From NCBI RefSeq assembly GCF_028688795.1, contig NZ_JAQTXM010000008.1, positions 62,001-126,000 on the forward strand: 64,000 nucleotides of DNA, written 5' to 3'. The notes under the pieces were generated by a model. That model worked only from the letters and a program-made list of their open reading frames with translations, ran no database searches and was not told the DNA's origin. The stretch is from Rhodoferax sp. (lineage in GTDB: Bacteria > Pseudomonadota > Gammaproteobacteria > Burkholderiales > Burkholderiaceae_C). Both the position numbers and the translations under genes were made by a program. Of this stretch, positions 1 through 64,000 are shown piece after piece. Position 1 is the first letter of the stretch; every line of letters starts with the position of its first letter.

Positions 1-297
1 CACATTGGCTTCGTCATCCATGCGCCAAAGCACAAACCAGCTGGGCACATCAGTGCTGGCGTTCAAGTAGTAGCCTTCGCCATCGTCCGTGAACAATTCA
101 ACCCTCAAGCCACCGTGTAACCAGCGCTGAGTACTCTCATTTTGATAAAGCAGGCGCGGCTCTGTGCCAAAACCTGGCTCGTTCATGACCACATCTGCCA
201 GCTCCCAGCGCCAAGGCTGCCAGCGGCTGGCAGAGCCGGTGTTTGCAACACGCTGCATGATCACAGCAACATCAAGGGAGGGGCGTGGGTGGCTCAT
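1..297 (-). CDS. DUF3305 domain protein (3' end beyond window)
   Basis: The first 99 residues are visible and the frame is still open at the left edge, so the gene is truncated by the window. It starts MSHPRPSLDVAVIMQRV and contains WQPWRWELADVV and a GYYLN..TDVPSWFVLWRM stretch, the layout I recognise as DUF3305. That family is usually found beside formate dehydrogenase or molybdoenzyme genes in Burkholderiales, often next to DUF3306; its biochemical role is unknown to me. The ATG at 297 has no strong ribosome-binding site. An FNR-like half-palindrome pair lies about 73 bases upstream (370-383), which would fit oxygen-responsive control. The link to the formate dehydrogenase at 3722-8368 is an inference from the family habit; dsbB and azoR lie between. 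Confidence 0.7.
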   Translation of the reverse strand, partial: MSHPRPSLDVAVIMQRVANTGSASRWQPWRWELADVVMNEPGFGTEPRLLYQNESTQRWLHGGLRVELFTDDGEGYYLNASTDVPSWFVLWRMDDEANV

Positions 298-369
298 ATG
301 GGCGTGAACTGTACCGGATTGGTCCGCTCAAGTCAGGTGGCAAAAGTAAACACCCTGCGTGTTGGCTGC

Positions 370-383
370 TTGATTTGAATCAT
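370..383 (-). promoter_or_regulatory. FNR/Anr-like box upstream of the DUF3305 gene
   Basis: TTGAT-TTGA-ATCAT on the plus strand matches the TTGAT-N4-ATCAA consensus at 9 of 10 defined positions. On the minus strand a -10-like TTTACT (345-350) is centred about 29 bases downstream, close to the spacing of a class II FNR promoter (about 31). One mismatch and no experimental support keep this tentative. Confidence 0.35.
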
Positions 384-425
384 TGACCAACCATCGGCAC
401 GCAACACCCGGGCGATGGCCAAGGC

Positions 426-926
426 TCAAGGCCTTTTTTTTGCTGCAAACGGTTGGGCCAGCAACGCCAATACGGCCGCCAGGGCAAGGCCTGACAAGGC
501 GACGCCAATCCAGAAGGTGACCGAGTGCCCCAGAAAAGTCCAGCTGACCGTGCCACACATGGCGCGAGGTTCAAACACATTGGGCAGCCAGGTGTCCAGT
601 GGCATCCAGTCCGGGAAACCCTTGAAACGCTTGCAACTGGCCTCCCCGCCCTCGCGCACCACGCGCTCCAGGTCAAGCAGCAGATAGATGCGGGACAAAC
701 TCCAACCCAAAGCAGCCAGCCAAGCAGCCAGCGCAACAAGGCGCACCGCCAGATACTTGGGAGCCAGCGCCCCCAACAATCCAGACAACCCAATGCAAAG
801 GACACCAACGCGCACGTAAATGCATTCGTTGCAGGGTTCGACCTTCAGGACGTGCTGAAGGTACAGGGCCACCCCGTCCAAGGCCAGGGCAAGGGCAGCC
901 AAGAGCAGCCAAGACCCGCGCTGCAT
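426..926 (-). CDS. dsbB: Disulfide bond formation protein B
   Basis: Inner-membrane quinone reductase that reoxidises DsbA and so feeds disulfide formation in the periplasm. The 166-residue protein has four hydrophobic segments. The first periplasmic loop carries the Cys pair in VEPCNECIYVR (CxxC), and the second loop has the later cysteines SCKRF and AMCGTV about 34 residues apart, the classic DsbB arrangement. A longer reading is open up to 1010 (194 aa), but the ATG at 926 (MQRGSWLLLAALALA) begins right at the first membrane segment and gives the normal family length. It ends close to a poly-T stretch that codes its basic tail AAKKRP. No DsbA gene is visible here. Confidence 0.9.
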   Translation of the reverse strand: MQRGSWLLLAALALALDGVALYLQHVLKVEPCNECIYVRVGVLCIGLSGLLGALAPKYLAVRLVALAAWLAALGWSLSRIYLLLDLERVVREGGEASCKRFKGFPDWMPLDTWLPNVFEPRAMCGTVSWTFLGHSVTFWIGVALSGLALAAVLALLAQPFAAKKRP

Positions 927-1012
927 TGACAAATATTTGACTTTTTTTAGCAAGTTGACACCTTTGAAAACTTCTATTGTCGACGCACTGACGCCCCAGG
1001 CGATGGCCAACC

Positions 1013-1630
1013 TCAGACCGTGGCAGCTGCCATCTCGGCACGCGCAGCGCTCATTGCGGCGGCCTTGGGCGCATCGCCCATGGCCAGGCCTTCAGCGCGA
1101 ACAATGCGCACATCGGTGACGCCAAAGAAACCAAACACCACCTTGAGGTAACTCTCCTGGTGTTCCATGGCCTGGCCACCTTCGCTGGTGGCATAAGCGC
1201 CACCTCGTGTGGAGGCCACGATCACGGTTTTACCGGTGGCCAGACCCACCGGCCCGGTCTCAACGTACTTGAAGGTGCGGCCCGGTTGCGCCAGACGGTC
1301 AATCCAGGCCTTGAGTTGGGTCGGGATGGAGAAGTTGTAAAACGGGGCGCCAATGACGATCACATCAGCCGCCAGAAACTGGCTCACCAGTTGCTCGGAC
1401 AAGGCGTTCTCGGCACGTTGTGCGGCGTTGGGCTCAGGTTGGGCAATGCCCTTCACGGCAATGGCATCGGCGCCGAAATGGCTGATCGGATTGGCCGCGA
1501 CATCGAGGTATTCCACCGTGGTGTCGGGATGGCCCTTGAGCCATTGGGCCACGACTTCAGCGGTGAGCTGGCGCGAGGCGGAATAGCTGCCCAGGATGCC
1601 GGCGTCAACGTGCAGTAATTTCATGGTCAA
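1013..1630 (-). CDS. azoR: FMN-dependent NADH-azoreductase
   Basis: Flavodoxin-fold NAD(P)H:quinone/azo-compound oxidoreductase of 205 aa, cytoplasmic, probably protecting against quinone stress. The N-terminal phosphate-binding stretch [16 protein letters not shown] binds FMN; the central [17 protein letters not shown] segment and the later [13 protein letters not shown] loop are typical of AzoR. A promoter-like pair sits upstream at 1681-1709 on the same strand. The gene lies downstream of a LysR regulator on the same strand, separated by about 150 bases. Such regulators often control azoreductase or pirin genes, so a quinone-responsive circuit is plausible but inferred. Confidence 0.92.
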
Positions 1631-1680
1631 GCTTCTTTCAGGTTAGAAGTGCCAGCACGGGCTGTGTTGGCGATGTGATT

Positions 1681-1709
1681 ATTCTATTAACCGCATCATT
1701 TCCTGATAA
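1681..1709 (-). promoter_or_regulatory. Candidate sigma70 promoter of azoR
   Basis: On the minus strand TTATCA (1704-1709) and TAGAAT (1681-1686) are separated by exactly 17 bases. The -10 matches consensus at 5 of 6 positions and the -35 at 4 of 6. It lies about 50 bases before the azoR start codon. AT-rich sequence further upstream (1710-1750) could hold an activator site. Confidence 0.4.
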
Positions 1710-1782
1710 GCCATGTCATTTGAGAAACATCATTCCAAAATTGAAACAATGATCCAGCAATACACGCCGGACCACACGGACC

Positions 1783-2715
1783 TCAAACTGGCACCTGAGC
1801 CAACGCTGCATGCAACATGTCAATAAAAACCCGTGTTTTAACTGGCATCAGCTTGCGCTCCGGGAACACCGCCCATGCCGTTTGGCTGGGCAAGCACCAG
1901 CCCGGCAAAACCCGTCGCAACGCACCACGGCGCACATCAGGCGCAGCAAAGTAATCCGGCACGGCCGCAATACCCGCGCCGGCGCAGGTCAACTTGATCA
2001 ACAACTCGGGTGCATTGGCGCTGGCCCTGCCTGGCGGAACACCCTGCCAACGCTGCTCACCTTGCTGCAGTGTCCAACTGGCAGCCTCCCCATTGGCTTG
2101 CAGCATCCGAATGGCGGCATGCCGTGCCAGGTCATTAGGTTCAACCGGGTCCCCGTGTTCGGCCAAGTAACTGGGCGCAGCATACAAACCGAAAGAAAAC
2201 ACCGCCAGGCGCCGTGCCGCCAGCGAGGCGTCGTCAGGCAGGTTTCCAACGCGCAACACCACGTCAAAACCTTCACCCAGAAGATCAACGCGACGTGGTG
2301 ACAAATCAAGCTCAAGCTGAATCGCTGGATAGAGCGCAATAAAAGCTGCCAGCGTGTCAGCCAGCAACAGGTTGGCAAAGTCACTGGGCATGGATACCCG
2401 CAAGCGCCCGCTCGGCGTGGCCTGGCGACGCTCGCTTAGAGCGGTCACGGCCTCCACCTCAAGCACAACCTGGCGCGCATGCTCGAGCATCTGCTGGCCA
2501 AATTCGGTCAAAGACTGGCGGCGCGTGGTGCGCAAGAGCAGGCGTTCGCCCAAGCGGTGTTCCAGTGCAGCCAGCCGACGCGACACGGTCGATTTGGGCA
2601 GCCCCATGCGATCTGCGGCACGGCTAAAGCTGCCCAACTCAGCCACGCTGGCAAAGATGAGCAGGTCGTTAGGGTCAACGGGGGGGCTTGATTGTTCCAT
2701 TGTGGAATTAATCAT
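1783..2715 (-). CDS. LysR-family transcriptional regulator
   Basis: DNA-binding regulator of about 310 aa. Residues about 15-75 form the winged helix-turn-helix: LIFASVAELGSFSRAADRMG followed by LPKSTVSRRLAALEHRLGERLLLR. The rest is the periplasmic-binding-protein-like effector domain (from about residue 95, SGRLRVSMPSDFANLLL). It belongs to the AaeR/CrgA-like group that begins with a longer N-terminus. It is transcribed divergently from the pirin gene, and azoR follows on the same strand. LysR proteins commonly repress themselves and activate the divergent gene; a T-N11-A palindrome is present in the shared 120-bp spacer. A TTG at 2721 and ATGs at 2715 and 2700 compete as starts, with no clear ribosome-binding site. 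The inducer is unknown. Confidence 0.9.
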   Translation of the reverse strand: MINSTMEQSSPPVDPNDLLIFASVAELGSFSRAADRMGLPKSTVSRRLAALEHRLGERLLLRTTRRQSLTEFGQQMLEHARQVVLEVEAVTALSERRQATPSGRLRVSMPSDFANLLLADTLAAFIALYPAIQLELDLSPRRVDLLGEGFDVVLRVGNLPDDASLAARRLAVFSFGLYAAPSYLAEHGDPVEPNDLARHAAIRMLQANGEAASWTLQQGEQRWQGVPPGRASANAPELLIKLTCAGAGIAAVPDYFAAPDVRRGALRRVLPGWCLPSQTAWAVFPERKLMPVKTRVFIDMLHAALAQVPV

Positions 2716-2732
2716 ATCCAATAGATGGGGTT

Positions 2733-2747
2733 ATCAAAGTGATTGAT
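2733..2747. promoter_or_regulatory. Candidate LysR operator (T-N11-A palindrome)
   Basis: ATCAA-AGTGA-TTGAT is a perfect 5+5 inverted repeat containing T-N11-A (2734 to 2746), the generic LysR recognition shape. It lies between the LysR gene and the divergent pirin gene, 18 bases upstream of the longest possible LysR start. Confidence 0.4.
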
Positions 2748-2837
2748 GTTGAATAAACTACATCTACCTCAAATCACTGGGTTCTTCTCAATTGCAAGGT
2801 ACCCACTGAGCCACCTGACTTCAAGAAGGAACTGGAA

Positions 2838-3725
2838 ATGAACACTGCCATCAACAAACATACCGTTGACACCTCACGCACGGTTGAGCGGCTGGTTGCC
2901 GGCCAAGTCACCTCGGATGGCGCGGGCGTCAAACTGACCCGCGTGCTGGCGCAAGGCCTGCAGCAGCGCCTTGACCCGTTCCTGATGCTTGATGCCTTTG
3001 GCAGCGACCAGCCTGACGACTACATTGCCGGCTTTCCCGACCATCCGCACCGCGGCTTTGAGACCGTGACCTACATGATTGCCGGGCGCATGTTGCACCG
3101 TGACAGCGCCGGCCACCAAGGCCTGCTGGAAAACGGTGGTGTGCAGTGGATGACCGCAGCCAAGGGCGTGATCCACTCAGAGATTCCGCAGCAGGCAGAA
3201 GGTGTCATGGAAGGTTTTCAGCTCTGGCTGAACCTGCCCAAGCGCGAAAAGATGAATGCCCCCTGGTACCGTGACTTCAAAAACGACGATTTGCCGAAAT
3301 TTGTAACCCAGCAAGGTGTGGCGGTGACCGTGATTGCTGGTGAAAGCCACGGCGTGGCAGGTGCCGTGACACGCGACACCACCGCGCCCAACTATTTGGA
3401 TGTGCACCTGCCGGGTGGATCGCGTTTTGAGCAAAAACTGCCTGCTGGCCACAACGCTTTTGTCTATGTCTACCGCGGCGAGATCAGCATTGCCGGCAAG
3501 GGTGTGCCGATACAGCGCATGGCCATTTTGGCCAATGAGGTGCAGGCAGACGGTGTCGTGATCGAAGCCAGCGTTGACGCCAAGGTGTTGCTCATTTCAG
3601 GTCAGCCCCTGAAAGAGCCCATCGTGCAATACGGCCCGTTCGTGATGAACTCACAAGACGAGATTTACCAAGCCTTGAGCGATTTCCGCGATGGCCGGCT
3701 GGGTGAACCTGCGCAATCAGCCTAA
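2838..3725 (+). CDS. Pirin family protein
   Basis: Cupin-fold metal-binding protein of 295 aa. The metal ligands expected for pirins are visible: two His in FPDHPHRGFETVTY, and a His and Glu in AAKGVIHSEIPQ. The pirin C-terminal domain follows (KEPIVQYGPFVMNSQDEI). Bacterial pirins have been linked to quercetin dioxygenase activity and to redox or stress control, but the role of this one is unknown. A good ribosome-binding site (AAGGAACTGGAA) precedes the ATG. It is divergent from the LysR gene, so is the likely regulatory target. Its stop codon overlaps the stop of the convergent formate dehydrogenase alpha gene by 4 bases (3722-3725). Confidence 0.92.
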   Translation: MNTAINKHTVDTSRTVERLVAGQVTSDGAGVKLTRVLAQGLQQRLDPFLMLDAFGSDQPDDYIAGFPDHPHRGFETVTYMIAGRMLHRDSAGHQGLLENGGVQWMTAAKGVIHSEIPQQAEGVMEGFQLWLNLPKREKMNAPWYRDFKNDDLPKFVTQQGVAVTVIAGESHGVAGAVTRDTTAPNYLDVHLPGGSRFEQKLPAGHNAFVYVYRGEISIAGKGVPIQRMAILANEVQADGVVIEASVDAKVLLISGQPLKEPIVQYGPFVMNSQDEIYQALSDFRDGRLGEPAQSA

Positions 3726-6583
3726 ACAGCGCGCAGCAGCGCTACCGCGCAATATTTGAACTCGGGAATTTTCCCCACCGGGTCAAGCGCCGGGTTGGTC
3801 AGCAGGTTGGCAGCCGATTCGCGGTAGGCAAAGGGCATGAACACCGTGCCATCGGGCGTGCCATCGTCCAGGCGCAACTGCACTTGCAAACTGCCGCGGC
3901 GGCTGCGTAAAGTGACCATGGCGCCGGGGGCCAAGCCTAATTTGCTCAACTCAGCCGCGTTGACGCTGGCAGTGGCCACAGGCTCCAGCGCGTCGAGCAC
4001 TTCTGAGCGGCGTGTCATGCTGCCGGTGTGCCAATGCTCCAGTTGGCGGCCAGTGATCAACGTCAGGGGGTAGTCGGCATCGGGTTGCTCATTTGCCGGG
4101 GTCAGCCCAACACTGACCAACTGCGCACGGCCATTGGCGGTAGGGAACTGCTGCAAAAATACCGTGGGCTGACCGGGGTCGCTCTCGCTCAGGCACGGGT
4201 AGGTGACGCTGCCCTGACTTTCCAGCCGGTCCCACGACACACCAGTGATGCTGCTGCCCAGGCATTGGCGCATTTCCTCATACACCGCAGCCACGCCATG
4301 GTGGGCGCCTGCATACGTCCAGTTGACCAAAGTGCCTGCCTGCGCCGGCCCCATGCGCAAAGCAATTTGCTGGATGATCCACAAATCAGCCCGGGCCTCA
4401 CCCGGCGCCTCAATCGCCTGACGACCCATCTGGACCATGCGATCGGTGTTGCTGACCGATCCGGTTTTCTCGGGCCAGGCAGTGGCGGGCAGCACCACGT
4501 CAGCTAACCAGGCGGTCTCGGTCATGAAAATGTCTTGCACCACCAAGTGGCTCAAGGCGGCTAGTGCCGCGCGCGCATGGTTCAAATCGGGGTCGCTCAT
4601 GGCTGGGTTTTCGCCCTGGATGTACATTCCGCGCACCTTGTGCGGGTCAACCTCAGGCGCCAGCGCTTTATTCATGATCTCGACCACGGTGTAGCCTGGC
4701 TGAGCGTCAAGCTTTGTGCCCCAAAAGGCTTCGAACCAGGCGTGCACGGCGGGGGCATCCACATGCTGGTAGTTGGGAAACATCATTGGAATCAGGCCCG
4801 CGTCACTGGCGCCCTGCACGTTGTTTTGCCCACGCAAGGGGTGCAGGCCCGAGCCCGGTTTGCCGATTTGGCCACACACCATGCACAGTGCAATCAGCGC
4901 CCGCACGTTGTCAGTGCCGTGGGTGTGCTGGCTGACACCCATGCCCCAGAAAATCATCGCTGACTTGGCGCGGGCATAGGCGCGAGCCACTTCACGAATG
5001 GTGCCCGCTGCAATCCCGCAGACGTTAGCCATGGCCTCAGGGCTGTAGGCGGCCACACCTTCGCGCACCACCTGCACGTTGTCCACGCGTTGCGCCATGA
5101 AGGCCTCATTGGCCAAGCCTTCGTCAAACACGGTGTAGATCATGGCGTTGATCAAGGCCACGTCAGCGTCGGCCTTGAACTGCAGGTGACGCCAGGCATG
5201 TTGCGCCAGGTCTACGCCGCGCGGGTCGGCGGTCACGATGCGCGTGCCGCGCTTGGCGGCATTTTTCATCCAGCTGGCAGCCACCGGGTGGTTGGCAGCG
5301 GTGTTTGAGCCCATCACCAGCACGAAGTCGGCGTGCGCCACATCGTTAACCTGGTTGCTGACAGCACCAGAGCCCACACCCTCCAACAACGCGGCCACGC
5401 TGCTGGCATGGCACAGGCGGGTGCAGTGGTCGACATTGTTGCTGCCAAACCCGGTGCGCACCAGTTTTTGAAACAAATAGGCTTCTTCGTTCGTGCCTTT
5501 GGCGCTGCCAAATCCGGCCAAGGCCTTTGGGCCATGCACATCGCGCAGGGCTTTGAGGCTGCCGGCGGCCAGGTCCAGCGCCTCGTCCCAACTGGCCGGG
5601 CGAAACACCTGCGCCCAGTCGTCGGACGAGCGCAGCACGTTGACATCTTTGGGCACATCGGTGCGTCGAATCAGCGGCTGGGTCAGACGGTGCGGGTGGT
5701 GGATGTAGTCAAAGCCAAAGCGCCCTTTGACGCACAGCCGACTGTGGTTGGCTGGGCCATCGCGCCCGTCCACCCTGATGATTTTGTTGTCCGTGACGTG
5801 GTAGGTCAGCAGGCAACCGACACCACAAAACGGGCAGACCGAATCCACCGGTTGGTTCGCGGCGGGCTGTTGCAGCGCCACTTTGGCACTCAGGGCGCCG
5901 GTGGGACAAGCCTGCACACATTCGCCGCAAGCCACGCAACTGCTGCTGCCCATCGGGTCATCCAAGTCAAAAACAATCTGGCTTTTGCCGCCGCGCCAGG
6001 CCATGCCAATGACACCGTTGACCTGGGCCTCGCGGCAGGCGCGCACGCAGCGGCCGCACTGGATGCAGGCGTCCAGATTCACCGCCATGGCCGGGTGGCT
6101 GGGGTCCGGGGCGGGTTGTGCCCGCTGCAGGCTTTGCAAACTAGCGCGCACGGTGATACCCATGCGTTGTGCCCAATCGGTCAGTTCACCCAACCCGGCT
6201 GCTGGCAAATCAGACAGCAGCAACTCCAACACCATGCCCTGGCTCTTTTTGGCGCGCACTGAGTTGGCCTGCACTGCCATGCCGGGGGTCACGCTGCGGC
6301 AACAGCTTGGGGCTAACGCGCGCTCGCCTTGAACCTCCACCACGCAGGTGCGGCAATTGCCATCCGGGCGCAAGCCGTCCTTGAAACAGAGGTGCGGGAT
6401 GTGCACGCCATGGCGCTGGGCGGCTTTGAGGATGCTTTCGCCGGGGTAAGCAGTGAGCGCCTGCCCGTCCAGGGTGAAAGGCACAGGGGCAGGTGTGGCG
6501 GGACTACCTGCCGTCGGGTGCGCCAATGCGGTGTCAGCTTGAGCCACTGCAGCGAGTTGAGAGGTTGAAGCAGCAGTCGTCAT
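3722..6583 (-). CDS. fdsA: NAD-linked formate dehydrogenase, alpha (catalytic) subunit
   Basis: Catalytic subunit (953 aa) oxidising formate to CO2 in the cytoplasm. From the N-terminus: a [2Fe-2S] ferredoxin domain (HIPHLCFKD, GNCRTCVVEV, about residues 35-115), two [4Fe-4S] clusters (ACIQCGRCVRACRE and CVACGECVQACPTGA), the cluster CPFCGVGCLLTYHV, then the Mo/W-bis-MGD oxidoreductase domain. The active-site motif DHCTRLCHASSVAALL has Cys, not selenocysteine, followed by His. The C-terminal dinucleotide-binding domain starts near ADYPLTLITGRQLEHWHTG. It follows the fused beta/gamma gene with no intergenic base, so the two form an operon, as in the two-subunit FDH1 of Methylobacterium. No fdhD or fdsD gene is present here. 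Confidence 0.93.
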   Translation of the reverse strand: MTTAASTSQLAAVAQADTALAHPTAGSPATPAPVPFTLDGQALTAYPGESILKAAQRHGVHIPHLCFKDGLRPDGNCRTCVVEVQGERALAPSCCRSVTPGMAVQANSVRAKKSQGMVLELLLSDLPAAGLGELTDWAQRMGITVRASLQSLQRAQPAPDPSHPAMAVNLDACIQCGRCVRACREAQVNGVIGMAWRGGKSQIVFDLDDPMGSSSCVACGECVQACPTGALSAKVALQQPAANQPVDSVCPFCGVGCLLTYHVTDNKIIRVDGRDGPANHSRLCVKGRFGFDYIHHPHRLTQPLIRRTDVPKDVNVLRSSDDWAQVFRPASWDEALDLAAGSLKALRDVHGPKALAGFGSAKGTNEEAYLFQKLVRTGFGSNNVDHCTRLCHASSVAALLEGVGSGAVSNQVNDVAHADFVLVMGSNTAANHPVAASWMKNAAKRGTRIVTADPRGVDLAQHAWRHLQFKADADVALINAMIYTVFDEGLANEAFMAQRVDNVQVVREGVAAYSPEAMANVCGIAAGTIREVARAYARAKSAMIFWGMGVSQHTHGTDNVRALIALCMVCGQIGKPGSGLHPLRGQNNVQGASDAGLIPMMFPNYQHVDAPAVHAWFEAFWGTKLDAQPGYTVVEIMNKALAPEVDPHKVRGMYIQGENPAMSDPDLNHARAALAALSHLVVQDIFMTETAWLADVVLPATAWPEKTGSVSNTDRMVQMGRQAIEAPGEARADLWIIQQIALRMGPAQAGTLVNWTYAGAHHGVAAVYEEMRQCLGSSITGVSWDRLESQGSVTYPCLSESDPGQPTVFLQQFPTANGRAQLVSVGLTPANEQPDADYPLTLITGRQLEHWHTGSMTRRSEVLDALEPVATASVNAAELSKLGLAPGAMVTLRSRRGSLQVQLRLDDGTPDGTVFMPFAYRESAANLLTNPALDPVGKIPEFKYCAVALLRAV

Positions 6584-8368
6584 TCAGGACACCTCATGCG
6601 CAAAATACCTGAGCACGCTGAGCATCGGGTTGGGCGCTGCCTGGCCCAGGCCGCAAATGGACGCATCACCCATCACCTGGGCCAGGTCATGCAGGGTGGC
6701 CGAGTCCCACACGGGGGCTTGCATCAGCGCTGCGGCTTTGACGGTGCCAACACGGCACGGCGTACATTGGCCACAGCTTTCATGGGCGAAGAACTGCATG
6801 GCGTTGTGTGCGGCATCGCGCGCCCGATCCAACTGGCTGAGCACCACCACAGCGGCCGAGCCAATGAAGCAGCCATGCGGCTGCAAGGTGTCAAAGTCCA
6901 GCGGCAGATGCGACAGGCTGGCGGGCAAAATGCCGCCCGATGCACCGCCCGGCAGGTAAGCGTAAAGCGTGTGGCCGGGCAACATGCCACCGCAATAGTC
7001 GTCAATCAGCTCGCGCACACTGATGCCCGCCGGCGCCTGCCAAACCCCGGGGTGTGCCACCCGGCCACTCACGCTGAAACTGCGCAAGCCGCTGCGGCCC
7101 TGGCGGCCTTGTGTGCTCAACCACTGCGGGCCTTTTTCCACGATGTCACGCACCCAGTAAAGGGTTTCAAAGTTTTGCACCAGGCTTGGACGTCCAAACA
7201 GCCCGACCTCGGCCACATACGGTGGGCGCAGGCGGGGCTGGCCACGCTTGCCTTCAATGCTCTCGATCATGGCCGACTCTTCGCCACAAATGTAGGCCCC
7301 GGCGCCGCGGCGCAGCTCAATCTGCGGCAAGGGGCACGGCGGGTCGGCTTGTAGCGCGGCCAGCTCACGCATGAGCATGGCCCGCGCCGCGTGGTATTCA
7401 TCACGCAAATAAATCACGCAGGCCTCGGTGCCCACCACCTGCGCGGCCACCAGCATGCCTTCCAGAAAGCGGTGGGGGTCGCGCTCCAGGTAGGTGCGGT
7501 CTTTGAAGGTGCCGGGCTCGCCCTCGTCAAGATTCACCGCCAGCAGGCGTGGTGCAGCTTGCTCACGCACGATGCGCCACTTGCGGCCCGTGGCAAAACC
7601 GGCGCCACCCAATCCCCGCAAACCTGCGTCTTCAACCACGCGCAGAACCTGCCCGACATCCTCTTCACCATTGACCAGCGCGGCCGCCAGTGCATAACCA
7701 CCGGCGGCACGGTAGGCTTGATAAGATACAAAATTGATAGCTTCTTGCGCTTTATTGACTTGCTCTAGAGGCTCATCTTTCTTAAAAACACCGGGAAAAT
7801 CAGCGATCTCGGACAACGCCTGTTGCACAGCGTTTTGGATCAAGGGCGCGGTCGCGTGCGGCACCGCTTGCTGGCCCACCAGCGCCGCCGGCGCCTGCTC
7901 GCAGCGCCCGATGCAAGGCGCTGGCAACACGCGCACACCATCGGCCAAACGGCCCGGCAGTTGGCGCAACAACGCATTGGCGCCGGCCATGGCGCAGCTC
8001 AAGCCGTCGCACACGCGCACAGTCACCACGGGTGCGGTCTGGTCGTCAGGCAAGATTAAAAAATGGTGGTAGAAGCTGGCCACCTCGAACACCTCGACCA
8101 TGGGCAGCTTCATCTCGGCAGCCAAGCCCACCAGGTGGCGCTCAAACAGGGCGCGGTAATGGTCGTTGAGCACATGCAGGTGCTCAATCAGAAGATCTCG
8201 CCGATGGCCGTCAGGGGGCGCGCTGCCAATCAGGCCACGGACCTCGGCCAGGGCTTGCTCGCTGGCCTGCCGACCTTTCAGGTGACCGATGCGCCGGGCA
8301 CGTTGCGCACTGGCGCGAAGCGAATCTGCTGTGGCCAGCGGCACGGACGAGTAGGTCTGTTTGGGCAT
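6584..8368 (-). CDS. fdsB: Formate dehydrogenase NADH-binding subunit, fused gamma-beta (NuoE-NuoF type)
   Basis: Diaphorase subunit of 594 aa that passes electrons from the alpha subunit to NAD+. Residues about 1-185 are a NuoE/24 kDa domain with [2Fe-2S] ligands in VCDGLSCAMAG and APCIGRCEQAP. Residues about 215-594 are a NuoF/51 kDa domain: FMN site GLGGAGFATGRKW, NADH loop GEPGTFKDRTYLERD, GAGAYICGEE, and [4Fe-4S] motif SCGQCTPCRVGT with the distant Cys in ICGLG. The linker (about residues 196-213, KDEPLEQVNKAQEAINFV) is encoded by a copy of the dispersed repeat family. In classic fds operons FdsG and FdsB are separate; here they are fused. Start is ATG at 8368. Confidence 0.93.
   Translation of the reverse strand: MPKQTYSSVPLATADSLRASAQRARRIGHLKGRQASEQALAEVRGLIGSAPPDGHRRDLLIEHLHVLNDHYRALFERHLVGLAAEMKLPMVEVFEVASFYHHFLILPDDQTAPVVTVRVCDGLSCAMAGANALLRQLPGRLADGVRVLPAPCIGRCEQAPAALVGQQAVPHATAPLIQNAVQQALSEIADFPGVFKKDEPLEQVNKAQEAINFVSYQAYRAAGGYALAAALVNGEEDVGQVLRVVEDAGLRGLGGAGFATGRKWRIVREQAAPRLLAVNLDEGEPGTFKDRTYLERDPHRFLEGMLVAAQVVGTEACVIYLRDEYHAARAMLMRELAALQADPPCPLPQIELRRGAGAYICGEESAMIESIEGKRGQPRLRPPYVAEVGLFGRPSLVQNFETLYWVRDIVEKGPQWLSTQGRQGRSGLRSFSVSGRVAHPGVWQAPAGISVRELIDDYCGGMLPGHTLYAYLPGGASGGILPASLSHLPLDFDTLQPHGCFIGSAAVVVLSQLDRARDAAHNAMQFFAHESCGQCTPCRVGTVKAAALMQAPVWDSATLHDLAQVMGDASICGLGQAAPNPMLSVLRYFAHEVS
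7727..7780 (+). repeat. Dispersed repeat copy 1 (inside fdsB)
   Basis: Reads AGCTTCTTGCGCTTTATTG, then CTCTAGAGGCTCATCTTT, close to the family pattern AGCTGCTTGCGCTT ... AGGGCTAGAGGCTGAT. It is AT-richer than the flanks and is translated in frame on the minus strand as the inter-domain linker of the fused subunit. Confidence 0.65.
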
Positions 8369-8430
8369 GGCGCAGACTTTACCAAATCCCTGCGTCTGGC
8401 CAACGCCCCACCCCGCACGTCAAACCTGAA

Positions 8431-9522
8431 TCAAGTTTCCTTGGAAATCTTGATCGATGGAAACTTCGACGAGAAGTCCTTGTTTTTCGCCGCAATCGCC
8501 AGCGCCACCTTGCGTGCCACGGCTTTGTACAGGCCCGCCACGTCACTGTCGGGGTCAGACACCACGGTTGGCTTGCCACTGTCGGCCTGCAGACGAATCT
8601 GCATGTCCAGTGGCAACGCACCGAGGTAATCCATGTTGTATTCCGTGGCCATTTTTTTACCGCCGTCAGCACCAAAAATGTGCTCAATGTGGCCACATTG
8701 GCTGCACACGTGCACGGCCATGTTCTCCACAATGCCCAAAATCGGCACACCGACTTTCTCAAACATCTTGATGCCTTTTTTGGCATCCAGCAGGGCAATG
8801 TCTTGCGGCGTGGTCACCACCACGGCGCCGGTCATGGGCACGCGCTGGCTCAGGGTGAGCTGAATGTCGCCGGTACCAGGCGGCATGTCCACGATCAAAT
8901 AGTCCAAGTCTTTCCAGTTGGTCTGGCGCAGCAACTGCTCCAGTGCCTGGGTCGCCATGGGGCCACGCCAGATCATGGCCTCATCCTGCGCCACCAAAAA
9001 ACCAATCGACATGACCTGCACGCCGTAGTTTTCCATGGGCTCCATGGTCTGGCCGTCGTCGCTTTCGGGACGACCCTCAATGCCCATCATCATTGGAATG
9101 CTTGGGCCGTAGATGTCGGCATCCAACAAACCGACGCTGGCGCCTTCTGCGGCCAGTGCCAGTGCCAGATTGACCGCCGTGGTGCTCTTGCCAACGCCGC
9201 CCTTGCCAGAGGCCACAGCCACAATGTTTTTTACCTTGGGCAGCAAGGCCACGCCACGCTGCACCGAGTGCGCGGTGATTTTGGTGGTGACGTTGACCGA
9301 CACGTTGGCCACACCCGCCACACTCTTGGCAGCGGCAATGAGTTCCTTGCGAAAGCCAGGAATCTGGCTTTTGGCAGGGTAGCCCAGCTCAACGTCAAAT
9401 GCCACGTCGTCGTCCGTGATGGTGAGGTTTTTGATGGCTTTGCTCGACACAAAGTCACGCCCGGTATTGGGATCAATGACACCCTTGAGGGCATCGATTA
9501 CGGTTTGCTCAACTACTGCCAT
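8431..9522 (-). CDS. apbC: Iron-sulfur cluster carrier protein ApbC/Mrp
   Basis: P-loop ATPase (363 aa) that binds and transfers [4Fe-4S] clusters to apoproteins. Residues about 1-85 form the MIP18/DUF59 domain (VIDALKGVIDPNTG). The deviant Walker A motif SGKGGVGKSTTAVNLA starts near residue 105. Further marks are DADIYGPSIPMMMG, the Walker B region LIVDMPPGTGD, and the cluster-binding CSQCG near residue 275. A strong ribosome-binding site (TAGGAG) lies 8 bases before the ATG. It is upstream of the Fe-S-rich formate dehydrogenase on the same strand, 62 bases apart, so readthrough and a maturation role for that enzyme are possible but not shown. Confidence 0.95.
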   Translation of the reverse strand: MAVVEQTVIDALKGVIDPNTGRDFVSSKAIKNLTITDDDVAFDVELGYPAKSQIPGFRKELIAAAKSVAGVANVSVNVTTKITAHSVQRGVALLPKVKNIVAVASGKGGVGKSTTAVNLALALAAEGASVGLLDADIYGPSIPMMMGIEGRPESDDGQTMEPMENYGVQVMSIGFLVAQDEAMIWRGPMATQALEQLLRQTNWKDLDYLIVDMPPGTGDIQLTLSQRVPMTGAVVVTTPQDIALLDAKKGIKMFEKVGVPILGIVENMAVHVCSQCGHIEHIFGADGGKKMATEYNMDYLGALPLDMQIRLQADSGKPTVVSDPDSDVAGLYKAVARKVALAIAAKNKDFSSKFPSIKISKET

Positions 9523-9664
9523 GTATGTTTCTCCTAAGGGGGCTGTAGTCTAGCCAAGATAAGCTTGACCTTATTGAACTGGGCAAATCGGGGTTTACCC
9601 GCCTAGGGTTCACCCGCAACGTTTGACCCGATAGAAACCGCCATTCACTACCGATAATCAATTC

Positions 9665-10969
9665 ATGACTAGCGCCCCGCTTATTCCGGCTGAATCCCCC
9701 AATGAACACCGCCTTGGCACGGCCTTGATGCTTTCTGGTGGTGGCTCTCGTGCCGCTTACCAAGTGGGTGTGCTGGAGGCCATTGCCGACATCCGAAAAG
9801 CTGCCGGTGCGCTCACGCATCCCAACCCGTTCCCGATCATCACCGGCACCTCGGCCGGTGCCATCAACGCCGCGTCGCTGGCCTGCGGGGCGGACGACTT
9901 TGACACAGCCGTCAGACGCATTGCCGAGGTCTGGCGAAATTTTCATGCGCAGCAGGTCTATCTGGCGGACTCGGTGCGTATGCTGCGCGCGGGCAGCTCA
10001 TGGCTGACGCTGTTGTCGCTGGGCTGGGTCATTGCCAAATGGCGACGCACCAAGCCGCGCTCGCTGCTGAACAATGCACCACTGGCTGAACTGTTGGAGC
10101 ATCTGGTGCCACTGAGGCGCCTGCCAGCCTTGATCCGCAGCGGCCAGGTTCAGGCGCTGGCGGTCACGGCCTCAAGCTACAGCTCGGGCGAACACATCAC
10201 TTTTTTTGAGGGCGACAAGCGCCTGATGCCCTGGGTGCGCTCAGACCGGCGCGCCGTGCGCGACCGCATCACCCACGACCACTTGCTGGCGTCGTCGGCA
10301 ATTCCCTTCGTGTTTCCAGCCACAGCGTTGCAAGTTGACGGCGTGACACAGTATTTTGGTGATGGCTCGATGCGCCAGTCAGCCCCGATTGCCCCGGCCA
10401 TCCATCTGGGTGGCAGCCGCATTCTGGTGGTGGGTGCGGGACGCATGAACGAGCGCAAAAGCGAGTCCTGTTTGCCAGTTAACAGCAGTTACCCGTCCAT
10501 GGCACAGATCGCCGGGCACACACTCTCGAATATTTTTCTGGACGCGCTGGCGGTCGATGTTGAGCGCATCCGTCGCATCAACCAGACGCTCAGCCTGGTC
10601 CCGGCCGACTTGCGCAACGCCAGCAATTTGCGGCCGGTGGACTTGTTGTTGATCTCACCGTCGCAGCGCATTGACGGCATTGCCGAGCACCATGTGAAGT
10701 CCCTGCCCGAAGCCGTGCGCAACATGCTGGGGGCCAAGTCATCGTCCAAAACAGCCGAGGTCAAAGGCTCGGCACTGGCCAGCTACTTGTTGTTCGAACA
10801 AGGCTTTACCCAGGAACTCATGGCCTTGGGCTACGCCGACGCAACACGCCAACGGGCCGATATTCACAAGTTTTTCGGCTGGACTGATCCCAACCCGGCA
10901 CCCATTACCGCGCAGTTTAAGCCGCCCCCAGGCATCGAGCGCAGGCGCGATCCGTTGCGGCTGCGCTAA
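9665..10969 (+). CDS. Patatin-like phospholipase
   Basis: Serine hydrolase of 434 aa with the patatin Ser-Asp dyad. The oxyanion loop is [18 protein letters not shown] (about residue 22), the nucleophile elbow [11 protein letters not shown] (about residue 60), and the catalytic Asp in [17 protein letters not shown] (about residue 238). The C-terminal part ([17 protein letters not shown]) suits the DUF3734-type bacterial patatins. Likely a cytoplasmic or membrane-associated lipid acyl hydrolase; substrate unknown. It is divergent from apbC. A GATAAT hexamer lies six bases before the ATG (9653-9658), so a short or leaderless transcript is possible. It ends 28 bases before the convergent nadA stop. 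Confidence 0.9.
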
Positions 10970-10997
10970 ATTGAAAGTGCGGCGGGAGCAACAAGCC

Positions 10998-12125
10998 TCA
11001 CGCCGCGCCAATCATCGGTACCAAGCTGCCAGCATCCTGCCCTCCTTTGAGCGCAGCGGTGAACGCCAACATGCGGTCAATCGGCAATCTGGCCCGGGGG
11101 ATGATGGCCGGGTCCACAAACACCTCATTGGCACCAGTTTCCAGCACACGGGCCACGTCCGCCAGGCTGTTCATGGCCATCCACGGGCAATGCGCACAGC
11201 TTTTACAGGTGGCGCTGTTGCCTGCAGTGGGCGCTTCCATAAATACCTTGCCCGGGTTGAGTGTGCGCAGTTTGTGCATCATGCCGTTGTCGGTGGCCAC
11301 GATGAATTCTTTGGCATCCATCTCGCGGGCGGCTTTCAAGATGCCAGACGTGGAGCCCACCGCATCGGCCAGGGCGATCACATCGGCTGGCGACTCGGGG
11401 TGGACCAGCACCTTGGCGCCTGGGTGCTGTTGTTTCAGGCTTTGCAGCTCAAAGGCCTTGAATTCGTTGTGAACGATGCAGGAGCCGTTCCACATCAGCA
11501 TGTCGGCGCCGGTCTCGCGCTGGATGTAGCCGCCCAAATGCCGGTCTGGCGCCCACAGGATTTTGTGACCCCGGGCTTTCAAGGCAGCCACGATGTCGAG
11601 CGCGCAGCTGGAGGTCACAAGCCAGTCCGAGCGCGCCTTGACCTCGGCACTGGTGTTGGCGTAAACCACCACGGTGCGGTCAGGGTGGGCATCGCAAAAC
11701 GCACTGAACTCATCCACCGGGCAACCCAGATCAAGCGAACAGGTGGCCTCCAGGTCAGGCATCAGCACGCGCTTTTCGGGGGACAAAATCTTGGCCGTTT
11801 CGCCCATGAAACGCACACCGGAGACCACCAGGGTTTGCGCGGCATGGTCGCGGCCAAAACGCGCCATCTCCAATGAGTCGCTGACCAAACCACCGGTTTC
11901 TTCGGCCAAGTCCTGCAAGTCAGGGTGCACGTAATAGTGCGACACCATCACGGCGTTTTTTTCTTTGAGCAAACGGCGAATCTTGTCCTTCAACACCGCA
12001 CGCTCTGCCTGGCTGGGCTCTTCTGGCACGCGTGCCCAGACGTGTTTGGTGGCGCACACGGCGCCACCGGCTGCAGACCCAAGTTGAGGCTGTTCGTAGT
12101 CAACTTCTTTCAAGGCGTTTGTCAT
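10998..12125 (-). CDS. nadA: Quinolinate synthase A
   Basis: [4Fe-4S] enzyme (375 aa) that condenses iminoaspartate with dihydroxyacetone phosphate to quinolinate in de novo NAD synthesis. Cluster-ligand cysteines are visible in [14 protein letters not shown] and [16 protein letters not shown], and substrate-binding [12 protein letters not shown] and VHPESP are present. A ribosome-binding site AAGGAAAG precedes the ATG at 12125. nadC lies immediately upstream on the same strand with a 44-base spacer, so the two are probably cotranscribed as nadC-nadA. The companion nadB (L-aspartate oxidase) is not in the window. Confidence 0.96.
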
Positions 12126-12169
12126 GAGGGCTTTCCTTATTTCAAAAATACCGGGTACCAGGGGCCAAC

Positions 12170-13048
12170 TCAGAGCGTCTCGGCAGCAAAACGCATGGAA
12201 AAATCAATGGCTTTGACATCTTTTGTCAAGGCGCCGATCGAGATGCGGTCAACGCCGGTGGATGCAATGGCACGCACGGTGGCCAGATTGACGCCGCCCG
12301 AAACTTCCAGAATCGCCCGGCCCGCGTTGAGGCGCACGGCCTCGTGCAGCTGCGCCAGACTCATGTTGTCCAGCAAGACCATGCTGGCACCAGCGTCCAG
12401 CGCCTCGCCAAGTTGAGCCAGGGTCTCGACCTCAATCTCAATGAACTTGGCCGTGGGTGCAACCTGTGCCGCGCGGCGCAGCACCTGGGCCACGCCACCG
12501 GCTGCCGCGATGTGGTTTTCCTTGATCAACACGGCGTCATACAAACCCAGCCGGTGATTGGTACCGCCGCCTGTCAACACCGCGTATTTTTGCGCCAAAC
12601 GCAGTCCAGGCAGTGTTTTTCGGGTGTCGACGATGCGAGCGTGGGCTCCTGGCACAGCACGCACAGCTTGTACAAAATCGCTGGTCTTGGTGGCCACAGC
12701 GCTGAGCAGCTGCAAAAAATTCAGGGCGGTGCGCTCGGCGGTCAAGAGCGCGCGTGCCTGGCCATGGATTTCAAGCACCACCTGGTCGGCCTCACAACGG
12801 TGGCCCTCAGGCACATACCAGATGACATCTACGTCAGGATCCATCTGTCGCAGAGCAGCTTGCACCCAGGGTTCACCGCAAATAACGGCGCTTTCCCGCG
12901 CCAGCACGCGGGCGCTGGCGCGCACGGCCGGGTCAACCAAACCAGCGGTCAAGTCGGCTGCACCAACGTCTTCCTGCAAGGCCCTGACGACATCGGCACG
13001 GGCCAGATCGGCCACAAAGGCGGGTGAAAAATCTGAATGAACAGTCAT
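12170..13048 (-). CDS. nadC: Nicotinate-nucleotide diphosphorylase (carboxylating)
   Basis: Converts quinolinate and PRPP to nicotinate mononucleotide, the step after NadA. Family marks: [21 protein letters not shown], the [21 protein letters not shown]/quinolinate loop, [20 protein letters not shown], and the C-terminal [20 protein letters not shown]. The open frame extends to 13111, but ATG at 13048 ([12 protein letters not shown]) has a CCGGAGCC ribosome-binding site and gives the usual size (292 aa). It is followed by nadA in the same orientation; gpsA is 80 bases upstream. Confidence 0.95.
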
Positions 13049-13128
13049 GTCAAAGGCTCCGGAAGATGAAATGCCACATTTTTCGAGTGTGTTTGCAGCG
13101 TGCCTGTTCAACGCGTCTTTTCGACGTA

Positions 13129-14160
13129 TCAGGCGGACAACGCCACACCCGCTTGCTCCACGGTAGGCTCACGCCCCATCAGGGCCACCACGGCTTGCGG
13201 CGGGGTCAGCTGACCATCAAGCAAGGCCACCACGGCTTGCGCAATGGGCATGTCCACACCCAGATGGGCAGCACGTTGCACCACCGTGCGGGCGCTGTAC
13301 ACACCTTCCGCCACATGGCCCAGCGAGGCAATGGCCTGGGTCAGGGTTTGCCCCTGCGCCAGCGCCAGCCCCACTTGCCGGTTGCGCGACAAGTCGCCGG
13401 TGGCGGTCAGCACCAAGTCACCCAGCCCGCTCAAGCCCATGAACGTGGTGGCCTGCGCCCCCAGCGCCACGCCCAACCGGGTCATCTCGGCCAGGCCACG
13501 GGTGATCAGGGCGGCGCGCGCGTTCAGGCCAAGTTGCAGGCCGTCACACAATCCCGTGGCAATGGCCAGCACGTTTTTTACCGCGCCACCCACTTCCACA
13601 CCCACGATGTCATCGTTGGCATAGACCCGCAGCGAGGGGCTGTGAAACGCGGCCACCAGCGCCTGGCGCACAGCGTCATGCGCACTGGCCGCCACCAAAG
13701 CGGTGGGTTGGCCACGCGCCACTTCCAGCGCAAAGCTGGGACCACTGAGTACACCAGCTATTAAATCAGGAGCTATCTGCGCTTGTATTTCATGGGCTAA
13801 AAGTCCAAAAGGCTCGGAAGTTGGGGCTTCAAAGCCTTTGCACAACCAAGCCACTGGCGCCCGGCAAGTGGCCACGGCCGTGAGCATCTGGCGCAGGGCT
13901 GCCATCGGCGTGGCAATCACCACCAGATCAGCGTCTGCCACCAGCGTATCAAGGTGGGCCAAGGGCACGGCACTAAAACCCAGCGCAGGCGGCAGAACCA
14001 CACCGGCCAGGTAACGCCGGTTTTCATGCTGTACTTGCAGCAGTTGGCACTGCGCAGCTTCCCGCGCCCACAGCGTGACCGTGTGCCCGGTGGCCTGTGC
14101 GCTGGCACTTGCCGCCAGGGCTGTGCCCCAGGCCCCCGCTCCCAATACTATGATTTTCAT
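13129..14160 (-). CDS. gpsA: Glycerol-3-phosphate dehydrogenase [NAD(P)+]
   Basis: Reduces dihydroxyacetone phosphate to sn-glycerol 3-phosphate for phospholipid synthesis (343 aa). The N-terminal nucleotide-binding fold [11 protein letters not shown], the catalytic-domain segment [19 protein letters not shown], the [20 protein letters not shown] motif and [20 protein letters not shown] are all present. Last gene of the conserved rhodanese-grxC-secB-gpsA block. Codons for about residues 116-134 ([18 protein letters not shown]) fall in a dispersed-repeat copy and are visibly more AT-rich than the neighbours, yet keep the expected protein sequence. Confidence 0.96.
13757..13812 (+). repeat. Dispersed repeat copy 2 (inside gpsA)
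   Basis: Reads GCTATTAAATCAGGAGCTAT, CTGCGCTTGTATTTCATGGG and CTAAAAGTCCAAAAGGC in succession, matching the family layout with an extra AT-rich left arm. It is in frame on the coding strand of gpsA. Confidence 0.55.
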
Positions 14161-14210
14161 AGTTACATACGCGATATAAATAAGGGCCAGAGCACTAAAA
14201 GGCTAAATTT

Positions 14211-14669
14211 TTACTGAGCCAGTGCCGGTTCAGCCTGGGTAGCTTGCTGTTGTTGCTGTTGCTCGTACATCGCCTGGAAGTTGATTTCAGACAAATGCAC
14301 GGGCGGGAAACCGGCGCGCTGAATCAAGTCGGCCACATTGCCGCGCAGGTAGGGGTAGACAATTTGCGGGCAGGCAATGCCCATGATTTGGCCCATTTGC
14401 TCTTGCGGCAGGTTGCGAATCTCGAAAATACCGGCTTGAGTGGCTTCCACCAAAAACACGGTTTTGTCGTTGATTTTGGTTTGCACGGTGGCCGTGACCG
14501 ACACTTCATACACACCATCGGCCACCGGCGCAGCATTCACACCCAGCTGAATGTCCACCGTGGGCTGCTCTTGCACCAACAAAATGGCAGGTGAGTTAGG
14601 TTGCTCAAGAGACGCTTCTTTCAAGTAGACGCGTTGAATTTGAAAAATTGGGTCTTGGGTATCTGCCAT
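14211..14669 (-). CDS. secB: Protein-export chaperone SecB
   Basis: Tetrameric cytoplasmic chaperone that keeps preproteins unfolded and delivers them to SecA. The 152-aa sequence has the family start [17 protein letters not shown], the central [25 protein letters not shown]-type strand region (about residues 55-80), and [24 protein letters not shown] near the C-terminus. The tail is Gln-rich ([10 protein letters not shown]), which is common in Comamonadaceae. Lies between grxC and gpsA as in E. coli. A terminator-like hairpin separates it from grxC. Confidence 0.97.
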
Positions 14670-14689
14670 GAGGGTCTTTCAGTTAATAA

Positions 14690-14728
14690 ATTAAAACGCC
14701 TGTGCCAATGGGGTGCAAGCACAGGTGT
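14690..14728 (-). terminator. Hairpin between grxC and secB
   Basis: On the minus strand a 7-bp stem CCTGTGC/GCACAGG (14699-14705 with 14719-14725) is followed by GTTTTAATTT. It looks like an intrinsic terminator or attenuator inside the block, so secB may also have its own promoter. Confidence 0.5.
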
Positions 14729-14741
14729 GCGGTAAATTATC

Positions 14742-15002
14742 TCAGGCGGCTTGCAGCAGCGGCATCAAGCCGCCTTTGGCATCCAGCGCCACCAAATCAT
14801 CGCAGCCACCCACGTGCGTGCTGCCAACGAATATCTGGGGCACGGTGCGGCGATGAGTGGTGGCCATCATGTGATCGCGCTCAGCAGGGTTCAGATCAAT
14901 GCGGATCTCTTCAATAGTCTCAACGCCACGGGCTTTGAGAAGTTGTTTGGCACGAATGCAGTAAGGGCAAACGGCGGTGGTGTACATCTTGACGGCTTGC
15001 AT
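14742..15002 (-). CDS. grxC: Glutaredoxin 3
   Basis: Dithiol glutaredoxin (86 aa) reducing protein and glutathione disulfides. The redox site is VCPYCIRAK near the N-terminus. TVPQIFVGSTHVGGCDDLVAL is the cis-Pro and glutathione-binding region. An open frame extends to 15146, but the ATG at 15002 (MQAVKMYTTAVCPYC) has a CAGGAGCG ribosome-binding site and gives the family length. It follows the rhodanese gene by 14 bases, hence one operon. Confidence 0.96.
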   Translation of the reverse strand: MQAVKMYTTAVCPYCIRAKQLLKARGVETIEEIRIDLNPAERDHMMATTHRRTVPQIFVGSTHVGGCDDLVALDAKGGLMPLLQAA

Positions 15003-15016
15003 GGCGCGCTCCTGGT

Positions 15017-15424
15017 TCAGGCTTTTTCGATTGGCAAATTGGCACTGCGCCAAGCGCCGATACCACCGGACAGCGAATGGGCGTTGTCGAACCCAAGTTT
15101 CTTGGCAATCCCCACGGCACTTCTGCTGCGCGCGCCCGACTGGCATACCAGAATCAGCGGCAGCGCCTTGTTCTTGACCGTGGTGGCCAACTTGCCTTCA
15201 AGTTGCCCCAAGGGGATGTTTTTGGCACCCACCACGTGACCTGCGGCAAATTCAGCGGGCTCGCAAATATCAATCACCACGGCCTTTTCGCGGTTAATCA
15301 GTTGCACCGCACCGTCGGCACTGAGCGCGCCGGGGCCAGCACCATTGATCATGGGCCACATCAGCATGCCGCCAGCAGACAATGCCACAGCGATCAACAT
15401 CCAGTTATCGAGAATAAATTTCAC
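15017..15424 (-). CDS. Membrane-anchored rhodanese-like protein (YibN type)
   Basis: 135-aa protein with an N-terminal membrane anchor (MKFILDNWMLIAVALSAGGM) and a single rhodanese domain. The predicted persulfide-forming Cys is in LVCQSGARSRSA, and AVVIDICEPAEFAAGHVVGA is the conserved domain start. First gene of the rhodanese-grxC-secB-gpsA block, matching E. coli yibN-grxC-secB-gpsA. Sulfurtransferase or thiol-redox function is likely; the acceptor is unknown. Confidence 0.9.
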   Translation of the reverse strand: MKFILDNWMLIAVALSAGGMLMWPMINGAGPGALSADGAVQLINREKAVVIDICEPAEFAAGHVVGAKNIPLGQLEGKLATTVKNKALPLILVCQSGARSRSAVGIAKKLGFDNAHSLSGGIGAWRSANLPIEKA

Positions 15425-15548
15425 TTAAAAATCCTTAGGTTAAGCGTGAGCCAAGCTGACTATTTTAGAATGCGCCAGCGCACTTAGCGGACTTGAATAT
15501 CCCTAATGGCATGCTGCTTGTGCAAGAACTCGACAACCACATCAACCC

Positions 15549-15575
15549 GCTTCACCCGTACCATTAGGGTGAAGC
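15549..15575. other. 9-bp hairpin upstream of ctpA
   Basis: GCTTCACCC (15549-15557) and GGGTGAAGC (15567-15575) form a perfect stem with a 9-base loop, in the 270-base spacer between the divergent rhodanese and ctpA genes. There is no T-tract next to it. It could be an operator or mRNA leader element; function not known. Confidence 0.4.
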
Positions 15576-15696
15576 CGTTGCGGTTGCTGGGGTTGTATGA
15601 GAATAAAACTGGTTTTTTGCGTCTGACAGGGAACACTGACGACGCTACATCGTCCAATCGCTTCACATTAACTCGCTCACAAGCGCTGGAAACACC

Positions 15697-17169
15697 ATGG
15701 GTCAAAAACTGAAAATTGCCGGCTGGGTCTCGGTCGGTGTCTTTGCCGGGGCCTTGACGACCGTGTCGTTGCAAACCGTGGCACGTGGCACCTTGGCGCC
15801 GTTGCCGCTGGAGGAGTTGCAGCAACTGGCCGCTGTCTTTGGCATGGTCAAGAGCAACTACGTTGAGCCGGTTGATGAGAAAAAACTCATCACCGATGCC
15901 ATCGCCGGCATGGTGGCCGGGCTCGACCCACACTCGGTTTACCTCGACAAAAAGTCTTTGAAGGATTTCAACGAAGGCACCACCGGAAAATTTGTCGGCG
16001 TGGGCATTGAAATTTCGCAAGAAGACGGACTCATCAAGGTGGTGTCCCCGATTGAGGACTCACCGGCCTTTCGTGCCGGGCTCAAGCCCAACGATCTGAT
16101 TGTCAAAATTGACGATACACCGGTGAAGGGCATGACGCTCAACGAAGGTGTCAAGCGCATGCGTGGCGAGCCTGGCACCAAAGTGCTCTTAAGCATTTTC
16201 CGCAAGGAAGAAAACCGCACCTTCCCGGTCACCATCGTGCGTGAAGAAATCAAGACCCAGAGCGTGAAGTCCAAAGTGATCGAGCCTGGCTACGGCTGGA
16301 TTCGCCTGAGCCAGTTCCAGGAACGCACGGTGGCTGACTTTTCCCGCAAGATGGAAGAAATGTACAAGCAAGATCCCAAGCTGAAAGGCCTGGTGCTTGA
16401 TTTGCGCAACGATCCAGGTGGTTATCTGGACGCTGCCGTGGCCATTTCTGCGGCCTTTTTGCCCGAAAACGTCACCGTGGTCTCGGCCAATGGCCAGTTG
16501 CCTGAGAGCAAGTTCACCTACAAGGCCGCACCCCGCTATTACCAGCGCCGAGGCGGGCCAGATCCACTCAAACACCTTGAAGAAGTGACCCATGGTGCAC
16601 TGAAGTCTGTCCCATTGGTGGTGTTGGTCAATGAAGGCTCAGCCTCGGCCAGCGAGATCGTTGCCGGTGCCCTGCAAGACCACAAACGTGCCAAGGTACT
16701 GGGCAACCAGACGTTTGGCAAGGGTTCAGTGCAAACTGCCGTCTGTCTCGATTCTGCTTTTCGAATGGACAACTGCCCCACAGCTGCCCTCAAGCTCACC
16801 ACCAGCCGGTACTACACCCCCAGCGGCAAATCGATCCAGGCTAAGGGCATCGTGCCTGACGTGATGGTGGACGAAACTGAAGAAGGCAACCTGTTTGCAG
16901 CGCTGCGCACCCGTGAGGCTGACCTTGAAAAGCACCTCGCCAGTGGCCAGGGCGCCGAGGTGAAAGACGCCGCGCGCGAAAAGGCCCGAGAAGAGGCCCG
17001 CATCAGGCTGGAAGAAGAAATGAAGAAACCTGCATCCGAGCGCAAGTTGCCAGAGTTCGGTACAGCCAAAGACTTCCCCCTGATGCAGGCCATCAACCAG
17101 CTCAAGGGCCAGCCGGTGATGGTCAGCAAGACGCTGGTTGAACGCCCGGAAGAAAAGAAAGAGAACTAA
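15697..17169 (+). CDS. ctpA: Carboxy-terminal processing protease (S41 family)
   Basis: Periplasmic serine protease of 490 aa. An N-terminal membrane anchor or signal (KIAGWVSVGVFAGALTTVSL) is followed by the CTP N-domain, a PDZ domain (about residues 95-180, FVGVGIEISQEDGLIKV) and the S41 catalytic domain. The Ser-Lys dyad is visible as NEGSASASEIVAGAL (Ser near residue 316) and QTFGKGSVQ (Lys near residue 342). The C-terminal end is a charged, probably helical tail (EKAREEARIRLEEEMKKPA). In many Burkholderiales gpmA precedes it; it is not here. moeB follows 9 bases later, so the two are probably cotranscribed. Confidence 0.95.
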   Translation: MGQKLKIAGWVSVGVFAGALTTVSLQTVARGTLAPLPLEELQQLAAVFGMVKSNYVEPVDEKKLITDAIAGMVAGLDPHSVYLDKKSLKDFNEGTTGKFVGVGIEISQEDGLIKVVSPIEDSPAFRAGLKPNDLIVKIDDTPVKGMTLNEGVKRMRGEPGTKVLLSIFRKEENRTFPVTIVREEIKTQSVKSKVIEPGYGWIRLSQFQERTVADFSRKMEEMYKQDPKLKGLVLDLRNDPGGYLDAAVAISAAFLPENVTVVSANGQLPESKFTYKAAPRYYQRRGGPDPLKHLEEVTHGALKSVPLVVLVNEGSASASEIVAGALQDHKRAKVLGNQTFGKGSVQTAVCLDSAFRMDNCPTAALKLTTSRYYTPSGKSIQAKGIVPDVMVDETEEGNLFAALRTREADLEKHLASGQGAEVKDAAREKAREEARIRLEEEMKKPASERKLPEFGTAKDFPLMQAINQLKGQPVMVSKTLVERPEEKKEN

Positions 17170-17178
17170 AGGCAACGC

Positions 17179-17931
17179 GTGAACGATGACGACCTGCTGC
17201 GCTACTCGCGCCACGTTCTGCTCAACGAGATCGGCATAGAGGGCCAGAGACTTATTCTGGATGCCAAAGTGTTGATCATCGGTGCGGGTGGTTTGGGCTC
17301 ACCGGTGGCGCTTTACCTGGGCTCGGCCGGTGTCGGGCACATCACGGTGGTTGACCATGACACCGTGGACATGACCAACTTGCAGCGTCAGGTAGCCCAC
17401 ACTGTGGCGCGTGTGGGTAGCCCAAAAGTCTCCTCCATTCAATGCGCCATCGCCGAGATCAATCCCGGCGTACGCGTCACGGCGATCCAAAAACGCGCCG
17501 ACGCCGCGTTGCTGGATGAACTGGTGGCGCAGGCTGATGTGGTGCTGGACTGTTGCGACAATTTCGCAACAAGGCACGCCATCAACATTGCCTGTGTGGC
17601 GCACAAAAAACCGCTGGTCTCGGGTGCAGCGATTCGCTTTGACGGCCAGATCAGCGTCTATGACGCCCGCGATGCGCGCTCACCCTGCTACGCCTGCGTA
17701 TTTCCGCCAGAAGCTACTTTTGAAGAAACACGTTGCGCCACCATGGGTGTATTTGCACCGCTGGTCGGCATCATTGGCACCATGCAGGCCGCTGAAGCGC
17801 TCAAACTGATCAGTGGCGCCGGCAAACCACTGACCGGACGGTTGCTGATGCTTGATGGCCGGGCCATGGAGTTCACTGAGGTGCGTATTGGCCGTCACAC
17901 AAGTTGCCCGGTGTGTGGTTCAGCGGCTTGA
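17179..17931 (+). CDS. moeB: HesA/MoeB/ThiF family adenylyltransferase
   Basis: E1-like enzyme (250 aa) that adenylates the C-terminal Gly of a ubiquitin-like sulfur carrier such as MoaD or ThiS. The ATP site is GAGGLGSPVALYLGSAGVG near residue 35. Zinc-binding Cys pairs are CYACVFP (about residue 171) and CPVCG at the C-terminus; the conserved Cys of ETRCATMGVFAPLVG follows the first pair. A moeB role fits a strain with a molybdopterin formate dehydrogenase, but ThiF function cannot be excluded. It starts with GTG, 9 bases after ctpA, and its 3' end overlaps the convergent nuclease gene by 12 bases. Confidence 0.9.
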   Translation: MNDDDLLRYSRHVLLNEIGIEGQRLILDAKVLIIGAGGLGSPVALYLGSAGVGHITVVDHDTVDMTNLQRQVAHTVARVGSPKVSSIQCAIAEINPGVRVTAIQKRADAALLDELVAQADVVLDCCDNFATRHAINIACVAHKKPLVSGAAIRFDGQISVYDARDARSPCYACVFPPEATFEETRCATMGVFAPLVGIIGTMQAAEALKLISGAGKPLTGRLLMLDGRAMEFTEVRIGRHTSCPVCGSAA

Positions 17932-18432
17932 ACTTTTAGCGCTCCAGGACTGCCCCGAATAACAGCTGCCAACGCGTTTGCGGAAATCACGCGGCAATTC
18001 AGCGGCAGGGTCAGCGAACAAGCCCAAACGGGAGGCCCTGGCGTGACTTTCTTGCGCGGCATATGGCCCCAGACTTCTGCGCCACCGGTTCGACCAGGCT
18101 TGGCCCGACTGCACCATGAGCGCAGCCACATCCTTTTCACCAACCCAAATCCGCGCCAACCCGCGGCCATAGTCGTCCTGATATTTCACCGTCACCAACA
18201 CAGTTTTGTCTGCCACCAACCGACTTAGCGCATGGCGCGATGTTTCACCACCGGCCTGACAGATTTCAGGAGCATCCAGCCCTTGCAGGCGCAGCTTGCG
18301 TGGTGCACGCCCATCGGCCGGTTTCACCCACAAAGTGTCCCCATCGGACACACGGGTTACCTGCCCCGAATACGTCTCAGCCATGCCCCAGCACGGCAAA
18401 AAAAGAAAGACCCAAGCCGCATAACGCCACAT
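17920..18432 (-). CDS. Secreted thermonuclease family protein
   Basis: Staphylococcal-nuclease-fold protein of about 170 aa with a signal peptide (MWRYAAWVFLFLPCWGMA). Domain marks are VTRVSDGDTLWVKPADG, KLRLQGLDAPEI, KYQDDYGRGLARIWVG and the late helix ARASRLGLFADP. The catalytic-type residues Arg (RLQG), Asp/Glu (DAPE) and Arg (GRGLAR) are visible. Likely a periplasmic or extracellular Ca2+-dependent nuclease. A GTG at 18441 gives three more residues, but the ATG at 18432 has a GAGGTG ribosome-binding site. Confidence 0.88.
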   Translation of the reverse strand: MWRYAAWVFLFLPCWGMAETYSGQVTRVSDGDTLWVKPADGRAPRKLRLQGLDAPEICQAGGETSRHALSRLVADKTVLVTVKYQDDYGRGLARIWVGEKDVAALMVQSGQAWSNRWRRSLGPYAAQESHARASRLGLFADPAAELPRDFRKRVGSCYSGQSWSAKSSSR

Positions 18433-18545
18433 GCTAGACACCTCAAAAATCGAGTCCTTTGGCCACCATCCAAACGACGACTGACAGCTTCAAACGCTCA
18501 CAAAACAAAGCACATTCACGCCTTGTTTGAAGTATCAGCGCAAAG

Positions 18546-19379
18546 ATGAACCTGTTAGACTTTAAAGCTCCAATACCTGAATCTTTGGTGACTTTATTGT
18601 CTTCATCCTCCATGATTGACCCACATAAATTGCGCTTGAACGATGCGCGCGCGCTGCTGGAGCATGGGACCTATGCACTGCCAGAATTCGGGTCTGATCC
18701 TCACGCTTACGTCCAAGCGGTGATTGACCGGCTGTGTGAGCTTTCCCAGAAAGACCCACTGACAGGTTTGGCCAATCGACGTTATTTCCAGAACGTGCTC
18801 TCCCGTGAAATAGAAGTGGTGGCCCGCTCGGGTGAACCGGCTTTGTTGCTCATGCTTGACATTGACCACTTCAAGCATGTCAACGACACCTATGGCCATC
18901 CAACTGGGGACGTGGTGCTGCAGGCCGTTGCCAAAACCCTCGCCAAATGTATTCGCTCCATGGACACCGTGGCGCGCTTTGGCGGCGAAGAATTTGTCAT
19001 CATCCTGCCCAGTTGCCAGGGCCACTACGGCCATCAGGTCGCCGAGCGTATTCGGGAATCCGTGAGTGCCTTGCGCGTTAGCTTGCCAACAGGCATCAGC
19101 GTCCGGGTCACCCTCAGCATTGGCGGCGCCTACGCACCACGCTGGGTGCGATCCACCCCTGAATTGTGGGTAGATCGTGCTGATCTTGAGCTGTACCGTG
19201 CCAAATCCGAGGGCCGCAACCGGGTGTGCATTGAGCCGCAGCCCGTGCTGTCAGTCAGCGCAGAGGAAAAAAGTTTGTTATTTGGTCCGCTTTCTCTGGG
19301 TGATCCAGCCTGGATTGAGAGTTTGGCGAATGAAAATTCTGTCGGTTCATCGGGCAGTGCAATGAATAGGGTGAACTGA
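18546..19379 (+). CDS. GGDEF-domain diguanylate cyclase
   Basis: 277-aa protein with a short non-conserved N-terminal region (about residues 1-75) and a GGDEF domain (about 75-225). The domain start is DPLTGLANRRYF, the metal-binding Asp lies in LMLDIDHFKHVNDTYGHPTGD, and the active-site loop is RFGGEEFVIILP, an intact GGEEF. It should make cyclic di-GMP from two GTP. I see no RxxD inhibitory site five residues upstream of GGEEF (the sequence there is SMDTVARF). No membrane segment or recognised sensor is visible. It is separated by one base from the FlhG-like ATPase gene, so they are translationally linked. Confidence 0.92.
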   Translation: MNLLDFKAPIPESLVTLLSSSSMIDPHKLRLNDARALLEHGTYALPEFGSDPHAYVQAVIDRLCELSQKDPLTGLANRRYFQNVLSREIEVVARSGEPALLLMLDIDHFKHVNDTYGHPTGDVVLQAVAKTLAKCIRSMDTVARFGGEEFVIILPSCQGHYGHQVAERIRESVSALRVSLPTGISVRVTLSIGGAYAPRWVRSTPELWVDRADLELYRAKSEGRNRVCIEPQPVLSVSAEEKSLLFGPLSLGDPAWIESLANENSVGSSGSAMNRVN

Positions 19380-19380
19380 A

Positions 19381-20214
19381 ATGAGCGACGTATTGAACCC
19401 CTCCGTGCCTGAAAGCATTTCCGCCAGGGTACCTTTGAAACCGCTTGGCAAAGTGCTGGCGGTTACCAGCGGCAAAGGGGGCGTGGGTAAGACATTTGTG
19501 TCGGCTAATCTGGCGGCGGCTTTGGCCAAACGTGGACAAAAAGTACTGGTACTTGATGCCGATCTGGGCCTGGCCAACCTCGATGTGGTGTTAAACCTGT
19601 ATCCAAAAATCACACTGCATGATGTGTTCACGGGAAAAGCCAAACTCGAGGAAGCCATTGTGCGTGCGCCAGGCGGTTTTTCGGTGCTACTGGCGGGTTC
19701 GGGCATGGTGGAATATTCACGCCTGACACCCAATGTGCGCGAAGATTTTCTGCGCATCATGTCCGGTCTGCTGCCGCATTACGACATTGTGTTGCTCGAC
19801 ACCGGTGCAGGCATCTCGGATGTGGTGCTGTTTGCCGTGTCACTGGCCTCTGAAGTGCTGGTGGTCGCCACCCCAGAGCCCACCTCGCTGACAGACGCCT
19901 ACGCAACCATCAAGGTACTGGTAGGCGAGCAAAAACGCAGAATCATTCGCATGGTGATCAACCAGACGGCACGCATGGGAGATGGCCGAGCCATCACCTC
20001 CCAGTTGCAGCAGGTGCTTGACCGCTTTGTGGTGGCCAAGCCTGGTGAAAACGTGCGACTGGTTCACATGGGCGACATTCCGGCTGATCCGTCGGTGCGC
20101 CAGGCGGTCATGAAGCGCCAGTTGCTGGTTCAATCCTTGCCCGGCTGTCCTGCAGCGCTGGCCATCGGACAATTGGCAGCCAAGCTTGAAGAAACCCTGA
20201 TCGCCAGACCTTAA
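19381..20214 (+). CDS. MinD/ParA-family ATPase, FlhG-like
   Basis: 277-aa P-loop ATPase. The deviant Walker A is SGKGGVGKTFVSANLA (about residue 31), followed by LVLDADLGLANLDVVLNL and the LLDTGAGISDVVLFAVS Walker B region. The spacing and the DADLGLANLDV motif match the FlhG/FleN/YlxH flagellar-number group more than MinD. A DQAGF-type N-terminal FlhF-activator motif is not evident, and there are no flagellar genes in the window. Pairing with a diguanylate cyclase suggests a role in polar placement or motility switching, but that is inference. Confidence 0.85.
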   Translation: MSDVLNPSVPESISARVPLKPLGKVLAVTSGKGGVGKTFVSANLAAALAKRGQKVLVLDADLGLANLDVVLNLYPKITLHDVFTGKAKLEEAIVRAPGGFSVLLAGSGMVEYSRLTPNVREDFLRIMSGLLPHYDIVLLDTGAGISDVVLFAVSLASEVLVVATPEPTSLTDAYATIKVLVGEQKRRIIRMVINQTARMGDGRAITSQLQQVLDRFVVAKPGENVRLVHMGDIPADPSVRQAVMKRQLLVQSLPGCPAALAIGQLAAKLEETLIARP

Positions 20215-20228
20215 GAGGCCTGGTGGAT

Positions 20229-21140
20229 TCAGGCGGTGACGATCCAGCCTTCCAGCGCATCCATGTCAGGCGGCAAGCCGTAGCGCATGTCACCAGCAAG
20301 GTAACGGGTTTGCGCCCAGGCCGCCTGCATCAGACACAGCACCGCATCGAGTGCATCGCCACGCGCATCATCAACCAGCGCATCGCGCTGGGCATGTGAG
20401 AGCTTCAAACGCAAGTCCAAACGCGTGCGCCCCTGCTCCAGCGCCGTAATCAGGTCTTTGCGCGCAATCAGACGCTCTGGCGTTTGCAGCGCCTTGTCAT
20501 CGCTTTTATAGCTGCGCTGCCCCAGAACTTCACGTGCCAACAGCCCAGGATAACCTTCCAGGGCTACCTTCAAAGGCGGGTCTGCTTCCCCCTCCTGAAT
20601 GCCGGAATAAACATGCAGGCCAGGTAGCGTAGCCCCTGCGCGCATTAACAACGGCACACCGGCATGAAGCATGAACGCCACGGGCGGGTTCACCCATTTC
20701 ATACTCGAACTCGACCCTGCCGGGCGATCCGTGGCACGGTGTGCAAACTTCCCCCCCACCGGGCGCGCGTTGCAAAAAGCTGAAAAAACGCTGCGGATTT
20801 GATCCCGGCTCAGCGCGCTGTAGTGCGCTATGCAGGCAGCCCAGTCTGTTGGCCAACCCAAGGACTGAACCAGTTCGCGCGGCAATCCAAACGGCAGGTC
20901 AAAGGCCCCAACCCAGGTACGTGGCTGCTCCAGCCAACTCCCAAATGCCGCAAGCGATGCAAAACTCTCCAGCTTCAACAATTGAATTCGCCCGTCTCGC
21001 AACATGCCAAGAGCCAGCACAATGGTTTTCCTGGCGTTGGGTGCACTCGAGAAGTCGCACCCCAACAGCAGTGCGCCATCTGCCAGGCCGTCACCTGGCT
21101 TTCCTGGGTGACTGGTCACAGACGAGGCGCGTGCGTGCAA
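20229..21140 (-). CDS. DUF429 family protein
   Basis: 303-aa protein of the DUF429 family (RNase H-like fold suspected). Visible family marks are LLGCDFSSAPNARKT near the N-terminus, FDLPFGLPRELVQSL, a VFSAFCNARPVGGKFAHRAT stretch, and the Asp-rich DDARGDALDAVLCLMQAAW near the C-terminus. Function unknown. The only in-frame start before the domain is a TTG (21140) or GTG a few codons later, so the exact N-terminus is uncertain. The TTG follows the BLUF stop codon by 2 bases, so a folE-BLUF-DUF429 operon is likely. Confidence 0.75.
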   Translation of the reverse strand: MHARASSVTSHPGKPGDGLADGALLLGCDFSSAPNARKTIVLALGMLRDGRIQLLKLESFASLAAFGSWLEQPRTWVGAFDLPFGLPRELVQSLGWPTDWAACIAHYSALSRDQIRSVFSAFCNARPVGGKFAHRATDRPAGSSSSMKWVNPPVAFMLHAGVPLLMRAGATLPGLHVYSGIQEGEADPPLKVALEGYPGLLAREVLGQRSYKSDDKALQTPERLIARKDLITALEQGRTRLDLRLKLSHAQRDALVDDARGDALDAVLCLMQAAWAQTRYLAGDMRYGLPPDMDALEGWIVTA

Positions 21141-21142
21141 CC

Positions 21143-21565
21143 TCAGGACCGGCCGATGATGGACGCAGTCGCCATCAGTTCTTCAAGCAAGGCCAGCGAC
21201 ACCTTCCCCGACACTGAGTACGGATCAAGCTCAGGTTTTTCTGCATATTTGAGCAAAATGGACGCATTGATGCGGGTCATGTTGACCTCACCCATGGTCC
21301 AGCCGGCAAAGCGACGCTCTGAGATCTCATCGTATTGCAGCAATACCACGTCTTTGTGGCGCGCATCCCGCTGGATATGGCCATAAAGCTCACTGATCGC
21401 CATGCGCCCACCCTCAATGGCCTGCAAAAAAATACCGCCGCCGTAACACAACACACCCGTCACACCCGTGGCTGGATTGTGGTCACGAGACTGATGCAAG
21501 ATCGATTCAATGGCTTCAGGACGCGTGTCCACCGCTCGGCTGGCATAAAGTAAACGAACCAACAT
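21143..21565 (-). CDS. BLUF-domain blue-light photoreceptor
   Basis: 140-aa protein consisting of a BLUF flavin domain (about 1-95) and a short helical C-terminal extension without an output domain. The photochemical residues are visible: Tyr7 in LLYASRA, Asn30 in RDHNPATGVTG, Gln48 in FLQAIEG, and Trp89 and Met91 in FAGWTMGE. It should bind FAD and signal through a partner protein. The upstream frame is open to 21694, inside folE, but the ATG at 21565 begins the BLUF fold and has AAAGGC upstream. It lies 2 bases after the folE stop; cotranscription with folE is unusual and may be incidental. Confidence 0.92.
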   Translation of the reverse strand: MLVRLLYASRAVDTRPEAIESILHQSRDHNPATGVTGVLCYGGGIFLQAIEGGRMAISELYGHIQRDARHKDVVLLQYDEISERRFAGWTMGEVNMTRINASILLKYAEKPELDPYSVSGKVSLALLEELMATASIIGRS

Positions 21566-21567
21566 GG

Positions 21568-22269
21568 TTAGCCTTTCTTGGGAATAAGTGACAAAAATTC
21601 GCGACGTAAATTGGCATCCTTCAGGAAGCTGCCGCGCATCACTGAATTGATCATCTTGCTGTCGACATCTTTCACACCACGCCAACTCATGCAAAAGTGA
21701 CTGGCCTCCATGACGATGGCCAGACCATCAGGCTGGGTCTTTTGTTGGATCAGATCAGCCAGTTGGACCACCGCCTCCTCTTGAATTTGCGGACGCCCCA
21801 TCACCCACTCGGCCAGCCGAGCGTACTTCGACAAGCCGATCACATTGGTGTGCTCATTGGGCAATACGCCAATCCACAACTTGCCCATGATGGGACAAAA
21901 GTGGTGGCTACACGCGCTACGTACGGTGATGGGGCCAACGATCATCAGTTCATTAAGATGCTCTGCATTCGGGAACTCTGTGATCGCTGGGGCAGTGACA
22001 TAACGCCCCTGAAAGACTTCCTTGAGGTACATCTTGGCAACGCGGCGCGCTGTGTTGTCAGTGTTGTGGTCATGCTCAAAGTCAATAACCAAGCTGCTCA
22101 ACACGCCTTTCATTTTCTCTTCGACTTCATCAAGCAGCAACTCAAGTTCACCAGGTTGAATGAAATCTGCAATGTTGTCATTGGCATGAAACCGCTTGCG
22201 TGCGGCCTGGACCCGCTCCCGGATTTTGACCGATACCGGGACGCCTTCATCTTGTTCAACTGGGTTCAT
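21568..22269 (-). CDS. folE: GTP cyclohydrolase I
   Basis: Converts GTP to 7,8-dihydroneopterin triphosphate, the first step of folate synthesis. Zinc ligands are visible in RSACSHHFCPIMGKLWIG (Cys, His) and in EASHFCMSWRG (second Cys). The substrate site VIGLSKYARLAEWVMGRPQIQE is intact. The reading frame begins at a TTG (22299), but ATG 22269 (MNPVEQDEGVPVSV) is more likely and gives 233 aa. nudB, acting on the FolE product, is two genes upstream on the same strand beyond clsB and the EEP nuclease, so folate genes are loosely clustered here. A GTATCA/TGATAC inverted repeat lies upstream (22300-22317). Confidence 0.95.
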   Translation of the reverse strand: MNPVEQDEGVPVSVKIRERVQAARKRFHANDNIADFIQPGELELLLDEVEEKMKGVLSSLVIDFEHDHNTDNTARRVAKMYLKEVFQGRYVTAPAITEFPNAEHLNELMIVGPITVRSACSHHFCPIMGKLWIGVLPNEHTNVIGLSKYARLAEWVMGRPQIQEEAVVQLADLIQQKTQPDGLAIVMEASHFCMSWRGVKDVDSKMINSVMRGSFLKDANLRREFLSLIPKKG

Positions 22270-22299
22270 GGTGGGGATGTAAAAATGATTGAAGAACAA

Positions 22300-22317
22300 T
22301 CGTATCAGTGTTTTGAT
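22300..22317. promoter_or_regulatory. Inverted repeat upstream of folE
   Basis: GTATCA-GTGTTT-TGATAC is a perfect 6+6 inverted repeat about 30 bases before the folE ATG. It could be an operator or a small hairpin; no known regulator is matched. Confidence 0.3.
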
Positions 22318-22326
22318 ACTAAGGTT

Positions 22327-22378
22327 ATTAGGTCATAGCCCTTATGTTTACTGGGCTATTAACTATTGATTTAATAGC
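22327..22378. repeat. Dispersed repeat copy 3 (folE-clsB spacer)
   Basis: Contains GGTCATAGCCCTTATG and GCTATTGATTTAATAGC-like arms (CTATTGATTTAATAGC at 22363-22378). It fills most of the spacer between the clsB stop and folE. TAGCCC/GGGCTA within it can form a hairpin. Confidence 0.5.
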
Positions 22379-23576
22379 GCTTACCTATCAGAAACAAAAG
22401 TGTCCGCATCACAAGGTAGGCCGTTGCGTCAAACATGCGCTGACGCAGGCTACGCATGGCATGTTCACTGGCGTCCACCAGGCGCGCATCAACGCTGATG
22501 GCGTGCTCCAAACGCTGCTGCAATTCTTTCGCAAACGGTGCATCTTGCACCACCACATTGGCCTCGCGAGCAAGCAACAAACTCAAGGGGTCAATGTTGG
22601 ATGAACCCACGGTGGCCCAGCTCCCGTCCACAACAGCGACTTTGGCGTGCAAAAAACTCGGCACGTATTCGTAAATTTCAATGCCTGCGGCCAGTAACGG
22701 TGCATACAACGCGTTGGCCGCGTGGTATTGCATGAAATACTCGTAGCGCCCTTGCAGCAGCAAACGCACCCGCACACCACGTTTGGCCGCATGAATGAGA
22801 CTTTGACGAATTTTTCGGCCTGGCAAGAAGTAGGCATTGGCGACAATGATGTCTCGCCGCGCCTCACCCAAGGCCTGCCGGTAGGCACGTTCGATGGCGC
22901 TGCGAAAACGCAGGTTGTCCCGCAACACGAGTTCAGCCATTGCGCCCCCGGCGGCCCCAGCAACTGGCATGGCTTGGCGCTTTGCCTCAACAGCACGCTG
23001 CAGATCATGCCAGGCGCCCACCCAGTCCACCTGCTTGGCACGCTGAGCCGCCCGCATGCGCCACCAAAACTGACTCATAGCCAGGTGCGTGGACTGCACC
23101 AATGGGCCAGTCACACTCACCATAAAATCAAAACGCGGTGCAGCCAGTGCGCCATAGTTTGGGTCAAACCAGTCATCCAGCACATTGATGCCGCCACAGA
23201 AAGCCACCTGGCCATCGACCACGCAGAGCTTGCGATGCAAGCGTCGCCAGCGACTGGGCACCAGCAAACCCAAACGCCCCAGCGGTTTGAACACGCGCCA
23301 CTGCACACCCGCCGCAGCGAATCGCTGCGGCCACGGCGCAGGCAATTCAGCTGTGCCAATACCGTCCACAGCAACATACACCGCCACCCCACGCATCGCG
23401 GCACGCTCCAAAGCCAGCGCAACTTGCTCACCGCTGCCCTGCGGGTTGAAAATGTAGGTTTCCAGCCGAACCTCATGCAAGCTGGCATCCAGCGCCGCCA
23501 CCAAGGATGTAAAAAAGGCCTCAGATCCTTGCAGCAGCTGCAACTGATGACCGCTTTGGCGCTGTGACTTCACCAA
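22371..23576 (-). CDS. clsB: Cardiolipin synthase B, phospholipase D family
   Basis: 401-aa enzyme of the phospholipase D superfamily making cardiolipin at the inner membrane. Both HKD motifs are present: HRKLCVVDGQVAFCGGINV (about residue 115) and HAKVAVVDGSWATVGSSNID (about residue 305). It follows the endonuclease/exonuclease/phosphatase gene by 4 bases, the same pairing as ybhP-clsB(ybhO) in E. coli. The start is a TTG (23576) or the adjacent GTG (23573); neither has a clear ribosome-binding site, so translation may be coupled to the upstream gene. The C-terminal residues overlap a dispersed repeat. Confidence 0.93.
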   Translation of the reverse strand: MVKSQRQSGHQLQLLQGSEAFFTSLVAALDASLHEVRLETYIFNPQGSGEQVALALERAAMRGVAVYVAVDGIGTAELPAPWPQRFAAAGVQWRVFKPLGRLGLLVPSRWRRLHRKLCVVDGQVAFCGGINVLDDWFDPNYGALAAPRFDFMVSVTGPLVQSTHLAMSQFWWRMRAAQRAKQVDWVGAWHDLQRAVEAKRQAMPVAGAAGGAMAELVLRDNLRFRSAIERAYRQALGEARRDIIVANAYFLPGRKIRQSLIHAAKRGVRVRLLLQGRYEYFMQYHAANALYAPLLAAGIEIYEYVPSFLHAKVAVVDGSWATVGSSNIDPLSLLLAREANVVVQDAPFAKELQQRLEHAISVDARLVDASEHAMRSLRQRMFDATAYLVMRTLLFLIGKRY

Positions 23577-23580
23577 GCGC

Positions 23581-24312
23581 TCAATCCGTCAAGGCAAATT
23601 CAGCAATCAGTGGCAAATGGTCTGACATGCGCCCCCAAATGCGTCCGCGCGGCACAGTCAGGCCCATGGGTTTCAGGCCGCGGGCAAACACATAATCAAG
23701 CTGCGCCAGGGGCAAGCGCGACGGGAATGTTGCGTGCGGCACGCCCCAAGTGTGCAAATCCACCTGTGCCAGTGCATCTTGCACCAAGGTGCCCCAGTCA
23801 TTGAAGTCACCGGCCACCAACAAGGGGGCATCCGGTTCAATTTCACGTTGAATAAAGCGCTGCAGCTGGGCCACTTGCCGCGCCCGACTGGCCTTGACCA
23901 AGCCCAAATGCACCACCAGCACATGCATCACACGCCCATGCACATTGAGCGTGACATGCAAAAAGCCGCGCTGCTCCAAACGGTGGTCAGACATGTCCTC
24001 ATGTTGGTGCGTCAGGACCGGCCAGCGCGACAGCAGGGCATTGCCATGCTCACCATGGCGCGTGATGGCGTTGGTTCGGTACACCGCCTCATAGCCTTGG
24101 GGCGTCAGAAAATCGGCCTGCGTCTGCTCTGGCCACAAGGCGAAACGTTTGGCCTCAAGGCGGTTGTGTTGACGCACCTCTTGCAGGCACACCACATCGG
24201 CATCCAGCGACTCGACGGCCAGCGCCAGATTGTGAATCTCCAACCGACGCATCGGTCCCAGGCCCTGCACGCCTTTGTGAATGTTGTAGGTTGCGACCCG
24301 GACGATGTTCAA
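23581..24312 (-). CDS. Endonuclease/exonuclease/phosphatase family protein (YbhP-like)
   Basis: 243-aa metal-dependent phosphodiesterase fold. Family marks are VATYNIHKGVQGLG at the start, DVVCLQEVRQHNR (catalytic Glu), LVAGDFNDWG and the final RGRIWGRMSDHLPLIAEFAL with the catalytic Asp-His pair. It belongs to the YbhP group, always next to ClsB, so a role in membrane phospholipid turnover is likely, though the substrate is not established. It starts with TTG overlapping the nudB stop (TTGA), indicating translational coupling. Confidence 0.88.
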   Translation of the reverse strand: MNIVRVATYNIHKGVQGLGPMRRLEIHNLALAVESLDADVVCLQEVRQHNRLEAKRFALWPEQTQADFLTPQGYEAVYRTNAITRHGEHGNALLSRWPVLTHQHEDMSDHRLEQRGFLHVTLNVHGRVMHVLVVHLGLVKASRARQVAQLQRFIQREIEPDAPLLVAGDFNDWGTLVQDALAQVDLHTWGVPHATFPSRLPLAQLDYVFARGLKPMGLTVPRGRIWGRMSDHLPLIAEFALTD

Positions 24313-24797
24313 GTTTCACCTCTTGATTTTGCAAACCTTGGCAACAGCAAACACGCCTCGGCATTCGATGGAGAAAAACACAGCTGCGCCGCTTGCTGGT
24401 AGGGCAACCATTGGCAGTCCGTGTGCTCGCGCGGACTGAGTTTGATAGGTATGCCCTGCGCCACCTGCAAGCCAAACAGGTGCTCGGTGTTGTGCGTCAC
24501 ACCTGGTGCATAACGGTGCCGCCACCGTGGATAAATCTCATAAATATTTTCAAGCTGCCAATCCTGCAAGTTATCCGCCAAGGGGGCGCCCAACCTGCAA
24601 TCAATACCCGTTTCCTCAAACACTTCGCGCCGCGCCGTCTGCTCAAATGTTTCTTGCAGGTCATCTTTGCTGCCCGTCACCGACTGCCAAAAATCGTCAA
24701 CATCGGCCCGCTTGATCAGCAGCACCTCCAGCGCGGGGGTATAGATGACGACCAGCACCGACTGCGGAATTTTGAAGTTCACAGGCGTGTCAAACAC
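24309..24797 (-). CDS. nudB: Dihydroneopterin triphosphate diphosphatase
   Basis: Nudix hydrolase of 162 aa removing pyrophosphate from dihydroneopterin triphosphate, the step after FolE in folate synthesis. The Nudix box is GSKDDLQETFEQTARREVFEETGID, about residues 43-67, with the Arg-Glu-x2-Glu-Glu core intact. Its N-terminus NFKIPQSVLVVIYTPALEVLLIKR matches NudB. The start used is GTG at 24797, which lies inside the last codons of the toxin gene ccdB (8-base overlap). In related genomes nudB usually follows aspS directly; here an accessory island separates them. Confidence 0.93.
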   Translation of the reverse strand: MFDTPVNFKIPQSVLVVIYTPALEVLLIKRADVDDFWQSVTGSKDDLQETFEQTARREVFEETGIDCRLGAPLADNLQDWQLENIYEIYPRWRHRYAPGVTHNTEHLFGLQVAQGIPIKLSPREHTDCQWLPYQQAAQLCFSPSNAEACLLLPRFAKSRGET

Positions 24798-25107
24798 CAG
24801 AAATCACGGCATCAAGGGCAGAGGCGATTTCGCTGGCCCGTGAATGCAAGTTTGTGACGGGGTTTTTGAGCAAACTGGCTGCAACGGGCGCAGCCAGATG
24901 CGGTTGGATCGTTAGCCGTTCTCCTTCGACACTGACAACGGGACATAAATTAACAGGCAAATGCGGCATCATCGAACCAACACGTGACAAAGGCAAAACC
25001 AATCGTGTCGCCAATTGATCCATCAAGGTACTTTGGACATCAACAACAAAAGGCACAAACTGGCGTGACTGGCGCAGTGGGTTGGTGTACACATCGTACT
25101 GAGCCAT
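24790..25107 (-). CDS. ccdB: CcdB-family toxin
   Basis: 105-aa protein resembling the CcdB gyrase poison: start MAQYDVYTNPLRQSRQFVPF, then VVDVQSTLMDQLATRLVLPL, LCPVVSVEG and the C-terminal LHSRASEIASALDAVISGV. In F-plasmid CcdB the last residues (Trp-Gly-Ile) matter for gyrase poisoning; here the end is Ser-Gly-Val, so activity may differ. The ATG at 25107 overlaps the antitoxin stop (TGATG), a typical toxin-antitoxin coupling. Its own 3' end overlaps nudB by 8 bases, so toxin transcription should continue into nudB. Confidence 0.88.
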   Translation of the reverse strand: MAQYDVYTNPLRQSRQFVPFVVDVQSTLMDQLATRLVLPLSRVGSMMPHLPVNLCPVVSVEGERLTIQPHLAAPVAASLLKNPVTNLHSRASEIASALDAVISGV

Positions 25108-25388
25108 CAGACATCTCCCGGCCAAGCCACCAATCCTTCACACCACAAACCATGAGAGTCATGGTGTGCATTTTGCGCTGAGATCCAATCCTTGTATTTC
25201 TCATCAAATGCACGCTTGCGGTCTTCAAAGCTGACAGGGGCTTTCGCTTGTTGAAGCGCTTGGAAACCATCAAACGACATGATCACGCTATCGAGTCGCC
25301 CGTCTTTTTCAATGAACACAGGCTCATCTTTAGCTTTGGCACAAAAATAACCAAATCGGTTTTTCGCCTCTGTGGCGGTAACTTGCAT
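25107..25388 (-). CDS. Antitoxin with Phd/YefM N-terminus and CcdA-like C-terminus
   Basis: 93-aa antitoxin. Residues about 1-45 (MQVTATEAKNRFGYFCAKAK, then EPVFIEKDGRLDSVIMSFDGF) are a Phd/YefM DNA-binding fold. Residues about 60-88 (KYKDWISAQNAHHDSHGLW, then CEGLVAW) look like the CcdA toxin-binding tail, which fits the CcdB toxin that follows. The expected ribbon-helix-helix N-terminus of CcdA is absent, so this reads as a domain swap. An AGAGGTG ribosome-binding site precedes the ATG. A tandem 9-bp repeat upstream (25409-25426) may be the operator for autoregulation. Confidence 0.85.
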   Translation of the reverse strand: MQVTATEAKNRFGYFCAKAKDEPVFIEKDGRLDSVIMSFDGFQALQQAKAPVSFEDRKRAFDEKYKDWISAQNAHHDSHGLWCEGLVAWPGDV

Positions 25389-25408
25389 CTGACACCTCTT
25401 GGGGTTAA

Positions 25409-25426
25409 TTTAGCCATTTTAGCCAT
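25409..25426 (-). promoter_or_regulatory. Tandem 9-bp repeat in the antitoxin promoter
   Basis: TTTAGCCAT occurs twice without a gap on the plus strand, reading ATGGCTAAA twice on the coding strand. A TAAAAT -10-like hexamer spans the junction. Its position just upstream of the antitoxin gene fits an autoregulatory operator. Confidence 0.35.
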
Positions 25427-25524
25427 TCGAGTCAGCATGCCAGCAACTACTCATCAGTAAAGAAGTCCGTATCAATGCGTTTGAGTTCGTAAGAGCGGCT
25501 TTGTCATGTGTATCCATTAACGAA

Positions 25525-25568
25525 AAAGAGCGCCTATCAGACTAGCAGTTCCAATAAGGAGTTGCTAA
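25525..25568. repeat. Left copy of 44-bp inverted repeat around the HEPN/MNT module
   Basis: Reads AAAGAGCGC, CTATCAGACTAGCAG, TTCCAATAAGGAGTTG, CTAA in order. The reverse complement of 26941-26984 aligns with it over the whole length with one gap and about seven mismatches. Within this copy TAGCAGTTCC and GGAGTTGCTA can pair as a 10-bp stem with two G-T wobbles. Confidence 0.7.
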
Positions 25569-25593
25569 CGGCTCTTTTGGCCTTGATTTAAAC

Positions 25594-25620
25594 CCTCTCT
25601 AAACAATCAGTTGAGAGAGG
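25594..25620 (-). terminator. Hairpin downstream of the HEPN gene
   Basis: CCTCTCT (25594-25600) and AGAGAGG (25614-25620) form a 7-bp stem, followed on the minus strand by GTTTAAAT. It may terminate the MNT-HEPN transcript; the T-tract is poor. Confidence 0.35.
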
Positions 25621-25663
25621 CTTATTACGTTGTTGCCCAAACCAAAACCCTGGCTGCCAATGC

Positions 25664-26116
25664 TTAGGCATTAGTTGTCGGCTCATTACCTGTGAGGGAT
25701 TTGGCTTGAGGCAGATACTTTTCGAGGATAGAAACCATGGTCAGGGCCTCCGCCTTTGACACAGGAGGGAATGGCGAAGAATAGGACGTGCCGTTTCGAC
25801 GCTCGTGCGCCCTTGTTATAAACGCGAATTCTTTGGTATCGACCTTCAGGTCCGTAGACACGCGCTGGATAGCTAGGTTGCGGCCTGCGTCTTTGGTGCG
25901 GACTTCGAAGAACTCAAGCACCGCCTGAACAACCTGGAAGTAGCCTTCATAGGCCATTGTGAACACCTGTAAGTGCTTTGCCTGGTCAAGCGCCTTTGCC
26001 GCAGCGAGATAGTCGGCTGCGTTCCGCAGAAAGCCGTCCACTGCGCCTGTCGTCGGTGCTACCGCCTCAAAGGCTTTGCTCTTTATGAGGTTGTCGTATT
26101 CATTCGGTCTGGACAT
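25664..26116 (-). CDS. HEPN-domain protein of a HEPN/MNT pair
   Basis: 150-aa mostly helical protein, downstream of and overlapping (17 bases) the nucleotidyltransferase gene. The helical core AADYLAAAKALDQAKHLQVF, then AYEGYFQVVQAVLEFFEV, fits a HEPN fold. The usual RNase motif RX4-6H is not clear; instead the matching loop reads RAHERRNGTSYSS (RNxxxY form), seen in some HEPN subgroups. In HEPN/MNT toxin-antitoxin systems HEPN is the toxin and the nucleotidyltransferase neutralises it. Toxicity here is therefore inferred and the active site is atypical. The tail after residue 125 is conserved-looking (SKAEALTMVSILEKYLP). Confidence 0.7.
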   Translation of the reverse strand: MSRPNEYDNLIKSKAFEAVAPTTGAVDGFLRNAADYLAAAKALDQAKHLQVFTMAYEGYFQVVQAVLEFFEVRTKDAGRNLAIQRVSTDLKVDTKEFAFITRAHERRNGTSYSSPFPPVSKAEALTMVSILEKYLPQAKSLTGNEPTTNA

Positions 26117-26675
26117 GGGGAAGTATCCTTATTTTTGGCCCATTGGCAATCTGAGCAACCACGGGGTCCGACTGCAGGAGGGTCGCCCATTCTGCAGGCT
26201 CGTACAAACTAAAGTGAATCGGCCTGCCCAGACCTTGCTCGACTTTGTGCATTACCTCTGTCATCTCCAGGAGCGAAGCGGTTCCTACGACAATCAAGTC
26301 AACGTCACTTTTTCCCGTGTCAGTCCCTTTCACGACCGACCCGAACAAGAAAGCTTCTGTTACTTGCGGAGAAAATGAGGCGAGCGCTTCTTTGAGAGGT
26401 TCCGCCAGTGCAAATGACTTGCGAGCGATACTTGCGAGCTCTGAGTAAAGAATGAAAGAAGTGTTTGCGCGAATACTTCGTTGACGCCCTCGCCGCGGTT
26501 CATCTTGGAGAACCCCCGCGTCCACGAGACGGTCAATCTGCAGTTGCGTGTTACCGCGTCCGCTCGAGGCAACGCGCAACAATTCTTGAAGCGTGAACGA
26601 GCGCTCTGGGTGAAGTAAGGTGGCGCCCAACACCTTTTGGACGCTAGGCGTAAACAAGAAACTGGCAATGCTCAC
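26100..26675 (-). CDS. Winged-HTH / minimal nucleotidyltransferase (MNT) fusion
   Basis: 191-aa protein. Residues about 1-75 form a winged helix-turn-helix (VQKVLGATLLHPERSFTLQE, then [20 protein letters not shown]). Residues about 95-185 form a minimal nucleotidyltransferase with the GSX10DXD motif intact: GSVVKGTDTGKSDVDLIVVG. It is probably both antitoxin (nucleotidyl transfer to the HEPN partner) and repressor of its own promoter, which contains repeated TGTGGA/TCCACA blocks. It starts with GTG. The fused DNA-binding domain is the notable feature; many MNT antitoxins are a single domain. Confidence 0.82.
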   Translation of the reverse strand: MSIASFLFTPSVQKVLGATLLHPERSFTLQELLRVASSGRGNTQLQIDRLVDAGVLQDEPRRGRQRSIRANTSFILYSELASIARKSFALAEPLKEALASFSPQVTEAFLFGSVVKGTDTGKSDVDLIVVGTASLLEMTEVMHKVEQGLGRPIHFSLYEPAEWATLLQSDPVVAQIANGPKIRILPHVQTE

Positions 26676-26685
26676 TACGTATCCC

Positions 26686-26772
26686 TAATTTGTGGACTGT
26701 CATCCACATTATAGGTATCTAATTTAAAATCCACAAGTAGTGGATAAATGTACACGGTTTGTGGATTTTGTA
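26686..26772 (-). promoter_or_regulatory. Operator-like region of the MNT/HEPN operon
   Basis: The AT-rich region upstream of the GTG start holds at least five TGTGGA/TCCAC/GTGGAT half-sites: TTTGTGGACTGTCATCCACA (near 26689), AATCCACAAGTAGTGGAT (near 26729) and TTTGTGGATTTTG (near 26757). Paired half-sites suggest an operator for the wHTH protein. Confidence 0.5.
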
Positions 26773-26890
26773 TCTGAGTTTTTAGCAAAGGCTTGTCAGA
26801 ACCCATGAAACTCACCGAAACGCTTTGTGAGATGCTGCAAAGTTTCTTTAGTAGCCGTTTCACCTGGAGAAGATTTTTCCTCCAGCAGAA

Positions 26891-26919
26891 AGGGGCTCCA
26901 ATCTAAGACTGGAGCCCCT
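26891..26919 (-). terminator. Rho-independent terminator downstream of aspS
   Basis: AGGGGCTCCA and TGGAGCCCCT form a perfect 10-bp stem with a 9-base loop, followed on the minus strand by TTTCTG. It lies about 95 bases past the aspS stop and could also work in the other direction. Confidence 0.7.
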
Positions 26920-26940
26920 TCTAAAACAGTACAGTTGCTC

Positions 26941-26984
26941 TTACCAACTCCTTATTGGAACGGCTAGCCTATCAGAGCGCTCTT
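26941..26984. repeat. Right copy of 44-bp inverted repeat around the HEPN/MNT module
   Basis: Reads TTACCAACTCCTTATTGGAA, CGGCTAGCCTATCAGAGCGC, TCTTT, the inverted counterpart of 25525-25568. It sits 30 bases from the aspS stop codon and contains the palindrome AGAGCGCTCT. The two copies enclose the HEPN/MNT pair and its operator. Confidence 0.7.
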
Positions 26985-27013
26985 TGATTTTGCATCAAGC
27001 TACTTTTTGAAAG

Positions 27014-28828
27014 TTAATCGGCCTTGACTGCCTCAGGTGTACGCAGGCGAATGTGCAACTCACGCAATTGCTTTTCATCCACCGGTGACGGTGCTTGTGT
27101 CAAAAGACACTGTGCACGTTGGGTTTTGGGGAAGGCGATCACATCGCGGATCGACTCGGCGCCGGTCATCAACGTCACCACACGGTCCAAGCCAAAGGCC
27201 AGGCCACCATGCGGAGGGGCGCCGTATTGCAGGGCGTCGAGCAGGAAACCAAACTTCAGTTGAGCATCCTCAGGGGTGATCTTCAGTGCATCAAACACTT
27301 TTTTCTGCACTTCAGCACGGTGAATACGCACGGAGCCACCACCCATTTCCCAACCATTGAGCACCATGTCGTAGCCCTTGGAGATGCACTTCTCTGGTGC
27401 CGTCACCATGTAGTCCTCGTGACCATCTTTGGGTGCTGTGAAAGGATGATGCACTGCCATCCAGCGGTCCGAGTCTTCGTCATGTTCAAACATCGGGAAG
27501 TCCACCACCCACATCGGCGCCCAGCGGTCCTCAAACAAACCGTTTTTCTTGCCAAACACGCTGTGGCCAATCTTGATGCGCAAAGCACCAATTGCATCGT
27601 TGACAATTTTTTCCTTGTCAGCGCCAAAGAAGATCAGATCACCATCCTCAGCGGCAGTACGTTCCAGCACGGCATTCAGTGCAGCATCATGGATGTTCTT
27701 GACAATCGGGCTCTGCAAGCCATCACGCCCTTTGGTCTTGTCATTGACCTTGATATACGCCAGGCCCTTGGCGCCATAAATCTTGACGAATTCAGCGTAG
27801 GCATCGATCTCACCACGGCTCAAGCCACCCGTCTCACGGGCACCGCCTGGCACACGCAAGGCCACCACACGGCCACCCTTCATGGTGGCGGCGCCTGAAA
27901 ACACCTTGAAATCTACATCGGTCATCACATCGGTGACTTCGGTGAACTCAAGCTTGACGCGAAGATCGGGCTTGTCAGAGCCATAACGATGCATCGCTTC
28001 CTGGTATGTCATGACCGGGAATTCACCCAGGTCAACGTTGATGGTGTTCAGGAACACCGTCTTGATCATGCCCTGGAACATGGCGCGAATTTCCTCCTCG
28101 TCCATGAACGAGGTTTCAATATCGATCTGGGTAAATTCTGGCTGACGGTCAGCGCGCAGGTCTTCGTCACGGAAGCACTTGGTAATTTGGTAGTAACGAT
28201 CAAACCCGGCCACCATCAACAACTGCTTGAACAACTGTGGGCTTTGTGGCAACGCAAAAAAGTGGCCGTCGTGCACACGGCTGGGCACCAGGTAATCACG
28301 CGCGCCTTCAGGCGTGCTCTTGGTCAGCATGGGTGTTTCGATGTCCACAAACCCATTGGCATCGAGAAACTTGCGGACTTCCATGGCCACGCGGTAGCGC
28401 AGCATCAGGTTGTTTTGCATGTAGGGGCGACGCAGGTCGAGCACGCGGTGCGTCAGACGGGTCGTCTCGCTGAGGTTTTCTTCGTCCAACTGGAACGGAG
28501 GGGTCACCGAAGGGTTCAGAACCGTGAGTTCATGGCACAGCACCTCAATTTTCCCACTCTTCAAGTTCTCATTCACCGTGCCGTCTGGGCGCGCACGCAC
28601 CAGGCCCTTGACCTGAATGCAAAACTCATTGCGCAGGTCTTCTGCCACGCCAAACATCTCGGCACGGTCCGGGTCACAGACCACTTGCACATAACCTTCG
28701 CGGTCACGCACATCGACAAAAATCACGCCGCCATGGTCGCGCCGACGGTTCACCCAGCCACACAAGGTTACCGCTTCGCCCATCAAGGCTTCAGTTACCA
28801 GACCACAATAATGAGAACGCATTGCCAT
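27014..28828 (-). CDS. aspS: Aspartyl-tRNA synthetase
   Basis: Class II aminoacyl-tRNA synthetase (about 604 aa) of the bacterial type. It has the N-terminal anticodon-binding OB fold ([40 protein letters not shown]), class II motif 2 ([20 protein letters not shown]), the bacterial insertion domain (GAD, about 290-410), and motif 3 ([27 protein letters not shown]). Probably non-discriminating if the organism lacks AsnRS, but this cannot be judged here. A GTG at 28849 adds seven residues; the ATG at 28828 (MAMRSHYC) matches the family start better. DUF502 and FmdB genes lie upstream on the same strand. Confidence 0.96.
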
Positions 28829-28879
28829 AAAACTGCTTTCATTGGCCACCCAGGACAGGTGGCGGGGTTATCAAAATAA

Positions 28880-29533
28880 TTATTTGGGCAAATTGCCCGT
28901 AAAAGATGCAGGCGCCACAGAACCCATCGAGATCACATAGGTCAGCGCTTCGTCCACACTCATCTTGAGTTCAATCACATCGCTGCGCGGCAGCATGAGA
29001 AAAAAACCGCTGGTCGGATTGGGCGTCGTGGGCACATAGACGCTGACAAAGTCCGAACCCAGGTGCGACGCAACTTCGCCGCCAGGAACACCTGTGTGGA
29101 ATGCAATCGTCCACGACCCGGCCCGCGGGTATTGCACCAGCAAAGCCGTACGAAACGCGTTGCCATTGCTCGAAAACAGCGTGTCGGACACTTTCTTGAC
29201 GCTGTTGTAAATGGTCTTAAACACCGGGATCCTGGTCAAGAGCCGATCCCACTGAACCAGCCACCAACGCCCTGCCACATTGGACACCAAGGCACCGGTG
29301 ATCATCAGCGCACCAAACACCAGCACCACGCCCAAGCCTGGAATATGCTTGAAGCGCTCAAGCAACCCTGAGGAAACGTCGGACACCACGGCCTGTAAAC
29401 CGGAAACTAGCCCGATGAAAATGCCATCCAGCAAACCCACCAACCACAACAGCACCCAGATGGTGATGGCCAATGGCAACCAGACCAACAAGCCTGTCAA
29501 AAGGTATTTTTTAAACGGCACGGTAACTTTCAA
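28880..29533 (-). CDS. DUF502 family membrane protein
   Basis: 217-aa inner-membrane protein with two predicted membrane segments (YLLTGLLVWLPLAITIWVLL near the N-terminus and GLGVVLVFGALMITGALVS), then a soluble domain with LLTRIPVFKTIYNSVKKVSD, a conserved DUF502 motif, and PTTPNPTSGFFLMLPRSDV. Function unknown. Located between the FmdB-like gene and aspS, a common order in Burkholderiales. The start appears to be a TTG 12 bases after the FmdB stop, suggesting coupling; the precise N-terminus is uncertain. Confidence 0.85.
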   Translation of the reverse strand: MKVTVPFKKYLLTGLLVWLPLAITIWVLLWLVGLLDGIFIGLVSGLQAVVSDVSSGLLERFKHIPGLGVVLVFGALMITGALVSNVAGRWWLVQWDRLLTRIPVFKTIYNSVKKVSDTLFSSNGNAFRTALLVQYPRAGSWTIAFHTGVPGGEVASHLGSDFVSVYVPTTPNPTSGFFLMLPRSDVIELKMSVDEALTYVISMGSVAPASFTGNLPK

Positions 29534-29545
29534 AAATCGGTTTGG

Positions 29546-29860
29546 CTAATGGCACGCACAGCCTGTGCTGCAACCGCCGCCTGAAGCAGCAGGTGCATCA
29601 GGCTTGGACACAGCAGGAGCTGCGGCACCGGCATCCGCAGCAACTGCGGCAGGAGCAGCCACAGCCGCACCGCCACTGCCACCCTTGAAATCGGTCGCAT
29701 ACCAACCGGAACCTTTCAACTGAAAACCCGCTGCGGTCAGCTGTTTGGCAAACGCAGGTTTGCCGCATTCGGGGCAATCAGTCAAAACGGGGTCAGACAT
29801 TTTTTGCAACACGTCCTTGGCAAACCCGCAGGCGCTGCATTTGTAGGCATAAATAGGCAT
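29546..29860 (-). CDS. FmdB-family zinc-ribbon protein
   Basis: 104-aa protein with an N-terminal zinc ribbon: MPIYAYKCSACGFAKDVLQK and TDCPECGKPAFAKQ supply two Cys pairs. An Ala-rich low-complexity middle leads to a Cys/Gly-rich end (GGGCSTGCACH) typical of betaproteobacterial members. Proposed roles are regulatory or metal binding, not established. An upstream open frame reaches 29911, but the ATG at 29860 begins the conserved fold. Confidence 0.88.
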   Translation of the reverse strand: MPIYAYKCSACGFAKDVLQKMSDPVLTDCPECGKPAFAKQLTAAGFQLKGSGWYATDFKGGSGGAAVAAPAAVAADAGAAAPAVSKPDAPAASGGGCSTGCACH

Positions 29861-29941
29861 GGTGTCCAGACTTGAAGAAGTTTCGCAAAGCTTGCGATTA
29901 TAAATCTGCACTGTCGTGTGCAGAAAGGCGAGGCACGATGC

Positions 29942-31510
29942 CTAAAAAAGACGGACCCGCACCAGCAGTTGCATCACGATCAGGCCCAGCACAAAGCCAA
30001 TGGCGCCATAAATGAGGGTTTGCAGCAGTCGATTGGTTCGTTTTTGCTCGGCCAACAACGCTCGCAACTCAGGCGAACTGGAGGATGACGGTGGATGCTT
30101 CAAAAACTCAAACAACAGGCGCGGCAACTCTGGCAGCAATTTGGCATACAAAGGCGCTTCATTGCGCAGCTCTTCGAGCAACTTTTTGGGACCGATCTGC
30201 TCAAGCATCCATTTTTCAAGAAATGGTTTGGCCGTGTGCCAAAGGTCCAGTTCGGGGTCCAGTTCCCGTCCAAGACCTTCAATATTGAGCAAGGTCTTTT
30301 GCAGCAGCACCAGTTGCGGCTGAATTTCAACCTGAAACCGCCTGGACGTCTGAAACAGGCGCATCAGGACCATCCCTAAGGATATTTCCTTCAATGGCCG
30401 GTCAAAGTAGGGCTCGCAGACAGAACGAACAGCGGCTTCGAGTTCATCCACCCGGGTTGACGCAGGTGCCCAGCCAGACTCAATGTGCAGCTCTGCCACC
30501 CGTTTGTAATCACGCCGAAAAAACGCAGTGAAGTTTTGCGCAAGGTATTCCTTGTCGACGGCAGTGAGCGTGCCCACAATGCCAAAGTCAAGCGAAATAT
30601 ACCGACCAAAAGTTGCCGGCTCAATGCTGACCTGAATGTTGCCTGGGTGCATGTCGGCGTGAAAAAATCCATCGCGAAACACCTGGGTAAAAAAGATTGT
30701 GACCCCATCGCGTGCCAGCTTGGGGAAATCAATGCCCGCTGCGCGCAAACGCTCAACCTGATTGATAGGGATACCCTTCATGCGCTCCATCACCATCACA
30801 TCAGGCATGCAGTAGTCCCAGAACATCTCGGGAATCATGACCAGATCAAGGTCTGCCATGTTGCGTCGCAACTGTGCGGCGCTGGAAGCTTCACGCACCA
30901 GATCGAGTTCGTCGTGCAGGTACTTGTCAAATTCAGCCACCACTTCACGCGGCTTCAGACGTTTGCCATCGTCCGAAAAACTCTCCACCCAGCCAGCCAT
31001 CATTCTCAGCAAACCAAGGTCTTTGTCGATGATCGATGCCATACCAGGGCGCAGTACCTTGACCGCGACATCACGGTGGACGCCCTGCTTGTTTTTCAGT
31101 ACCGCAAAGTGCACCTGTGCAATTGACGCACTGGCCACGGGCTCGCGCTCAAACGATACAAAAATATCTGCAACTGGTTTTTTAAAAGCGCGCTCAATGA
31201 TGCCCACCGCCACTTCACTGGCAAACGGTGGCACCCGGTCTTGCAACATGGCCAGCTCGTCGGCAATGTCTACCGGCAACAGGTCGCGCCGGGTCGACAA
31301 CACCTGACCAAACTTGACAAAAATGGGGCCTAGGCTTTCAAGCGCCATGCGAATGCGCTGACCGCGCGGCGCATCGAGCTTGCGTCCGATGGTCAACACG
31401 CGCACCACAACCGTTAACCAAGGCTTCTTGAAACTGGTCAGCACCAGCTCGTCCAGGCCGTAGCGCAACATCACCCAGAGGATGAAGATCCCTCGAAAAA
31501 GACGCGTCAT
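29942..31510 (-). CDS. ubiB: Ubiquinone biosynthesis protein UbiB (ADCK-family atypical kinase)
   Basis: 522-aa membrane-anchored protein needed for ubiquinone synthesis in aerobic conditions; an atypical kinase/ATPase. The KxGQ motif is seen in [18 protein letters not shown], and the kinase-like motifs as [20 protein letters not shown] and [12 protein letters not shown]. Two C-terminal hydrophobic segments ([19 protein letters not shown]) anchor it. Its ATG overlaps the ubiJ stop (ATGA). It sits in the ubiE-Tim44-ubiJ-ubiB block. Confidence 0.95.
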
Positions 31511-32058
31511 TTGGCCGACTTGCCCGGCACAAAGGCCGCAGCCTTTGTCATGAACTGTCGCAGGCTCCCCGTCATGGTCTGCGCCATCTGGCTCAAGGTG
31601 TGTGCCGGCACATCACCCATGACCCGGGCCAGATCTTCTTCCAGATCCCAGCGCACATGCTCCGTGAGCCAATTGACCTCGGCAGCCAATTGCACGTCAC
31701 CCTCAATACGTACGGCGGGTTTGTCGCCACGCAGCGCAGCTTGCGCCAGTGCCAACGGCGACTCGTCGGTGACCGTCATGACCAGGTCTGGCGCAGTGAC
31801 TGGCTCGGCCAGATCCAACAAACCAGCCGGTGTGGCGACTAGCTTGAAACTGAAGGCGCGCCATTGCACCAGCATCACCTGGCCTTTTTGCCGCGCCAGC
31901 CGCGCCATGGCCTCAGATTCCTGCATCAACACATGGTTGAGTAGCAGCACGACGCGTCGCTGGACCTCGTCGACCGCCCATGAAGGCGGCTGCAAGTTAG
32001 GAAGGGGGAGCTTCTGGAGGAAACCCTCCAGGAATGAAAAAGGGGACTGTGTTGCCAT
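31507..32058 (-). CDS. ubiJ: Ubiquinone biosynthesis accessory factor UbiJ (SCP2-like)
   Basis: 183-aa lipid-binding protein with an SCP2 fold that presents ubiquinone intermediates to the soluble Ubi complex. The central strands [15 protein letters not shown] and [20 protein letters not shown] and the following helix [20 protein letters not shown] match UbiJ. Gene position between ubiE and ubiB, overlapping ubiB by 4 bases, supports the call. Confidence 0.88.
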
Positions 32059-32094
32059 AGTCCCCGATTATTCCCCGAATTGGGCGCAATTTAT

Positions 32095-33075
32095 TTATTG
32101 CAATGCCTGAACCCCTGCAACCAGCCAGCCATTGCTGCCATTTTTTGCCTTGGTCATGTTCCAGACTTCACGGAACGGGCTGGGACCACTGGATGGCTCT
32201 TCGCGGATCATGCCGGAAAACTCGACGCTGGCCATGTAATCGTCACCCAAATCTTCAATGCCCAGTAAATGGGCCTCAATCATCACCACCTCAGTGAGGT
32301 TGACCGGGCCACCCGTGTGGGCCTCGCGCTCAGCCAACTGGGCCTGGATTTCTTTCAGCATGGTGTCGGTCATCATCACGCGCAGGGCGCCAACGTCGGA
32401 CTTGTCCCACGCGGCCTGCAGCGACACAAAGTTAGCCTTGGCCGACTTCAAGAAACCCTCACTGTCAAAGCCCGCCGGAATACCCCAGGTTTGCGCACCC
32501 GACAAGCCTGAGCCGATCAAGGAGCCAGACACTGCGGGCATCGTGGTCGACCCATCAAACGCAGCGGGACCACTGCGCTCCCAAGGCCGTGCGGACGCAT
32601 CGTTGCCGACGTTTTCAGGGCGATAGCTGGTGGGCACAGGAGGCTGGCCACTGGCACCTGCGCCCTGAAACGCGAACGGCGATACCATTTGAGGCGCAGC
32701 TTGTTTTTTACGCCGCATAAACCAACCCACCGCTACCATGATCACCAGTGCCAGCAGGGCAAACATCATGAACTGTCCCATGGCAGCCCCCAAACCTAGC
32801 GAACTTGCCAGCCAGGCCAACCCCAACCCTGCGGCCAACCCGCCGAGCATCGCACCCCAGGGTTTCTTTGGTGCCGCTGCAGCGGCCGCTGGCGCTGCCT
32901 TGGCGGTGTTATTGACGCCCTGCGTTGGCGCGGCGGCTGGCGGTGTCGCCTGGCGCTGCGTGACATTGCTGGATTGCTTTCCAAATGACGAGCCGCCGCC
33001 GAAGCGTTTAGCCGCATCTGCATGGCCAGCCACAAGAACCAGACACATGGTCAAAACCGAAAGCCAACGTTTCAT
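32095..33075 (-). CDS. Tim44-like domain protein
   Basis: 326-aa exported or membrane protein. It has a signal peptide (MKRWLSVLTMCLVLVAGHADA), a Gly/Ser/Ala-rich region with two hydrophobic stretches (about 75-125), and a C-terminal Tim44 domain (about 195-320: SEGFLKSAKANFVSLQAAWD, DVGALRVMMTDTMLKEIQAQ). The Tim44 fold resembles the NTF2 family, but the bacterial role is unknown. It is conserved next to ubiE/ubiJ/ubiB in Burkholderiales, suggesting an envelope or quinone-linked function. Confidence 0.85.
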   Translation of the reverse strand: MKRWLSVLTMCLVLVAGHADAAKRFGGGSSFGKQSSNVTQRQATPPAAAPTQGVNNTAKAAPAAAAAAPKKPWGAMLGGLAAGLGLAWLASSLGLGAAMGQFMMFALLALVIMVAVGWFMRRKKQAAPQMVSPFAFQGAGASGQPPVPTSYRPENVGNDASARPWERSGPAAFDGSTTMPAVSGSLIGSGLSGAQTWGIPAGFDSEGFLKSAKANFVSLQAAWDKSDVGALRVMMTDTMLKEIQAQLAEREAHTGGPVNLTEVVMIEAHLLGIEDLGDDYMASVEFSGMIREEPSSGPSPFREVWNMTKAKNGSNGWLVAGVQALQ

Positions 33076-33099
33076 AACATCTCCAAAATTAGATTTAGA

Positions 33100-33831
33100 T
33101 CAACATTTAATGCCGACGTGCAAGGCTACCAGACCACCCGTCAAATTGTGGTAATCCACATGGCCAAAGCCATTAGCCTTCATCAGGGTTTTGAGCTCTT
33201 CCTGGCTTGGGTGCATGCGAATCGACTCGGCCAGGTACTTGTAACTCGACGCATCGCCGGCCACCCATTCACCCAGCTTGGGCAAGACCTTGAACGAGTA
33301 CCAGTCATACGCCTTTTCCAGTGGCTTGGCCACTTTGGAAAATTCCAGCACCAGCAGCTTGCCACCGGCTTTCAGCACCCGGTTCATCTCGTTGAGCGCA
33401 ACATCTTTGTGCGTCATGTTGCGTAAACCGAAAGCCACAGTGACCAAGTTGAAATGACCATCAGGAAACGGCAGTTTTTCGGCGTCACAGACCACCGTGG
33501 GTAGCACCACCCCTGCATCTACCAAGCGGTCACGCCCGGTGCGCAGCATGGCTTCGTTGATGTCGGTGTGCACCACCTGGCCAGTTTTTCCCACCTTCTT
33601 GGCAAACGCCAATGCCAGGTCACCCGTGCCACCCGCAATGTCCAGCACCTTGTCGCCTTCATGCACATTGGCCACCATGACGGTGTAAGCCTTCCAGGCG
33701 CGATGCAGGCCCATCGACATCAGATCATTCATCAGGTCGTATTTGGGCGCAACCGAATCGAACACGCCCTTGACGTGACTGGCTTTTTCCGCTTCTTCAA
33801 CGGTTTGGTAACCAAAGTGTGTGGTACTCAT
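33100..33831 (-). CDS. ubiE: Demethylmenaquinone/ubiquinone methyltransferase
   Basis: SAM-dependent C-methyltransferase (243 aa) of ubiquinone synthesis, also able to methylate demethylmenaquinone where present. Family signatures: [20 protein letters not shown], the SAM site [20 protein letters not shown], and [18 protein letters not shown]-terminal [14 protein letters not shown] completes the protein. Between DUF971 and the Tim44 gene on the same strand, with short spacers (23 and 24 bases), hence an operon. Confidence 0.96.
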
Positions 33832-33854
33832 GGGTGTCGTGCTAAAAATTGAAG

Positions 33855-34268
33855 TCAGTGGCTAGCGCAGCTGGAGCCGGCCTTTTCTGGCATGGGCGCA
33901 TCACGGTCAACGCCGGCGGCTTCAAGCCTGGCGGTGTAGTCCGCCCACAATTTGTCTTGCTGCGAGCCCAGGAAATACAGGTAATCCCAAGAAAAGATGC
34001 CTGAATCATGGCCATCAGAAAACGCTGGCTGAATCGCGTAATTGCCCACGGGCTCCAGCCCTGCCAGCGTCACATCACGCTTGCCGGTTTGCAAGGTTTC
34101 TTGACCTGGCCCGTGGCCCGCGACCTCAGCGGAGGGGCTGTACACCCGCATCAACTCAAACGGAATCCGAAACGCGGCGCCATCAGAAAAGCTGATCTCC
34201 AGCACACGCGATTGGCTGTGCACCGTGATGTCTTGTGGCGCGGGCGCGCCATTTTGTAAACCTGCCAT
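33855..34268 (-). CDS. DUF971 (gamma-butyrobetaine hydroxylase-like N-domain) protein
   Basis: 137-aa protein with the DUF971 domain: [24 protein letters not shown], then [27 protein letters not shown] (about residues 28-105). The domain is known as the N-terminal part of gamma-butyrobetaine hydroxylase and, alone, near Fe-S and ubi genes. Conserved His and Cys residues suggest metal binding; function unproven. First gene of the ubi block; ubiE follows after 23 bases. Confidence 0.87.
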
Positions 34269-34310
34269 GACATGTCACCTCTTTTTTCAGTTTTAAGAAC
34301 CGTCTGCAAA

Positions 34311-37300
34311 TCAAACCAGCACGCGCTCAATGCCGCCGTCGTTGGCGACTTTGACGTAATCCGGCATCCACTGCTCGCCCAAAATCTGGCGGGCCATTTC
34401 CACCACAATGTAATCGGCTTCCAGCAATCCGTTCTGCAGGTCTTCGCCGAACCGGCTCAAGCCCTGCAAACAGGCGGGGCAAGAGGTCAGTATCTTCAGG
34501 TTATCTTTGGCACCCACACCAGGTTTCTGGCGCAACTGCGCCTCACCCTTGAGGATTTCTTCTTCCTTGCGAAAACGCACCTGGGTCGACACATCTGGGC
34601 GGTTCAAGGCCAGCGTGCCTGACTCACCGCAGCATCGGTCCGACTGAATCACGTTATCGCCCAGCAAGGCTTTCACAGTCTTGATGGGTTCTTGCAACTT
34701 CATCGGGCTATGGCATGGATCGTGGAACAAAAATGCCCCGGCATTGGCCAGTGTGATGCCTTTTTCCAGCAGGTACTCATGGATGTCGATGATGCGGCAA
34801 CCTGGGAAAATTTTCTCAAACTCGTAGCCTTGCAACTGGTCATAACAGGTGCCGCAGCTCACCACCACGGTCTTGATGTCAAGGTAGTTCAGTGTGTTGG
34901 CCACCCGGTGAAACAGCACCCGGTTGTCAGTGATCATCTTCTCGGCTTTGTCGAACTGGCCAGCGCCACGCTGCGGGTAACCACAGCACAAATAGCCCGG
35001 CGGCAGCACGGTTTGCACTCCGGCGTGCCACAACATCGCCTGGGTCGCCAAACCCACTTGACTGAACAGGCGCTCCGAGCCACAACCGGGAAAGTAAAAC
35101 ACCGCTTCGGTCTCGGCCGTGGTGGTCTTGGGGTTACGAATGATCGGCACGTAGTCTTTGTCTTCAATGTCGAGCAAGGCGCGTGCTGTTTTCTTAGGCA
35201 AGCCGCCAGGCAGCTTCTTGTTAATGAAGTGAATCACTTGCTCTTTGATGGGCGCCGTGCCCAAGGACGCCGGTGGTGCCTTGGTTTGCTTGCGCGCAAT
35301 GACTTTCAGCACATCGGCGGCCAAGCGTTGCGACTTGATGGCCAGGTTCACCATCACCGAACGCGCGATTTTGATGGTCTCAGGGTTGGTGGCATTGAGC
35401 AAGAACATGGCCGCAGCGCCCGCCGGTCTGAACGTTTTTTTGCCCATTTTGCGCAACAGGTTGCGCATGTTCATTGACACATCGCCAAAATCGATGTTGA
35501 CCGGGCACGGGCTCAGGCACTTGTGACACACGGTGCAATGGTCGGCGACGTCTTCAAACTCCTGCCAGTGTTTGATCGACACTCCGCGACGGGTTTGCTC
35601 TTCATACAAAAAGGCTTCTACCAACAGCGAAGTGGCCAGAATCTTGTTGCGCGGGCTGTACAACAAATTGGCGCGCGGCACGTGGGTGCTGCACACTGGT
35701 TTGCACTTGCCGCAACGCAGGCAGTCTTTCACACTGTCGGCAATGGCGCCAATGTCCGACTGCTGCATGATCAGCGATTCGTGCCCCATCAGACCAAAAC
35801 TGGGGGTATAGGCGTTGGTCAGGTCGGCATATATAGCATCAGGCTCTAGCCCTTTATTTATATTCGAAGACAGCTCTTTATTTCGCAGCAACTTGCCTTT
35901 GTTAAATCGCCCTTCCGGGTCAACCCTGGCTTTGTAATCGGTGAATGGCTGCAACTCGGCATCGCTCAAAAATTCCAGCTTGGTGATGCCAATGCCGTGC
36001 TCGCCCGAGATCACACCGTCCAGTGCACGCGCCAGCGCCATGATGCGTTTGACCGCGCCATGGGCTGCTTGCAACATGTCGTAGTCGTCGCTGTTGACGG
36101 GAATATTGGTGTGCACATTGCCGTCACCCGCGTGCATGTGCAAGGCCACCCAAACACGGCCTTTGAGCACGCGCTGGTGAATGGCGTTGCATTCTTTCAA
36201 TATCGGCTCAAACGCCACGCCGCTGAATATTTGCTGCAACGGCTGGCGAATCTGCGTTTTCCAGCTGGCGCGCAAGGAATGGTCTTGCAACTGGGTAAAG
36301 AGGGGTGCCACTTCCTGCAGCCACCCGGCCCACAGCGCACGCACATTGGCCAGCAGGTCCAACGCCTGCGCCACACGGTCTTCCAACAACTCGGCGGCCG
36401 AAATCTCGCCAGCGTCGTCTTGCCGACCCAGCGGCAGATTGCCCTGGCTAAAAAAGTCTTGCAGTGCGTCACACAGGGCCAGCTTATTTGCCAGGCTCAG
36501 TTCGATGTTGATGCGCTCGATACCGTCGGTGTACTCGGCCATGCGCGGCAGCGGAATCACCACGTCTTCGTTAATTTTGAACGCGTTGGTGTGTTTGCTG
36601 ATGGCGGCGGTGCGCTTGCGGTCAAGCCAGAATTTCTTGCGGGCTTCTGGGCTGATGGCAATAAAACCCTCGCCGCTGCGTGAGTTAGCAATGCGCACCA
36701 CCTCGCTCGTGACACGCGCCACGTCGTCTGCATTTTCACCGGCGATGTCGCCAAACAGCACCATTTTGGGAACGCCGCCGCCGCTCAAGGCAGCGCCGCG
36801 TTTGCTCTTGGTGGCGTAGCCCACGGCTTTTAGGTAGCGGTCATCCAGATGCTCCAACCCGGCCAGCACCACACCCGAGCGTTTTTGCTCGGCGAACATG
36901 AAGTCCTTGATTTCCACAATGCTGGGCACCGCATCCTTGGCGTTGCCAAAAAACTCCAGGCACACCGTGCGCGTGTGCGCAGGCATTTTGTGCACCACCC
37001 AGCGCGCGCTGGTGATCAAGCCGTCGCAGCCTTCTTTCTGAATGCCGGGCAAGCCGCTCAAAAATTTGTCGGTCACGTCCTTGCCCAGGCCTTCCTTGCG
37101 AAAGGTCTTGCCGGGAATGTCCAACCGCTCGGTTCGAATGGGTGTTTTGCCGTCGGCTTTGAAATATTGAAGCTCGAAACTGGCCACCTCCACGTCATGG
37201 ATCTTGCCCATGTTGTGGTTGATGCGTGTCACCTCCAGCCATTCGGCCTGCGGTGTCACCATGCGCCAGCTCGCCAGGTTGTCCAGCGCCGTGCCCCACA

Positions 37301-38234
37301 ACACGGCTTTTTTGCCGCCGGCATTCATGGCAATATTGCCGCCGATGCAAGAGGCTTCGGCAGAAGTCGGGTCCACCGCAAAGACAAAACCGGCACGCTC
37401 AGCGGCGTGTGCCACACGGTTCGTTACCACGCCAGCCTCACTCCAGACCGTGCCTACCTCATGGTCCAGGCCCGGCAACTTGAGCATCTCGACCTCGGTC
37501 ATGGCCTCAAGCTTTTCGGTGTTGATGACCACGCTCTTCCACGTCAGCGGAATCGCGCCACCGGTGTAACCCGTGCCGCCGCCACGCGGGATGATGGTCA
37601 GACCCAGCTCAATACAGCCTTTGACCAGATGCGCCATCTCGGCCTCGGTATCGGGCGTGAGCACCACAAACGGGTATTCCACGCGCCAGTCAGTAGCATC
37701 CGTCACATGGCTGACGCGGCTCAGGCCGTCAAACTTGATGTTGTCTTTGGCCGTGAGCTTGGCCAGCACCTTTTGCGCCTTGCGCCGCAACATGGCGGTT
37801 TCTACGAAATGCGCATCAAACGTCTGCACAGCCTTGCCCGCCGCTGCCAGCAACTGCCCCACCAGAGCATCACGTTCAGGGTCGGTTTCGGGCGTGCGGC
37901 GCTTTTGCACCTCGCTCAGGCGGTGCTGCAAGGCTTCCACCAGCAACACCCGGCGTTTCGGGTTGTCCAGCAAGTCGTCTTGCAGGTAGGGGTTGCGTTG
38001 CACCACCCAGATGTCACCCAGCACCTCATACAACATGCGCGCCGAGCGGCCAGTGCGGCGCTCATCACGCAGTTTGTTCAGCCAGTCCCAGGCCGTTGCA
38101 CCGAGCAGGCGAATAACGATTTCGCGGTCAGAAAAAGAGGTGTAGTTGTAAGGAATTTCGCGAATGCGTTCCTGTCCGTGCGGCGCAACAGCGCCAGCAG
38201 GCAACAAAGACTTGAGCGGTATTGGGGCGTTCAT
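34311..38234 (-). CDS. DUF3683 FAD/FMN-containing dehydrogenase with Fe-S and CCG domains
   Basis: Very large (1307 aa) oxidoreductase. In order: DUF3683 N-domain (about 15-130), FAD-binding 4 domain ([36 protein letters not shown]), FAD-linked oxidase C domain with [16 protein letters not shown], a dicluster ferredoxin ([15 protein letters not shown] and [15 protein letters not shown]), and CCG domains ([37 protein letters not shown]). This resembles GlcD/GlcF or D-lactate dehydrogenase fused in one chain; likely a membrane-associated quinone-linked 2-hydroxyacid dehydrogenase, substrate unknown. About residues 785-802 come from a dispersed repeat. ATG 38234 ([12 protein letters not shown]) is preferred over the longer frame to 38387. 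Confidence 0.9.
35829..35877. repeat. Dispersed repeat copy 4 (inside the DUF3683 gene)
   Basis: Contains ATCAGGCTCTAGCCCTTTAT, TTATATTCGAAGACAGCTC, clearly the reverse-orientation family pattern with a diverged centre. It is translated as [17 protein letters not shown] between the flavin and Fe-S parts. Confidence 0.6.
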
Positions 38235-38420
38235 CGGGTATTTTATTGCAGCCTTTATGGGCATTTGAGTGGGCGTTTGAGCCCTGTCATAGGCACGCCC
38301 AAGCTGGGCTGGCAATGTTACCGCAGTGCAACATTGCCCTACTCGGGTGATGGTGACCCTGTGGAAACCCTGATGCACACGCCGCAAGAATCCGCGTTTA
38401 ATTGTGGTCTGGGTTGGCTA

Positions 38421-38449
38421 CTGACATTTTTCTGTCGCAAATTCGTCAT
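38421..38449 (+). promoter_or_regulatory. Pho box upstream of the ugp operon
   Basis: Three 7-mers spaced 11 bases apart: CTGACAT (38421), CTGTCGC (38432) and TCGTCAT (38443), separated by AT-rich 4-mers. This is the PhoB direct-repeat pattern (CTGTCAT-N4-CTGTCAT). It lies about 45 bases before the ugpB start, so phosphate starvation should induce the operon. Confidence 0.75.
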
Positions 38450-38491
38450 ATTTGATCCGTAAGCTCGCACCCTTCACTTCAAGGAAATCAC

Positions 38492-39796
38492 ATGAAATTG
38501 AAACTTGCAGCCGTCGCGCTGGCATCATTTGCCCTGACGGCCCAGGCCGTGACCGAAGTCCAATGGTGGCACTCCATGACCGCCGTCAACGGCGAATGGG
38601 TCAACGACCTCGCCAAAAACTTCAATGCCAGCCAGGCAGATTACAAAATTGTGCCCACCTACAAGGGCACCTATGACGAGTCCATGACAGCCGCCGTGGC
38701 GGCCTTCCGGGCTGGCAATGCGCCGCACATTTTGCAAGTGTTTGAAGTTGGCACGGCCACCATGATGGCCAGCAAAAACGCCATCGTGCCTGTCGGCAAG
38801 GTCATGAAGGACGCGGGTCAAAAGTTTGACCCCAAAGCCTACATTCCAGCAGTGGCGGGCTATTACACCGCGCCCAGTGGCGAGATGTTGAGCATGCCTT
38901 TTAACAGCTCCACCACCGTGTTCTATTTCAACAAGGATGCCTTCAAGGCCGCTGGCCTGAGCACCGACAAGGCGCCTAGCAGCTGGCCTGAGGTGGCGCT
39001 GGCCGCCGCCAAGCTCAAGGCCAGTGGGCACAAATGCCCACTCACCGTGGCTTGGCAAGGCTGGACACAACTGGAGAGCTTTTCAGCCTGGCATAACGTC
39101 GAATTCGCTACCAAGGCCAATGGCTTGGGTGGCATGGACGCACGCATGAAGGTCAACTCACCGCTGCATGTGCGCCACATTGAAAACCTGGCCAACATGC
39201 ACCAGCAAGGGCTGTTTGTGTACAAGGGACGCGCCAATGTGCCTGAAGCCACCTTTGTCTCAGGCGAATGCGCCATGATCACCACCTCCAGCGGTTTCTA
39301 CGGCAACGTCAAGAAAAATGCCAAGTTTGCTTTTGGTGTTGCACCCCTTCCCTACTACCCGGACGTGCCCGGCGCACCGCAAAACACCGTCATTGGGGGT
39401 GCCAGCCTGTGGGTCATGGCCGGCAAGAAGGCCGATGAATACAAAGGCGTCGCCAAGTTCTTTAACTACATCTCCAGCCCAGAGGTGCAATCAGAGAGCC
39501 ACAAGCGCACCGGTTACCTGCCCATCACCACGGCTGCATATGAGCTGACTGAAAAATCGGGCTACTACAAACAAAATCCGGGTACCGACGTGGCTGTCAA
39601 CCAGATGATTCGCAAGGTCACCGACAAATCGCGCGGCATCCGACTGGGCAATTACGTACAGATCCGCACCATTGAGGACGAAGAACTCGAAGGCGTTTGG
39701 GGTGGCAAGAAGACTGCCAAAGAAGCCCTGGACGCCATCGTGAAGCGCGGCAACGAGCTGCTGGAACGCTTTGAGAAGGCCAACAAGAAAGGTTAA
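38492..39796 (+). CDS. ugpB: sn-Glycerol-3-phosphate ABC transporter, substrate-binding protein
   Basis: Periplasmic binding protein (434 aa) for glycerol 3-phosphate and glycerophosphodiesters. Signal peptide MKLKLAAVALASFALTAQA; mature part begins with VTEVQWWHSMTAVNGEWVND, typical of UgpB. A CAAGGAAATC ribosome-binding site precedes the ATG. First gene of ugpBAECQ, with a Pho box directly upstream. Repeated aromatic and Ser/Thr contacts (NSSTTVFYFNKDAFK, TTSSGFYGNV) match the ligand pocket of the family. Confidence 0.95.
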   Translation: MKLKLAAVALASFALTAQAVTEVQWWHSMTAVNGEWVNDLAKNFNASQADYKIVPTYKGTYDESMTAAVAAFRAGNAPHILQVFEVGTATMMASKNAIVPVGKVMKDAGQKFDPKAYIPAVAGYYTAPSGEMLSMPFNSSTTVFYFNKDAFKAAGLSTDKAPSSWPEVALAAAKLKASGHKCPLTVAWQGWTQLESFSAWHNVEFATKANGLGGMDARMKVNSPLHVRHIENLANMHQQGLFVYKGRANVPEATFVSGECAMITTSSGFYGNVKKNAKFAFGVAPLPYYPDVPGAPQNTVIGGASLWVMAGKKADEYKGVAKFFNYISSPEVQSESHKRTGYLPITTAAYELTEKSGYYKQNPGTDVAVNQMIRKVTDKSRGIRLGNYVQIRTIEDEELEGVWGGKKTAKEALDAIVKRGNELLERFEKANKKG

Positions 39797-39806
39797 TGGG
39801 TGAACA

Positions 39807-40688
39807 GTGGAAAAACGCGTTTTCTTCCGCTCAAAGTGGCTGCCTTGGGTGCTGATGGCCCCCCAGGTGGTTGTGATCGCGCTGTTTTTCTTCTGGCCTG
39901 CAGCCCAGGCACTGCTGCAGTCGGTGCAGCAATCTGATGCCTTTGGTACATCGGTGGACTGGGTCGGTCTCGACAACTTCCGTAACCTTTGGAACGACGA
40001 GACTTATCTGGCCTCGTTTTACACCACCGCCATTTTTTCAACCCTGGTGGCGGTGGCGGGCATCAGTATTTCACTGCTGCTGGCGGTGTTTGCCGACCGC
40101 ATTGTCAAAGGCGCACTGGTCTACAAAACCCTGCTGATCTGGCCCTACGCCGTGGCGCCAGCGGTGGCTGGCGTGTTGTGGCTGTTCATGTTTGCGCCCA
40201 GCGTGGGCGTGGTGTCGTACTGGCTGCGCGCGCTCGGTGTCGACTGGAACCACTTGCTCAACGGCACACATGCCATGACTCTGGTGGTGATGGCTGCGGT
40301 GTGGAAGCAGATTTCATACAACTTTTTGTTCTTTTTGGCGGGGCTACAAAGCATTCCGAAGTCGCTGATTGAAGCCGCCGCCATTGACGGTGCGCGGCCC
40401 TGGCGGCGTTTCTGGACCATCGTGTTTCCCCTGCTGTCACCCACCACGTTTTTCCTGTTGGTGATCAACATCGTCTACGCTTTTTTTGACACCTTTGCCA
40501 TCATTGACGCAGCCACCCAAGGCGGCCCTGGCAAGGAAACCGCCATTTTGGTCTACAAGGTGTACTTTGATGGCTTCAAGGCCATGGACATGGGTGGCTC
40601 GGCCGCACAATCCGTGGTGCTGATGGTGATTGTGGTGCTGCTCACGGTGGTGCAATTTCGCTTTGTCGAGAAGAAAGTGAACTACTGA
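39807..40688 (+). CDS. ugpA: Glycerol-3-phosphate ABC transporter permease UgpA
   Basis: 293-aa inner-membrane permease with six predicted spans. The EAA loop that contacts the ATPase is [23 protein letters not shown] (about residues 190-212). Starts with GTG 10 bases after ugpB and overlaps ugpE by one base (TGATG), indicating tight coupling. Confidence 0.95.
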
Positions 40689-41539
40689 TGGTTGAGCGTC
40701 GCCCGTTTTTGACATTTCTGTCACACACCGTGCTGATTTTGGGTGTGCTGGTGGTGGCTTTTCCGCTGTACCTGACGTTTGTGGCCTCGACCCAGACCGC
40801 GCAGGCGATTGTGCAAACGCCCATGCCGCTGCTGCCCGGTGGGCACTTGATTGAGAACTACACCGCCGCCTGGAACGGCACCGGTGGCGGTTCCGGCTCC
40901 AAAGCGCCGGTCGGGCAAATGATGATGGTAAGTTTGATTTCGGCGCTGATCATCTCGTTGGGCAAGATTGCTATCTCGCTGCTGTCAGCTTTTGCCATCG
41001 TCTACTTCCGTTTTCCCTTTCGCATGTTTTTCTTCTGGGCCATCTTCATCACGCTGATGCTGCCCGTGGAGGTGCGCATTGGACCGACCTACAAAGTGGT
41101 GTCAGACCTTGGCATGCTCAACAGTTATGCGGGCTTGACGATTCCGTTGATTGCCTCGGCCACCGCCACGTTTTTGTTCAGACAATTTTTCTTGACCGTG
41201 CCTGAAGAACTGGTGGAGGCGGCACGCATGGATGGCGCTGGCCCCATGCGTTTTTTCAAGGACATTCTGGTGCCGCTGTCCAAAACGTCGATTGCTGCGC
41301 TGTTTGTGATTCAGTTCATTTACGGCTGGAACCAGTACCTGTGGCCACTGCTGGTGACCACCAGCGAGGACATGTACCCGGTGGTGATCGGCATCAAGCG
41401 GATGATCTCCGGCGGCGACTCCGAGATGCAATGGAACATCGTCATGGCCACCGCCGTGCTGGCCATGGTACCGCCAGCGTTGGTGGTGATGCTGATGCAA
41501 AAATGGTTCGTCAAAGGGCTGGTGGATACAGAAAAGTAA
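40688..41539 (+). CDS. ugpE: Glycerol-3-phosphate ABC transporter permease UgpE
   Basis: 283-aa second permease, MalG/UgpE type. EAA loop [22 protein letters not shown] near residue 178; N-terminal segment [21 protein letters not shown]. Forms the membrane channel with UgpA. A 112-base spacer separates it from ugpC and contains no obvious terminator. Confidence 0.95.
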
Positions 41540-41651
41540 CATGTTTGGGGACACACCGATGCACCTGCGATGCAGCGCGTCGCTCCGTCCTCAACTGATT
41601 AAGGGATTGCGGGACAGACCAAGATTTGCTCTGTCGCCAACTGAATAAAAC

Positions 41652-42680
41652 ATGGCTTCAATCACTTTAAAAAACGTCACCAAGCGCTATGGGCTGGGCA
41701 AAACCGCCACCCAGGTCATCCACGGCATCAGCGCCGAAATTCTGCATGGTGAATTTGTTGTCATCGTCGGGCCATCTGGCTGCGGCAAGTCAACCTTGCT
41801 TCGCATGGTGGCGGGCCTGGAAGAAATCAGCGGCGGCGACATTTCGATCAACAACCGGGTGGTCAACGACCTGGAGCCGTCAGAGCGAGACATCGCGATG
41901 GTGTTCCAGAACTACGCGTTGTACCCGCACATGAGTGTGTTCGAAAACATGGCCTACGGCCTGAAGATTGCCAAGGTGCCTGTGGATGAGATCAAGGCAC
42001 GGGTCGACAAAGCCGCCAAAATTCTAGAAATTGGCCCATTTCTGCAACGCAAACCGCGCGAACTCTCAGGCGGGCAACGCCAACGGGTGGCGATGGGGCG
42101 CGCCATCGTGCGCCAGCCGCAGGTGTTTTTGTTTGACGAGCCGCTGAGCAATCTTGATGCCAAACTGCGTGCCCAAACCCGCCTTGAAATCCAGAAGTTG
42201 CACCGCGAACTAGGCATCACATCACTCTTTGTGACACACGACCAGGTCGAAGCCATGACGCTGGCGCAACGCATGATCGTCATGAACGCTGGCGTCATGG
42301 AGCAATTTGGCACGCCAGACGAGGTCTACAACCGCCCGGCCAGCACGTTTGTAGCGGGGTTTATGGGCTCGCCGCCCATGAACTTGCTCAAAAACGCGCC
42401 AGGTGCAGGCGCCGACACCATTACAGGTGTACGCCCCGAGCACCTTGACATCACACCAACGGGATGGGCACTGACGGTGGAGGCCGTTGAAATGCTGGGC
42501 GCTGAGCGGCTCACCTACGGCCGTTGGGCACATGGAGCTGCTGACGAATTGGTCATCATTCGCACGGAAGAATCGCATGCGCCGCCTGCATTGGGGCAGA
42601 CGCTGCACGTTACCCCACGTCCAGAAAAAATCCACCACTTTGATGCTACCAGCGGCAAACGCAGGGAGACCACCACATGA
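41652..42680 (+). CDS. ugpC: Glycerol-3-phosphate ABC transporter ATP-binding protein
   Basis: 342-aa ABC ATPase. Walker [10 protein letters not shown] (about residue 38), Q-loop [12 protein letters not shown], signature [14 protein letters not shown], Walker [15 protein letters not shown]-loop [15 protein letters not shown]. The C-terminal TOBE/MOI regulatory domain includes GVRPEHLDI. Its stop overlaps the ATG of the phosphodiesterase gene (ATGA). Confidence 0.95.
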
Positions 42681-43468
42681 AACCAGTCACAACCGACCAC
42701 TGGCCCTACCCCAGCTGGATTGCCCACCGTGGCGCAGGAAAACTGGCCCCAGAAAACACGCTGTCGGCCTTTCGCACGGGGGCCAGCTTTGGCTACCGCA
42801 TGTTTGAATGCGACGTGAAGCTGAGTGCCGACGGCATCCCTTTTTTAATGCACGACGCCACCTTGCAGCGCACCACCAACGCAGTTGAAGCGCTCGGGCG
42901 CGGCTTAAGCGCAGTGGGTGGAGAGCACCCGTGGGGCACGCTGGCCCTGCTGGACGCTGGTGGCTGGCATTCGCGCAGCTTTGTGGGCGAGCCACTGCCC
43001 ACCTTTGAAGCCATTGCCCGCTACTGTTTGCACAACGGCTACTTTTTGAACATTGAAATCAAAGCCACACCCGGTACGGAAGTACACACCGGCGAGGTGG
43101 TGGCGAGCCATGCCGCACGGCTTTGGCATGGGGCTCTGGTGCCACCCCTTCTGACCTCGTTTGACGTGGCTTCACTTGAAGGCGCACTGCAGGTCCACCC
43201 AGAACTGCCACGCGGCCTGCTGCTGGAAAACCTGTGGACCGGCTGGCTGGAAACCGCGTTACGGCTGGACTGTGTCGCCGTGGTCTGCGACCAAGCGCTT
43301 TGGGACACGTCCAGCATGACGCAGGCCAAAAGCGCCGGCCTGCGCACCCTGAGTTACACGGTGAACGAGGTCAATGATGCACAGCGGCTCTTTGACTTGG
43401 GGCTGGACGGCATCATCACCGATCGGGTGGACTTATTTGCACCCAGCGCCCTCAAACCAACCCATTAA
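42677..43468 (+). CDS. ugpQ: Glycerophosphodiester phosphodiesterase
   Basis: Cytoplasmic GDPD (263 aa) that hydrolyses imported glycerophosphodiesters to glycerol 3-phosphate and an alcohol. The catalytic motif is [18 protein letters not shown] with [18 protein letters not shown] following; later [13 protein letters not shown] supplies a metal ligand Glu. No signal peptide, consistent with UgpQ rather than periplasmic GlpQ. Last gene of the ugp operon, ending 3 bases before the stop of a convergent rhodanese gene. Confidence 0.94.
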
Positions 43469-43471
43469 GCT

Positions 43472-44047
43472 TTAGAAGTCGCCTTTAATGACCGGGAAAC
43501 CAAGCGCCGCCCAGTCCAGCATGCCGCCACGGTAGTAATAAATGCGGTCAGCCGGGAACCCTTCACGCGTCATGGCCACAATGGCCGATGGGCTTTGTGG
43601 GCAGGCCGGGCCATTGCAAAACGCATAAACCTTCTTGGCTTTGCTGCAATCCCATTTACCCGCAGTCTTGCTGCAACCCAGCTCATTCAAACGGCCTGCG
43701 ACTTCGGTGTAAACAATGTGCATGGACCCATTGATCGTGCCGTTGGCACGGTCTTCCGGCTCGCGCATGTCCACCAGCAGGGCGTCACGGTCGTTCATGG
43801 CATTCAGAACTTCAATCTCGCCCACCGGGTGCACGCCCGGGACGGGCACCATGGCCTGAATCCAGCCCTTGTTTTTGGCGCAAGGTGTCATCACGCGGGT
43901 GATCACAGTTTCTTCACCTTTGGCATTTTTAGCTACAAATTTGGTGTCGGTGCCGATGATGCGCAGGTACTCAGGGTCGGCCGCGTGAGCAGCGGAAACA
44001 AATCCACTGGCGAGAACAAGGGTGGCAAGCAAAGCTGAAAATTTCAT
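43472..44047 (-). CDS. Periplasmic rhodanese-like protein
   Basis: 191-aa exported protein: signal peptide MKFSALLATLVLASGFVSAA, then a rhodanese domain (about residues 70-185) with LLVDMREPEDRANGTI and the active-site loop YAFCNGPACPQSPSAI. Extra Cys residues (TPCAKNKG, LGCSKTAGKWDCSKA) may form disulfides. A perfect FNR-type box lies 62 bases upstream, suggesting expression at low oxygen. A longer frame to 44071 exists but lacks a signal-like start. Function could be sulfur transfer or anaerobic redox, unproven. Confidence 0.85.
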   Translation of the reverse strand: MKFSALLATLVLASGFVSAAHAADPEYLRIIGTDTKFVAKNAKGEETVITRVMTPCAKNKGWIQAMVPVPGVHPVGEIEVLNAMNDRDALLVDMREPEDRANGTINGSMHIVYTEVAGRLNELGCSKTAGKWDCSKAKKVYAFCNGPACPQSPSAIVAMTREGFPADRIYYYRGGMLDWAALGFPVIKGDF

Positions 44048-44108
44048 GGGGGGTTTCCGGTGTGATGACAAAGAAGCGAAGAGCGTAGCTGCATCGGGCT
44101 CAAAACCC

Positions 44109-44122
44109 TTGATTTAAATCAA
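44109..44122 (-). promoter_or_regulatory. Perfect FNR/Anr box upstream of the periplasmic rhodanese gene
   Basis: TTGAT-TTAA-ATCAA matches the FNR consensus at all ten defined positions. Its centre is about 68 bases from the start codon, compatible with activation from -41.5 if transcription begins near 44074. Confidence 0.65.
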
Positions 44123-44192
44123 AATCTCGAAGTGCTTTCAAACTAATCCGCACAAGCTTGGACCAACCCAATGCAACTGACCCTAGACCAAA

Positions 44193-44468
44193 TCAGCGCC
44201 AGCCTTTGAGCATGACCCATTGGCTGGTGGCAATCAACACCACCAACGCCATATAGGTGAGCATCTTCCCATCTCGTCCAAACAGCGCCAACCCAATCAA
44301 CAGCGCCACCACACCCAATGCAAAATGTATAGCTGCCTGCGCAATATATGTATGAGCTACAGGCCGTTTTTTCATAAATAAACGGCTCAGGACCGGCACC
44401 AACAAGGCAAGCCAGGCAGCTGGCGCCAAAAAGTTGATGGCATGGTTAAGCAACGCAAGAAAACCCAT
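44193..44468 (-). CDS. Small hypothetical membrane protein
   Basis: 91 aa with three hydrophobic segments (INFLAPAAWLALLVPVLSRL, IAQAAIHFALGVVALLIGLA, LTYMALVVLIATSQWVMLK). I do not recognise a named family. The middle (about residues 30-47, KKRPVAHTYIAQAAIH) is encoded by a dispersed-repeat copy, so part of the protein derives from the repeat. It starts with ATG at 44468, 71 bases before the divergent hemA. Confidence 0.65.
   Translation of the reverse strand: MGFLALLNHAINFLAPAAWLALLVPVLSRLFMKKRPVAHTYIAQAAIHFALGVVALLIGLALFGRDGKMLTYMALVVLIATSQWVMLKGWR
44326..44376 (+). repeat. Dispersed repeat copy 5 (inside the small membrane protein gene)
   Basis: Reads ATGTATAGCTGCCTGCGCAA, TATATGTATGAGCTACAGGC, CGTTTTTTC. 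The core AGCTGCxTGCGC ... GAGCTACAGGCC fits the family pattern. Confidence 0.6.
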
Positions 44469-44527
44469 TAGCAGCCCTTGAGGGAAAAGAAAAAATGATA
44501 CAAGTCAAAGCACATGGTCGGTGATTT

Positions 44528-44533
44528 TATAAT
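44528..44533 (+). promoter_or_regulatory. Consensus -10 hexamer immediately before hemA
   Basis: A perfect TATAAT ends six bases before the hemA ATG (44540). Transcription starting 6-7 bases downstream would begin at the start codon, giving a leaderless mRNA. The matching -35 position (TCAAAG) is weak. Confidence 0.45.
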
Positions 44534-44539
44534 TCACTC

Positions 44540-45799
44540 ATGGCAGTCTGGGCATTAGGTATCAATCACACGACCGCGCCGCTCGATCTGCGCGGTCGTT
44601 TTGCGTTCGCCATCGACCAAATCGAGCCCACCCTGCACGCCTTGCGCGGTGCCCTGAGCCGCCAGCCCGAGGCGGCATTGATCTCTACCTGCAACCGCAC
44701 CGAGATTTATTGCGCCTGCGAACAACCGCAACTCGAAAATACCCTTGACTGGCTGGCCCACAGCGGCGGCGTGTCGACCGAACTGCTGCGCGCTCACTCC
44801 TATGTGATGCATGACGGCCTGGCCGCACGCCACGCCTTTCGGGTGGCCAGCGGGCTCGATTCCATGGTGCTGGGCGAGCCGCAAATTCTGGGCCAGATCA
44901 AAGACGCGGTGCGCGCCGCCGAAGCTGCAGGCGCTTTGGGCAGCACGCTCAGCCAGTTGTTCCAGCGCTCGTTTGCCGTGGCCAAAGAGGTGCGCACCTC
45001 CACCGAAATCGGCGCGCACTCCATCAGCATGGCCGCCGCCGCCGTGCGTCTGGCTGGCCAGTTGTTTGAAGACTTGAGCGAGGTGAAGGTTTTGTTTGTC
45101 GGTGCCGGCGAGATGATCGACCTGTGCGCCACTCACTTTGCCGCCAAGAACCCCAAAAGCATCACCATTGCCAACCGCACCCTGTCACGAGGCGAAGAGT
45201 TGGCCGGTAAATTTGGCGCTGAAGTGATGCGCCTGGCCGATTTGCCGGACCGGCTGCATGAATTTGACGCTGTGGTGAGTTGCACCGCCAGCACCTTGCC
45301 GCTGATTGGCTTGGGTTCGGTCGAGCGGGCACTGAAAAAGCGCCGTCGCCGCCCGATGTTCATGGTTGATTTGGCCGTGCCGCGCGACATTGAAGTTGAA
45401 GTCAAAGCCCTGGAAGACGTCTACCTGTACACCGTGGACGATCTGGCCGGTGTGGTGCAGACCGCCCAGGCCAGCCGCCAGGCGGCCGTGGCGCAGGCTG
45501 AAGCCATTGTGGACGCCGGTGTGCAGAGCTTTCTGCACTGGCTGGAGCAACGCAGCACCGTGCCACTGATCCAGCAACTCAATGCCCAGGCGGATGAGTG
45601 GCGCGCCAATGAAATTGCCCGTGCCCGAAAGCTGCTGGCCAAGGGTGAAAACGTGGATGCCGTGCTGGAGGCCCTGAGCAAAGGCTTGACGCAAAAAATG
45701 CTGCACGGCGCCATGGCTGAGTTGCGCGCAGGCGATGCCGCCGCCCGTGAACGCGCCACTTCGGCCGTGCAGCACTTCTTTTTGCGCAAAGAGCGTTAG
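44540..45799 (+). CDS. hemA: Glutamyl-tRNA reductase
   Basis: NADPH-dependent reductase (419 aa) converting glutamyl-tRNA to glutamate 1-semialdehyde, first step of C5 tetrapyrrole synthesis. The catalytic Cys is in LISTCNRTEIYC (about residue 50); GEPQILGQIKDAVRAAE, the nucleotide-binding VLFVGAGEMIDLCATHF, and FMVDLAVPRDIE follow, with a dimerisation tail. No ribosome-binding site is visible; a TATAAT sits six bases before the ATG. prfA and prmC follow on the same strand, the usual hemA-prfA-prmC order. Confidence 0.97.
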   Translation: MAVWALGINHTTAPLDLRGRFAFAIDQIEPTLHALRGALSRQPEAALISTCNRTEIYCACEQPQLENTLDWLAHSGGVSTELLRAHSYVMHDGLAARHAFRVASGLDSMVLGEPQILGQIKDAVRAAEAAGALGSTLSQLFQRSFAVAKEVRTSTEIGAHSISMAAAAVRLAGQLFEDLSEVKVLFVGAGEMIDLCATHFAAKNPKSITIANRTLSRGEELAGKFGAEVMRLADLPDRLHEFDAVVSCTASTLPLIGLGSVERALKKRRRRPMFMVDLAVPRDIEVEVKALEDVYLYTVDDLAGVVQTAQASRQAAVAQAEAIVDAGVQSFLHWLEQRSTVPLIQQLNAQADEWRANEIARARKLLAKGENVDAVLEALSKGLTQKMLHGAMAELRAGDAAARERATSAVQHFFLRKER

Positions 45800-45981
45800 C
45801 TGGGCTGAAGCTTTCGTACGCCCGTCTTGATCCCCGCGAGACGGCACACCTCTTGGCGCCGCGGGTATGACCCAGCAGGGCTTTTTTTGCAGGGCCGAAT
45901 TCATTTGGCCAGGTCACCACAAGGTGACGCCAAAAGCCACTGACATCCACCGATTTTCAGCACAATTACCCACCGATCCCC

Positions 45982-47076
45982 ATGAAACCCTTTCTTCGCC
46001 AACAACTCGCCCGCTACGCTGACCGTCTCGGCGAGCTTGAATTCTTGCTGTCGCGCCAGGACATCATGAGCGACATGGAACAGTTCCTGAAGCTGTCACG
46101 CGAACACACCGACGTGGCCGCCGTAGCCGGCCGCTGGCTGCGTTACCAGCAGCGCGAAGCCGACCTGGCTGGGGCGCAAGACATGCTCAAAGACGCGGCC
46201 AACGACACCGACATGACAGAAATGGCGCAAGAAGAAATCGATGCTGCCAGCGCCGACCTGCAGCAGCTTGAGGCCGAGTTGCAGCGCATGTTGCTACCCA
46301 AAGACCCGGACGATGCGCGCCCGGCGTTTGTTGAAATCCGCGCGGGTACCGGCGGCGACGAATCTGCCCTGTTTGCCGCTGACCTGGCGCGCATGTACCT
46401 GCGTTACTGCGACCGCAAGGGCTGGAAGCACGAGATCATCAGCGAGTCGAGCAGCGAACTCGGTGGCTACAAGGAGGTGGTGCTGCGCATCGAAGGGGAC
46501 CAGGTTTATGGCGCACTCAAGTTTGAGTCCGGTGGCCACCGCGTGCAGCGCGTGCCAGTGACCGAGACCCAGGGTCGCATCCACACCAGCGCCTGTACCG
46601 TGGCGGTACTGGCCGAGCCCGACGAGGCTGAGGCCATCAAAATCAACGCCTCGGACCTGCGCATCGACACCTACCGCGCCAGCGGGGCGGGTGGCCAGCA
46701 CATCAACAAAACCGACTCTGCCGTGCGCATCACCCACCTGCCCACCGGCACAGTCGCCGAATGCCAGGACGGGCGCAGCCAGCACGCCAACAAGGCGCAG
46801 GCGCTCAAGGTGCTGACCGCCCGCATCCACGAAAAAGACCGCGCCGAGCGCGCCGCCAAAGATGCTGCCGAGCGAAAAAGCCTGGTTGGCACCGGCGACC
46901 GCAGCGACCGCATCCGCACCTACAACTTTCCACAAGGGCGCTTGACCGACCACCGCATCAACCTCACGCTGTACAAGCTGCTGGCCATCATGGAAGGAGA
47001 CCTGGATGATGTGGTGAATGCGCTGCAAGCCCATGAGGCAGCCACTCAGCTGGCTGCGCTGGAGCTCAATGCCTGA
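45982..47076 (+). CDS. prfA: Peptide chain release factor 1
   Basis: Class I release factor (364 aa) for UAA and UAG codons. The GGQ motif that triggers peptide release is in [17 protein letters not shown] (about residue 237). The codon-recognition PxT region lies in [23 protein letters not shown] (about 175-197). GGQ methylation would be carried out by PrmC, whose gene follows. A 182-base spacer separates it from hemA and includes a small GTCACC/GGTGAC hairpin (45913-45928). Confidence 0.97.
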
Positions 47077-47152
47077 GTTCAATGAACGGCATCAAACACC
47101 AGTTCAGTGCTTTCAATGCGTGCGTTTGACGCGCCCTTTGAAATATATGGAA

Positions 47153-47206
47153 AAATGACCCCTAGCCCATATAAATAATGCGTAAGCAGCTATTTATTAG
47201 ATAGCA
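47153..47206. repeat. Dispersed repeat copy 6 (upstream of prmC)
   Basis: Reads AAATGACCCCTAGCCCATAT, AAATAATGCGTAAGCAGCTA, TTTATTAGATAGC. It fills the space directly before the prmC start codon, where the ribosome-binding site should be. Confidence 0.65.
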
Positions 47207-47209
47207 TTT

Positions 47210-48145
47210 ATGTCACCTACACCCATCCCTGAACCTCTGCCGCAAACGCTGGCCCACATACTCGCAGCCCTGCAAGCCACCGGGCTGGAGCGGCTGGACG
47301 CGCAACTGCTGCTGCTGCATGTGTTGGGGCAGCCGCCACACCAGCGCGGTTGGCTGCTGGCGCATGACACCGACACGTTGCCGCCTGCGCTTGGCAACGC
47401 CTTGACACTGCTGGCGCAGCGGCGCCTGGCGGGTGAGCCGTTGGCCTACCTCACCGGTCGCAAGGAATTTTTTGGTCTGGACTTGGCGGTGGATGCCCGC
47501 GTGCTGGTGCCCCGGCCTGACACCGAAACACTGGTCAGCTGGGGGATTGAAATACTCACGGACCCCAACTGCACCATGGCGACTACCTCTGCTTCAGGGC
47601 AGGGCAAGGCAAACCGTAGCGCGCTCGACCTGGGCACCGGCAGCGGTGCCATCGCGCTGGCGCTCAAGGCCAGCCTGCCGGCACTGCAAGTGCATGCCAT
47701 CGACTTCAGTGCCGATGCCCTGGCCGTGGCCCAAGCCAACGCCCAGCGGCTGCAACTGGCGGTCACATTCAGCCAGGGCGCCTGGTTCGCAGGTTTAGCC
47801 GATCCGTCTGTCAAATATGACTGCATAGTCTCCAACCCACCCTATATCGCCGCGCTTGACCCGCATCTAGCCGCTCTCACCCACGAGCCGCTGCAAGCGC
47901 TGGCCAGCGGCGCCGACGGCCTGGACGACATCCGCCAGATCATCACCCAAGCCCCGGCGCACCTCAAGCCTGGTGGCTGGCTGCTGCTGGAGCATGGCTA
48001 CGATCAGGCACAAACCGTGCGGGATTTATTGACCACTGCCGGCTTCACGCAGGTGCAATCCCGTTGCGACCTGGCGGGCATCGAACGCTGCAGCGGCGGG
48101 CAACACAACGCCACACCTGCGGACATCAACTGCCCCCGGCCCTGA
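47210..48145 (+). CDS. prmC: Release factor glutamine methyltransferase
   Basis: 311-aa SAM-dependent methyltransferase that modifies the GGQ glutamine of RF1 and RF2. The SAM site is SALDLGTGSGAIALAL, the substrate motif CIVSNPPYIAALD, and DARVLVPRPDTETLV precedes them. No Shine-Dalgarno is apparent because a dispersed repeat abuts the start codon, so coupling or weak initiation is possible. slyX follows after 23 bases. Confidence 0.95.
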   Translation: MSPTPIPEPLPQTLAHILAALQATGLERLDAQLLLLHVLGQPPHQRGWLLAHDTDTLPPALGNALTLLAQRRLAGEPLAYLTGRKEFFGLDLAVDARVLVPRPDTETLVSWGIEILTDPNCTMATTSASGQGKANRSALDLGTGSGAIALALKASLPALQVHAIDFSADALAVAQANAQRLQLAVTFSQGAWFAGLADPSVKYDCIVSNPPYIAALDPHLAALTHEPLQALASGADGLDDIRQIITQAPAHLKPGGWLLLEHGYDQAQTVRDLLTTAGFTQVQSRCDLAGIERCSGGQHNATPADINCPRP

Positions 48146-48168
48146 CCGTCCTGCTAACTCCCTCTGCC

Positions 48169-48396
48169 ATGAACACTACCCAAGAATCAAACAGCATCGA
48201 CACGCGCCTGACCGAGCTTGAAATCAAGGCCAGCTTCGCCGAAGACCTGATCGACAAGCTCGACCAGATCATCACCCGCCAGCAAGATCAGATTGACCGG
48301 CTGACGCGTGAAGTGCACTTCTTGCGCCAGCAATCGCCCGAAGAAGGGCCGGTGCCCCAGCGCAACCCGCGCGACGAGTTACCGCCGCACTATTGA
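48169..48396 (+). CDS. slyX: SlyX family protein
   Basis: 75-aa coiled-coil protein: IDTRLTELEIKASFAEDLID, KLDQIITRQQDQIDRLTREV, ending RDELPPHY, the conserved SlyX C-terminus. Function unknown. The frame is open upstream through prmC, but the ATG at 48169 matches the family start. Confidence 0.9.
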   Translation: MNTTQESNSIDTRLTELEIKASFAEDLIDKLDQIITRQQDQIDRLTREVHFLRQQSPEEGPVPQRNPRDELPPHY

Positions 48397-48406
48397 GCCA
48401 CCCATT

Positions 48407-48475
48407 AAATTTATAACAAATTAGCCTCTAGCCCTTTGGATAAAAGCGCAAGCAGCTATGTTTTAAATAGCAATT
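48407..48475. repeat. Dispersed repeat copy 7 (slyX-grxD spacer)
   Basis: The best-preserved copy: AAATTAGCCTCTAGCCCTTT, GGATAAAAGCGCAAGCAGCT, ATGTTTTAAATAGCAA. It is non-coding. Confidence 0.75.
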
Positions 48476-48566
48476 CACAACACCCCTAAGCCCGACAGGG
48501 TCACACCCCGCAACAGCTTTGAAGGTGAAATAATCCGATCTGTTTATTAACAAAGGAATTTTGAGC

Positions 48567-48893
48567 ATGAGCGACGCACAACAACGCATTGACGACCTGG
48601 TCAAACAAAACGACATCTTGCTGTTCATGAAAGGCACGGCAAGTTTTCCACAGTGCGGCTTTTCTGGCCGCGCCATCCAAATCCTGAAAGCCTGTGGCGT
48701 CGACCCCAAGGCGGTCAAAACCGTCAACGTGCTGGAAGACGACGGCATTCGCGCTGGCATCAAGGACTACAGCAACTGGCCGACCATTCCTCAGTTTTAT
48801 TTCAAGGGTGAGTTCATTGGTGGCTCAGACATCTTGATGGAAATGTACGAAAACGGCGAACTGCAAACCATGCTGGGCACACCTGCCGCCTAA
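48567..48893 (+). CDS. grxD: Monothiol glutaredoxin, Grx4 family
   Basis: 108-aa CGFS glutaredoxin that binds and transfers [2Fe-2S] clusters with BolA partners. Active site FPQCGFSGRAIQ (about residue 30), then TIPQFYFKGEFIGGSDI. The ATG at 48567 has an AAAGGAA ribosome-binding site. A strong terminator follows (48916-48953). Confidence 0.97.
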   Translation: MSDAQQRIDDLVKQNDILLFMKGTASFPQCGFSGRAIQILKACGVDPKAVKTVNVLEDDGIRAGIKDYSNWPTIPQFYFKGEFIGGSDILMEMYENGELQTMLGTPAA

Positions 48894-48915
48894 CGCGCAC
48901 ACGGCCGCATCCCCA

Positions 48916-48953
48916 AAAAGCGCGGGCGTCGCAAGACCCCCGCGCTTTCGTTT
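48916..48953 (+). terminator. Rho-independent terminator after grxD
   Basis: AAAGCGCGGG and CCCGCGCTTT form a 10-bp stem around CGTCGCAAGACC-like loop bases, followed by CGTTT. It separates grxD from metG. Confidence 0.7.
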
Positions 48954-49020
48954 GCCCAACTGTTTATCCAAAGATCGCCCCGATTAAAATGGCCGCTGTT
49001 TCCCCAAAGGTCATCCACCC

Positions 49021-51213
49021 ATGTCACGCCAACTCTTCGTCACCACCGCCCTGCCCTACGCCAATGGCAATTTTCACATTGGTCACATCATGGAATACAT
49101 CCAGGCCGACATCTGGGTGCGCTACCAAAAGATGATGGGCAACGCGGTGGATTTTGTCTGTGCCGACGACACCCACGGCGCGCCGATCATGATTGCAGCC
49201 GAGAAAGCCGGCATCACGCCGCAGCAGTTTGTGGCCAACATTGCGGCTGGCCGCAAGCCCTACCTGGACGGCTTTCACATTGGGTTCGATAACTGGCACA
49301 GCACCGACGCCCCGGAAAACCATGAACTGGCGCGCCAGATCTACCGTGACCTGCGCGACAACAAGGATGGCTCGCTGATCGAGACCCGCACCATCGAGCA
49401 GTTTTTCGACCCGCAGAAAAACATGTTCTTGCCCGACCGTTTCATCAAGGGTGAGTGCCCCAAGTGCCATGCCAAAGACCAATATGGCGACAACTGCGAA
49501 AACTGCGGCGCGGTCTATGCCCCTACCGACCTGATCAACCCGTTCTCGGCCCTGTCAGGCGCCAAACCCGAGCTGAAAAGCTCCGAGCATTTCTTCTTCA
49601 AGCTGTCTGACCCACGTTGCGTGGCGTTTTTGGAGCAGTGGACGCAAGACGGCAAGCTGCAGCCCGAAGTAGCCAACAAGATCAAGGAATGGTTCAGCGT
49701 GCGCACCAACCCCGACGGCTCCAAGAGCGAAGGCCTGGGCGACTGGGACATCTCTAGAGACGCACCCTACTTTGGCATTGAGATTCCCGACGCACCGGGC
49801 AAATACTTTTATGTCTGGCTGGACGCCCCGATTGGTTACCTGGCCTCGTTGAAAAACCTGTTGGGAAAACGTGCTGCACTGGACCCGCAAAGCCCGGACT
49901 ACGACACCTACATGGTCAACCCCGAGCTGGAGCAATACCACTTCATCGGCAAAGACATCGTCACCTTCCACACCTTGTTCTGGCCCGCCACCCTGCATTT
50001 CAGCGGCCGCAAGACCCCCAACAACGTGTTTGTGCACGGTTTTTTGACGGTGAACAACGGCGAAAAAATGAGCAAAAGCCGCGGCACCGGGCTGGACCCG
50101 CTCAAGTACCTGAGCCTGGGCATGAACCCCGAATGGCTGCGTTACTATCTGGCCGCCAAACTCTCGGCCCGCAACGAAGACATTGACTTCAACGCCGACG
50201 ACTTCATGGCCCGCGTCAACAGTGATTTGATTGGCAAGTTTGTCAACATTGCCAGCCGTGCCGCGGGCTTTTTGACCAAGCGGTTCGACGGCAAACTGGG
50301 CGATGTGTCGGAAGACGGCGCCGCGCTCTTGCACCAGTTGCGCATTGAGCGCACCAGCATCGAACTGCTGTACGAGTCGCGTGAATACGCCAAGGCCCTG
50401 CGTGAGACCATGTTGCTGGCCGACCGCGTGAACGCCTATGTGGACGCCAACAAACCCTGGGACCTGGCCAAAAAGCCCGACCAGGAGGCCCGCCTGCAAG
50501 ACGTGTGCACGGTGTGCATCAAAGCCTTCAGAATCCTCACCTGCTACCTGAAACCGGTGCTGCCCGCGCTGGCGGCCGAGGTGGAGCAATTCCTGGCCAT
50601 TGAGCCCTTGAGCTTCACCAACATCGCCGATCCCCTGCAGACCGGCCATGTGATTGGCAACTACCAGCATTTGATGCAGCGTGTCGACGTGAAACAACTT
50701 GATGCATTGTTTGAGCCTGCAGCCCAGGGAGAACAAGCGCAAGCAGCTACAGAATCAACAGCGACCACAAAGCCGGGTGACAAAAAAGCTGCCAAAGCCG
50801 CCGCCCCGGCCACACCGATTGACCCAACTGCCCCCGGTGGTGAAGCGCTGGCCCCAACCATCAGCATCGACGACTTCGCCAAGATCGACCTGCGCATTGC
50901 CAAAATCGTGCAATGCCAGGCGGTGGCGGGTTCCACCAAGCTGCTGCAACTCACGCTGGATGTGGGTGAAGTAGACGAGGCCGGTCAGCCCAAAACGCGC
51001 AACGTGTTTTCCGGCATTGCCAGTTGCTACCAGCCCGACGACCTGACCGGCAAACTCACCGTGCTGGTGGCCAACCTGGCCCCGCGCAAGATGAAATTTG
51101 GCGTGAGTGAAGGCATGGTGCTGGCCGCCAGCCACGCCGATGAGAAGGCGCAACCCGGTATCTATGTGCTGGAGCCGTTTGCCGGCGCCCAGCCGGGCAT
51201 GCGGATTCATTGA
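49021..51213 (+). CDS. metG: Methionyl-tRNA synthetase
   Basis: Class I synthetase (730 aa). HIGH motif in [17 protein letters not shown], zinc knuckle [23 protein letters not shown] in [15 protein letters not shown]. The C-terminal tRNA-binding/dimerisation domain starts near residue 615 ([20 protein letters not shown]) and ends GMRIH. The low-complexity Ala/Thr/Lys linker (about 563-610) includes a dispersed-repeat copy ([19 protein letters not shown]). No T-box or other riboswitch is visible upstream. Confidence 0.97.
50713..50760. repeat. Dispersed repeat copy 8 (inside the metG linker)
   Basis: GAGCCTGCAGCCCAGGGAG, then AACAAGCGCAAGCAGCTACA and GAATCAACAG. The right half matches the family exactly over AAGCGCAAGCAGCTA; the left half is diverged. 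In frame in metG. Confidence 0.6.
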
Positions 51214-51466
51214 CGCGGGAAAACCAGGGGCTCGCGCACCATCGTGCAGGCGTAGAATTTGTCGCTTCATGACACGGCTTGCTGGTACCCCCTCGCACGG
51301 ACAAACCCTGATGCTCTCCAAGCGTCGGCAGTTTGACATGCGCCTGCGCCACTGCGGTCCACCACACATCGGCTGAACTGCGTTGTTCGTCAGTGTGTGG
51401 AGCCCTCATGAAGCCATTCCCAAATTCCCTCACCCCATCCTCATTTTGTCAGCCTAGGCTAGCGCC

Positions 51467-53485
51467 ATGAACCCGCTCGTTACGGCGGTTCTGGTGTTGC
51501 TGCTGGGCGCTGCGCTGTGCCTGCTGCCGATGCGCAACTGGCTGCGCGCCAGTGTTGGCTTGGCCTCGCAAGTCCTGGCCACCGGGCTGGTATGGCTGGC
51601 GGTGGTACCAGTACTGCTGGGCGCGCCCGAGCTTTTTGTGGAGATGCCCTGGGGCTACCCGATTGGCGCGGTGCGCTTTCGCCTGAACGCGTTGGGCGCT
51701 TTTTTCCTGAGCTGGTCGCTGCCGATGACGCTGCTGGGCGGGGTTTATGCGGTGGGCTATTTGCGCAAGTATTTCAACAGCACGCGCCACCTCGGGGTGC
51801 ACTTTGGCCTGCTGAACATGATTTCGGTGTCCTTTCTGATGGTCTACACCGGCGAACACGCGGTGACGTTTCTGATGGGCTGGGAAATTGCAGCGCTGTC
51901 TGCCTGGTTGCTGGTGATTTGGGACTACACCAACCAGAAAGTGCGCTTTGCCGGCTTCAACTACCTGGTGTCCACCCACATCGGCCTGATTTTTCTGGTG
52001 GCGGCGTTCATGATTTTGTATGCCCAGACACAAAGCTGGTACCTGGACGACTGGGGCGACTGGATGAGCGCGCACCCAGGCACCATTCGCAACACGGTGT
52101 TTTTGCTGCTGCTGACCAGCTTTGGGCTGAAGTCGGCGTTCTTCCCTTTTCACTCGTGGTTACCGCGCGCACATGCGGCGGCACCGGCCCATGTGAGTGC
52201 GCTGATGTCGGGTGTGATCCATAAGGCCGGTTTGTTTGCGCTGTTGCACTTTTTGCTGATCCAGGGCAAGCCTGACGCCTGGATGGGCTGGGCGTTGATC
52301 GCCTTTTCTGTGACCTCTGCGGTGATTGGCGGCTTGTACACCGTAGGCCAGCGCGACCTGAAACGCCTGCTGGGTTATTCCAGCACCGAGAACGTTGGCA
52401 TTGCCGGTATTGGTTTTGGCATGGGCACGCTCGGCCTGGCGTGGGATGTGCCGGGGCTGGTGGCGCTGGGTTTTGCTGGCGGCATGCTGCATGTGCTGAA
52501 CCACGCGTTTTTCAAATGCCAGTTGTTTTATGCAGCGGGGGCGGTGTATCAGGTCAAACACAGCGTGGACATTGAGCACCTGGGCGGCTTGGCCAAGCTG
52601 ATGCCCCTCACCTCGTTGAGCTTTCTGGTGGGCGGCATTGCCATTTCGGCCCTGCCACCGTTCAACGGGTTTGCCAGCGAGTTTTTGATTTACAGCGGGC
52701 TGTTCACCGGTGAAACCATCAGCGTCTGGGCCAAACTGATGCTGATCGGGGTGGCAACGCTGCTGGCCTTCGTGGGCGCCGTGTCCGCCCTGAGCATCAC
52801 CCGGGCTTATGGCGTGATCTTCATGGGCCACGCGCGTGACACCACCCTGCCCGACGGCCATGAACCCAGCGGCTGGATGCTCACGCCGCTGCTGATTCAC
52901 ACAGCAGGCACGGTGCTGTTGGGGTTGATGCCAGTGCTGGGGCTGATGCTGGTTGCAGCGCCCACCCGGCTGTTTTTGCACGCGGTGCCGGAGACCTCCG
53001 CCCTGCAGGCGATGCAGGGCGTGCACGACGTGCTGGGCCGGGTCAGTCTGATTTCAGTGGCGGTGGCCGGCCTCATCGTGCTGGCATGGACCGCAGTTTG
53101 GGGGCTGCGCCGAACCCTGCGTCGCCAGGCCCCAACCACAGGCCCAACCTGGGGCTGCGGCTACAGCGCTGGTAGCGCCCGGCTGCAATACACCGGCAGC
53201 AGCTTCTCCAAAGACTTCTCACAAAACTACCAGGGCGTGATGGCGCTGCTCAAGCGCCAGAAAGCACCCACTGGGTATTTCCCAGACGATGCCTATGTGG
53301 TCACCGACTGTGTCGACGCGGTGGAGCGGCGCCTGTACAACGTGATCGGCCACGGCGATGAGTCGGCCAGCCTGATCTCCAAACTGATGCATGAGGATGA
53401 CCCGCGCCTGGCCTTTGCCCTCGGGCTGGCGGCCGTGGTGGCCATTGCCGCACTGGTGGTGCTCGCCGAAGGTGCGCTGCCATGA
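51467..53485 (+). CDS. hyfB: Hydrogenase-4/complex I-like antiporter subunit (HyfB/NuoL type)
   Basis: 672-aa polytopic protein of the proton-conducting transporter family, first gene of a six-gene operon. Characteristic segments: SVSFLMVYTGEHAVTFLMGWE (transport Glu), KSAFFPFHSWLPRAHAAAPAHV, LMSGVIHKAGLFALLHF and DLKRLLGYSSTENVGIAGIG. Length equals E. coli HyfB. It should form a proton or sodium channel in the membrane arm. It overlaps hyfC by 4 bases (ATGA). Confidence 0.9.
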   Translation: MNPLVTAVLVLLLGAALCLLPMRNWLRASVGLASQVLATGLVWLAVVPVLLGAPELFVEMPWGYPIGAVRFRLNALGAFFLSWSLPMTLLGGVYAVGYLRKYFNSTRHLGVHFGLLNMISVSFLMVYTGEHAVTFLMGWEIAALSAWLLVIWDYTNQKVRFAGFNYLVSTHIGLIFLVAAFMILYAQTQSWYLDDWGDWMSAHPGTIRNTVFLLLLTSFGLKSAFFPFHSWLPRAHAAAPAHVSALMSGVIHKAGLFALLHFLLIQGKPDAWMGWALIAFSVTSAVIGGLYTVGQRDLKRLLGYSSTENVGIAGIGFGMGTLGLAWDVPGLVALGFAGGMLHVLNHAFFKCQLFYAAGAVYQVKHSVDIEHLGGLAKLMPLTSLSFLVGGIAISALPPFNGFASEFLIYSGLFTGETISVWAKLMLIGVATLLAFVGAVSALSITRAYGVIFMGHARDTTLPDGHEPSGWMLTPLLIHTAGTVLLGLMPVLGLMLVAAPTRLFLHAVPETSALQAMQGVHDVLGRVSLISVAVAGLIVLAWTAVWGLRRTLRRQAPTTGPTWGCGYSAGSARLQYTGSSFSKDFSQNYQGVMALLKRQKAPTGYFPDDAYVVTDCVDAVERRLYNVIGHGDESASLISKLMHEDDPRLAFALGLAAVVAIAALVVLAEGALP

Positions 53486-54414
53486 CAACCCTGCTGCAAT
53501 TGACGCTGGCACACACCATCATCACGCTGGTGATGCCGTTTTTGCTGGTGGGGGTCATCAACCGCACCAAATCCTGGTGGGCAGCACGCAAGGGGCCAGG
53601 CCTGTTCCAGTCCTACCACGACCTGCGCCGCCTGCTGCGCAAACGCCCGGTGGTGAGCGACACCGCCACACCGCTGTTCCGGCTGGGGCCTTATGTGGTG
53701 CTGGTGTGTGGGCTGGCCGCGATGGCCTTTGTGCCGCTGCTGGGCCAGTTTGCGCCACTGTCGTTTGCGCACGACTTTGTCGCCGTGGCCTACATCCTGG
53801 GGCTGGCGCGCCTGGTGTTGATGCTCTCAGCCATGGATGTTGGCAGCCCGTTTGAAGGCATGGGGGCATCGCGCGAGGCCATGTATGGCGCCTTTGCCGA
53901 GCCGGCCCTGTTTTTGCTGTTGGGCACGGTGGGTGTCGCCACAGGCATGAGCAGTTTTGCCGGCATGTTGGGGCATTTGCACCAGACGCCCTCCTACGGG
54001 TTGATTGTGTTGCCGCTGGCGCTGGCCCTGTTGATTTTGCTGCAAACCGAGGCCGCCCGCGTGCCGGTGGACGATCCCGCAACGCACCTGGAACTCACCA
54101 TGATTCACGAAGTGATGATCCTGGACCATAGCGGCCCAGAGCTGGCCGCCATGCAGTACGCCGCCGGGCTGAAGATGACGCTCTACGCCGGGCTGATCGC
54201 CACCCTGCTCAACCCGTTGGACCCTTGGCGCACACCGCTGGCCGCTGTAGCGGTGTCCGTGGCATTGATGCTGGGGGTGGCCGTGGTGGTGGGATGTTTT
54301 GAGTCTGTGATGGCACGTTTGCCACTGCCCTGGGTACCACGTTATGTGTGGTTGTCCGGCTGGCTGGTGGCGCTCGCAGCGGTGGTGATCGGTGTCACAG
54401 GAGTCGGACTGTGA
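53482..54414 (+). CDS. hyfC: Complex I-like membrane subunit (HyfC/HycD/NuoH type)
   Basis: 310-aa membrane protein homologous to NuoH, the subunit linking membrane and peripheral arms. NRTKSWWAARKGPGLFQSYHDLRRLL and the conserved ARVPVDDPATHLELTMIHEVMILDHSG loop (about 193-220) are typical. The overlap GTGA couples it to hyfE. Confidence 0.9.
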   Translation: MTTLLQLTLAHTIITLVMPFLLVGVINRTKSWWAARKGPGLFQSYHDLRRLLRKRPVVSDTATPLFRLGPYVVLVCGLAAMAFVPLLGQFAPLSFAHDFVAVAYILGLARLVLMLSAMDVGSPFEGMGASREAMYGAFAEPALFLLLGTVGVATGMSSFAGMLGHLHQTPSYGLIVLPLALALLILLQTEAARVPVDDPATHLELTMIHEVMILDHSGPELAAMQYAAGLKMTLYAGLIATLLNPLDPWRTPLAAVAVSVALMLGVAVVVGCFESVMARLPLPWVPRYVWLSGWLVALAAVVIGVTGVGL

Positions 54415-55040
54415 ACGTTGCCAGCAACCCGACCCTGCCGCTGATCGCCTGCCTGATCGCCACCCTGATCCCGGTGTTTTTTGGCAAGCTGACTGTGACC
54501 CCCACCTGGCTCAGCCTGCAGGCGTTGGCACTGGGCTGGATCACCCTGAACCAGCACGACACGCTGAACCTTCATGCGCTGGCCGCCGGGCTGGAAATTT
54601 TGATCATCCGCGCCTGGCTGGTGCCACAGTTGCTGCGCCGCACCCTTCAAGCCGGCAAAGCGGCGGAACTTGATGTGATGCCCTCCAACCTGTTTGCCTG
54701 GGGTGCAGCCGTGGCGCTGATCATTCTGGCTTTTAAGTTTGGCGATGGCGCCCGGGCCGATGTGCGCGCGCTCACCCTGGGCGTGGTTGCCGCCACCGTC
54801 ACGGTGGCCTTTCTCGTGCTGGCCAGCAACCGCGAGCCAGTGGCACAACTGGTGGCGCTGCTGTTCATGGAAAACGCGTTGGCGCTGTTTGAGTCGCTCA
54901 TGCCCGAACCCTGGCCGCTGCCGGTGCACATTGCCATCAGTGTGGTTTATGTGGGCACGGTGGCGGTGGGCAGCTGGCTGATACGGGGACAATCCGTTTT
55001 GAGCGTTTTGATACCTCAACCCAAGGAAGACGTGCGATGA
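54411..55040 (+). CDS. hyfE: Hydrogenase-4 membrane subunit (HyfE type)
   Basis: 209-aa membrane protein with about seven hydrophobic segments, matching HyfE (a NuoK-like subunit with extra helices). FMENALALFESLMPEPWPLP contains the NuoK-like Glu. It starts with GTG overlapping the hyfC stop; its stop overlaps the hyfF ATG (ATGA). Confidence 0.85.
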   Translation: MNVASNPTLPLIACLIATLIPVFFGKLTVTPTWLSLQALALGWITLNQHDTLNLHALAAGLEILIIRAWLVPQLLRRTLQAGKAAELDVMPSNLFAWGAAVALIILAFKFGDGARADVRALTLGVVAATVTVAFLVLASNREPVAQLVALLFMENALALFESLMPEPWPLPVHIAISVVYVGTVAVGSWLIRGQSVLSVLIPQPKEDVR

Positions 55041-56515
55041 CAGCTACATCTTCAATAGCAAACCAAAACCCCGCAGCCAGCCCGGCGGTAGCCGCCGCCA
55101 AACACTCAACGAGTGTGGCTGAAGAGTTCATTCATGGCACGCACTGGGTGTCGCCGGCGCTGGTGAGCTTGGCGCTGGTGATGTGGTTGGCGGCCATGGG
55201 CGTTTTTCTGACGCATCCCCTGACAGAGTTACCGCTGTATTTCGCTCGGCGATACCTGGTGCTGGACGCCACCTCGCTGCTGTTCATCGTGGTCATCAAC
55301 ACCGTGTTTCTGGGCATTTGTGTGTACCTGTACTCGCGCGAGCGCCACACGCCAACGCTGGCCCGTGACATCCGCTCACGCGCCGCGCTGATGCTGCTGT
55401 TCATGGCCGTCATCAACATCGGTCTGATGGCCAACCACCTGGTGTTGCTGTGGGCGCTGATCGAGGTCAGTACCCTGTGCGCCGCGCCACTGGTGGCGCG
55501 CGGTGATGCCACCAACCCGCGCGCAGTGGCCTGGCGCTACATGCTGTACTCCGCCATGACACTGGCCATCACCTTTCTGGGCTTCATGGCACTGACCCAA
55601 TCGGCCCACTTGCGTGGTGTGGAGGTGAGTTTCATGGTGGACCGACTGGGCGAATCGCTCACCCGCGAGCCGGATGGCTGGCAGCGCCTGGGGCTATCGT
55701 TCATGCTGTTCGGGCTGGGCGGCAAACTGGGACTGGCGCCGCTGTATGGCTGGCTGCCTGAGACCTATGAGGCGGCGCCCACCACCACCAGCGCGCTGCT
55801 GGCATCCGTGCAGTTCAACGTCAGCGTGGTGGCGGTGTTTCGCATTCTTCAGATCTTTCATGGGTTTGAGGCCGGGTTTGTGTCGCAAGAACTGCTGGTC
55901 ATGGGCTACATCTCGCTGGTGGTGGCGGCGGTGCAGATCATGGCAAGCACCAACTACAAGCGCCTGATTGCCTACGCCTGCGTCAGCTCATCTGGCGTGA
56001 TTGCACTGGGACTGTCGGTGGGCAAGGCGGCGGCGTACGGCGTGGTGCTGTACATCGTGAGCAATGCGTTCGTGAAGTCGCTGCTTTTTCTCACCGCCGG
56101 GCGGATGCGCGCTGTCTATGGCACCAACGAGGTGGGGCCTTTGAGCGGTGTCATCCGCACCCTGCCGCTGGCCGGGTCGTTGTTCACCCTGGGCATTTTT
56201 GCGCTGCTGGGTTTTCCGCCGTTTGCCAGCTTTTTGGCCGAAATGTTGATCCTGTCCGGCATTGTGCAGGCCGGCAACCTGCTGGCTTTCACGCTGATGT
56301 GTGTGATGCTGACGGTGATTTTTGTCGCCACCGGGCGCACCGTGTTCCCCATGTTGTGGGGGGCGCCCAAGGTCACGGTCACGGCGCCACCGCAGTCCTG
56401 GGTCACGCTGTTGCCCAAACTGGGTTTTGTGGCCGTGCTGGTGATGCTGGGCACCTACACACCTGAACCATTGACTGACCTGCTGCGCGCCGTGGCCGTG
56501 TCGATTGGGGGTTGA
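55037..56515 (+). CDS. hyfF: Antiporter-like subunit (HyfF/NuoN type)
   Basis: 492-aa second antiporter-like subunit. Segments NHLVLLWALIEVSTLCAAPLV, GGKLGLAPLYGWLPETYEAAPT, KRLIAYACVSSSGVIALGLS and ASFLAEMLILSGIVQ are diagnostic. The N-terminal 40 residues are an unconserved soluble extension whose first codons (CAGCTACATCTTCAATAGCA) faintly resemble the dispersed repeat. The typical hyfD gene is absent from this operon. Confidence 0.9.
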   Translation: MTATSSIANQNPAASPAVAAAKHSTSVAEEFIHGTHWVSPALVSLALVMWLAAMGVFLTHPLTELPLYFARRYLVLDATSLLFIVVINTVFLGICVYLYSRERHTPTLARDIRSRAALMLLFMAVINIGLMANHLVLLWALIEVSTLCAAPLVARGDATNPRAVAWRYMLYSAMTLAITFLGFMALTQSAHLRGVEVSFMVDRLGESLTREPDGWQRLGLSFMLFGLGGKLGLAPLYGWLPETYEAAPTTTSALLASVQFNVSVVAVFRILQIFHGFEAGFVSQELLVMGYISLVVAAVQIMASTNYKRLIAYACVSSSGVIALGLSVGKAAAYGVVLYIVSNAFVKSLLFLTAGRMRAVYGTNEVGPLSGVIRTLPLAGSLFTLGIFALLGFPPFASFLAEMLILSGIVQAGNLLAFTLMCVMLTVIFVATGRTVFPMLWGAPKVTVTAPPQSWVTLLPKLGFVAVLVMLGTYTPEPLTDLLRAVAVSIGG

Positions 56516-56519
56516 GTTG

Positions 56520-58148
56520 ATGACTAACGCCGTGACCCTCGCCCTGCCCCAGAATGTGAACGCCACCCCTGCAACAAGCCTGGCGCCGCCCGCCAACCAT
56601 TTGCAGCCACTGGCGCACTGTGACCTGAGTGCGCAAGAAACGCTCTCACTTTCAGAGCTACTTACGCAAATAGCAAAAGGGCTAGAGGCTAATTTCTTAT
56701 TAATTTCTCTGTTTGGCCGCAAGGCCCTGCCTGATGAACCCCCAGGTGTGATGGTGACGGCCGTGTTGTTGCCGCCCGGTCAGGCGCTGCAGGTACTGCG
56801 CGCCTATGCCGCACCGGGGCAAAACTACCCCAGTCTGACCGCCAGTTTCCCTGCTGCGCAAATTTTCGAGCGTGAACTTTGGGAGCAAACCGGCTTGGTG
56901 CCACAAGGCCACCCTTGGCTGAAACCCGTGCGTTTTGAAGGTGCACGACAGGGACTGATGGCTGATTACCCGTTTTTCAAGGTGCGTGGGGCTGAGGTGC
57001 ATGAAGTGGGTGTCGGCCCCATCCATGCCGGCGTGATCGAGCCGGGGCACTTTCGCTTCATGTGCCATGGCGAGCAGGTGCACCATCTGGAAATTCAGCT
57101 CGGCTACCAGCACCGGGGGGTGGAAGCCCTGCTGCTGAAAAGATCGCCTGAGCGGCTCACGCCGCTGGTGGAGTCCATCGTGGGCGATTCGGTGCTGGCC
57201 TATGCCTGGGCCTTCAACAGCGCCCTGGAATATATGGCAAATCAGACTGTAGCCATCACAACCATTGCGTCACGTGCTATCGGTTTAGAGCTTGAGCGCC
57301 TCGCCATGCACTTGGGCACATTGAACGGCCTTGCCACCGACATGGCCTACCTGCAGCCCGCCGCCACCTACGGGCGGCTGCGCACCGCCATCATCAATGC
57401 CAGCCAACGCGTCTGCGGCAACCGCTTTGGCCGTGGCTGGATTCGCCCGGGTGCGGCGGCGCCGATTGGAGATGAACTGCGCCAGGACTTGCTCGCCACG
57501 CTGCGCGCGTTTCTTCCTGATTTTGTGCAGGTTAACGCCTTGATTTGCAGCAGCCGCAGCGCACAAGCCCGGCTTCGTGGCGTGGGCACGGTCAGCGCCC
57601 AAGCAGCTCGTGATTTGGGCTTGACCGGTGTGGTGGCGCGTGCCAGCGGCCTGGGGCTGGACTTGCGCCACGCGCTGGCCGGCAACCTGTATGGTCATTA
57701 CCCAGTTCAGCCAGTGCAACCGATACAACAGCCCATGCAGCCGCGCAAACCAGCGGAGCAAGCCAGTGGCGACTGCTGGGCGCGCATGAGCCAACGCATG
57801 CTGGAAGCTGAGGCCAGCACACAATGGCTAATCGACCTGCTGGCCGACACGGCGCTGAACCTCAAGGACACCCCGCCACCGTTCCCACAGCAAGGTGGGT
57901 CGGCCGGCACCGTAAGCTGGGCGCTGCAGCCAAACACGCTGTGCGTGTCACTGGTCGAAGGCGTACGTGGCCCGGTGATGGTGGCACTGGAAACCGATGC
58001 CGCAGGCCAGCTGATCCACGCCAAGGTGCAAGACCCCTCAGCCGCCAACTGGTTCGGCCTGGCGTTTTCGCTGCGCAATCAGCAAATTTCAGACTTCCCC
58101 ATTTGCAACAAGAGTTTTGACCTCTCATATTGCGGCAACGACCTGTAA
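56520..58148 (+). CDS. HycE/HyfG-like 'large subunit' lacking NiFe ligands (Ehr type)
   Basis: 542-aa protein with an N-terminal NuoC-like region (about 30-140) and a NuoD/hydrogenase large-subunit region (from HEVGVGPIHAGVIEPGHFRF). In true group 4 hydrogenases two CxxC motifs bind NiFe. Here the first site reads VESIVGDSVLAYAWAF and the end reads DFPICNKSFDLSYCGNDL; neither has CxxC. So it cannot hold a standard NiFe centre; it fits the Ehr class. Two dispersed-repeat copies lie in frame (about residues 44-62 and 240-257). ATG 56520 is preferred to an upstream TTG. A Gln/Pro-rich loop (PVQPVQPIQQPMQPRK) is unusual. Confidence 0.88.
   Translation: MTNAVTLALPQNVNATPATSLAPPANHLQPLAHCDLSAQETLSLSELLTQIAKGLEANFLLISLFGRKALPDEPPGVMVTAVLLPPGQALQVLRAYAAPGQNYPSLTASFPAAQIFERELWEQTGLVPQGHPWLKPVRFEGARQGLMADYPFFKVRGAEVHEVGVGPIHAGVIEPGHFRFMCHGEQVHHLEIQLGYQHRGVEALLLKRSPERLTPLVESIVGDSVLAYAWAFNSALEYMANQTVAITTIASRAIGLELERLAMHLGTLNGLATDMAYLQPAATYGRLRTAIINASQRVCGNRFGRGWIRPGAAAPIGDELRQDLLATLRAFLPDFVQVNALICSSRSAQARLRGVGTVSAQAARDLGLTGVVARASGLGLDLRHALAGNLYGHYPVQPVQPIQQPMQPRKPAEQASGDCWARMSQRMLEAEASTQWLIDLLADTALNLKDTPPPFPQQGGSAGTVSWALQPNTLCVSLVEGVRGPVMVALETDAAGQLIHAKVQDPSAANWFGLAFSLRNQQISDFPICNKSFDLSYCGNDL
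56652..56706 (+). repeat. Dispersed repeat copy 9 (N-terminal part of the hyfG-like gene)
   Basis: TTCAGAGCTACTTACGCAAA, TAGCAAAAGGGCTAGAGGCT, AATTTCTTATTAATT. The half AAAGGGCTAGAGGCTAATTT is nearly consensus. Translated as SELLTQIAKGLEANFLLIS. Confidence 0.75.
57241..57286. repeat. Dispersed repeat copy 10 (central part of the hyfG-like gene)
   Basis: ATCAGACTGTAGCCATCACA, ACCATTGCGTCACGTGCTAT, CGGTTT. Reverse orientation relative to copy 9, more diverged. Translated as NQTVAITTIASRAIGL. Confidence 0.5.
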
Positions 58149-58199
58149 GACTGAAAGCCCGTACGACCAACTCACCCTTACCTCACCCCCACCTCACCC

Positions 58200-58964
58200 A
58201 TGTTCAAAAGCATCGCCGTCCGCAAGTCTCAGGGCACGCAGTACATCCCTGACCTGTATGCCGCCCAGCCGGGTGGTTTTCGTGGCAAGCCGGTGATTGC
58301 GCAGACCGCTTGCACGCCAGGTTGCGTTGCCTGCGCCGAGGTCTGCCCATCAAATGCAGTGGCGCTCAACATCGCTGGCGCAGACCCGGTGGCCATCGAC
58401 CTGGGGCGCTGCGTGATATGCGGCGACTGTGCGTCCGTGTGCCCCAGTCAGAAACTCAGCTTTAACAACGACGTCAAACTGAGCACCACCACCCGCGAAG
58501 CCTTGGTGGTGACAGCGGCTCGCCCCAACATCGACCCGATTCAGGTGTCCGACGCCCTGAAAAAACGCTTTGGCCGCTCCCTGAAACTGCGCTCGGTCTC
58601 GGCCGGCGGTTGCAACGGCTGCGAGATGGAGGTCAACGCCTGGGGCAATGTGAACTTTGACATCGGCCGCTACGGCATCGACATGGTCGCCAGCCCGCGC
58701 CATGCCGACGGCATCGTGCTGACAGGTGTGCTCAACCGCAACATGATGGCCGCCCTGCAAATCGCCTGGGATGCCATCCCTGAACCCAAACTGGTGATTG
58801 CCGTGGGCGCCTGCGCAATTTCTGGTGGCGTGTTTGCCGAAAGTAACGCGCTACAGCGAGAGTTTCTGGACAACTACCCGCCCAGTCTTTTCGTACCCGG
58901 CTGCCCGGCACACCCGCTCACCTTCATCAGCGGCATCATGGATTTGTTGGGGATTGCGGCGTAA
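58200..58964 (+). CDS. hyfI: NuoB-like small subunit fused to a 2[4Fe-4S] ferredoxin (HyfI type)
   Basis: 254-aa electron-transfer subunit. Residues about 35-90 form a two-cluster ferredoxin: ACTPGCVACAEVCPSNAV and RCVICGDCASVCPSQKL. The rest is NuoB/HycG-like, with the proximal [4Fe-4S] ligands in GGCNGCEMEVNAWGN, VGACAISGGVF and VPGCPAHPLT. In E. coli these are separate HycF/HyfH and HycG/HyfI. Last gene of the plus-strand Ehr operon; 51 bases follow the previous gene. Confidence 0.9.
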   Translation: MFKSIAVRKSQGTQYIPDLYAAQPGGFRGKPVIAQTACTPGCVACAEVCPSNAVALNIAGADPVAIDLGRCVICGDCASVCPSQKLSFNNDVKLSTTTREALVVTAARPNIDPIQVSDALKKRFGRSLKLRSVSAGGCNGCEMEVNAWGNVNFDIGRYGIDMVASPRHADGIVLTGVLNRNMMAALQIAWDAIPEPKLVIAVGACAISGGVFAESNALQREFLDNYPPSLFVPGCPAHPLTFISGIMDLLGIAA

Positions 58965-58981
58965 ATTGCAATTGCGAGCCC

Positions 58982-59137
58982 GTGCCTTTGCCAGAGATAC
59001 TGGGGTGGCTGCGCAAGATGCAGGCGGATAACGAGATTGACGGTGTCATCGTCGATCTCGCTGCGCAACGTGACGGAAAATGTCATGAGGTAGCACTGGA
59101 AGAATTCGGAGGTGCCAGTTCAGTTGAAACCGCTTAA
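58982..59137 (+). pseudogene. Possible gene remnant (51 codons)
   Basis: An open frame from a GTG reads VPLPEILGWLRKMQADNEID, then GVIVDLAAQRDGKCHEVALE and a short tail, with protein-like codon use. The frame is also open upstream into the end of hyfI, with no start or ribosome-binding site. It may be the 3' remnant of a lost gene. I do not recognise the family. Confidence 0.3.
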
Positions 59138-59154
59138 CCGGCTACTTTTTGGGC

Positions 59155-59176
59155 AGCTGAACAGCTGTTTTTTTCT
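59155..59176 (+). terminator. Possible terminator after the plus-strand Ehr operon
   Basis: CAGCT-GAAC-AGCTG forms a short stem followed by seven or more T residues. It lies about 190 bases beyond the hyfI stop, so it could end that operon's transcript. Confidence 0.4.
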
Positions 59177-59353
59177 TCATCAGTGCGCGTCGAGACAGCC
59201 TGCAATTTTTCACGTCGATCGGCGAAGTCAATTATTTCCGCTGAGACTCTGCGACTTGCCACGGTTTCATTCACCTTGGGCCATGGCTTTTGTCGTCTGC
59301 TGAACAGTTCGAGACAAGGACCGGACGGTCAGTTCGAAGTTCTACCGATATGG

Positions 59354-59644
59354 TCAAACGGCGAGTGTGTAGACCTTTGCATCTGCCCGCTCAGCAAGGT
59401 TGTGCCCCGCCAAAGCGGCATCCCATTCGGAGCCCATCGCACCTACAACTGGAATCAAACCAGCAGTCATTGAAGCGACTTCTTCCACTGCTGCATCCAT
59501 CTCGTTCACCATCTCGCGCGTCTCCAGTAACAGCCGAGCAATCATAGACCCGCCCGAATCAATCACAACAAGGTAACGCACAGGCCTGCGATGAAGGGTC
59601 CGTATGTGCGATTGAGGTGATTCGATACCATAAGTTTGACTCAT
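59354..59644 (-). CDS. Small conserved-looking hypothetical protein
   Basis: 96 aa: RPVRYLVVIDSGGSMIARLL, then LETREMVNEMDAAVEEVASM and EWDAALAGHNLAERADAKVY. The regular beta-strand/helix pattern and the Ile-Asp-Ser-Gly-Gly start resemble small hypothetical proteins I recall from Comamonadaceae, of unknown function. ATG at 59644; no ribosome-binding site is obvious. It faces the Ehr plus operon and is not part of either operon. Confidence 0.55.
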   Translation of the reverse strand: MSQTYGIESPQSHIRTLHRRPVRYLVVIDSGGSMIARLLLETREMVNEMDAAVEEVASMTAGLIPVVGAMGSEWDAALAGHNLAERADAKVYTLAV

Positions 59645-59994
59645 CCGAAAATAATACTACCAATTCATTTAGCATGACAAGTCCTTAGTGAATTGCATGA
59701 TGGCGGCGGGGTTTCTTGAGACGCGTGGCAACAACCATGTGGCGCACCCTGCGATCACGGAGCAAGCAATTGCGCTAGTCTGCTTGCTCGCTATCGCGGG
59801 CAATTCACGACCCTCCATTAGTTTCGAAAAGAAGTGTCGGAAAAGTTGACAGGGCAACAGATAATTTTCCATCGACAAACTGAAATTTTTCATAACTTAT
59901 TGATTATTATCACTATTTCATGACAAAAATAAATTGGCCTGGATTTTGCTTTGGTTTCTACATCTTCAATTCATTTATCTTTGAGTCCAATCAA
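59645..59994. other. 350-bp spacer upstream of the PEP-CTERM gene
   Basis: AT-rich near 59880-59990 and including an FNR-like box (59900-59913). Open frames on both strands (for example 59669-59893 on the minus strand) show no recognisable protein features. Probably a promoter region plus decayed sequence. Confidence 0.5.
59900..59913 (+). promoter_or_regulatory. FNR-like box upstream of the PEP-CTERM gene
   Basis: TTGAT-TATT-ATCAC matches the FNR consensus at 9 of 10 positions, 82 bases before the start codon. The surroundings are AT-rich, which raises the chance of a random match. Confidence 0.3.
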
Positions 59995-60579
59995 ATGAAA
60001 CTTAACCACATTCTTTCAGCCTTAGCCTTGACCCTTGGCTTTGCATCTGGCGCCAGTGCCGGGTTGGTTGGCGTCAAATCCGTTCAGATCAACAATGCCG
60101 CGGCATCGGACGGATGGCTGCAGGTTGCAGAATTCAGGGCTTTCAATGGGGCAAACGTCAATGTGGCTGCGAGCGCCAATGGTGGCGTGGCTACAGACAC
60201 CGGGGTATACACCGGTGGCTTGGCGGTTGCGGCCAAAGCAATTGATGGCAGCACCTTGGGCAGTTATCCCAGCATTTTCCATTCTGATTCGCTCAGCCCT
60301 ACGGAGACGCTAACCATTACGTTCAGCACTGTGCAGGAACTGTTGTCTTTCAATATTTTCGGGCGCACCGACTGCTGCAGCTTTCGTGATATCTACGACA
60401 TCTCGTTTAAGGATTCGAATGGCGTCACGCTTCAGTTTATTGATAACCTAAGTGCGAACAATCAAAGCCACTCAGCCTCAGTCACACTGAACAACACCCG
60501 CCAAGAAGTCCCAGAGCCTACTTCGCTCGCCCTGCTTGGACTTGGACTTGTTGGCTTGGTGGCCGCTCGCCGCAAGTAA
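59995..60579 (+). CDS. PEP-CTERM sorting-domain protein
   Basis: 194-aa exported protein: signal peptide (MKLNHILSALALTLGFASGA), a beta-rich domain resembling discoidin/F5-8 type C (SDGWLQVAEFRAFNGANVNV, AIDGSTLGSYPSIFHSD, FNIFGRTDCCSFRDIYDISF), and a C-terminal PEP-CTERM tail: VPEPTSLALLGLGLVGLVAA then RRK. PEP-CTERM proteins are sorted by EpsH-type exosortases and often belong to extracellular matrices; no exosortase gene is here. The ATG at 59995 begins the signal peptide; a longer frame from 59920 lacks sense. A strong terminator follows. Confidence 0.9.
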   Translation: MKLNHILSALALTLGFASGASAGLVGVKSVQINNAAASDGWLQVAEFRAFNGANVNVAASANGGVATDTGVYTGGLAVAAKAIDGSTLGSYPSIFHSDSLSPTETLTITFSTVQELLSFNIFGRTDCCSFRDIYDISFKDSNGVTLQFIDNLSANNQSHSASVTLNNTRQEVPEPTSLALLGLGLVGLVAARRK

Positions 60580-60595
60580 TTTCAGCGTATGCACT

Positions 60596-60621
60596 AAAAA
60601 CCCCGCTTTGGCGGGGTTTTT
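60596..60621 (+). terminator. Rho-independent terminator after the PEP-CTERM gene
   Basis: AAAAACCCCGC-TTTG-GCGGGGTTTTT, a perfect stem with a T-tract. Also flanks the 3' end of the convergent minus-strand Ehr operon (stop at 60729) and could serve both directions. Confidence 0.85.
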
Positions 60622-60728
60622 AGCTTCAGTTCATCGGCGCAGGATTAACCTCCTCGACAGGACACCTCCGATTCACAAAAACTGCTATAAAAGACTCGTT
60701 TTATCTCTCAGGACCTCCGTCGGCTCGA

Positions 60729-61247
60729 CTACACCACCCGCCGCCGCACCGCCTTCAGAATGCCACGCAAAATGGCCAGCGGTGGTGGAGGGCAACCAGA
60801 GATGACTTCATCCACCGGAATGACGTTTGACACACGCCCGCAGGTGGCGTAGCTCTCACCAAAAATGCCACCGTCACACGCGCAGTCGCCTACTGCGACC
60901 ACCAGCTTGGGTTCCGGCGTGGCCTCAAATGTGCGCCTCAAGGCAGTTTCCATGTTGCGCGAGACCGGGCCGGTCACCAATAACATGTCGGCATGGCGCG
61001 GGCTGGCGACAAACTTGATGCCCAGACCTTCCAGGTTGTAGTAAGGGTTGCCGAGTGCGTTGATTTCAAGCTCGCAGCCATTGCAGGAGCCTGCATCCAC
61101 CTCGCGAATGGTCAGGGCCTGGCCCAAAATGTCCAGCAACTCGGCTTGAATACGCGCGGCCTCTACCTGCGCCGCCTCACCAATGTCAGGCGCGGGCTCC
61201 GTGCACACACCGGTCTTGACGATCTGATGAACAACTTTCCAAATCAT
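60729..61247 (-). CDS. NuoB-like small subunit of the second Ehr operon
   Basis: 172-aa electron-transfer subunit with proximal [4Fe-4S] ligands in GSCNGCELEINALGN, VGDCACDGGIF and ISGCPPPPLAIL. Unlike the plus-strand HyfI it has no fused ferredoxin; its N-terminal 50 residues are a short helical region. Its start overlaps the large-subunit stop by 4 bases. Last gene of the minus-strand operon in this window. Paired with a NiFe-less large subunit. Confidence 0.88.
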   Translation of the reverse strand: MIWKVVHQIVKTGVCTEPAPDIGEAAQVEAARIQAELLDILGQALTIREVDAGSCNGCELEINALGNPYYNLEGLGIKFVASPRHADMLLVTGPVSRNMETALRRTFEATPEPKLVVAVGDCACDGGIFGESYATCGRVSNVIPVDEVISGCPPPPLAILRGILKAVRRRVV

Positions 61248-62827
61248 AGGTCTTGCCCCGAATAGCTCAGGTTGAACGACTTGTTGATGATGGGAAAGTC
61301 GGCCACGATGTTGTTCATGATGGCGTGCTCCAGCACCGGCCAGTTTTGCCAGGAGGGGTCATGCAGGTGGCAACGCTGAATTCGGTGGTTTTGATCTTCG
61401 CCCCCCAGTTCCAGGGCCACAAACAATTCACCACGCCAGCCTTCAACCCAACCGGCACCGCGGCTGGGCTTTTTCGGCAAGGCAAGCGGCGCGTGAATGT
61501 CGCCCACCGGCAGGTCGCGCAGCATGAGCCGGATCAAGCGCAAGGACTCAAACACTTCGTCAAAACGCACCAACACCCGTGCTGAGACATCGCCATTGTG
61601 GTGGGTCGCCATGGCCACGGTCAGCGTGTCATAGGGCACAAACGGGTGGTCACAGCGCACATCCCAGGTTTGGCTGCTGGCGCGCCCGGCCAGGCCAGTC
61701 AGGCCCAAACGCGAGGCCAGTTCGGGCAGCACACGCCCGGTGGTCATCAAACGGTCTTGCAAGCCGGCATGGGATTCAAAGATGTCAAAAAGCCTTCTAA
61801 CCTCAGTCTCGATCACATCACATTGGTTCGACAGCAGATCGCGTTGTGCACGGTCAAGATCACATGCCACACCGCCCGGCACGATGAGGTCCATCAACCA
61901 GCGGTGACCAAACACCTGCGCATGCAGACGCAGCCAGTCTTCCTTCAGCCTGGAGAACTGTGCCAGCGCAAAGGCAAACGCGGCGTCGTTGCCAATGGCG
62001 CCCAAATCTCCCAAGTGGTTGGCAATGCGCTCACGCTCCGCCAGCAAGGCGCGCAACCAGGCGGCCCGCGTCGGAATCACGCAGCCACAGGCCGACTCAA
62101 GCGCCATGCAATAAGCCCAGGCGTAGGCCACGGTGCTGTCCCCAGACACCCGTCCGGCCAAACGATGCGCCTCCATGGGCGGCAACTGGGTCATGCGCTG
62201 CTCGATGCCTTTGTGGGTGTAGCCCAGGCGCTGCTCCAGCCGCAGCACTTTTTCACCGACCACAGAAAACCTGAAATGACCCGGCTCGATGATGCCGGCG
62301 TGCACTGGGCCGACGGCGATCTCGTGCACGCCATCGCCATCCACATGCACAAATGGGTAGTTTTGCAACGCCGTCGGTGCCACTGCCGGCAGCTGTTGCG
62401 GGTTTTGTTGCAGCGGGAAATGGTCAACCGGCCAGGCGCCGTGGTTGAGCCACGGGCGCACATCTTGTGCACCCTGGGCCTGCACCCCTGACAAATCAGC
62501 GGCCGCTCGCTGCATGCGCGCTGCGGGCAAAAATATGGTGGAGATATCCGGGTAGACCAGCTGCCCGGCTTTTTCCATCAGAGGCAGGGACAACCAGAAA
62601 GTACCCTCCAGCGTGACATAGGCGGCGCACATGCAAGCCGGCTCTTGCGCCAAATCGTCATGCCCGCCCTGGCCCATCGGCCCGGCCCAAAGCGCCAGCA
62701 GGCGGCCACCTTCGTCACGCACGGCGGTGGCAACACTTTGCCATTGTTGCGGCGTCACCAGAGCGTGCCAGATCGGCACGGGCGCGGGCAATGCATCAAA
62801 TTCAAGGTCAAGTCCGGGAATTTGCAT
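61244..62827 (-). CDS. HycE/HyfG-like 'large subunit' lacking NiFe ligands, second copy (Ehr type)
   Basis: 527-aa paralogue of the 56520-58148 product. N-terminal NuoC-like region, then VHEIAVGPVHAGIIEPGHFRF and the rest of the large-subunit fold. At the first ligand site it reads GRVSGDSTVAYAWAYCMALE, and it ends DFPIINKSFNLSYSGQDL, so all four NiFe cysteines are absent, even more completely than in the first copy. The shared signatures GDSxxAYAWA and NKSFxLSYxGxDL suggest a functional site conserved in place of NiFe. It follows the antiporter subunit gene by 4 bases. Confidence 0.88.
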   Translation of the reverse strand: MQIPGLDLEFDALPAPVPIWHALVTPQQWQSVATAVRDEGGRLLALWAGPMGQGGHDDLAQEPACMCAAYVTLEGTFWLSLPLMEKAGQLVYPDISTIFLPAARMQRAAADLSGVQAQGAQDVRPWLNHGAWPVDHFPLQQNPQQLPAVAPTALQNYPFVHVDGDGVHEIAVGPVHAGIIEPGHFRFSVVGEKVLRLEQRLGYTHKGIEQRMTQLPPMEAHRLAGRVSGDSTVAYAWAYCMALESACGCVIPTRAAWLRALLAERERIANHLGDLGAIGNDAAFAFALAQFSRLKEDWLRLHAQVFGHRWLMDLIVPGGVACDLDRAQRDLLSNQCDVIETEVRRLFDIFESHAGLQDRLMTTGRVLPELASRLGLTGLAGRASSQTWDVRCDHPFVPYDTLTVAMATHHNGDVSARVLVRFDEVFESLRLIRLMLRDLPVGDIHAPLALPKKPSRGAGWVEGWRGELFVALELGGEDQNHRIQRCHLHDPSWQNWPVLEHAIMNNIVADFPIINKSFNLSYSGQDL

Positions 62828-62831
62828 GGTC

Positions 62832-64000
62832 TTAGCCCCCCAACAGGCTTGCCGCCTGCACGTACCAGCCGTTCAGATAAGGCGGAATATAAAGCCCCAG
62901 CACCAGCGCCAACGCCAGGTGCAAAAACACCGGAACCAAGGCCGGCGGGTGCAACAAAGCTTTCAGCGTGGTGTCGCCAAATACCATGGGCAAGACACGA
63001 ATCAGGATGGACGCGAACGCCACGCCCAAGGCCAGAAACAGGAAAGGCGCCGCCCAAGGCTGCTCCCGCATGGCGGTGGTCAAAATCAAGAACTCGCTGG
63101 CAAACACGCCAAACGGCGGCATGCCCAAAATGGCCATCACGCCCAGCATCAGGCCCCAGCCGACGGTAGGATTCACCTTGATCAGTCCACGAATCTCACT
63201 CATGACCTGGGTGCCGGCTTTTTGTGTCGCATGGCCCACGGTGAAAAAGATGGCGGATTTCACCAGCGAATGCACCGTCATGTGCAGCAAACCCGCAAAG
63301 TTGGCCACTGGGCCACCCATGCCAAAGGCAAACGTGATCAGGCCCATGTGCTCAATGCTGGAGTAGGAAAACATGCGCTTGACATCTTTTTGGCGCGACA
63401 GAAAAAATGCCGCCACCGTCACCGACAGAAGGCCAAAACCCATCATCAGCTGGCCCGCCATCGGTGTCCCTAGTGCACCATCGGTCAGCACCTTGCAGCG
63501 CAGCACGGCGTACATGGCCACATTGAGCAGCAAGCCCGAGAGCACGGCCGACACCGGCGTGGGGCCTTCAGCGTGCGCATCGGGCAGCCAGCTGTGCAGG
63601 GGTACCAAGCCAATCTTGGTGCCATAACCAATCAGCAAAAACACAAACGCCAGGGTGACGATGGTCGGGTCCAGCTGGCCCTTGATGTCGTTCAGGCTGG
63701 TCCACAACAAAGTGGCGTGCTCGGGGCCGAGCACCTTGTCGGCCGCCATGTACATCAAGATCGTGCCAAACAGGGCCTGCGCAATGCCTACGCCACACAA
63801 GATGAAATACTTCCAGGCCGCCTCCAGGCTGGCCGACGTGCGGTACACGCTAACCAACAGCACGGTGGTCAAGGTGGCGGCTTCCATCGCCACCCAAATG
63901 ATCCCGAGGTTGTTGGTGGTAAAGCCCAGCAACATGGTGAAGCTGAACAACTGGTACATGCTGTGGTACAGGCGCATGCGCGGGGGTGTCATCTTGCCGT
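62832..64000 (-). CDS. Antiporter-like subunit of the second Ehr operon (HyfF type), 5' end beyond window
   Basis: At least 389 residues, open at the right edge, so the N-terminus (about 100 residues by family length) is missing. Segments KIGLVPLHSWLPDAHAEGPT, KDVKRMFSYSSIEHMGLITFA and GVFASEFLILTTAMREQPW are diagnostic of the NuoL/M/N family. An internal ATG at 63992 is not the likely true start because the family needs more N-terminal helices. First visible gene of the minus-strand operon. Confidence 0.9.
   Translation of the reverse strand, partial: GKMTPPRMRLYHSMYQLFSFTMLLGFTTNNLGIIWVAMEAATLTTVLLVSVYRTSASLEAAWKYFILCGVGIAQALFGTILMYMAADKVLGPEHATLLWTSLNDIKGQLDPTIVTLAFVFLLIGYGTKIGLVPLHSWLPDAHAEGPTPVSAVLSGLLLNVAMYAVLRCKVLTDGALGTPMAGQLMMGFGLLSVTVAAFFLSRQKDVKRMFSYSSIEHMGLITFAFGMGGPVANFAGLLHMTVHSLVKSAIFFTVGHATQKAGTQVMSEIRGLIKVNPTVGWGLMLGVMAILGMPPFGVFASEFLILTTAMREQPWAAPFLFLALGVAFASILIRVLPMVFGDTTLKALLHPPALVPVFLHLALALVLGLYIPPYLNGWYVQAASLLGG

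Follow-up and report, generated by a model that had tools for sequence, protein, structure and literature searches.

Genome-wide uptake words have been described in the Pasteurellaceae and the Neisseriaceae (PMC7811141, PMC4212676). The USS of Pasteurellaceae, in both the Hin and Apl types, are reported to occur in hundreds of copies in genes and spacers, with AT-rich flanks and a clade-specific consensus, features that are shared by the motif described here; they were shown not to be insertions by a gap test of the same kind as used below (PMC1626085). The DUS of Neisseriaceae likewise have consensus variants within the family and copies scattered along the chromosome. The DUS is a word of 10-12 bp that is read by ComP, and both USS and DUS are denser than the present motif. 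We are aware of no further family in which an uptake word is repeated in this way.

In the Comamonadaceae, pilus-dependent, sequence-specific transformation is described for Verminephrobacter and species-restricted transformation for Acidovorax (PMC4212676). Searches of the literature listed no uptake sequence for this family. Two word pairs, ATAGCT(N)22CAAAAG with 125 copies in Polaromonas naphthalenivorans CJ2 and GCTTAT(N)5AAGCG with 114 copies in Acidovorax ebreus, are given by one study as potential novel motifs, without a mechanism (PMC5217627). The Beta-proteobacterial repeat element (BRE) is also a short repeat of Bordetella and Comamonadaceae, with some copies in genes, and is described as ~90 bp long, of 69% G+C in Bordetella and in part tandem (PMC3110155). 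The motif studied here is AT-rich, and identity with BRE was set aside on composition and arrangement, as judged by that description alone.

Motif architecture and copies in the window

The initial annotation of a 64,000-nucleotide stretch of a Rhodoferax sp. genome (contig NZ_JAQTXM010000008.1, positions 62,001 to 126,000; hereafter the window) listed ten copies of a dispersed repeat with two shared halves. The repeat family is real, both orientations are present as stated, and the motif of ~55-70 bp occurs hundreds of times in the genome. Its core consists of two blocks, ATAGCTnCTtGCGC and GGGCTAGAGGC, which are near inverted repeats, separated by ~12 AT-rich bases and bordered by AT-rich flanks; base preferences fade out at the edges. 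All ten copies were recovered (E 4e-19 to 2.3e-4) by a sequence-only model, R1, trained on 25 copies that all lie outside the window, and an eleventh, at 14145-14192, was added to the earlier list. A search with nhmmer using the same alignment found 10 of the 11 at E<0.01, missing that at 22336. When the window was shuffled 20 times at order 2 (1.28 Mb in all), the motif model scored 6.4 bits at most, and the reversed sequence gave zero matches at E<0.01. Considered separately, the right half greatly exceeds chance (5 matches vs 0.15 expected), and the left half alone does not exceed it (18 vs 12.75). The 16-base right half with up to three mismatches was found 351 times genome-wide, compared with 20 for the reversed pattern. 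A 464 kb sample contained 77 motif matches at 75 places (two pairs being a single place read on both strands), or about one per 6 kb, and none when reversed; the iterated model behind these matches had used that very sample for its refinement, and the unrefined model gave 72 at E<1e-3. Extrapolation from this sample yields ~830 sites per genome.

Among the window copies (R1 scores throughout), those at 47142..47208 (-, 42.1 bits) and 48406..48474 (-, 64.2 bits) are intergenic, the latter having the top score in the window, and those at 14145, 57229 and 22336 have the lowest. Seven copies were said to lie inside genes without breaking the frame; all seven are in open frames, and the count holds if the copy at 44321..44380 (+, 32.2 bits) is assigned to the 91-aa ORF 44193-44468 (-), in which it is antisense. 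The copy at 35838..35891 (-, 35.5 bits) is in frame and in sense in the gene 34311-38387 (-) for a 1358-aa FAD/FeS protein (Pfam DUF3683, FAD_binding_4), and no homologue spanning this site was present among the loci compared. Also in frame and in sense is the copy at 56639..56706 (+, 54.7 bits) within the gene 56505-58148 (+) for a Complex I 49K-like protein, where six relatives (L211-L216) bear the motif at the same place and G539 is without it yet of equal length. The same gene has a second, weak copy in antisense at 57229..57284 (-, 17.3 bits); the relatives score 32.0 (L214), 24.0 (L212), 21.3 (L213) and 13.1 bits (L215) at this place, and orthologue alignments show no net indels.

The copy at 7724..7788 (+, 35.7 bits) is antisense in the gene for a Complex I 51K-like (NAD-binding) subunit (ORF 6584-8368 (-); Pfam Complex1_51K, 2Fe-2S_thioredx), and the homologous segment in the Rhodoferax locus L072 scores 53.8 bits. 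Another antisense copy, at 50714..50764 (-, 25.6 bits), is located in metG, encoding methionyl-tRNA synthetase (ORF 49021-51213 (+); Pfam tRNA-synt_1g, tRNA_bind), in a linker of variable length; the motif is retained in L256, and L251 has 11 aa less at this place. A weak copy at 22336..22381 (-, 17.0 bits) is found at the edge of the gene 22371-23576 (-), which has a PLD domain, and the copy's orthologous site in G121 scores 27.2 bits. Finally, gpsA (ORF 13129-14160 (-), domain NAD_Gly3P_dh) includes the copy at 13757..13799 (+, 24.3 bits), and its start together with the 50-bp upstream spacer is covered by that at 14145..14192 (+, 19.8 bits); the spacer is 53 bp in the repeat-poor genomes G523 and G539.

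Origin of the copies inside genes

In gpsA the motif appears to have arisen by base changes in existing sequence, without insertion. At the 13757 copy, ordinary codons are replaced by AT-rich ones, largely synonymously, and 29 orthologues with or without the motif have zero gaps at the element (stops in gpsA matches were set to X for the orthologue alignment and tree). Of 336 pairs with element-free homologues, 326 have no net difference in length. Within the element, 10 motif-bearing genomes have a GC3 of 0.33 and 16 motif-free ones a GC3 of 0.75, four intermediate genomes being excluded; outside the element the values are 0.73 and 0.74, respectively. Within the clade of this genome, synonymous differences amount to 0.20 in the element vs 0.46 outside.

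Elsewhere the picture is more varied. The closest element-free homologue per match was grouped by hand into 15 comparable places including gpsA, all at ≥50% identity; places below this identity and one with a stop in the subject were dropped. The motif-bearing protein is of equal length (net 0 or 1 aa) at eight places, shorter by 4-14 aa at three and longer by 8-21 aa at four, so that repeat-free orthologues lack a segment, as the initial annotation had suggested checking, at four of the 14 places other than gpsA, and have the same length in gpsA and at seven of the 14. The latter is, in part, the outcome that the initial annotation had named as refuting its reading. The corresponding pairs outside gpsA show no net length change in 41 of 131 cases, or 32 of 78 at ≥50% identity; the 141 in-frame matches behind this test include copies duplicated in two overlapping loci. 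For instance, element-free homologues of C56:98213 and C97:45038 are of equal length, and at the place represented by L225, L227 and L234 homologues are 8-10 aa shorter, except the genome's own paralogue (+1). Among eight hand-picked pairs (five places), GC3 is low inside the motif at four places other than gpsA (0.20-0.37 vs 0.65-0.77 outside), and at the 56642 place it is likewise low in the motif-free homologue (0.42).

For gpsA and seven other places, motif-free homologues are thus of equal length. Plain insertion of a MITE, a REP or an in-frame linker does not account for the family, and the MITE-like or REP-like origin first proposed is not supported as a general explanation. Insertion may have occurred at some linkers, given the four longer places. 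The related idea that copies become linkers or surface segments suits some of them, such as that in metG, and does not apply to gpsA. In-gene USS copies arise by substitution, as seems to be the case here in gpsA and at seven of 14 other places, and gaps are reported in 24% of USS alignments, while length differences seem commoner here, at 7 of 15 places (PMC1626085). With respect to MITEs, a single 21-aa length difference was found at one place. It is improbable that the copies are in-frame inserted selfish palindromes like the Rickettsia palindromic element, or were spread by gene conversion between copies: frames are indeed open through in-gene copies, but the extra residues that mark that element relative to element-free orthologues are seen at 4 of 15 places and not at the other 11, with equal-length element-free homologues for gpsA, the Complex I 49K-like gene (56639), C56:98213 and C97:45038. 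In addition, identity between copies in the low-information columns is close to random (0.36, from pairs with both copies detected only, which biases the figure towards consensus columns).

Distribution of the motif and of Y1 transposases

The initial annotation mentioned similar sequences in other Comamonadaceae, and this proved correct: of 250 genomes belonging to the family, 87 have motif matches, whereas a sample of the class outside the family has two single weak matches only. The consensus varies by genus. The genome searches scored no more than 18-150 candidates in each genome, and their copy numbers are therefore lower bounds. On this basis, at least 100 matches were counted in 18 of 38 genomes from the genus, 53-57 in three and 0-10 in 17. 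Two almost motif-free genomes, G523 and G539 (3 and 6 matches), are nested within a repeat-rich clade (98/95 and 100/98) in a tree of 30 of the 38 genomes. Like uptake signals, the motif is thus restricted to a family, varies within it and has been lost from certain lineages. Sites are also retained at orthologous positions in the diverged relative G121, where among the subjects listed, up to six for each site, all 12 of the aligned sites of this genome score at least 12 bits, whereas in G523 and G539 all eight site-genome comparisons score 0; this contrast is a fairer one than the column identities given above. The spacer at C11:65358 has the motif in this genome and not in its G121 counterpart.

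As originally noted, the two-block family has no transposase of its own, and movement through a Y1 (RAYT-like) transposase acting in trans, as a REP-like or MITE-like element inserted between and inside genes, was considered. The genome has two Y1_Tnp genes, each with a motif match in the surrounding 2.2-3.3 kb (28.6 and 13.4 bits), although the density of one match per 6 kb makes such proximity unremarkable for any gene. Across the family, Y1_Tnp is present in 55 of 62 repeat-rich genomes vs 95 of 163 others (25 genomes with 1-12 matches excluded), so that the proposed association with RAYT-like transposases does exist at this level. Within the genus it disappears: Y1_Tnp occurs in 37 of 38 genomes, rich and poor alike, and the sole genome without it is one of the 17 repeat-poor ones, of which the other 16 have it. 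Seven repeat-rich genomes of the family lack Y1_Tnp at E 1e-5, two of them being 70-74% complete. The presence of REP elements follows their cognate transposase, which is not so within this genus, and they are inserted extragenic palindromes, while 27 of 77 matches here are in genes and length without the motif is equal at 8 of 15 places and unequal at seven. A Y1 transposase was rejected as the driver, and mobility of the REP or MITE kind is very unlikely even with the longer motif-bearing proteins at 4 of 15 places.

A candidate uptake signal and alternative readings

In the 464 kb sample, 50 of 77 matches lie in spacers, which make up ~14% of the DNA, and 27 were called inside genes, 12 in sense and 15 in antisense. 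The gene finder is crude and under-calls genes, as the copies at 44321 and 56642, called intergenic, lie in ORFs, and an open frame also passes through the motif at C29:12334; the proportion in genes is to be read with this in mind when compared with the 65% reported for USS (PMC1626085). Between convergent genes there are 14 of the 50 intergenic matches (two of them one place on both strands) in 15% of spacer bases, and between divergent genes five of 50 in 21%. This skew, together with weak hairpins that are possible from the consensus, would suit an RNA-level signal such as a terminator or mRNA hairpin mainly at 3' ends. Such a signal is very unlikely, as in-gene matches occur in both sense and antisense and, in an alignment of 73 copies, the 25 column pairs ranked highest trace no helix. 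A search of the window against Rfam returned no family at gathering score. An RNA or ssDNA hairpin was rejected, with folds differing between single copies and top column pairs tracing no helix.

The main rival to uptake is a maintained protein-binding site of another kind, namely that of a nucleoid organiser, a replication or segregation factor or a global regulator, kept by ordinary selection, with the protein lost in repeat-poor lineages. The in-place origin in gpsA, the orthologous retention and the on/off presence within the genus fit such a site equally well, and both the near inverted repeats of the core and the enrichment in spacers are in its favour. We nevertheless regard it as rather unlikely, since it would involve ~830 sites (extrapolated) of >50 bp each, and to our knowledge known organiser sites use far less sequence. 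Moreover, 150 matches in G121 are not regularly spaced (CV 1.1) and show no bias between replication arms. They are orientation-neutral (74 on the plus and 76 on the minus strand); a replication-strand signal of the Chi or KOPS type was rejected, with the best split in G121 equalled by 72 of 300 permutations.

The reading that we tentatively prefer, at somewhat less than even confidence, is that the motif is a recognition site in double-stranded DNA, with biased uptake in natural transformation as the most likely driver; driver and reader are both ones that we infer. Sites would arise and persist mainly by base substitution in pre-existing sequence, in both orientations and in genes as well as spacers. 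Fragments with a better site would be taken up and recombined more often, so that orthologous places would drift towards the consensus, and biased uptake would write the motif into conserved genes one codon after another. Loss of the trans-acting driver or reader would then let sites erode genome-wide. The motif is strongly over-represented in both orientations along the chromosome, as uptake signals are. Less easily accommodated are the places at which motif-bearing proteins are 8-21 aa longer (4 of 15) or 4-14 aa shorter (3 of 15), the low share of pairs outside gpsA with unchanged length, the motif-free spacer in G121, the family-level association with Y1_Tnp, a density below that of USS and DUS, a share in genes below that of USS, a mutual information between columns that on average slightly exceeds that of shuffles (0.0452 vs 0.0398, sd 0.0008), and a motif much longer than the cores of USS or DUS. 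The USS core is 9 bp, compared with ~55-70 conserved bp in two blocks here, and an uptake preference is proven for USS and proposed for the present motif. As its information is distributed, in the aligned copies, across 55 columns in two blocks and not in a short core of about 9-12 bp, it is regarded as a candidate for working like USS or DUS and not as a member of either class.

The published word pairs (PMC5217627) are probably fragments of the present motif family. The related word ATAGCT(N)22CTAGAG, with identical spacing to that of P. naphthalenivorans, occurs 19 times in the sample from this genome, always within motif matches, and 99 times in the named loci, a set picked with a related pattern. 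The CAAAAG variant has no match in the loci compared, and identity with the P. naphthalenivorans motif is thus one that we infer. The A. ebreus word has four matches at three places in the 464 kb, all inside motif matches, and none with changed spacing.

It is possible, and proposed here with some reserve, that the Comamonadaceae have a further, independently evolved family of uptake signals, two-block and >50 bp long, which would account for the sequence-specific transformation of Verminephrobacter and Acidovorax. For annotation, it should be noted that translated motif makes up many segments of genes as well as the beginning of the Pfam family DUF1010. The motif is a candidate basis of the sequence preference that has been measured in Verminephrobacter and in Acidovorax, and the presence of repeat-rich as well as repeat-poor species in one genus offers a natural experiment to find the reader by gene content. 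If the uptake reading is true, a Comamonadaceae signal with a very long motif would provide an independent test of the evolution of such signals and of what reads them.

Reality and spread of the motif

Copies of the two-block motif outside the window were gathered with a 16-base word that had 351 matches in the window's own genome (20 for the reversed word), and the alignment of 25 copies from the best 30 of the 351 matches, which were fetched, gave a sequence-only model, R1. One fetched locus, G000:C31:122123-122163, was excluded from R1; unlike the other fetched copies, it has two right-half matches facing each other in a long palindrome. All ten window copies reported in the initial annotation were recovered by R1, together with an eleventh at 14145-14192 (E-values from 4e-19 to 2.3e-4 for the eleven), and no score in shuffled or reversed controls came near theirs. 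In pattern counts, the right half alone was above chance and the left half alone was not. For 73 aligned copies the consensus reads TGCTATATAATTAATAGCTGCTTGCGCTTATTTTATAAGGGCTAGAGGCCAATTT, with AT-rich ends lying outside it, and base preferences fade out at the motif edges.

An iterated model applied to the window and a further 400 kb of the own genome found 77 matches at 75 places (E<0.01), about one per 6 kb, and none at this threshold in the reversed sequence. By a crude gene finder 50 matches were intergenic, at least two of which actually lie within ORFs, and 27 were in genes (15 antisense, 12 sense). Spacers between convergent genes, 15% of spacer bases, held 14 of the 50 intergenic matches, and those between divergent genes (21%) held five.

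At least one match was found in 87 of 250 family genomes and 58 of 141 genera; in a class-wide sample matches occurred in four of 274 genomes, of which two are family members and two have one weak match each. The motif is a real, family-restricted DNA signal. Carriers among the matches listed include Rhodoferax, Polaromonas, Curvibacter, Variovorax, Simplicispira, Giesbergeria and Acidovorax, whose consensuses are related yet different. The exact pattern occurred in eight stretches among 2.9 million viral contigs, and two records of a phage collection were matched, one an Aeromonas phage and the other a Salmonella record. Passages of one earlier study (PMC5217627) describe unexplained motif pairs, ATAGCT(N)22CAAAAG in Polaromonas naphthalenivorans and GCTTAT(N)5AAGCG in Acidovorax ebreus, with most pairs in the Rhodoferax ferrireducens genome; since their spacing agrees with the core of our motif, fragments of the motif family had probably been seen before.

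A DUF1010 gene in the class 1 integron array of plasmid pCTX-M3 (dfrA12-aadA2 interval) contains a motif copy of 35.6 bits (L366:2489-2536), which hints at a Comamonadaceae origin of this cassette; 1760 plasmid records matched the consensus at E<=1, and DUF1010 was annotated in 16 of the 20 listed. The Pfam DUF1010 match begins with the translated motif (first residues FLASSPCVASASSY), as seen for the loci L366:2351-2641 (minus strand), L149:4087-7612 and L159:541-681. The Simplicispira locus L149 has three DUF1010 ORFs close together, perhaps an integron cassette array. In the window, 30-nt inverted repeats at 25539-25568 and 26941-26970 (90% complementary, 1.4 kb apart) enclose ORFs 25664-26116 and 26100-26675, and the arrangement looks like an insertion sequence.

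Substitution in place and variable linkers

The copy at 13757 lies within an 18-residue segment of gpsA that is gap-free inside across orthologues of 29 other genus genomes, whether the motif is present or absent; one of the 29 has an additional residue a few positions upstream. Part of the segment is spelled CTA GCC CAT GAA ATA CAA GCG CAA GTA GCT in a motif-bearing locus (L181) and CTG GCC CAT GAG GTT CAG GCG CAG GTG GCG in a motif-free one (L182). The segment has a third-position G+C of 0.33 with the motif (10 genomes) versus 0.75 without (16 genomes), four intermediate genomes being excluded; the remaining gene has 0.73 and 0.74, respectively. Within the own clade, synonymous differences amount to 0.20 inside the segment versus 0.46 outside it. 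In comparisons with G539 and G523, motif-free and repeat-poor genomes of the genus, the corresponding values are 0.61 and 0.47, and amino-acid changes are similar (0.21 and 0.20). The upstream spacer, 50 bp with a motif match here, is 53 bp without one in both. As judged from these alignments, the gpsA copy is a substitution in place, not an insertion.

Among all sequence collected, 141 matches of at least 25 bits lie in long open frames, 84 of them with a spanning homologue. No net length difference was seen in 367 of 467 pairs with a motif-free homologue; gpsA contributed 336 pairs (326 unchanged), and 41 of the other 131 were unchanged (32 of 78 at an identity of at least 50%). By place, in our own grouping, eight of 15 differ by 0 or 1 residue, the motif-bearing protein is shorter by 4-14 residues at three and longer by 8-21 at four, the last including the metG linker (50714) and a linker of a 2139-aa protein. 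MITE- or REP-like elements, or gene conversion between copies, were the possibilities raised in the initial annotation. Repeat-free orthologues retain the segment in gpsA, at equal length, and at seven other places, where the alignments also fit substitution in place, so that insertion is disfavoured as a general explanation, most clearly by gpsA; the variable linkers could reflect either insertion or linker growth. The motif costs protein sequence at some places, as at C97:45038 in the own genome, with 10 of 20 residues changed.

The best case found for distinguishing insertion from linker variation is that of three Complex I 49K-like paralogues (L225, L227, L234), in which the match coincides with 8-10 residues absent from most motif-free homologues; a paralogue in the own genome keeps these residues despite having no motif. 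A single 6.4-kb ORF of the own genome (C97:54505-60921) has three separate in-frame motif places, with linker length differing among relatives at two.

Maintenance and loss within the genus

At least 100 matches were found in 18 of 38 genus genomes, 53-57 in three and 0-10 in 17, with up to 132 candidates scored per genome. All 12 own sites aligned to G121, a closed repeat-rich relative, still score at least 12 bits there; in a separate comparison, the G121 spacer opposite C11:65358 is without the motif. All eight site-genome comparisons with G523 and G539 score 0, yet in long alignments of an own 20-kb stretch (L298) the DNA matches G523 at 83% and G121 at 79%. In a gpsA tree built with the motif segment removed, G523 (3 matches) and G539 (6) fall inside a repeat-rich clade (support 98/95 and 100/98), and their scarcity of motifs is most simply explained by loss, as would follow if a trans-acting driver had been lost.

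Identity between orthologous copies (13 own sites) was 0.91 in 20 high-information columns, 0.72 in middling and 0.52 in 13 low-information columns, these values being restricted to detected copies, with detection favouring high-information columns; unrelated copies within the genome gave 0.90, 0.63 and 0.36.

Candidate drivers

The association with RAYT-like transposases that the initial annotation proposed to test was not seen within the genus, where Y1 transposases, the partners of REP elements, occur in 37 of 38 genomes irrespective of the motif. Family-wide they are present in 55 of 62 repeat-rich genomes versus 95 of 163 without matches, which may reflect kinship. Of the 250 family genomes 167 carry Y1_Tnp, and most of those listed have a single copy, as if domesticated; the own genome has two such genes, on C34 and C97 (L061, L062), whose open frames span about 250 aa.

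The 150 scored matches in G121 are 74 forward and 76 reverse, with neither arm bias nor regular spacing. In the aligned copies the top column pairs trace no helix and column dependence barely exceeds that of shuffles, which fits recognition of double-stranded DNA.

The pattern of the motif resembles uptake signal sequences, which, in passages of PMC1626085, are flanked by AT-rich segments and by a gap test arise by substitution (gaps in 24% of 474 alignments); part of PMC1939737 argues that mutation and uptake bias can accumulate such words. Passages of PMC4212676 report that transformation of Verminephrobacter needs type IV pili and is inhibited by foreign DNA in a limited, saturating way, and that Acidovorax temperans is transformed by its own DNA only; these passages name no uptake sequence, and a literature search, covering sources in part, found none for Comamonadaceae. 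Biased uptake appears to be the best single explanation, with a chromosomal protein-binding site as its main rival, although the recount of pairs outside gpsA lowered it from an even chance to somewhat below. By the same recount, the wider possibility that Comamonadaceae have further, independently evolved uptake signals with a long two-block motif went from slightly under even to a more tentative standing.
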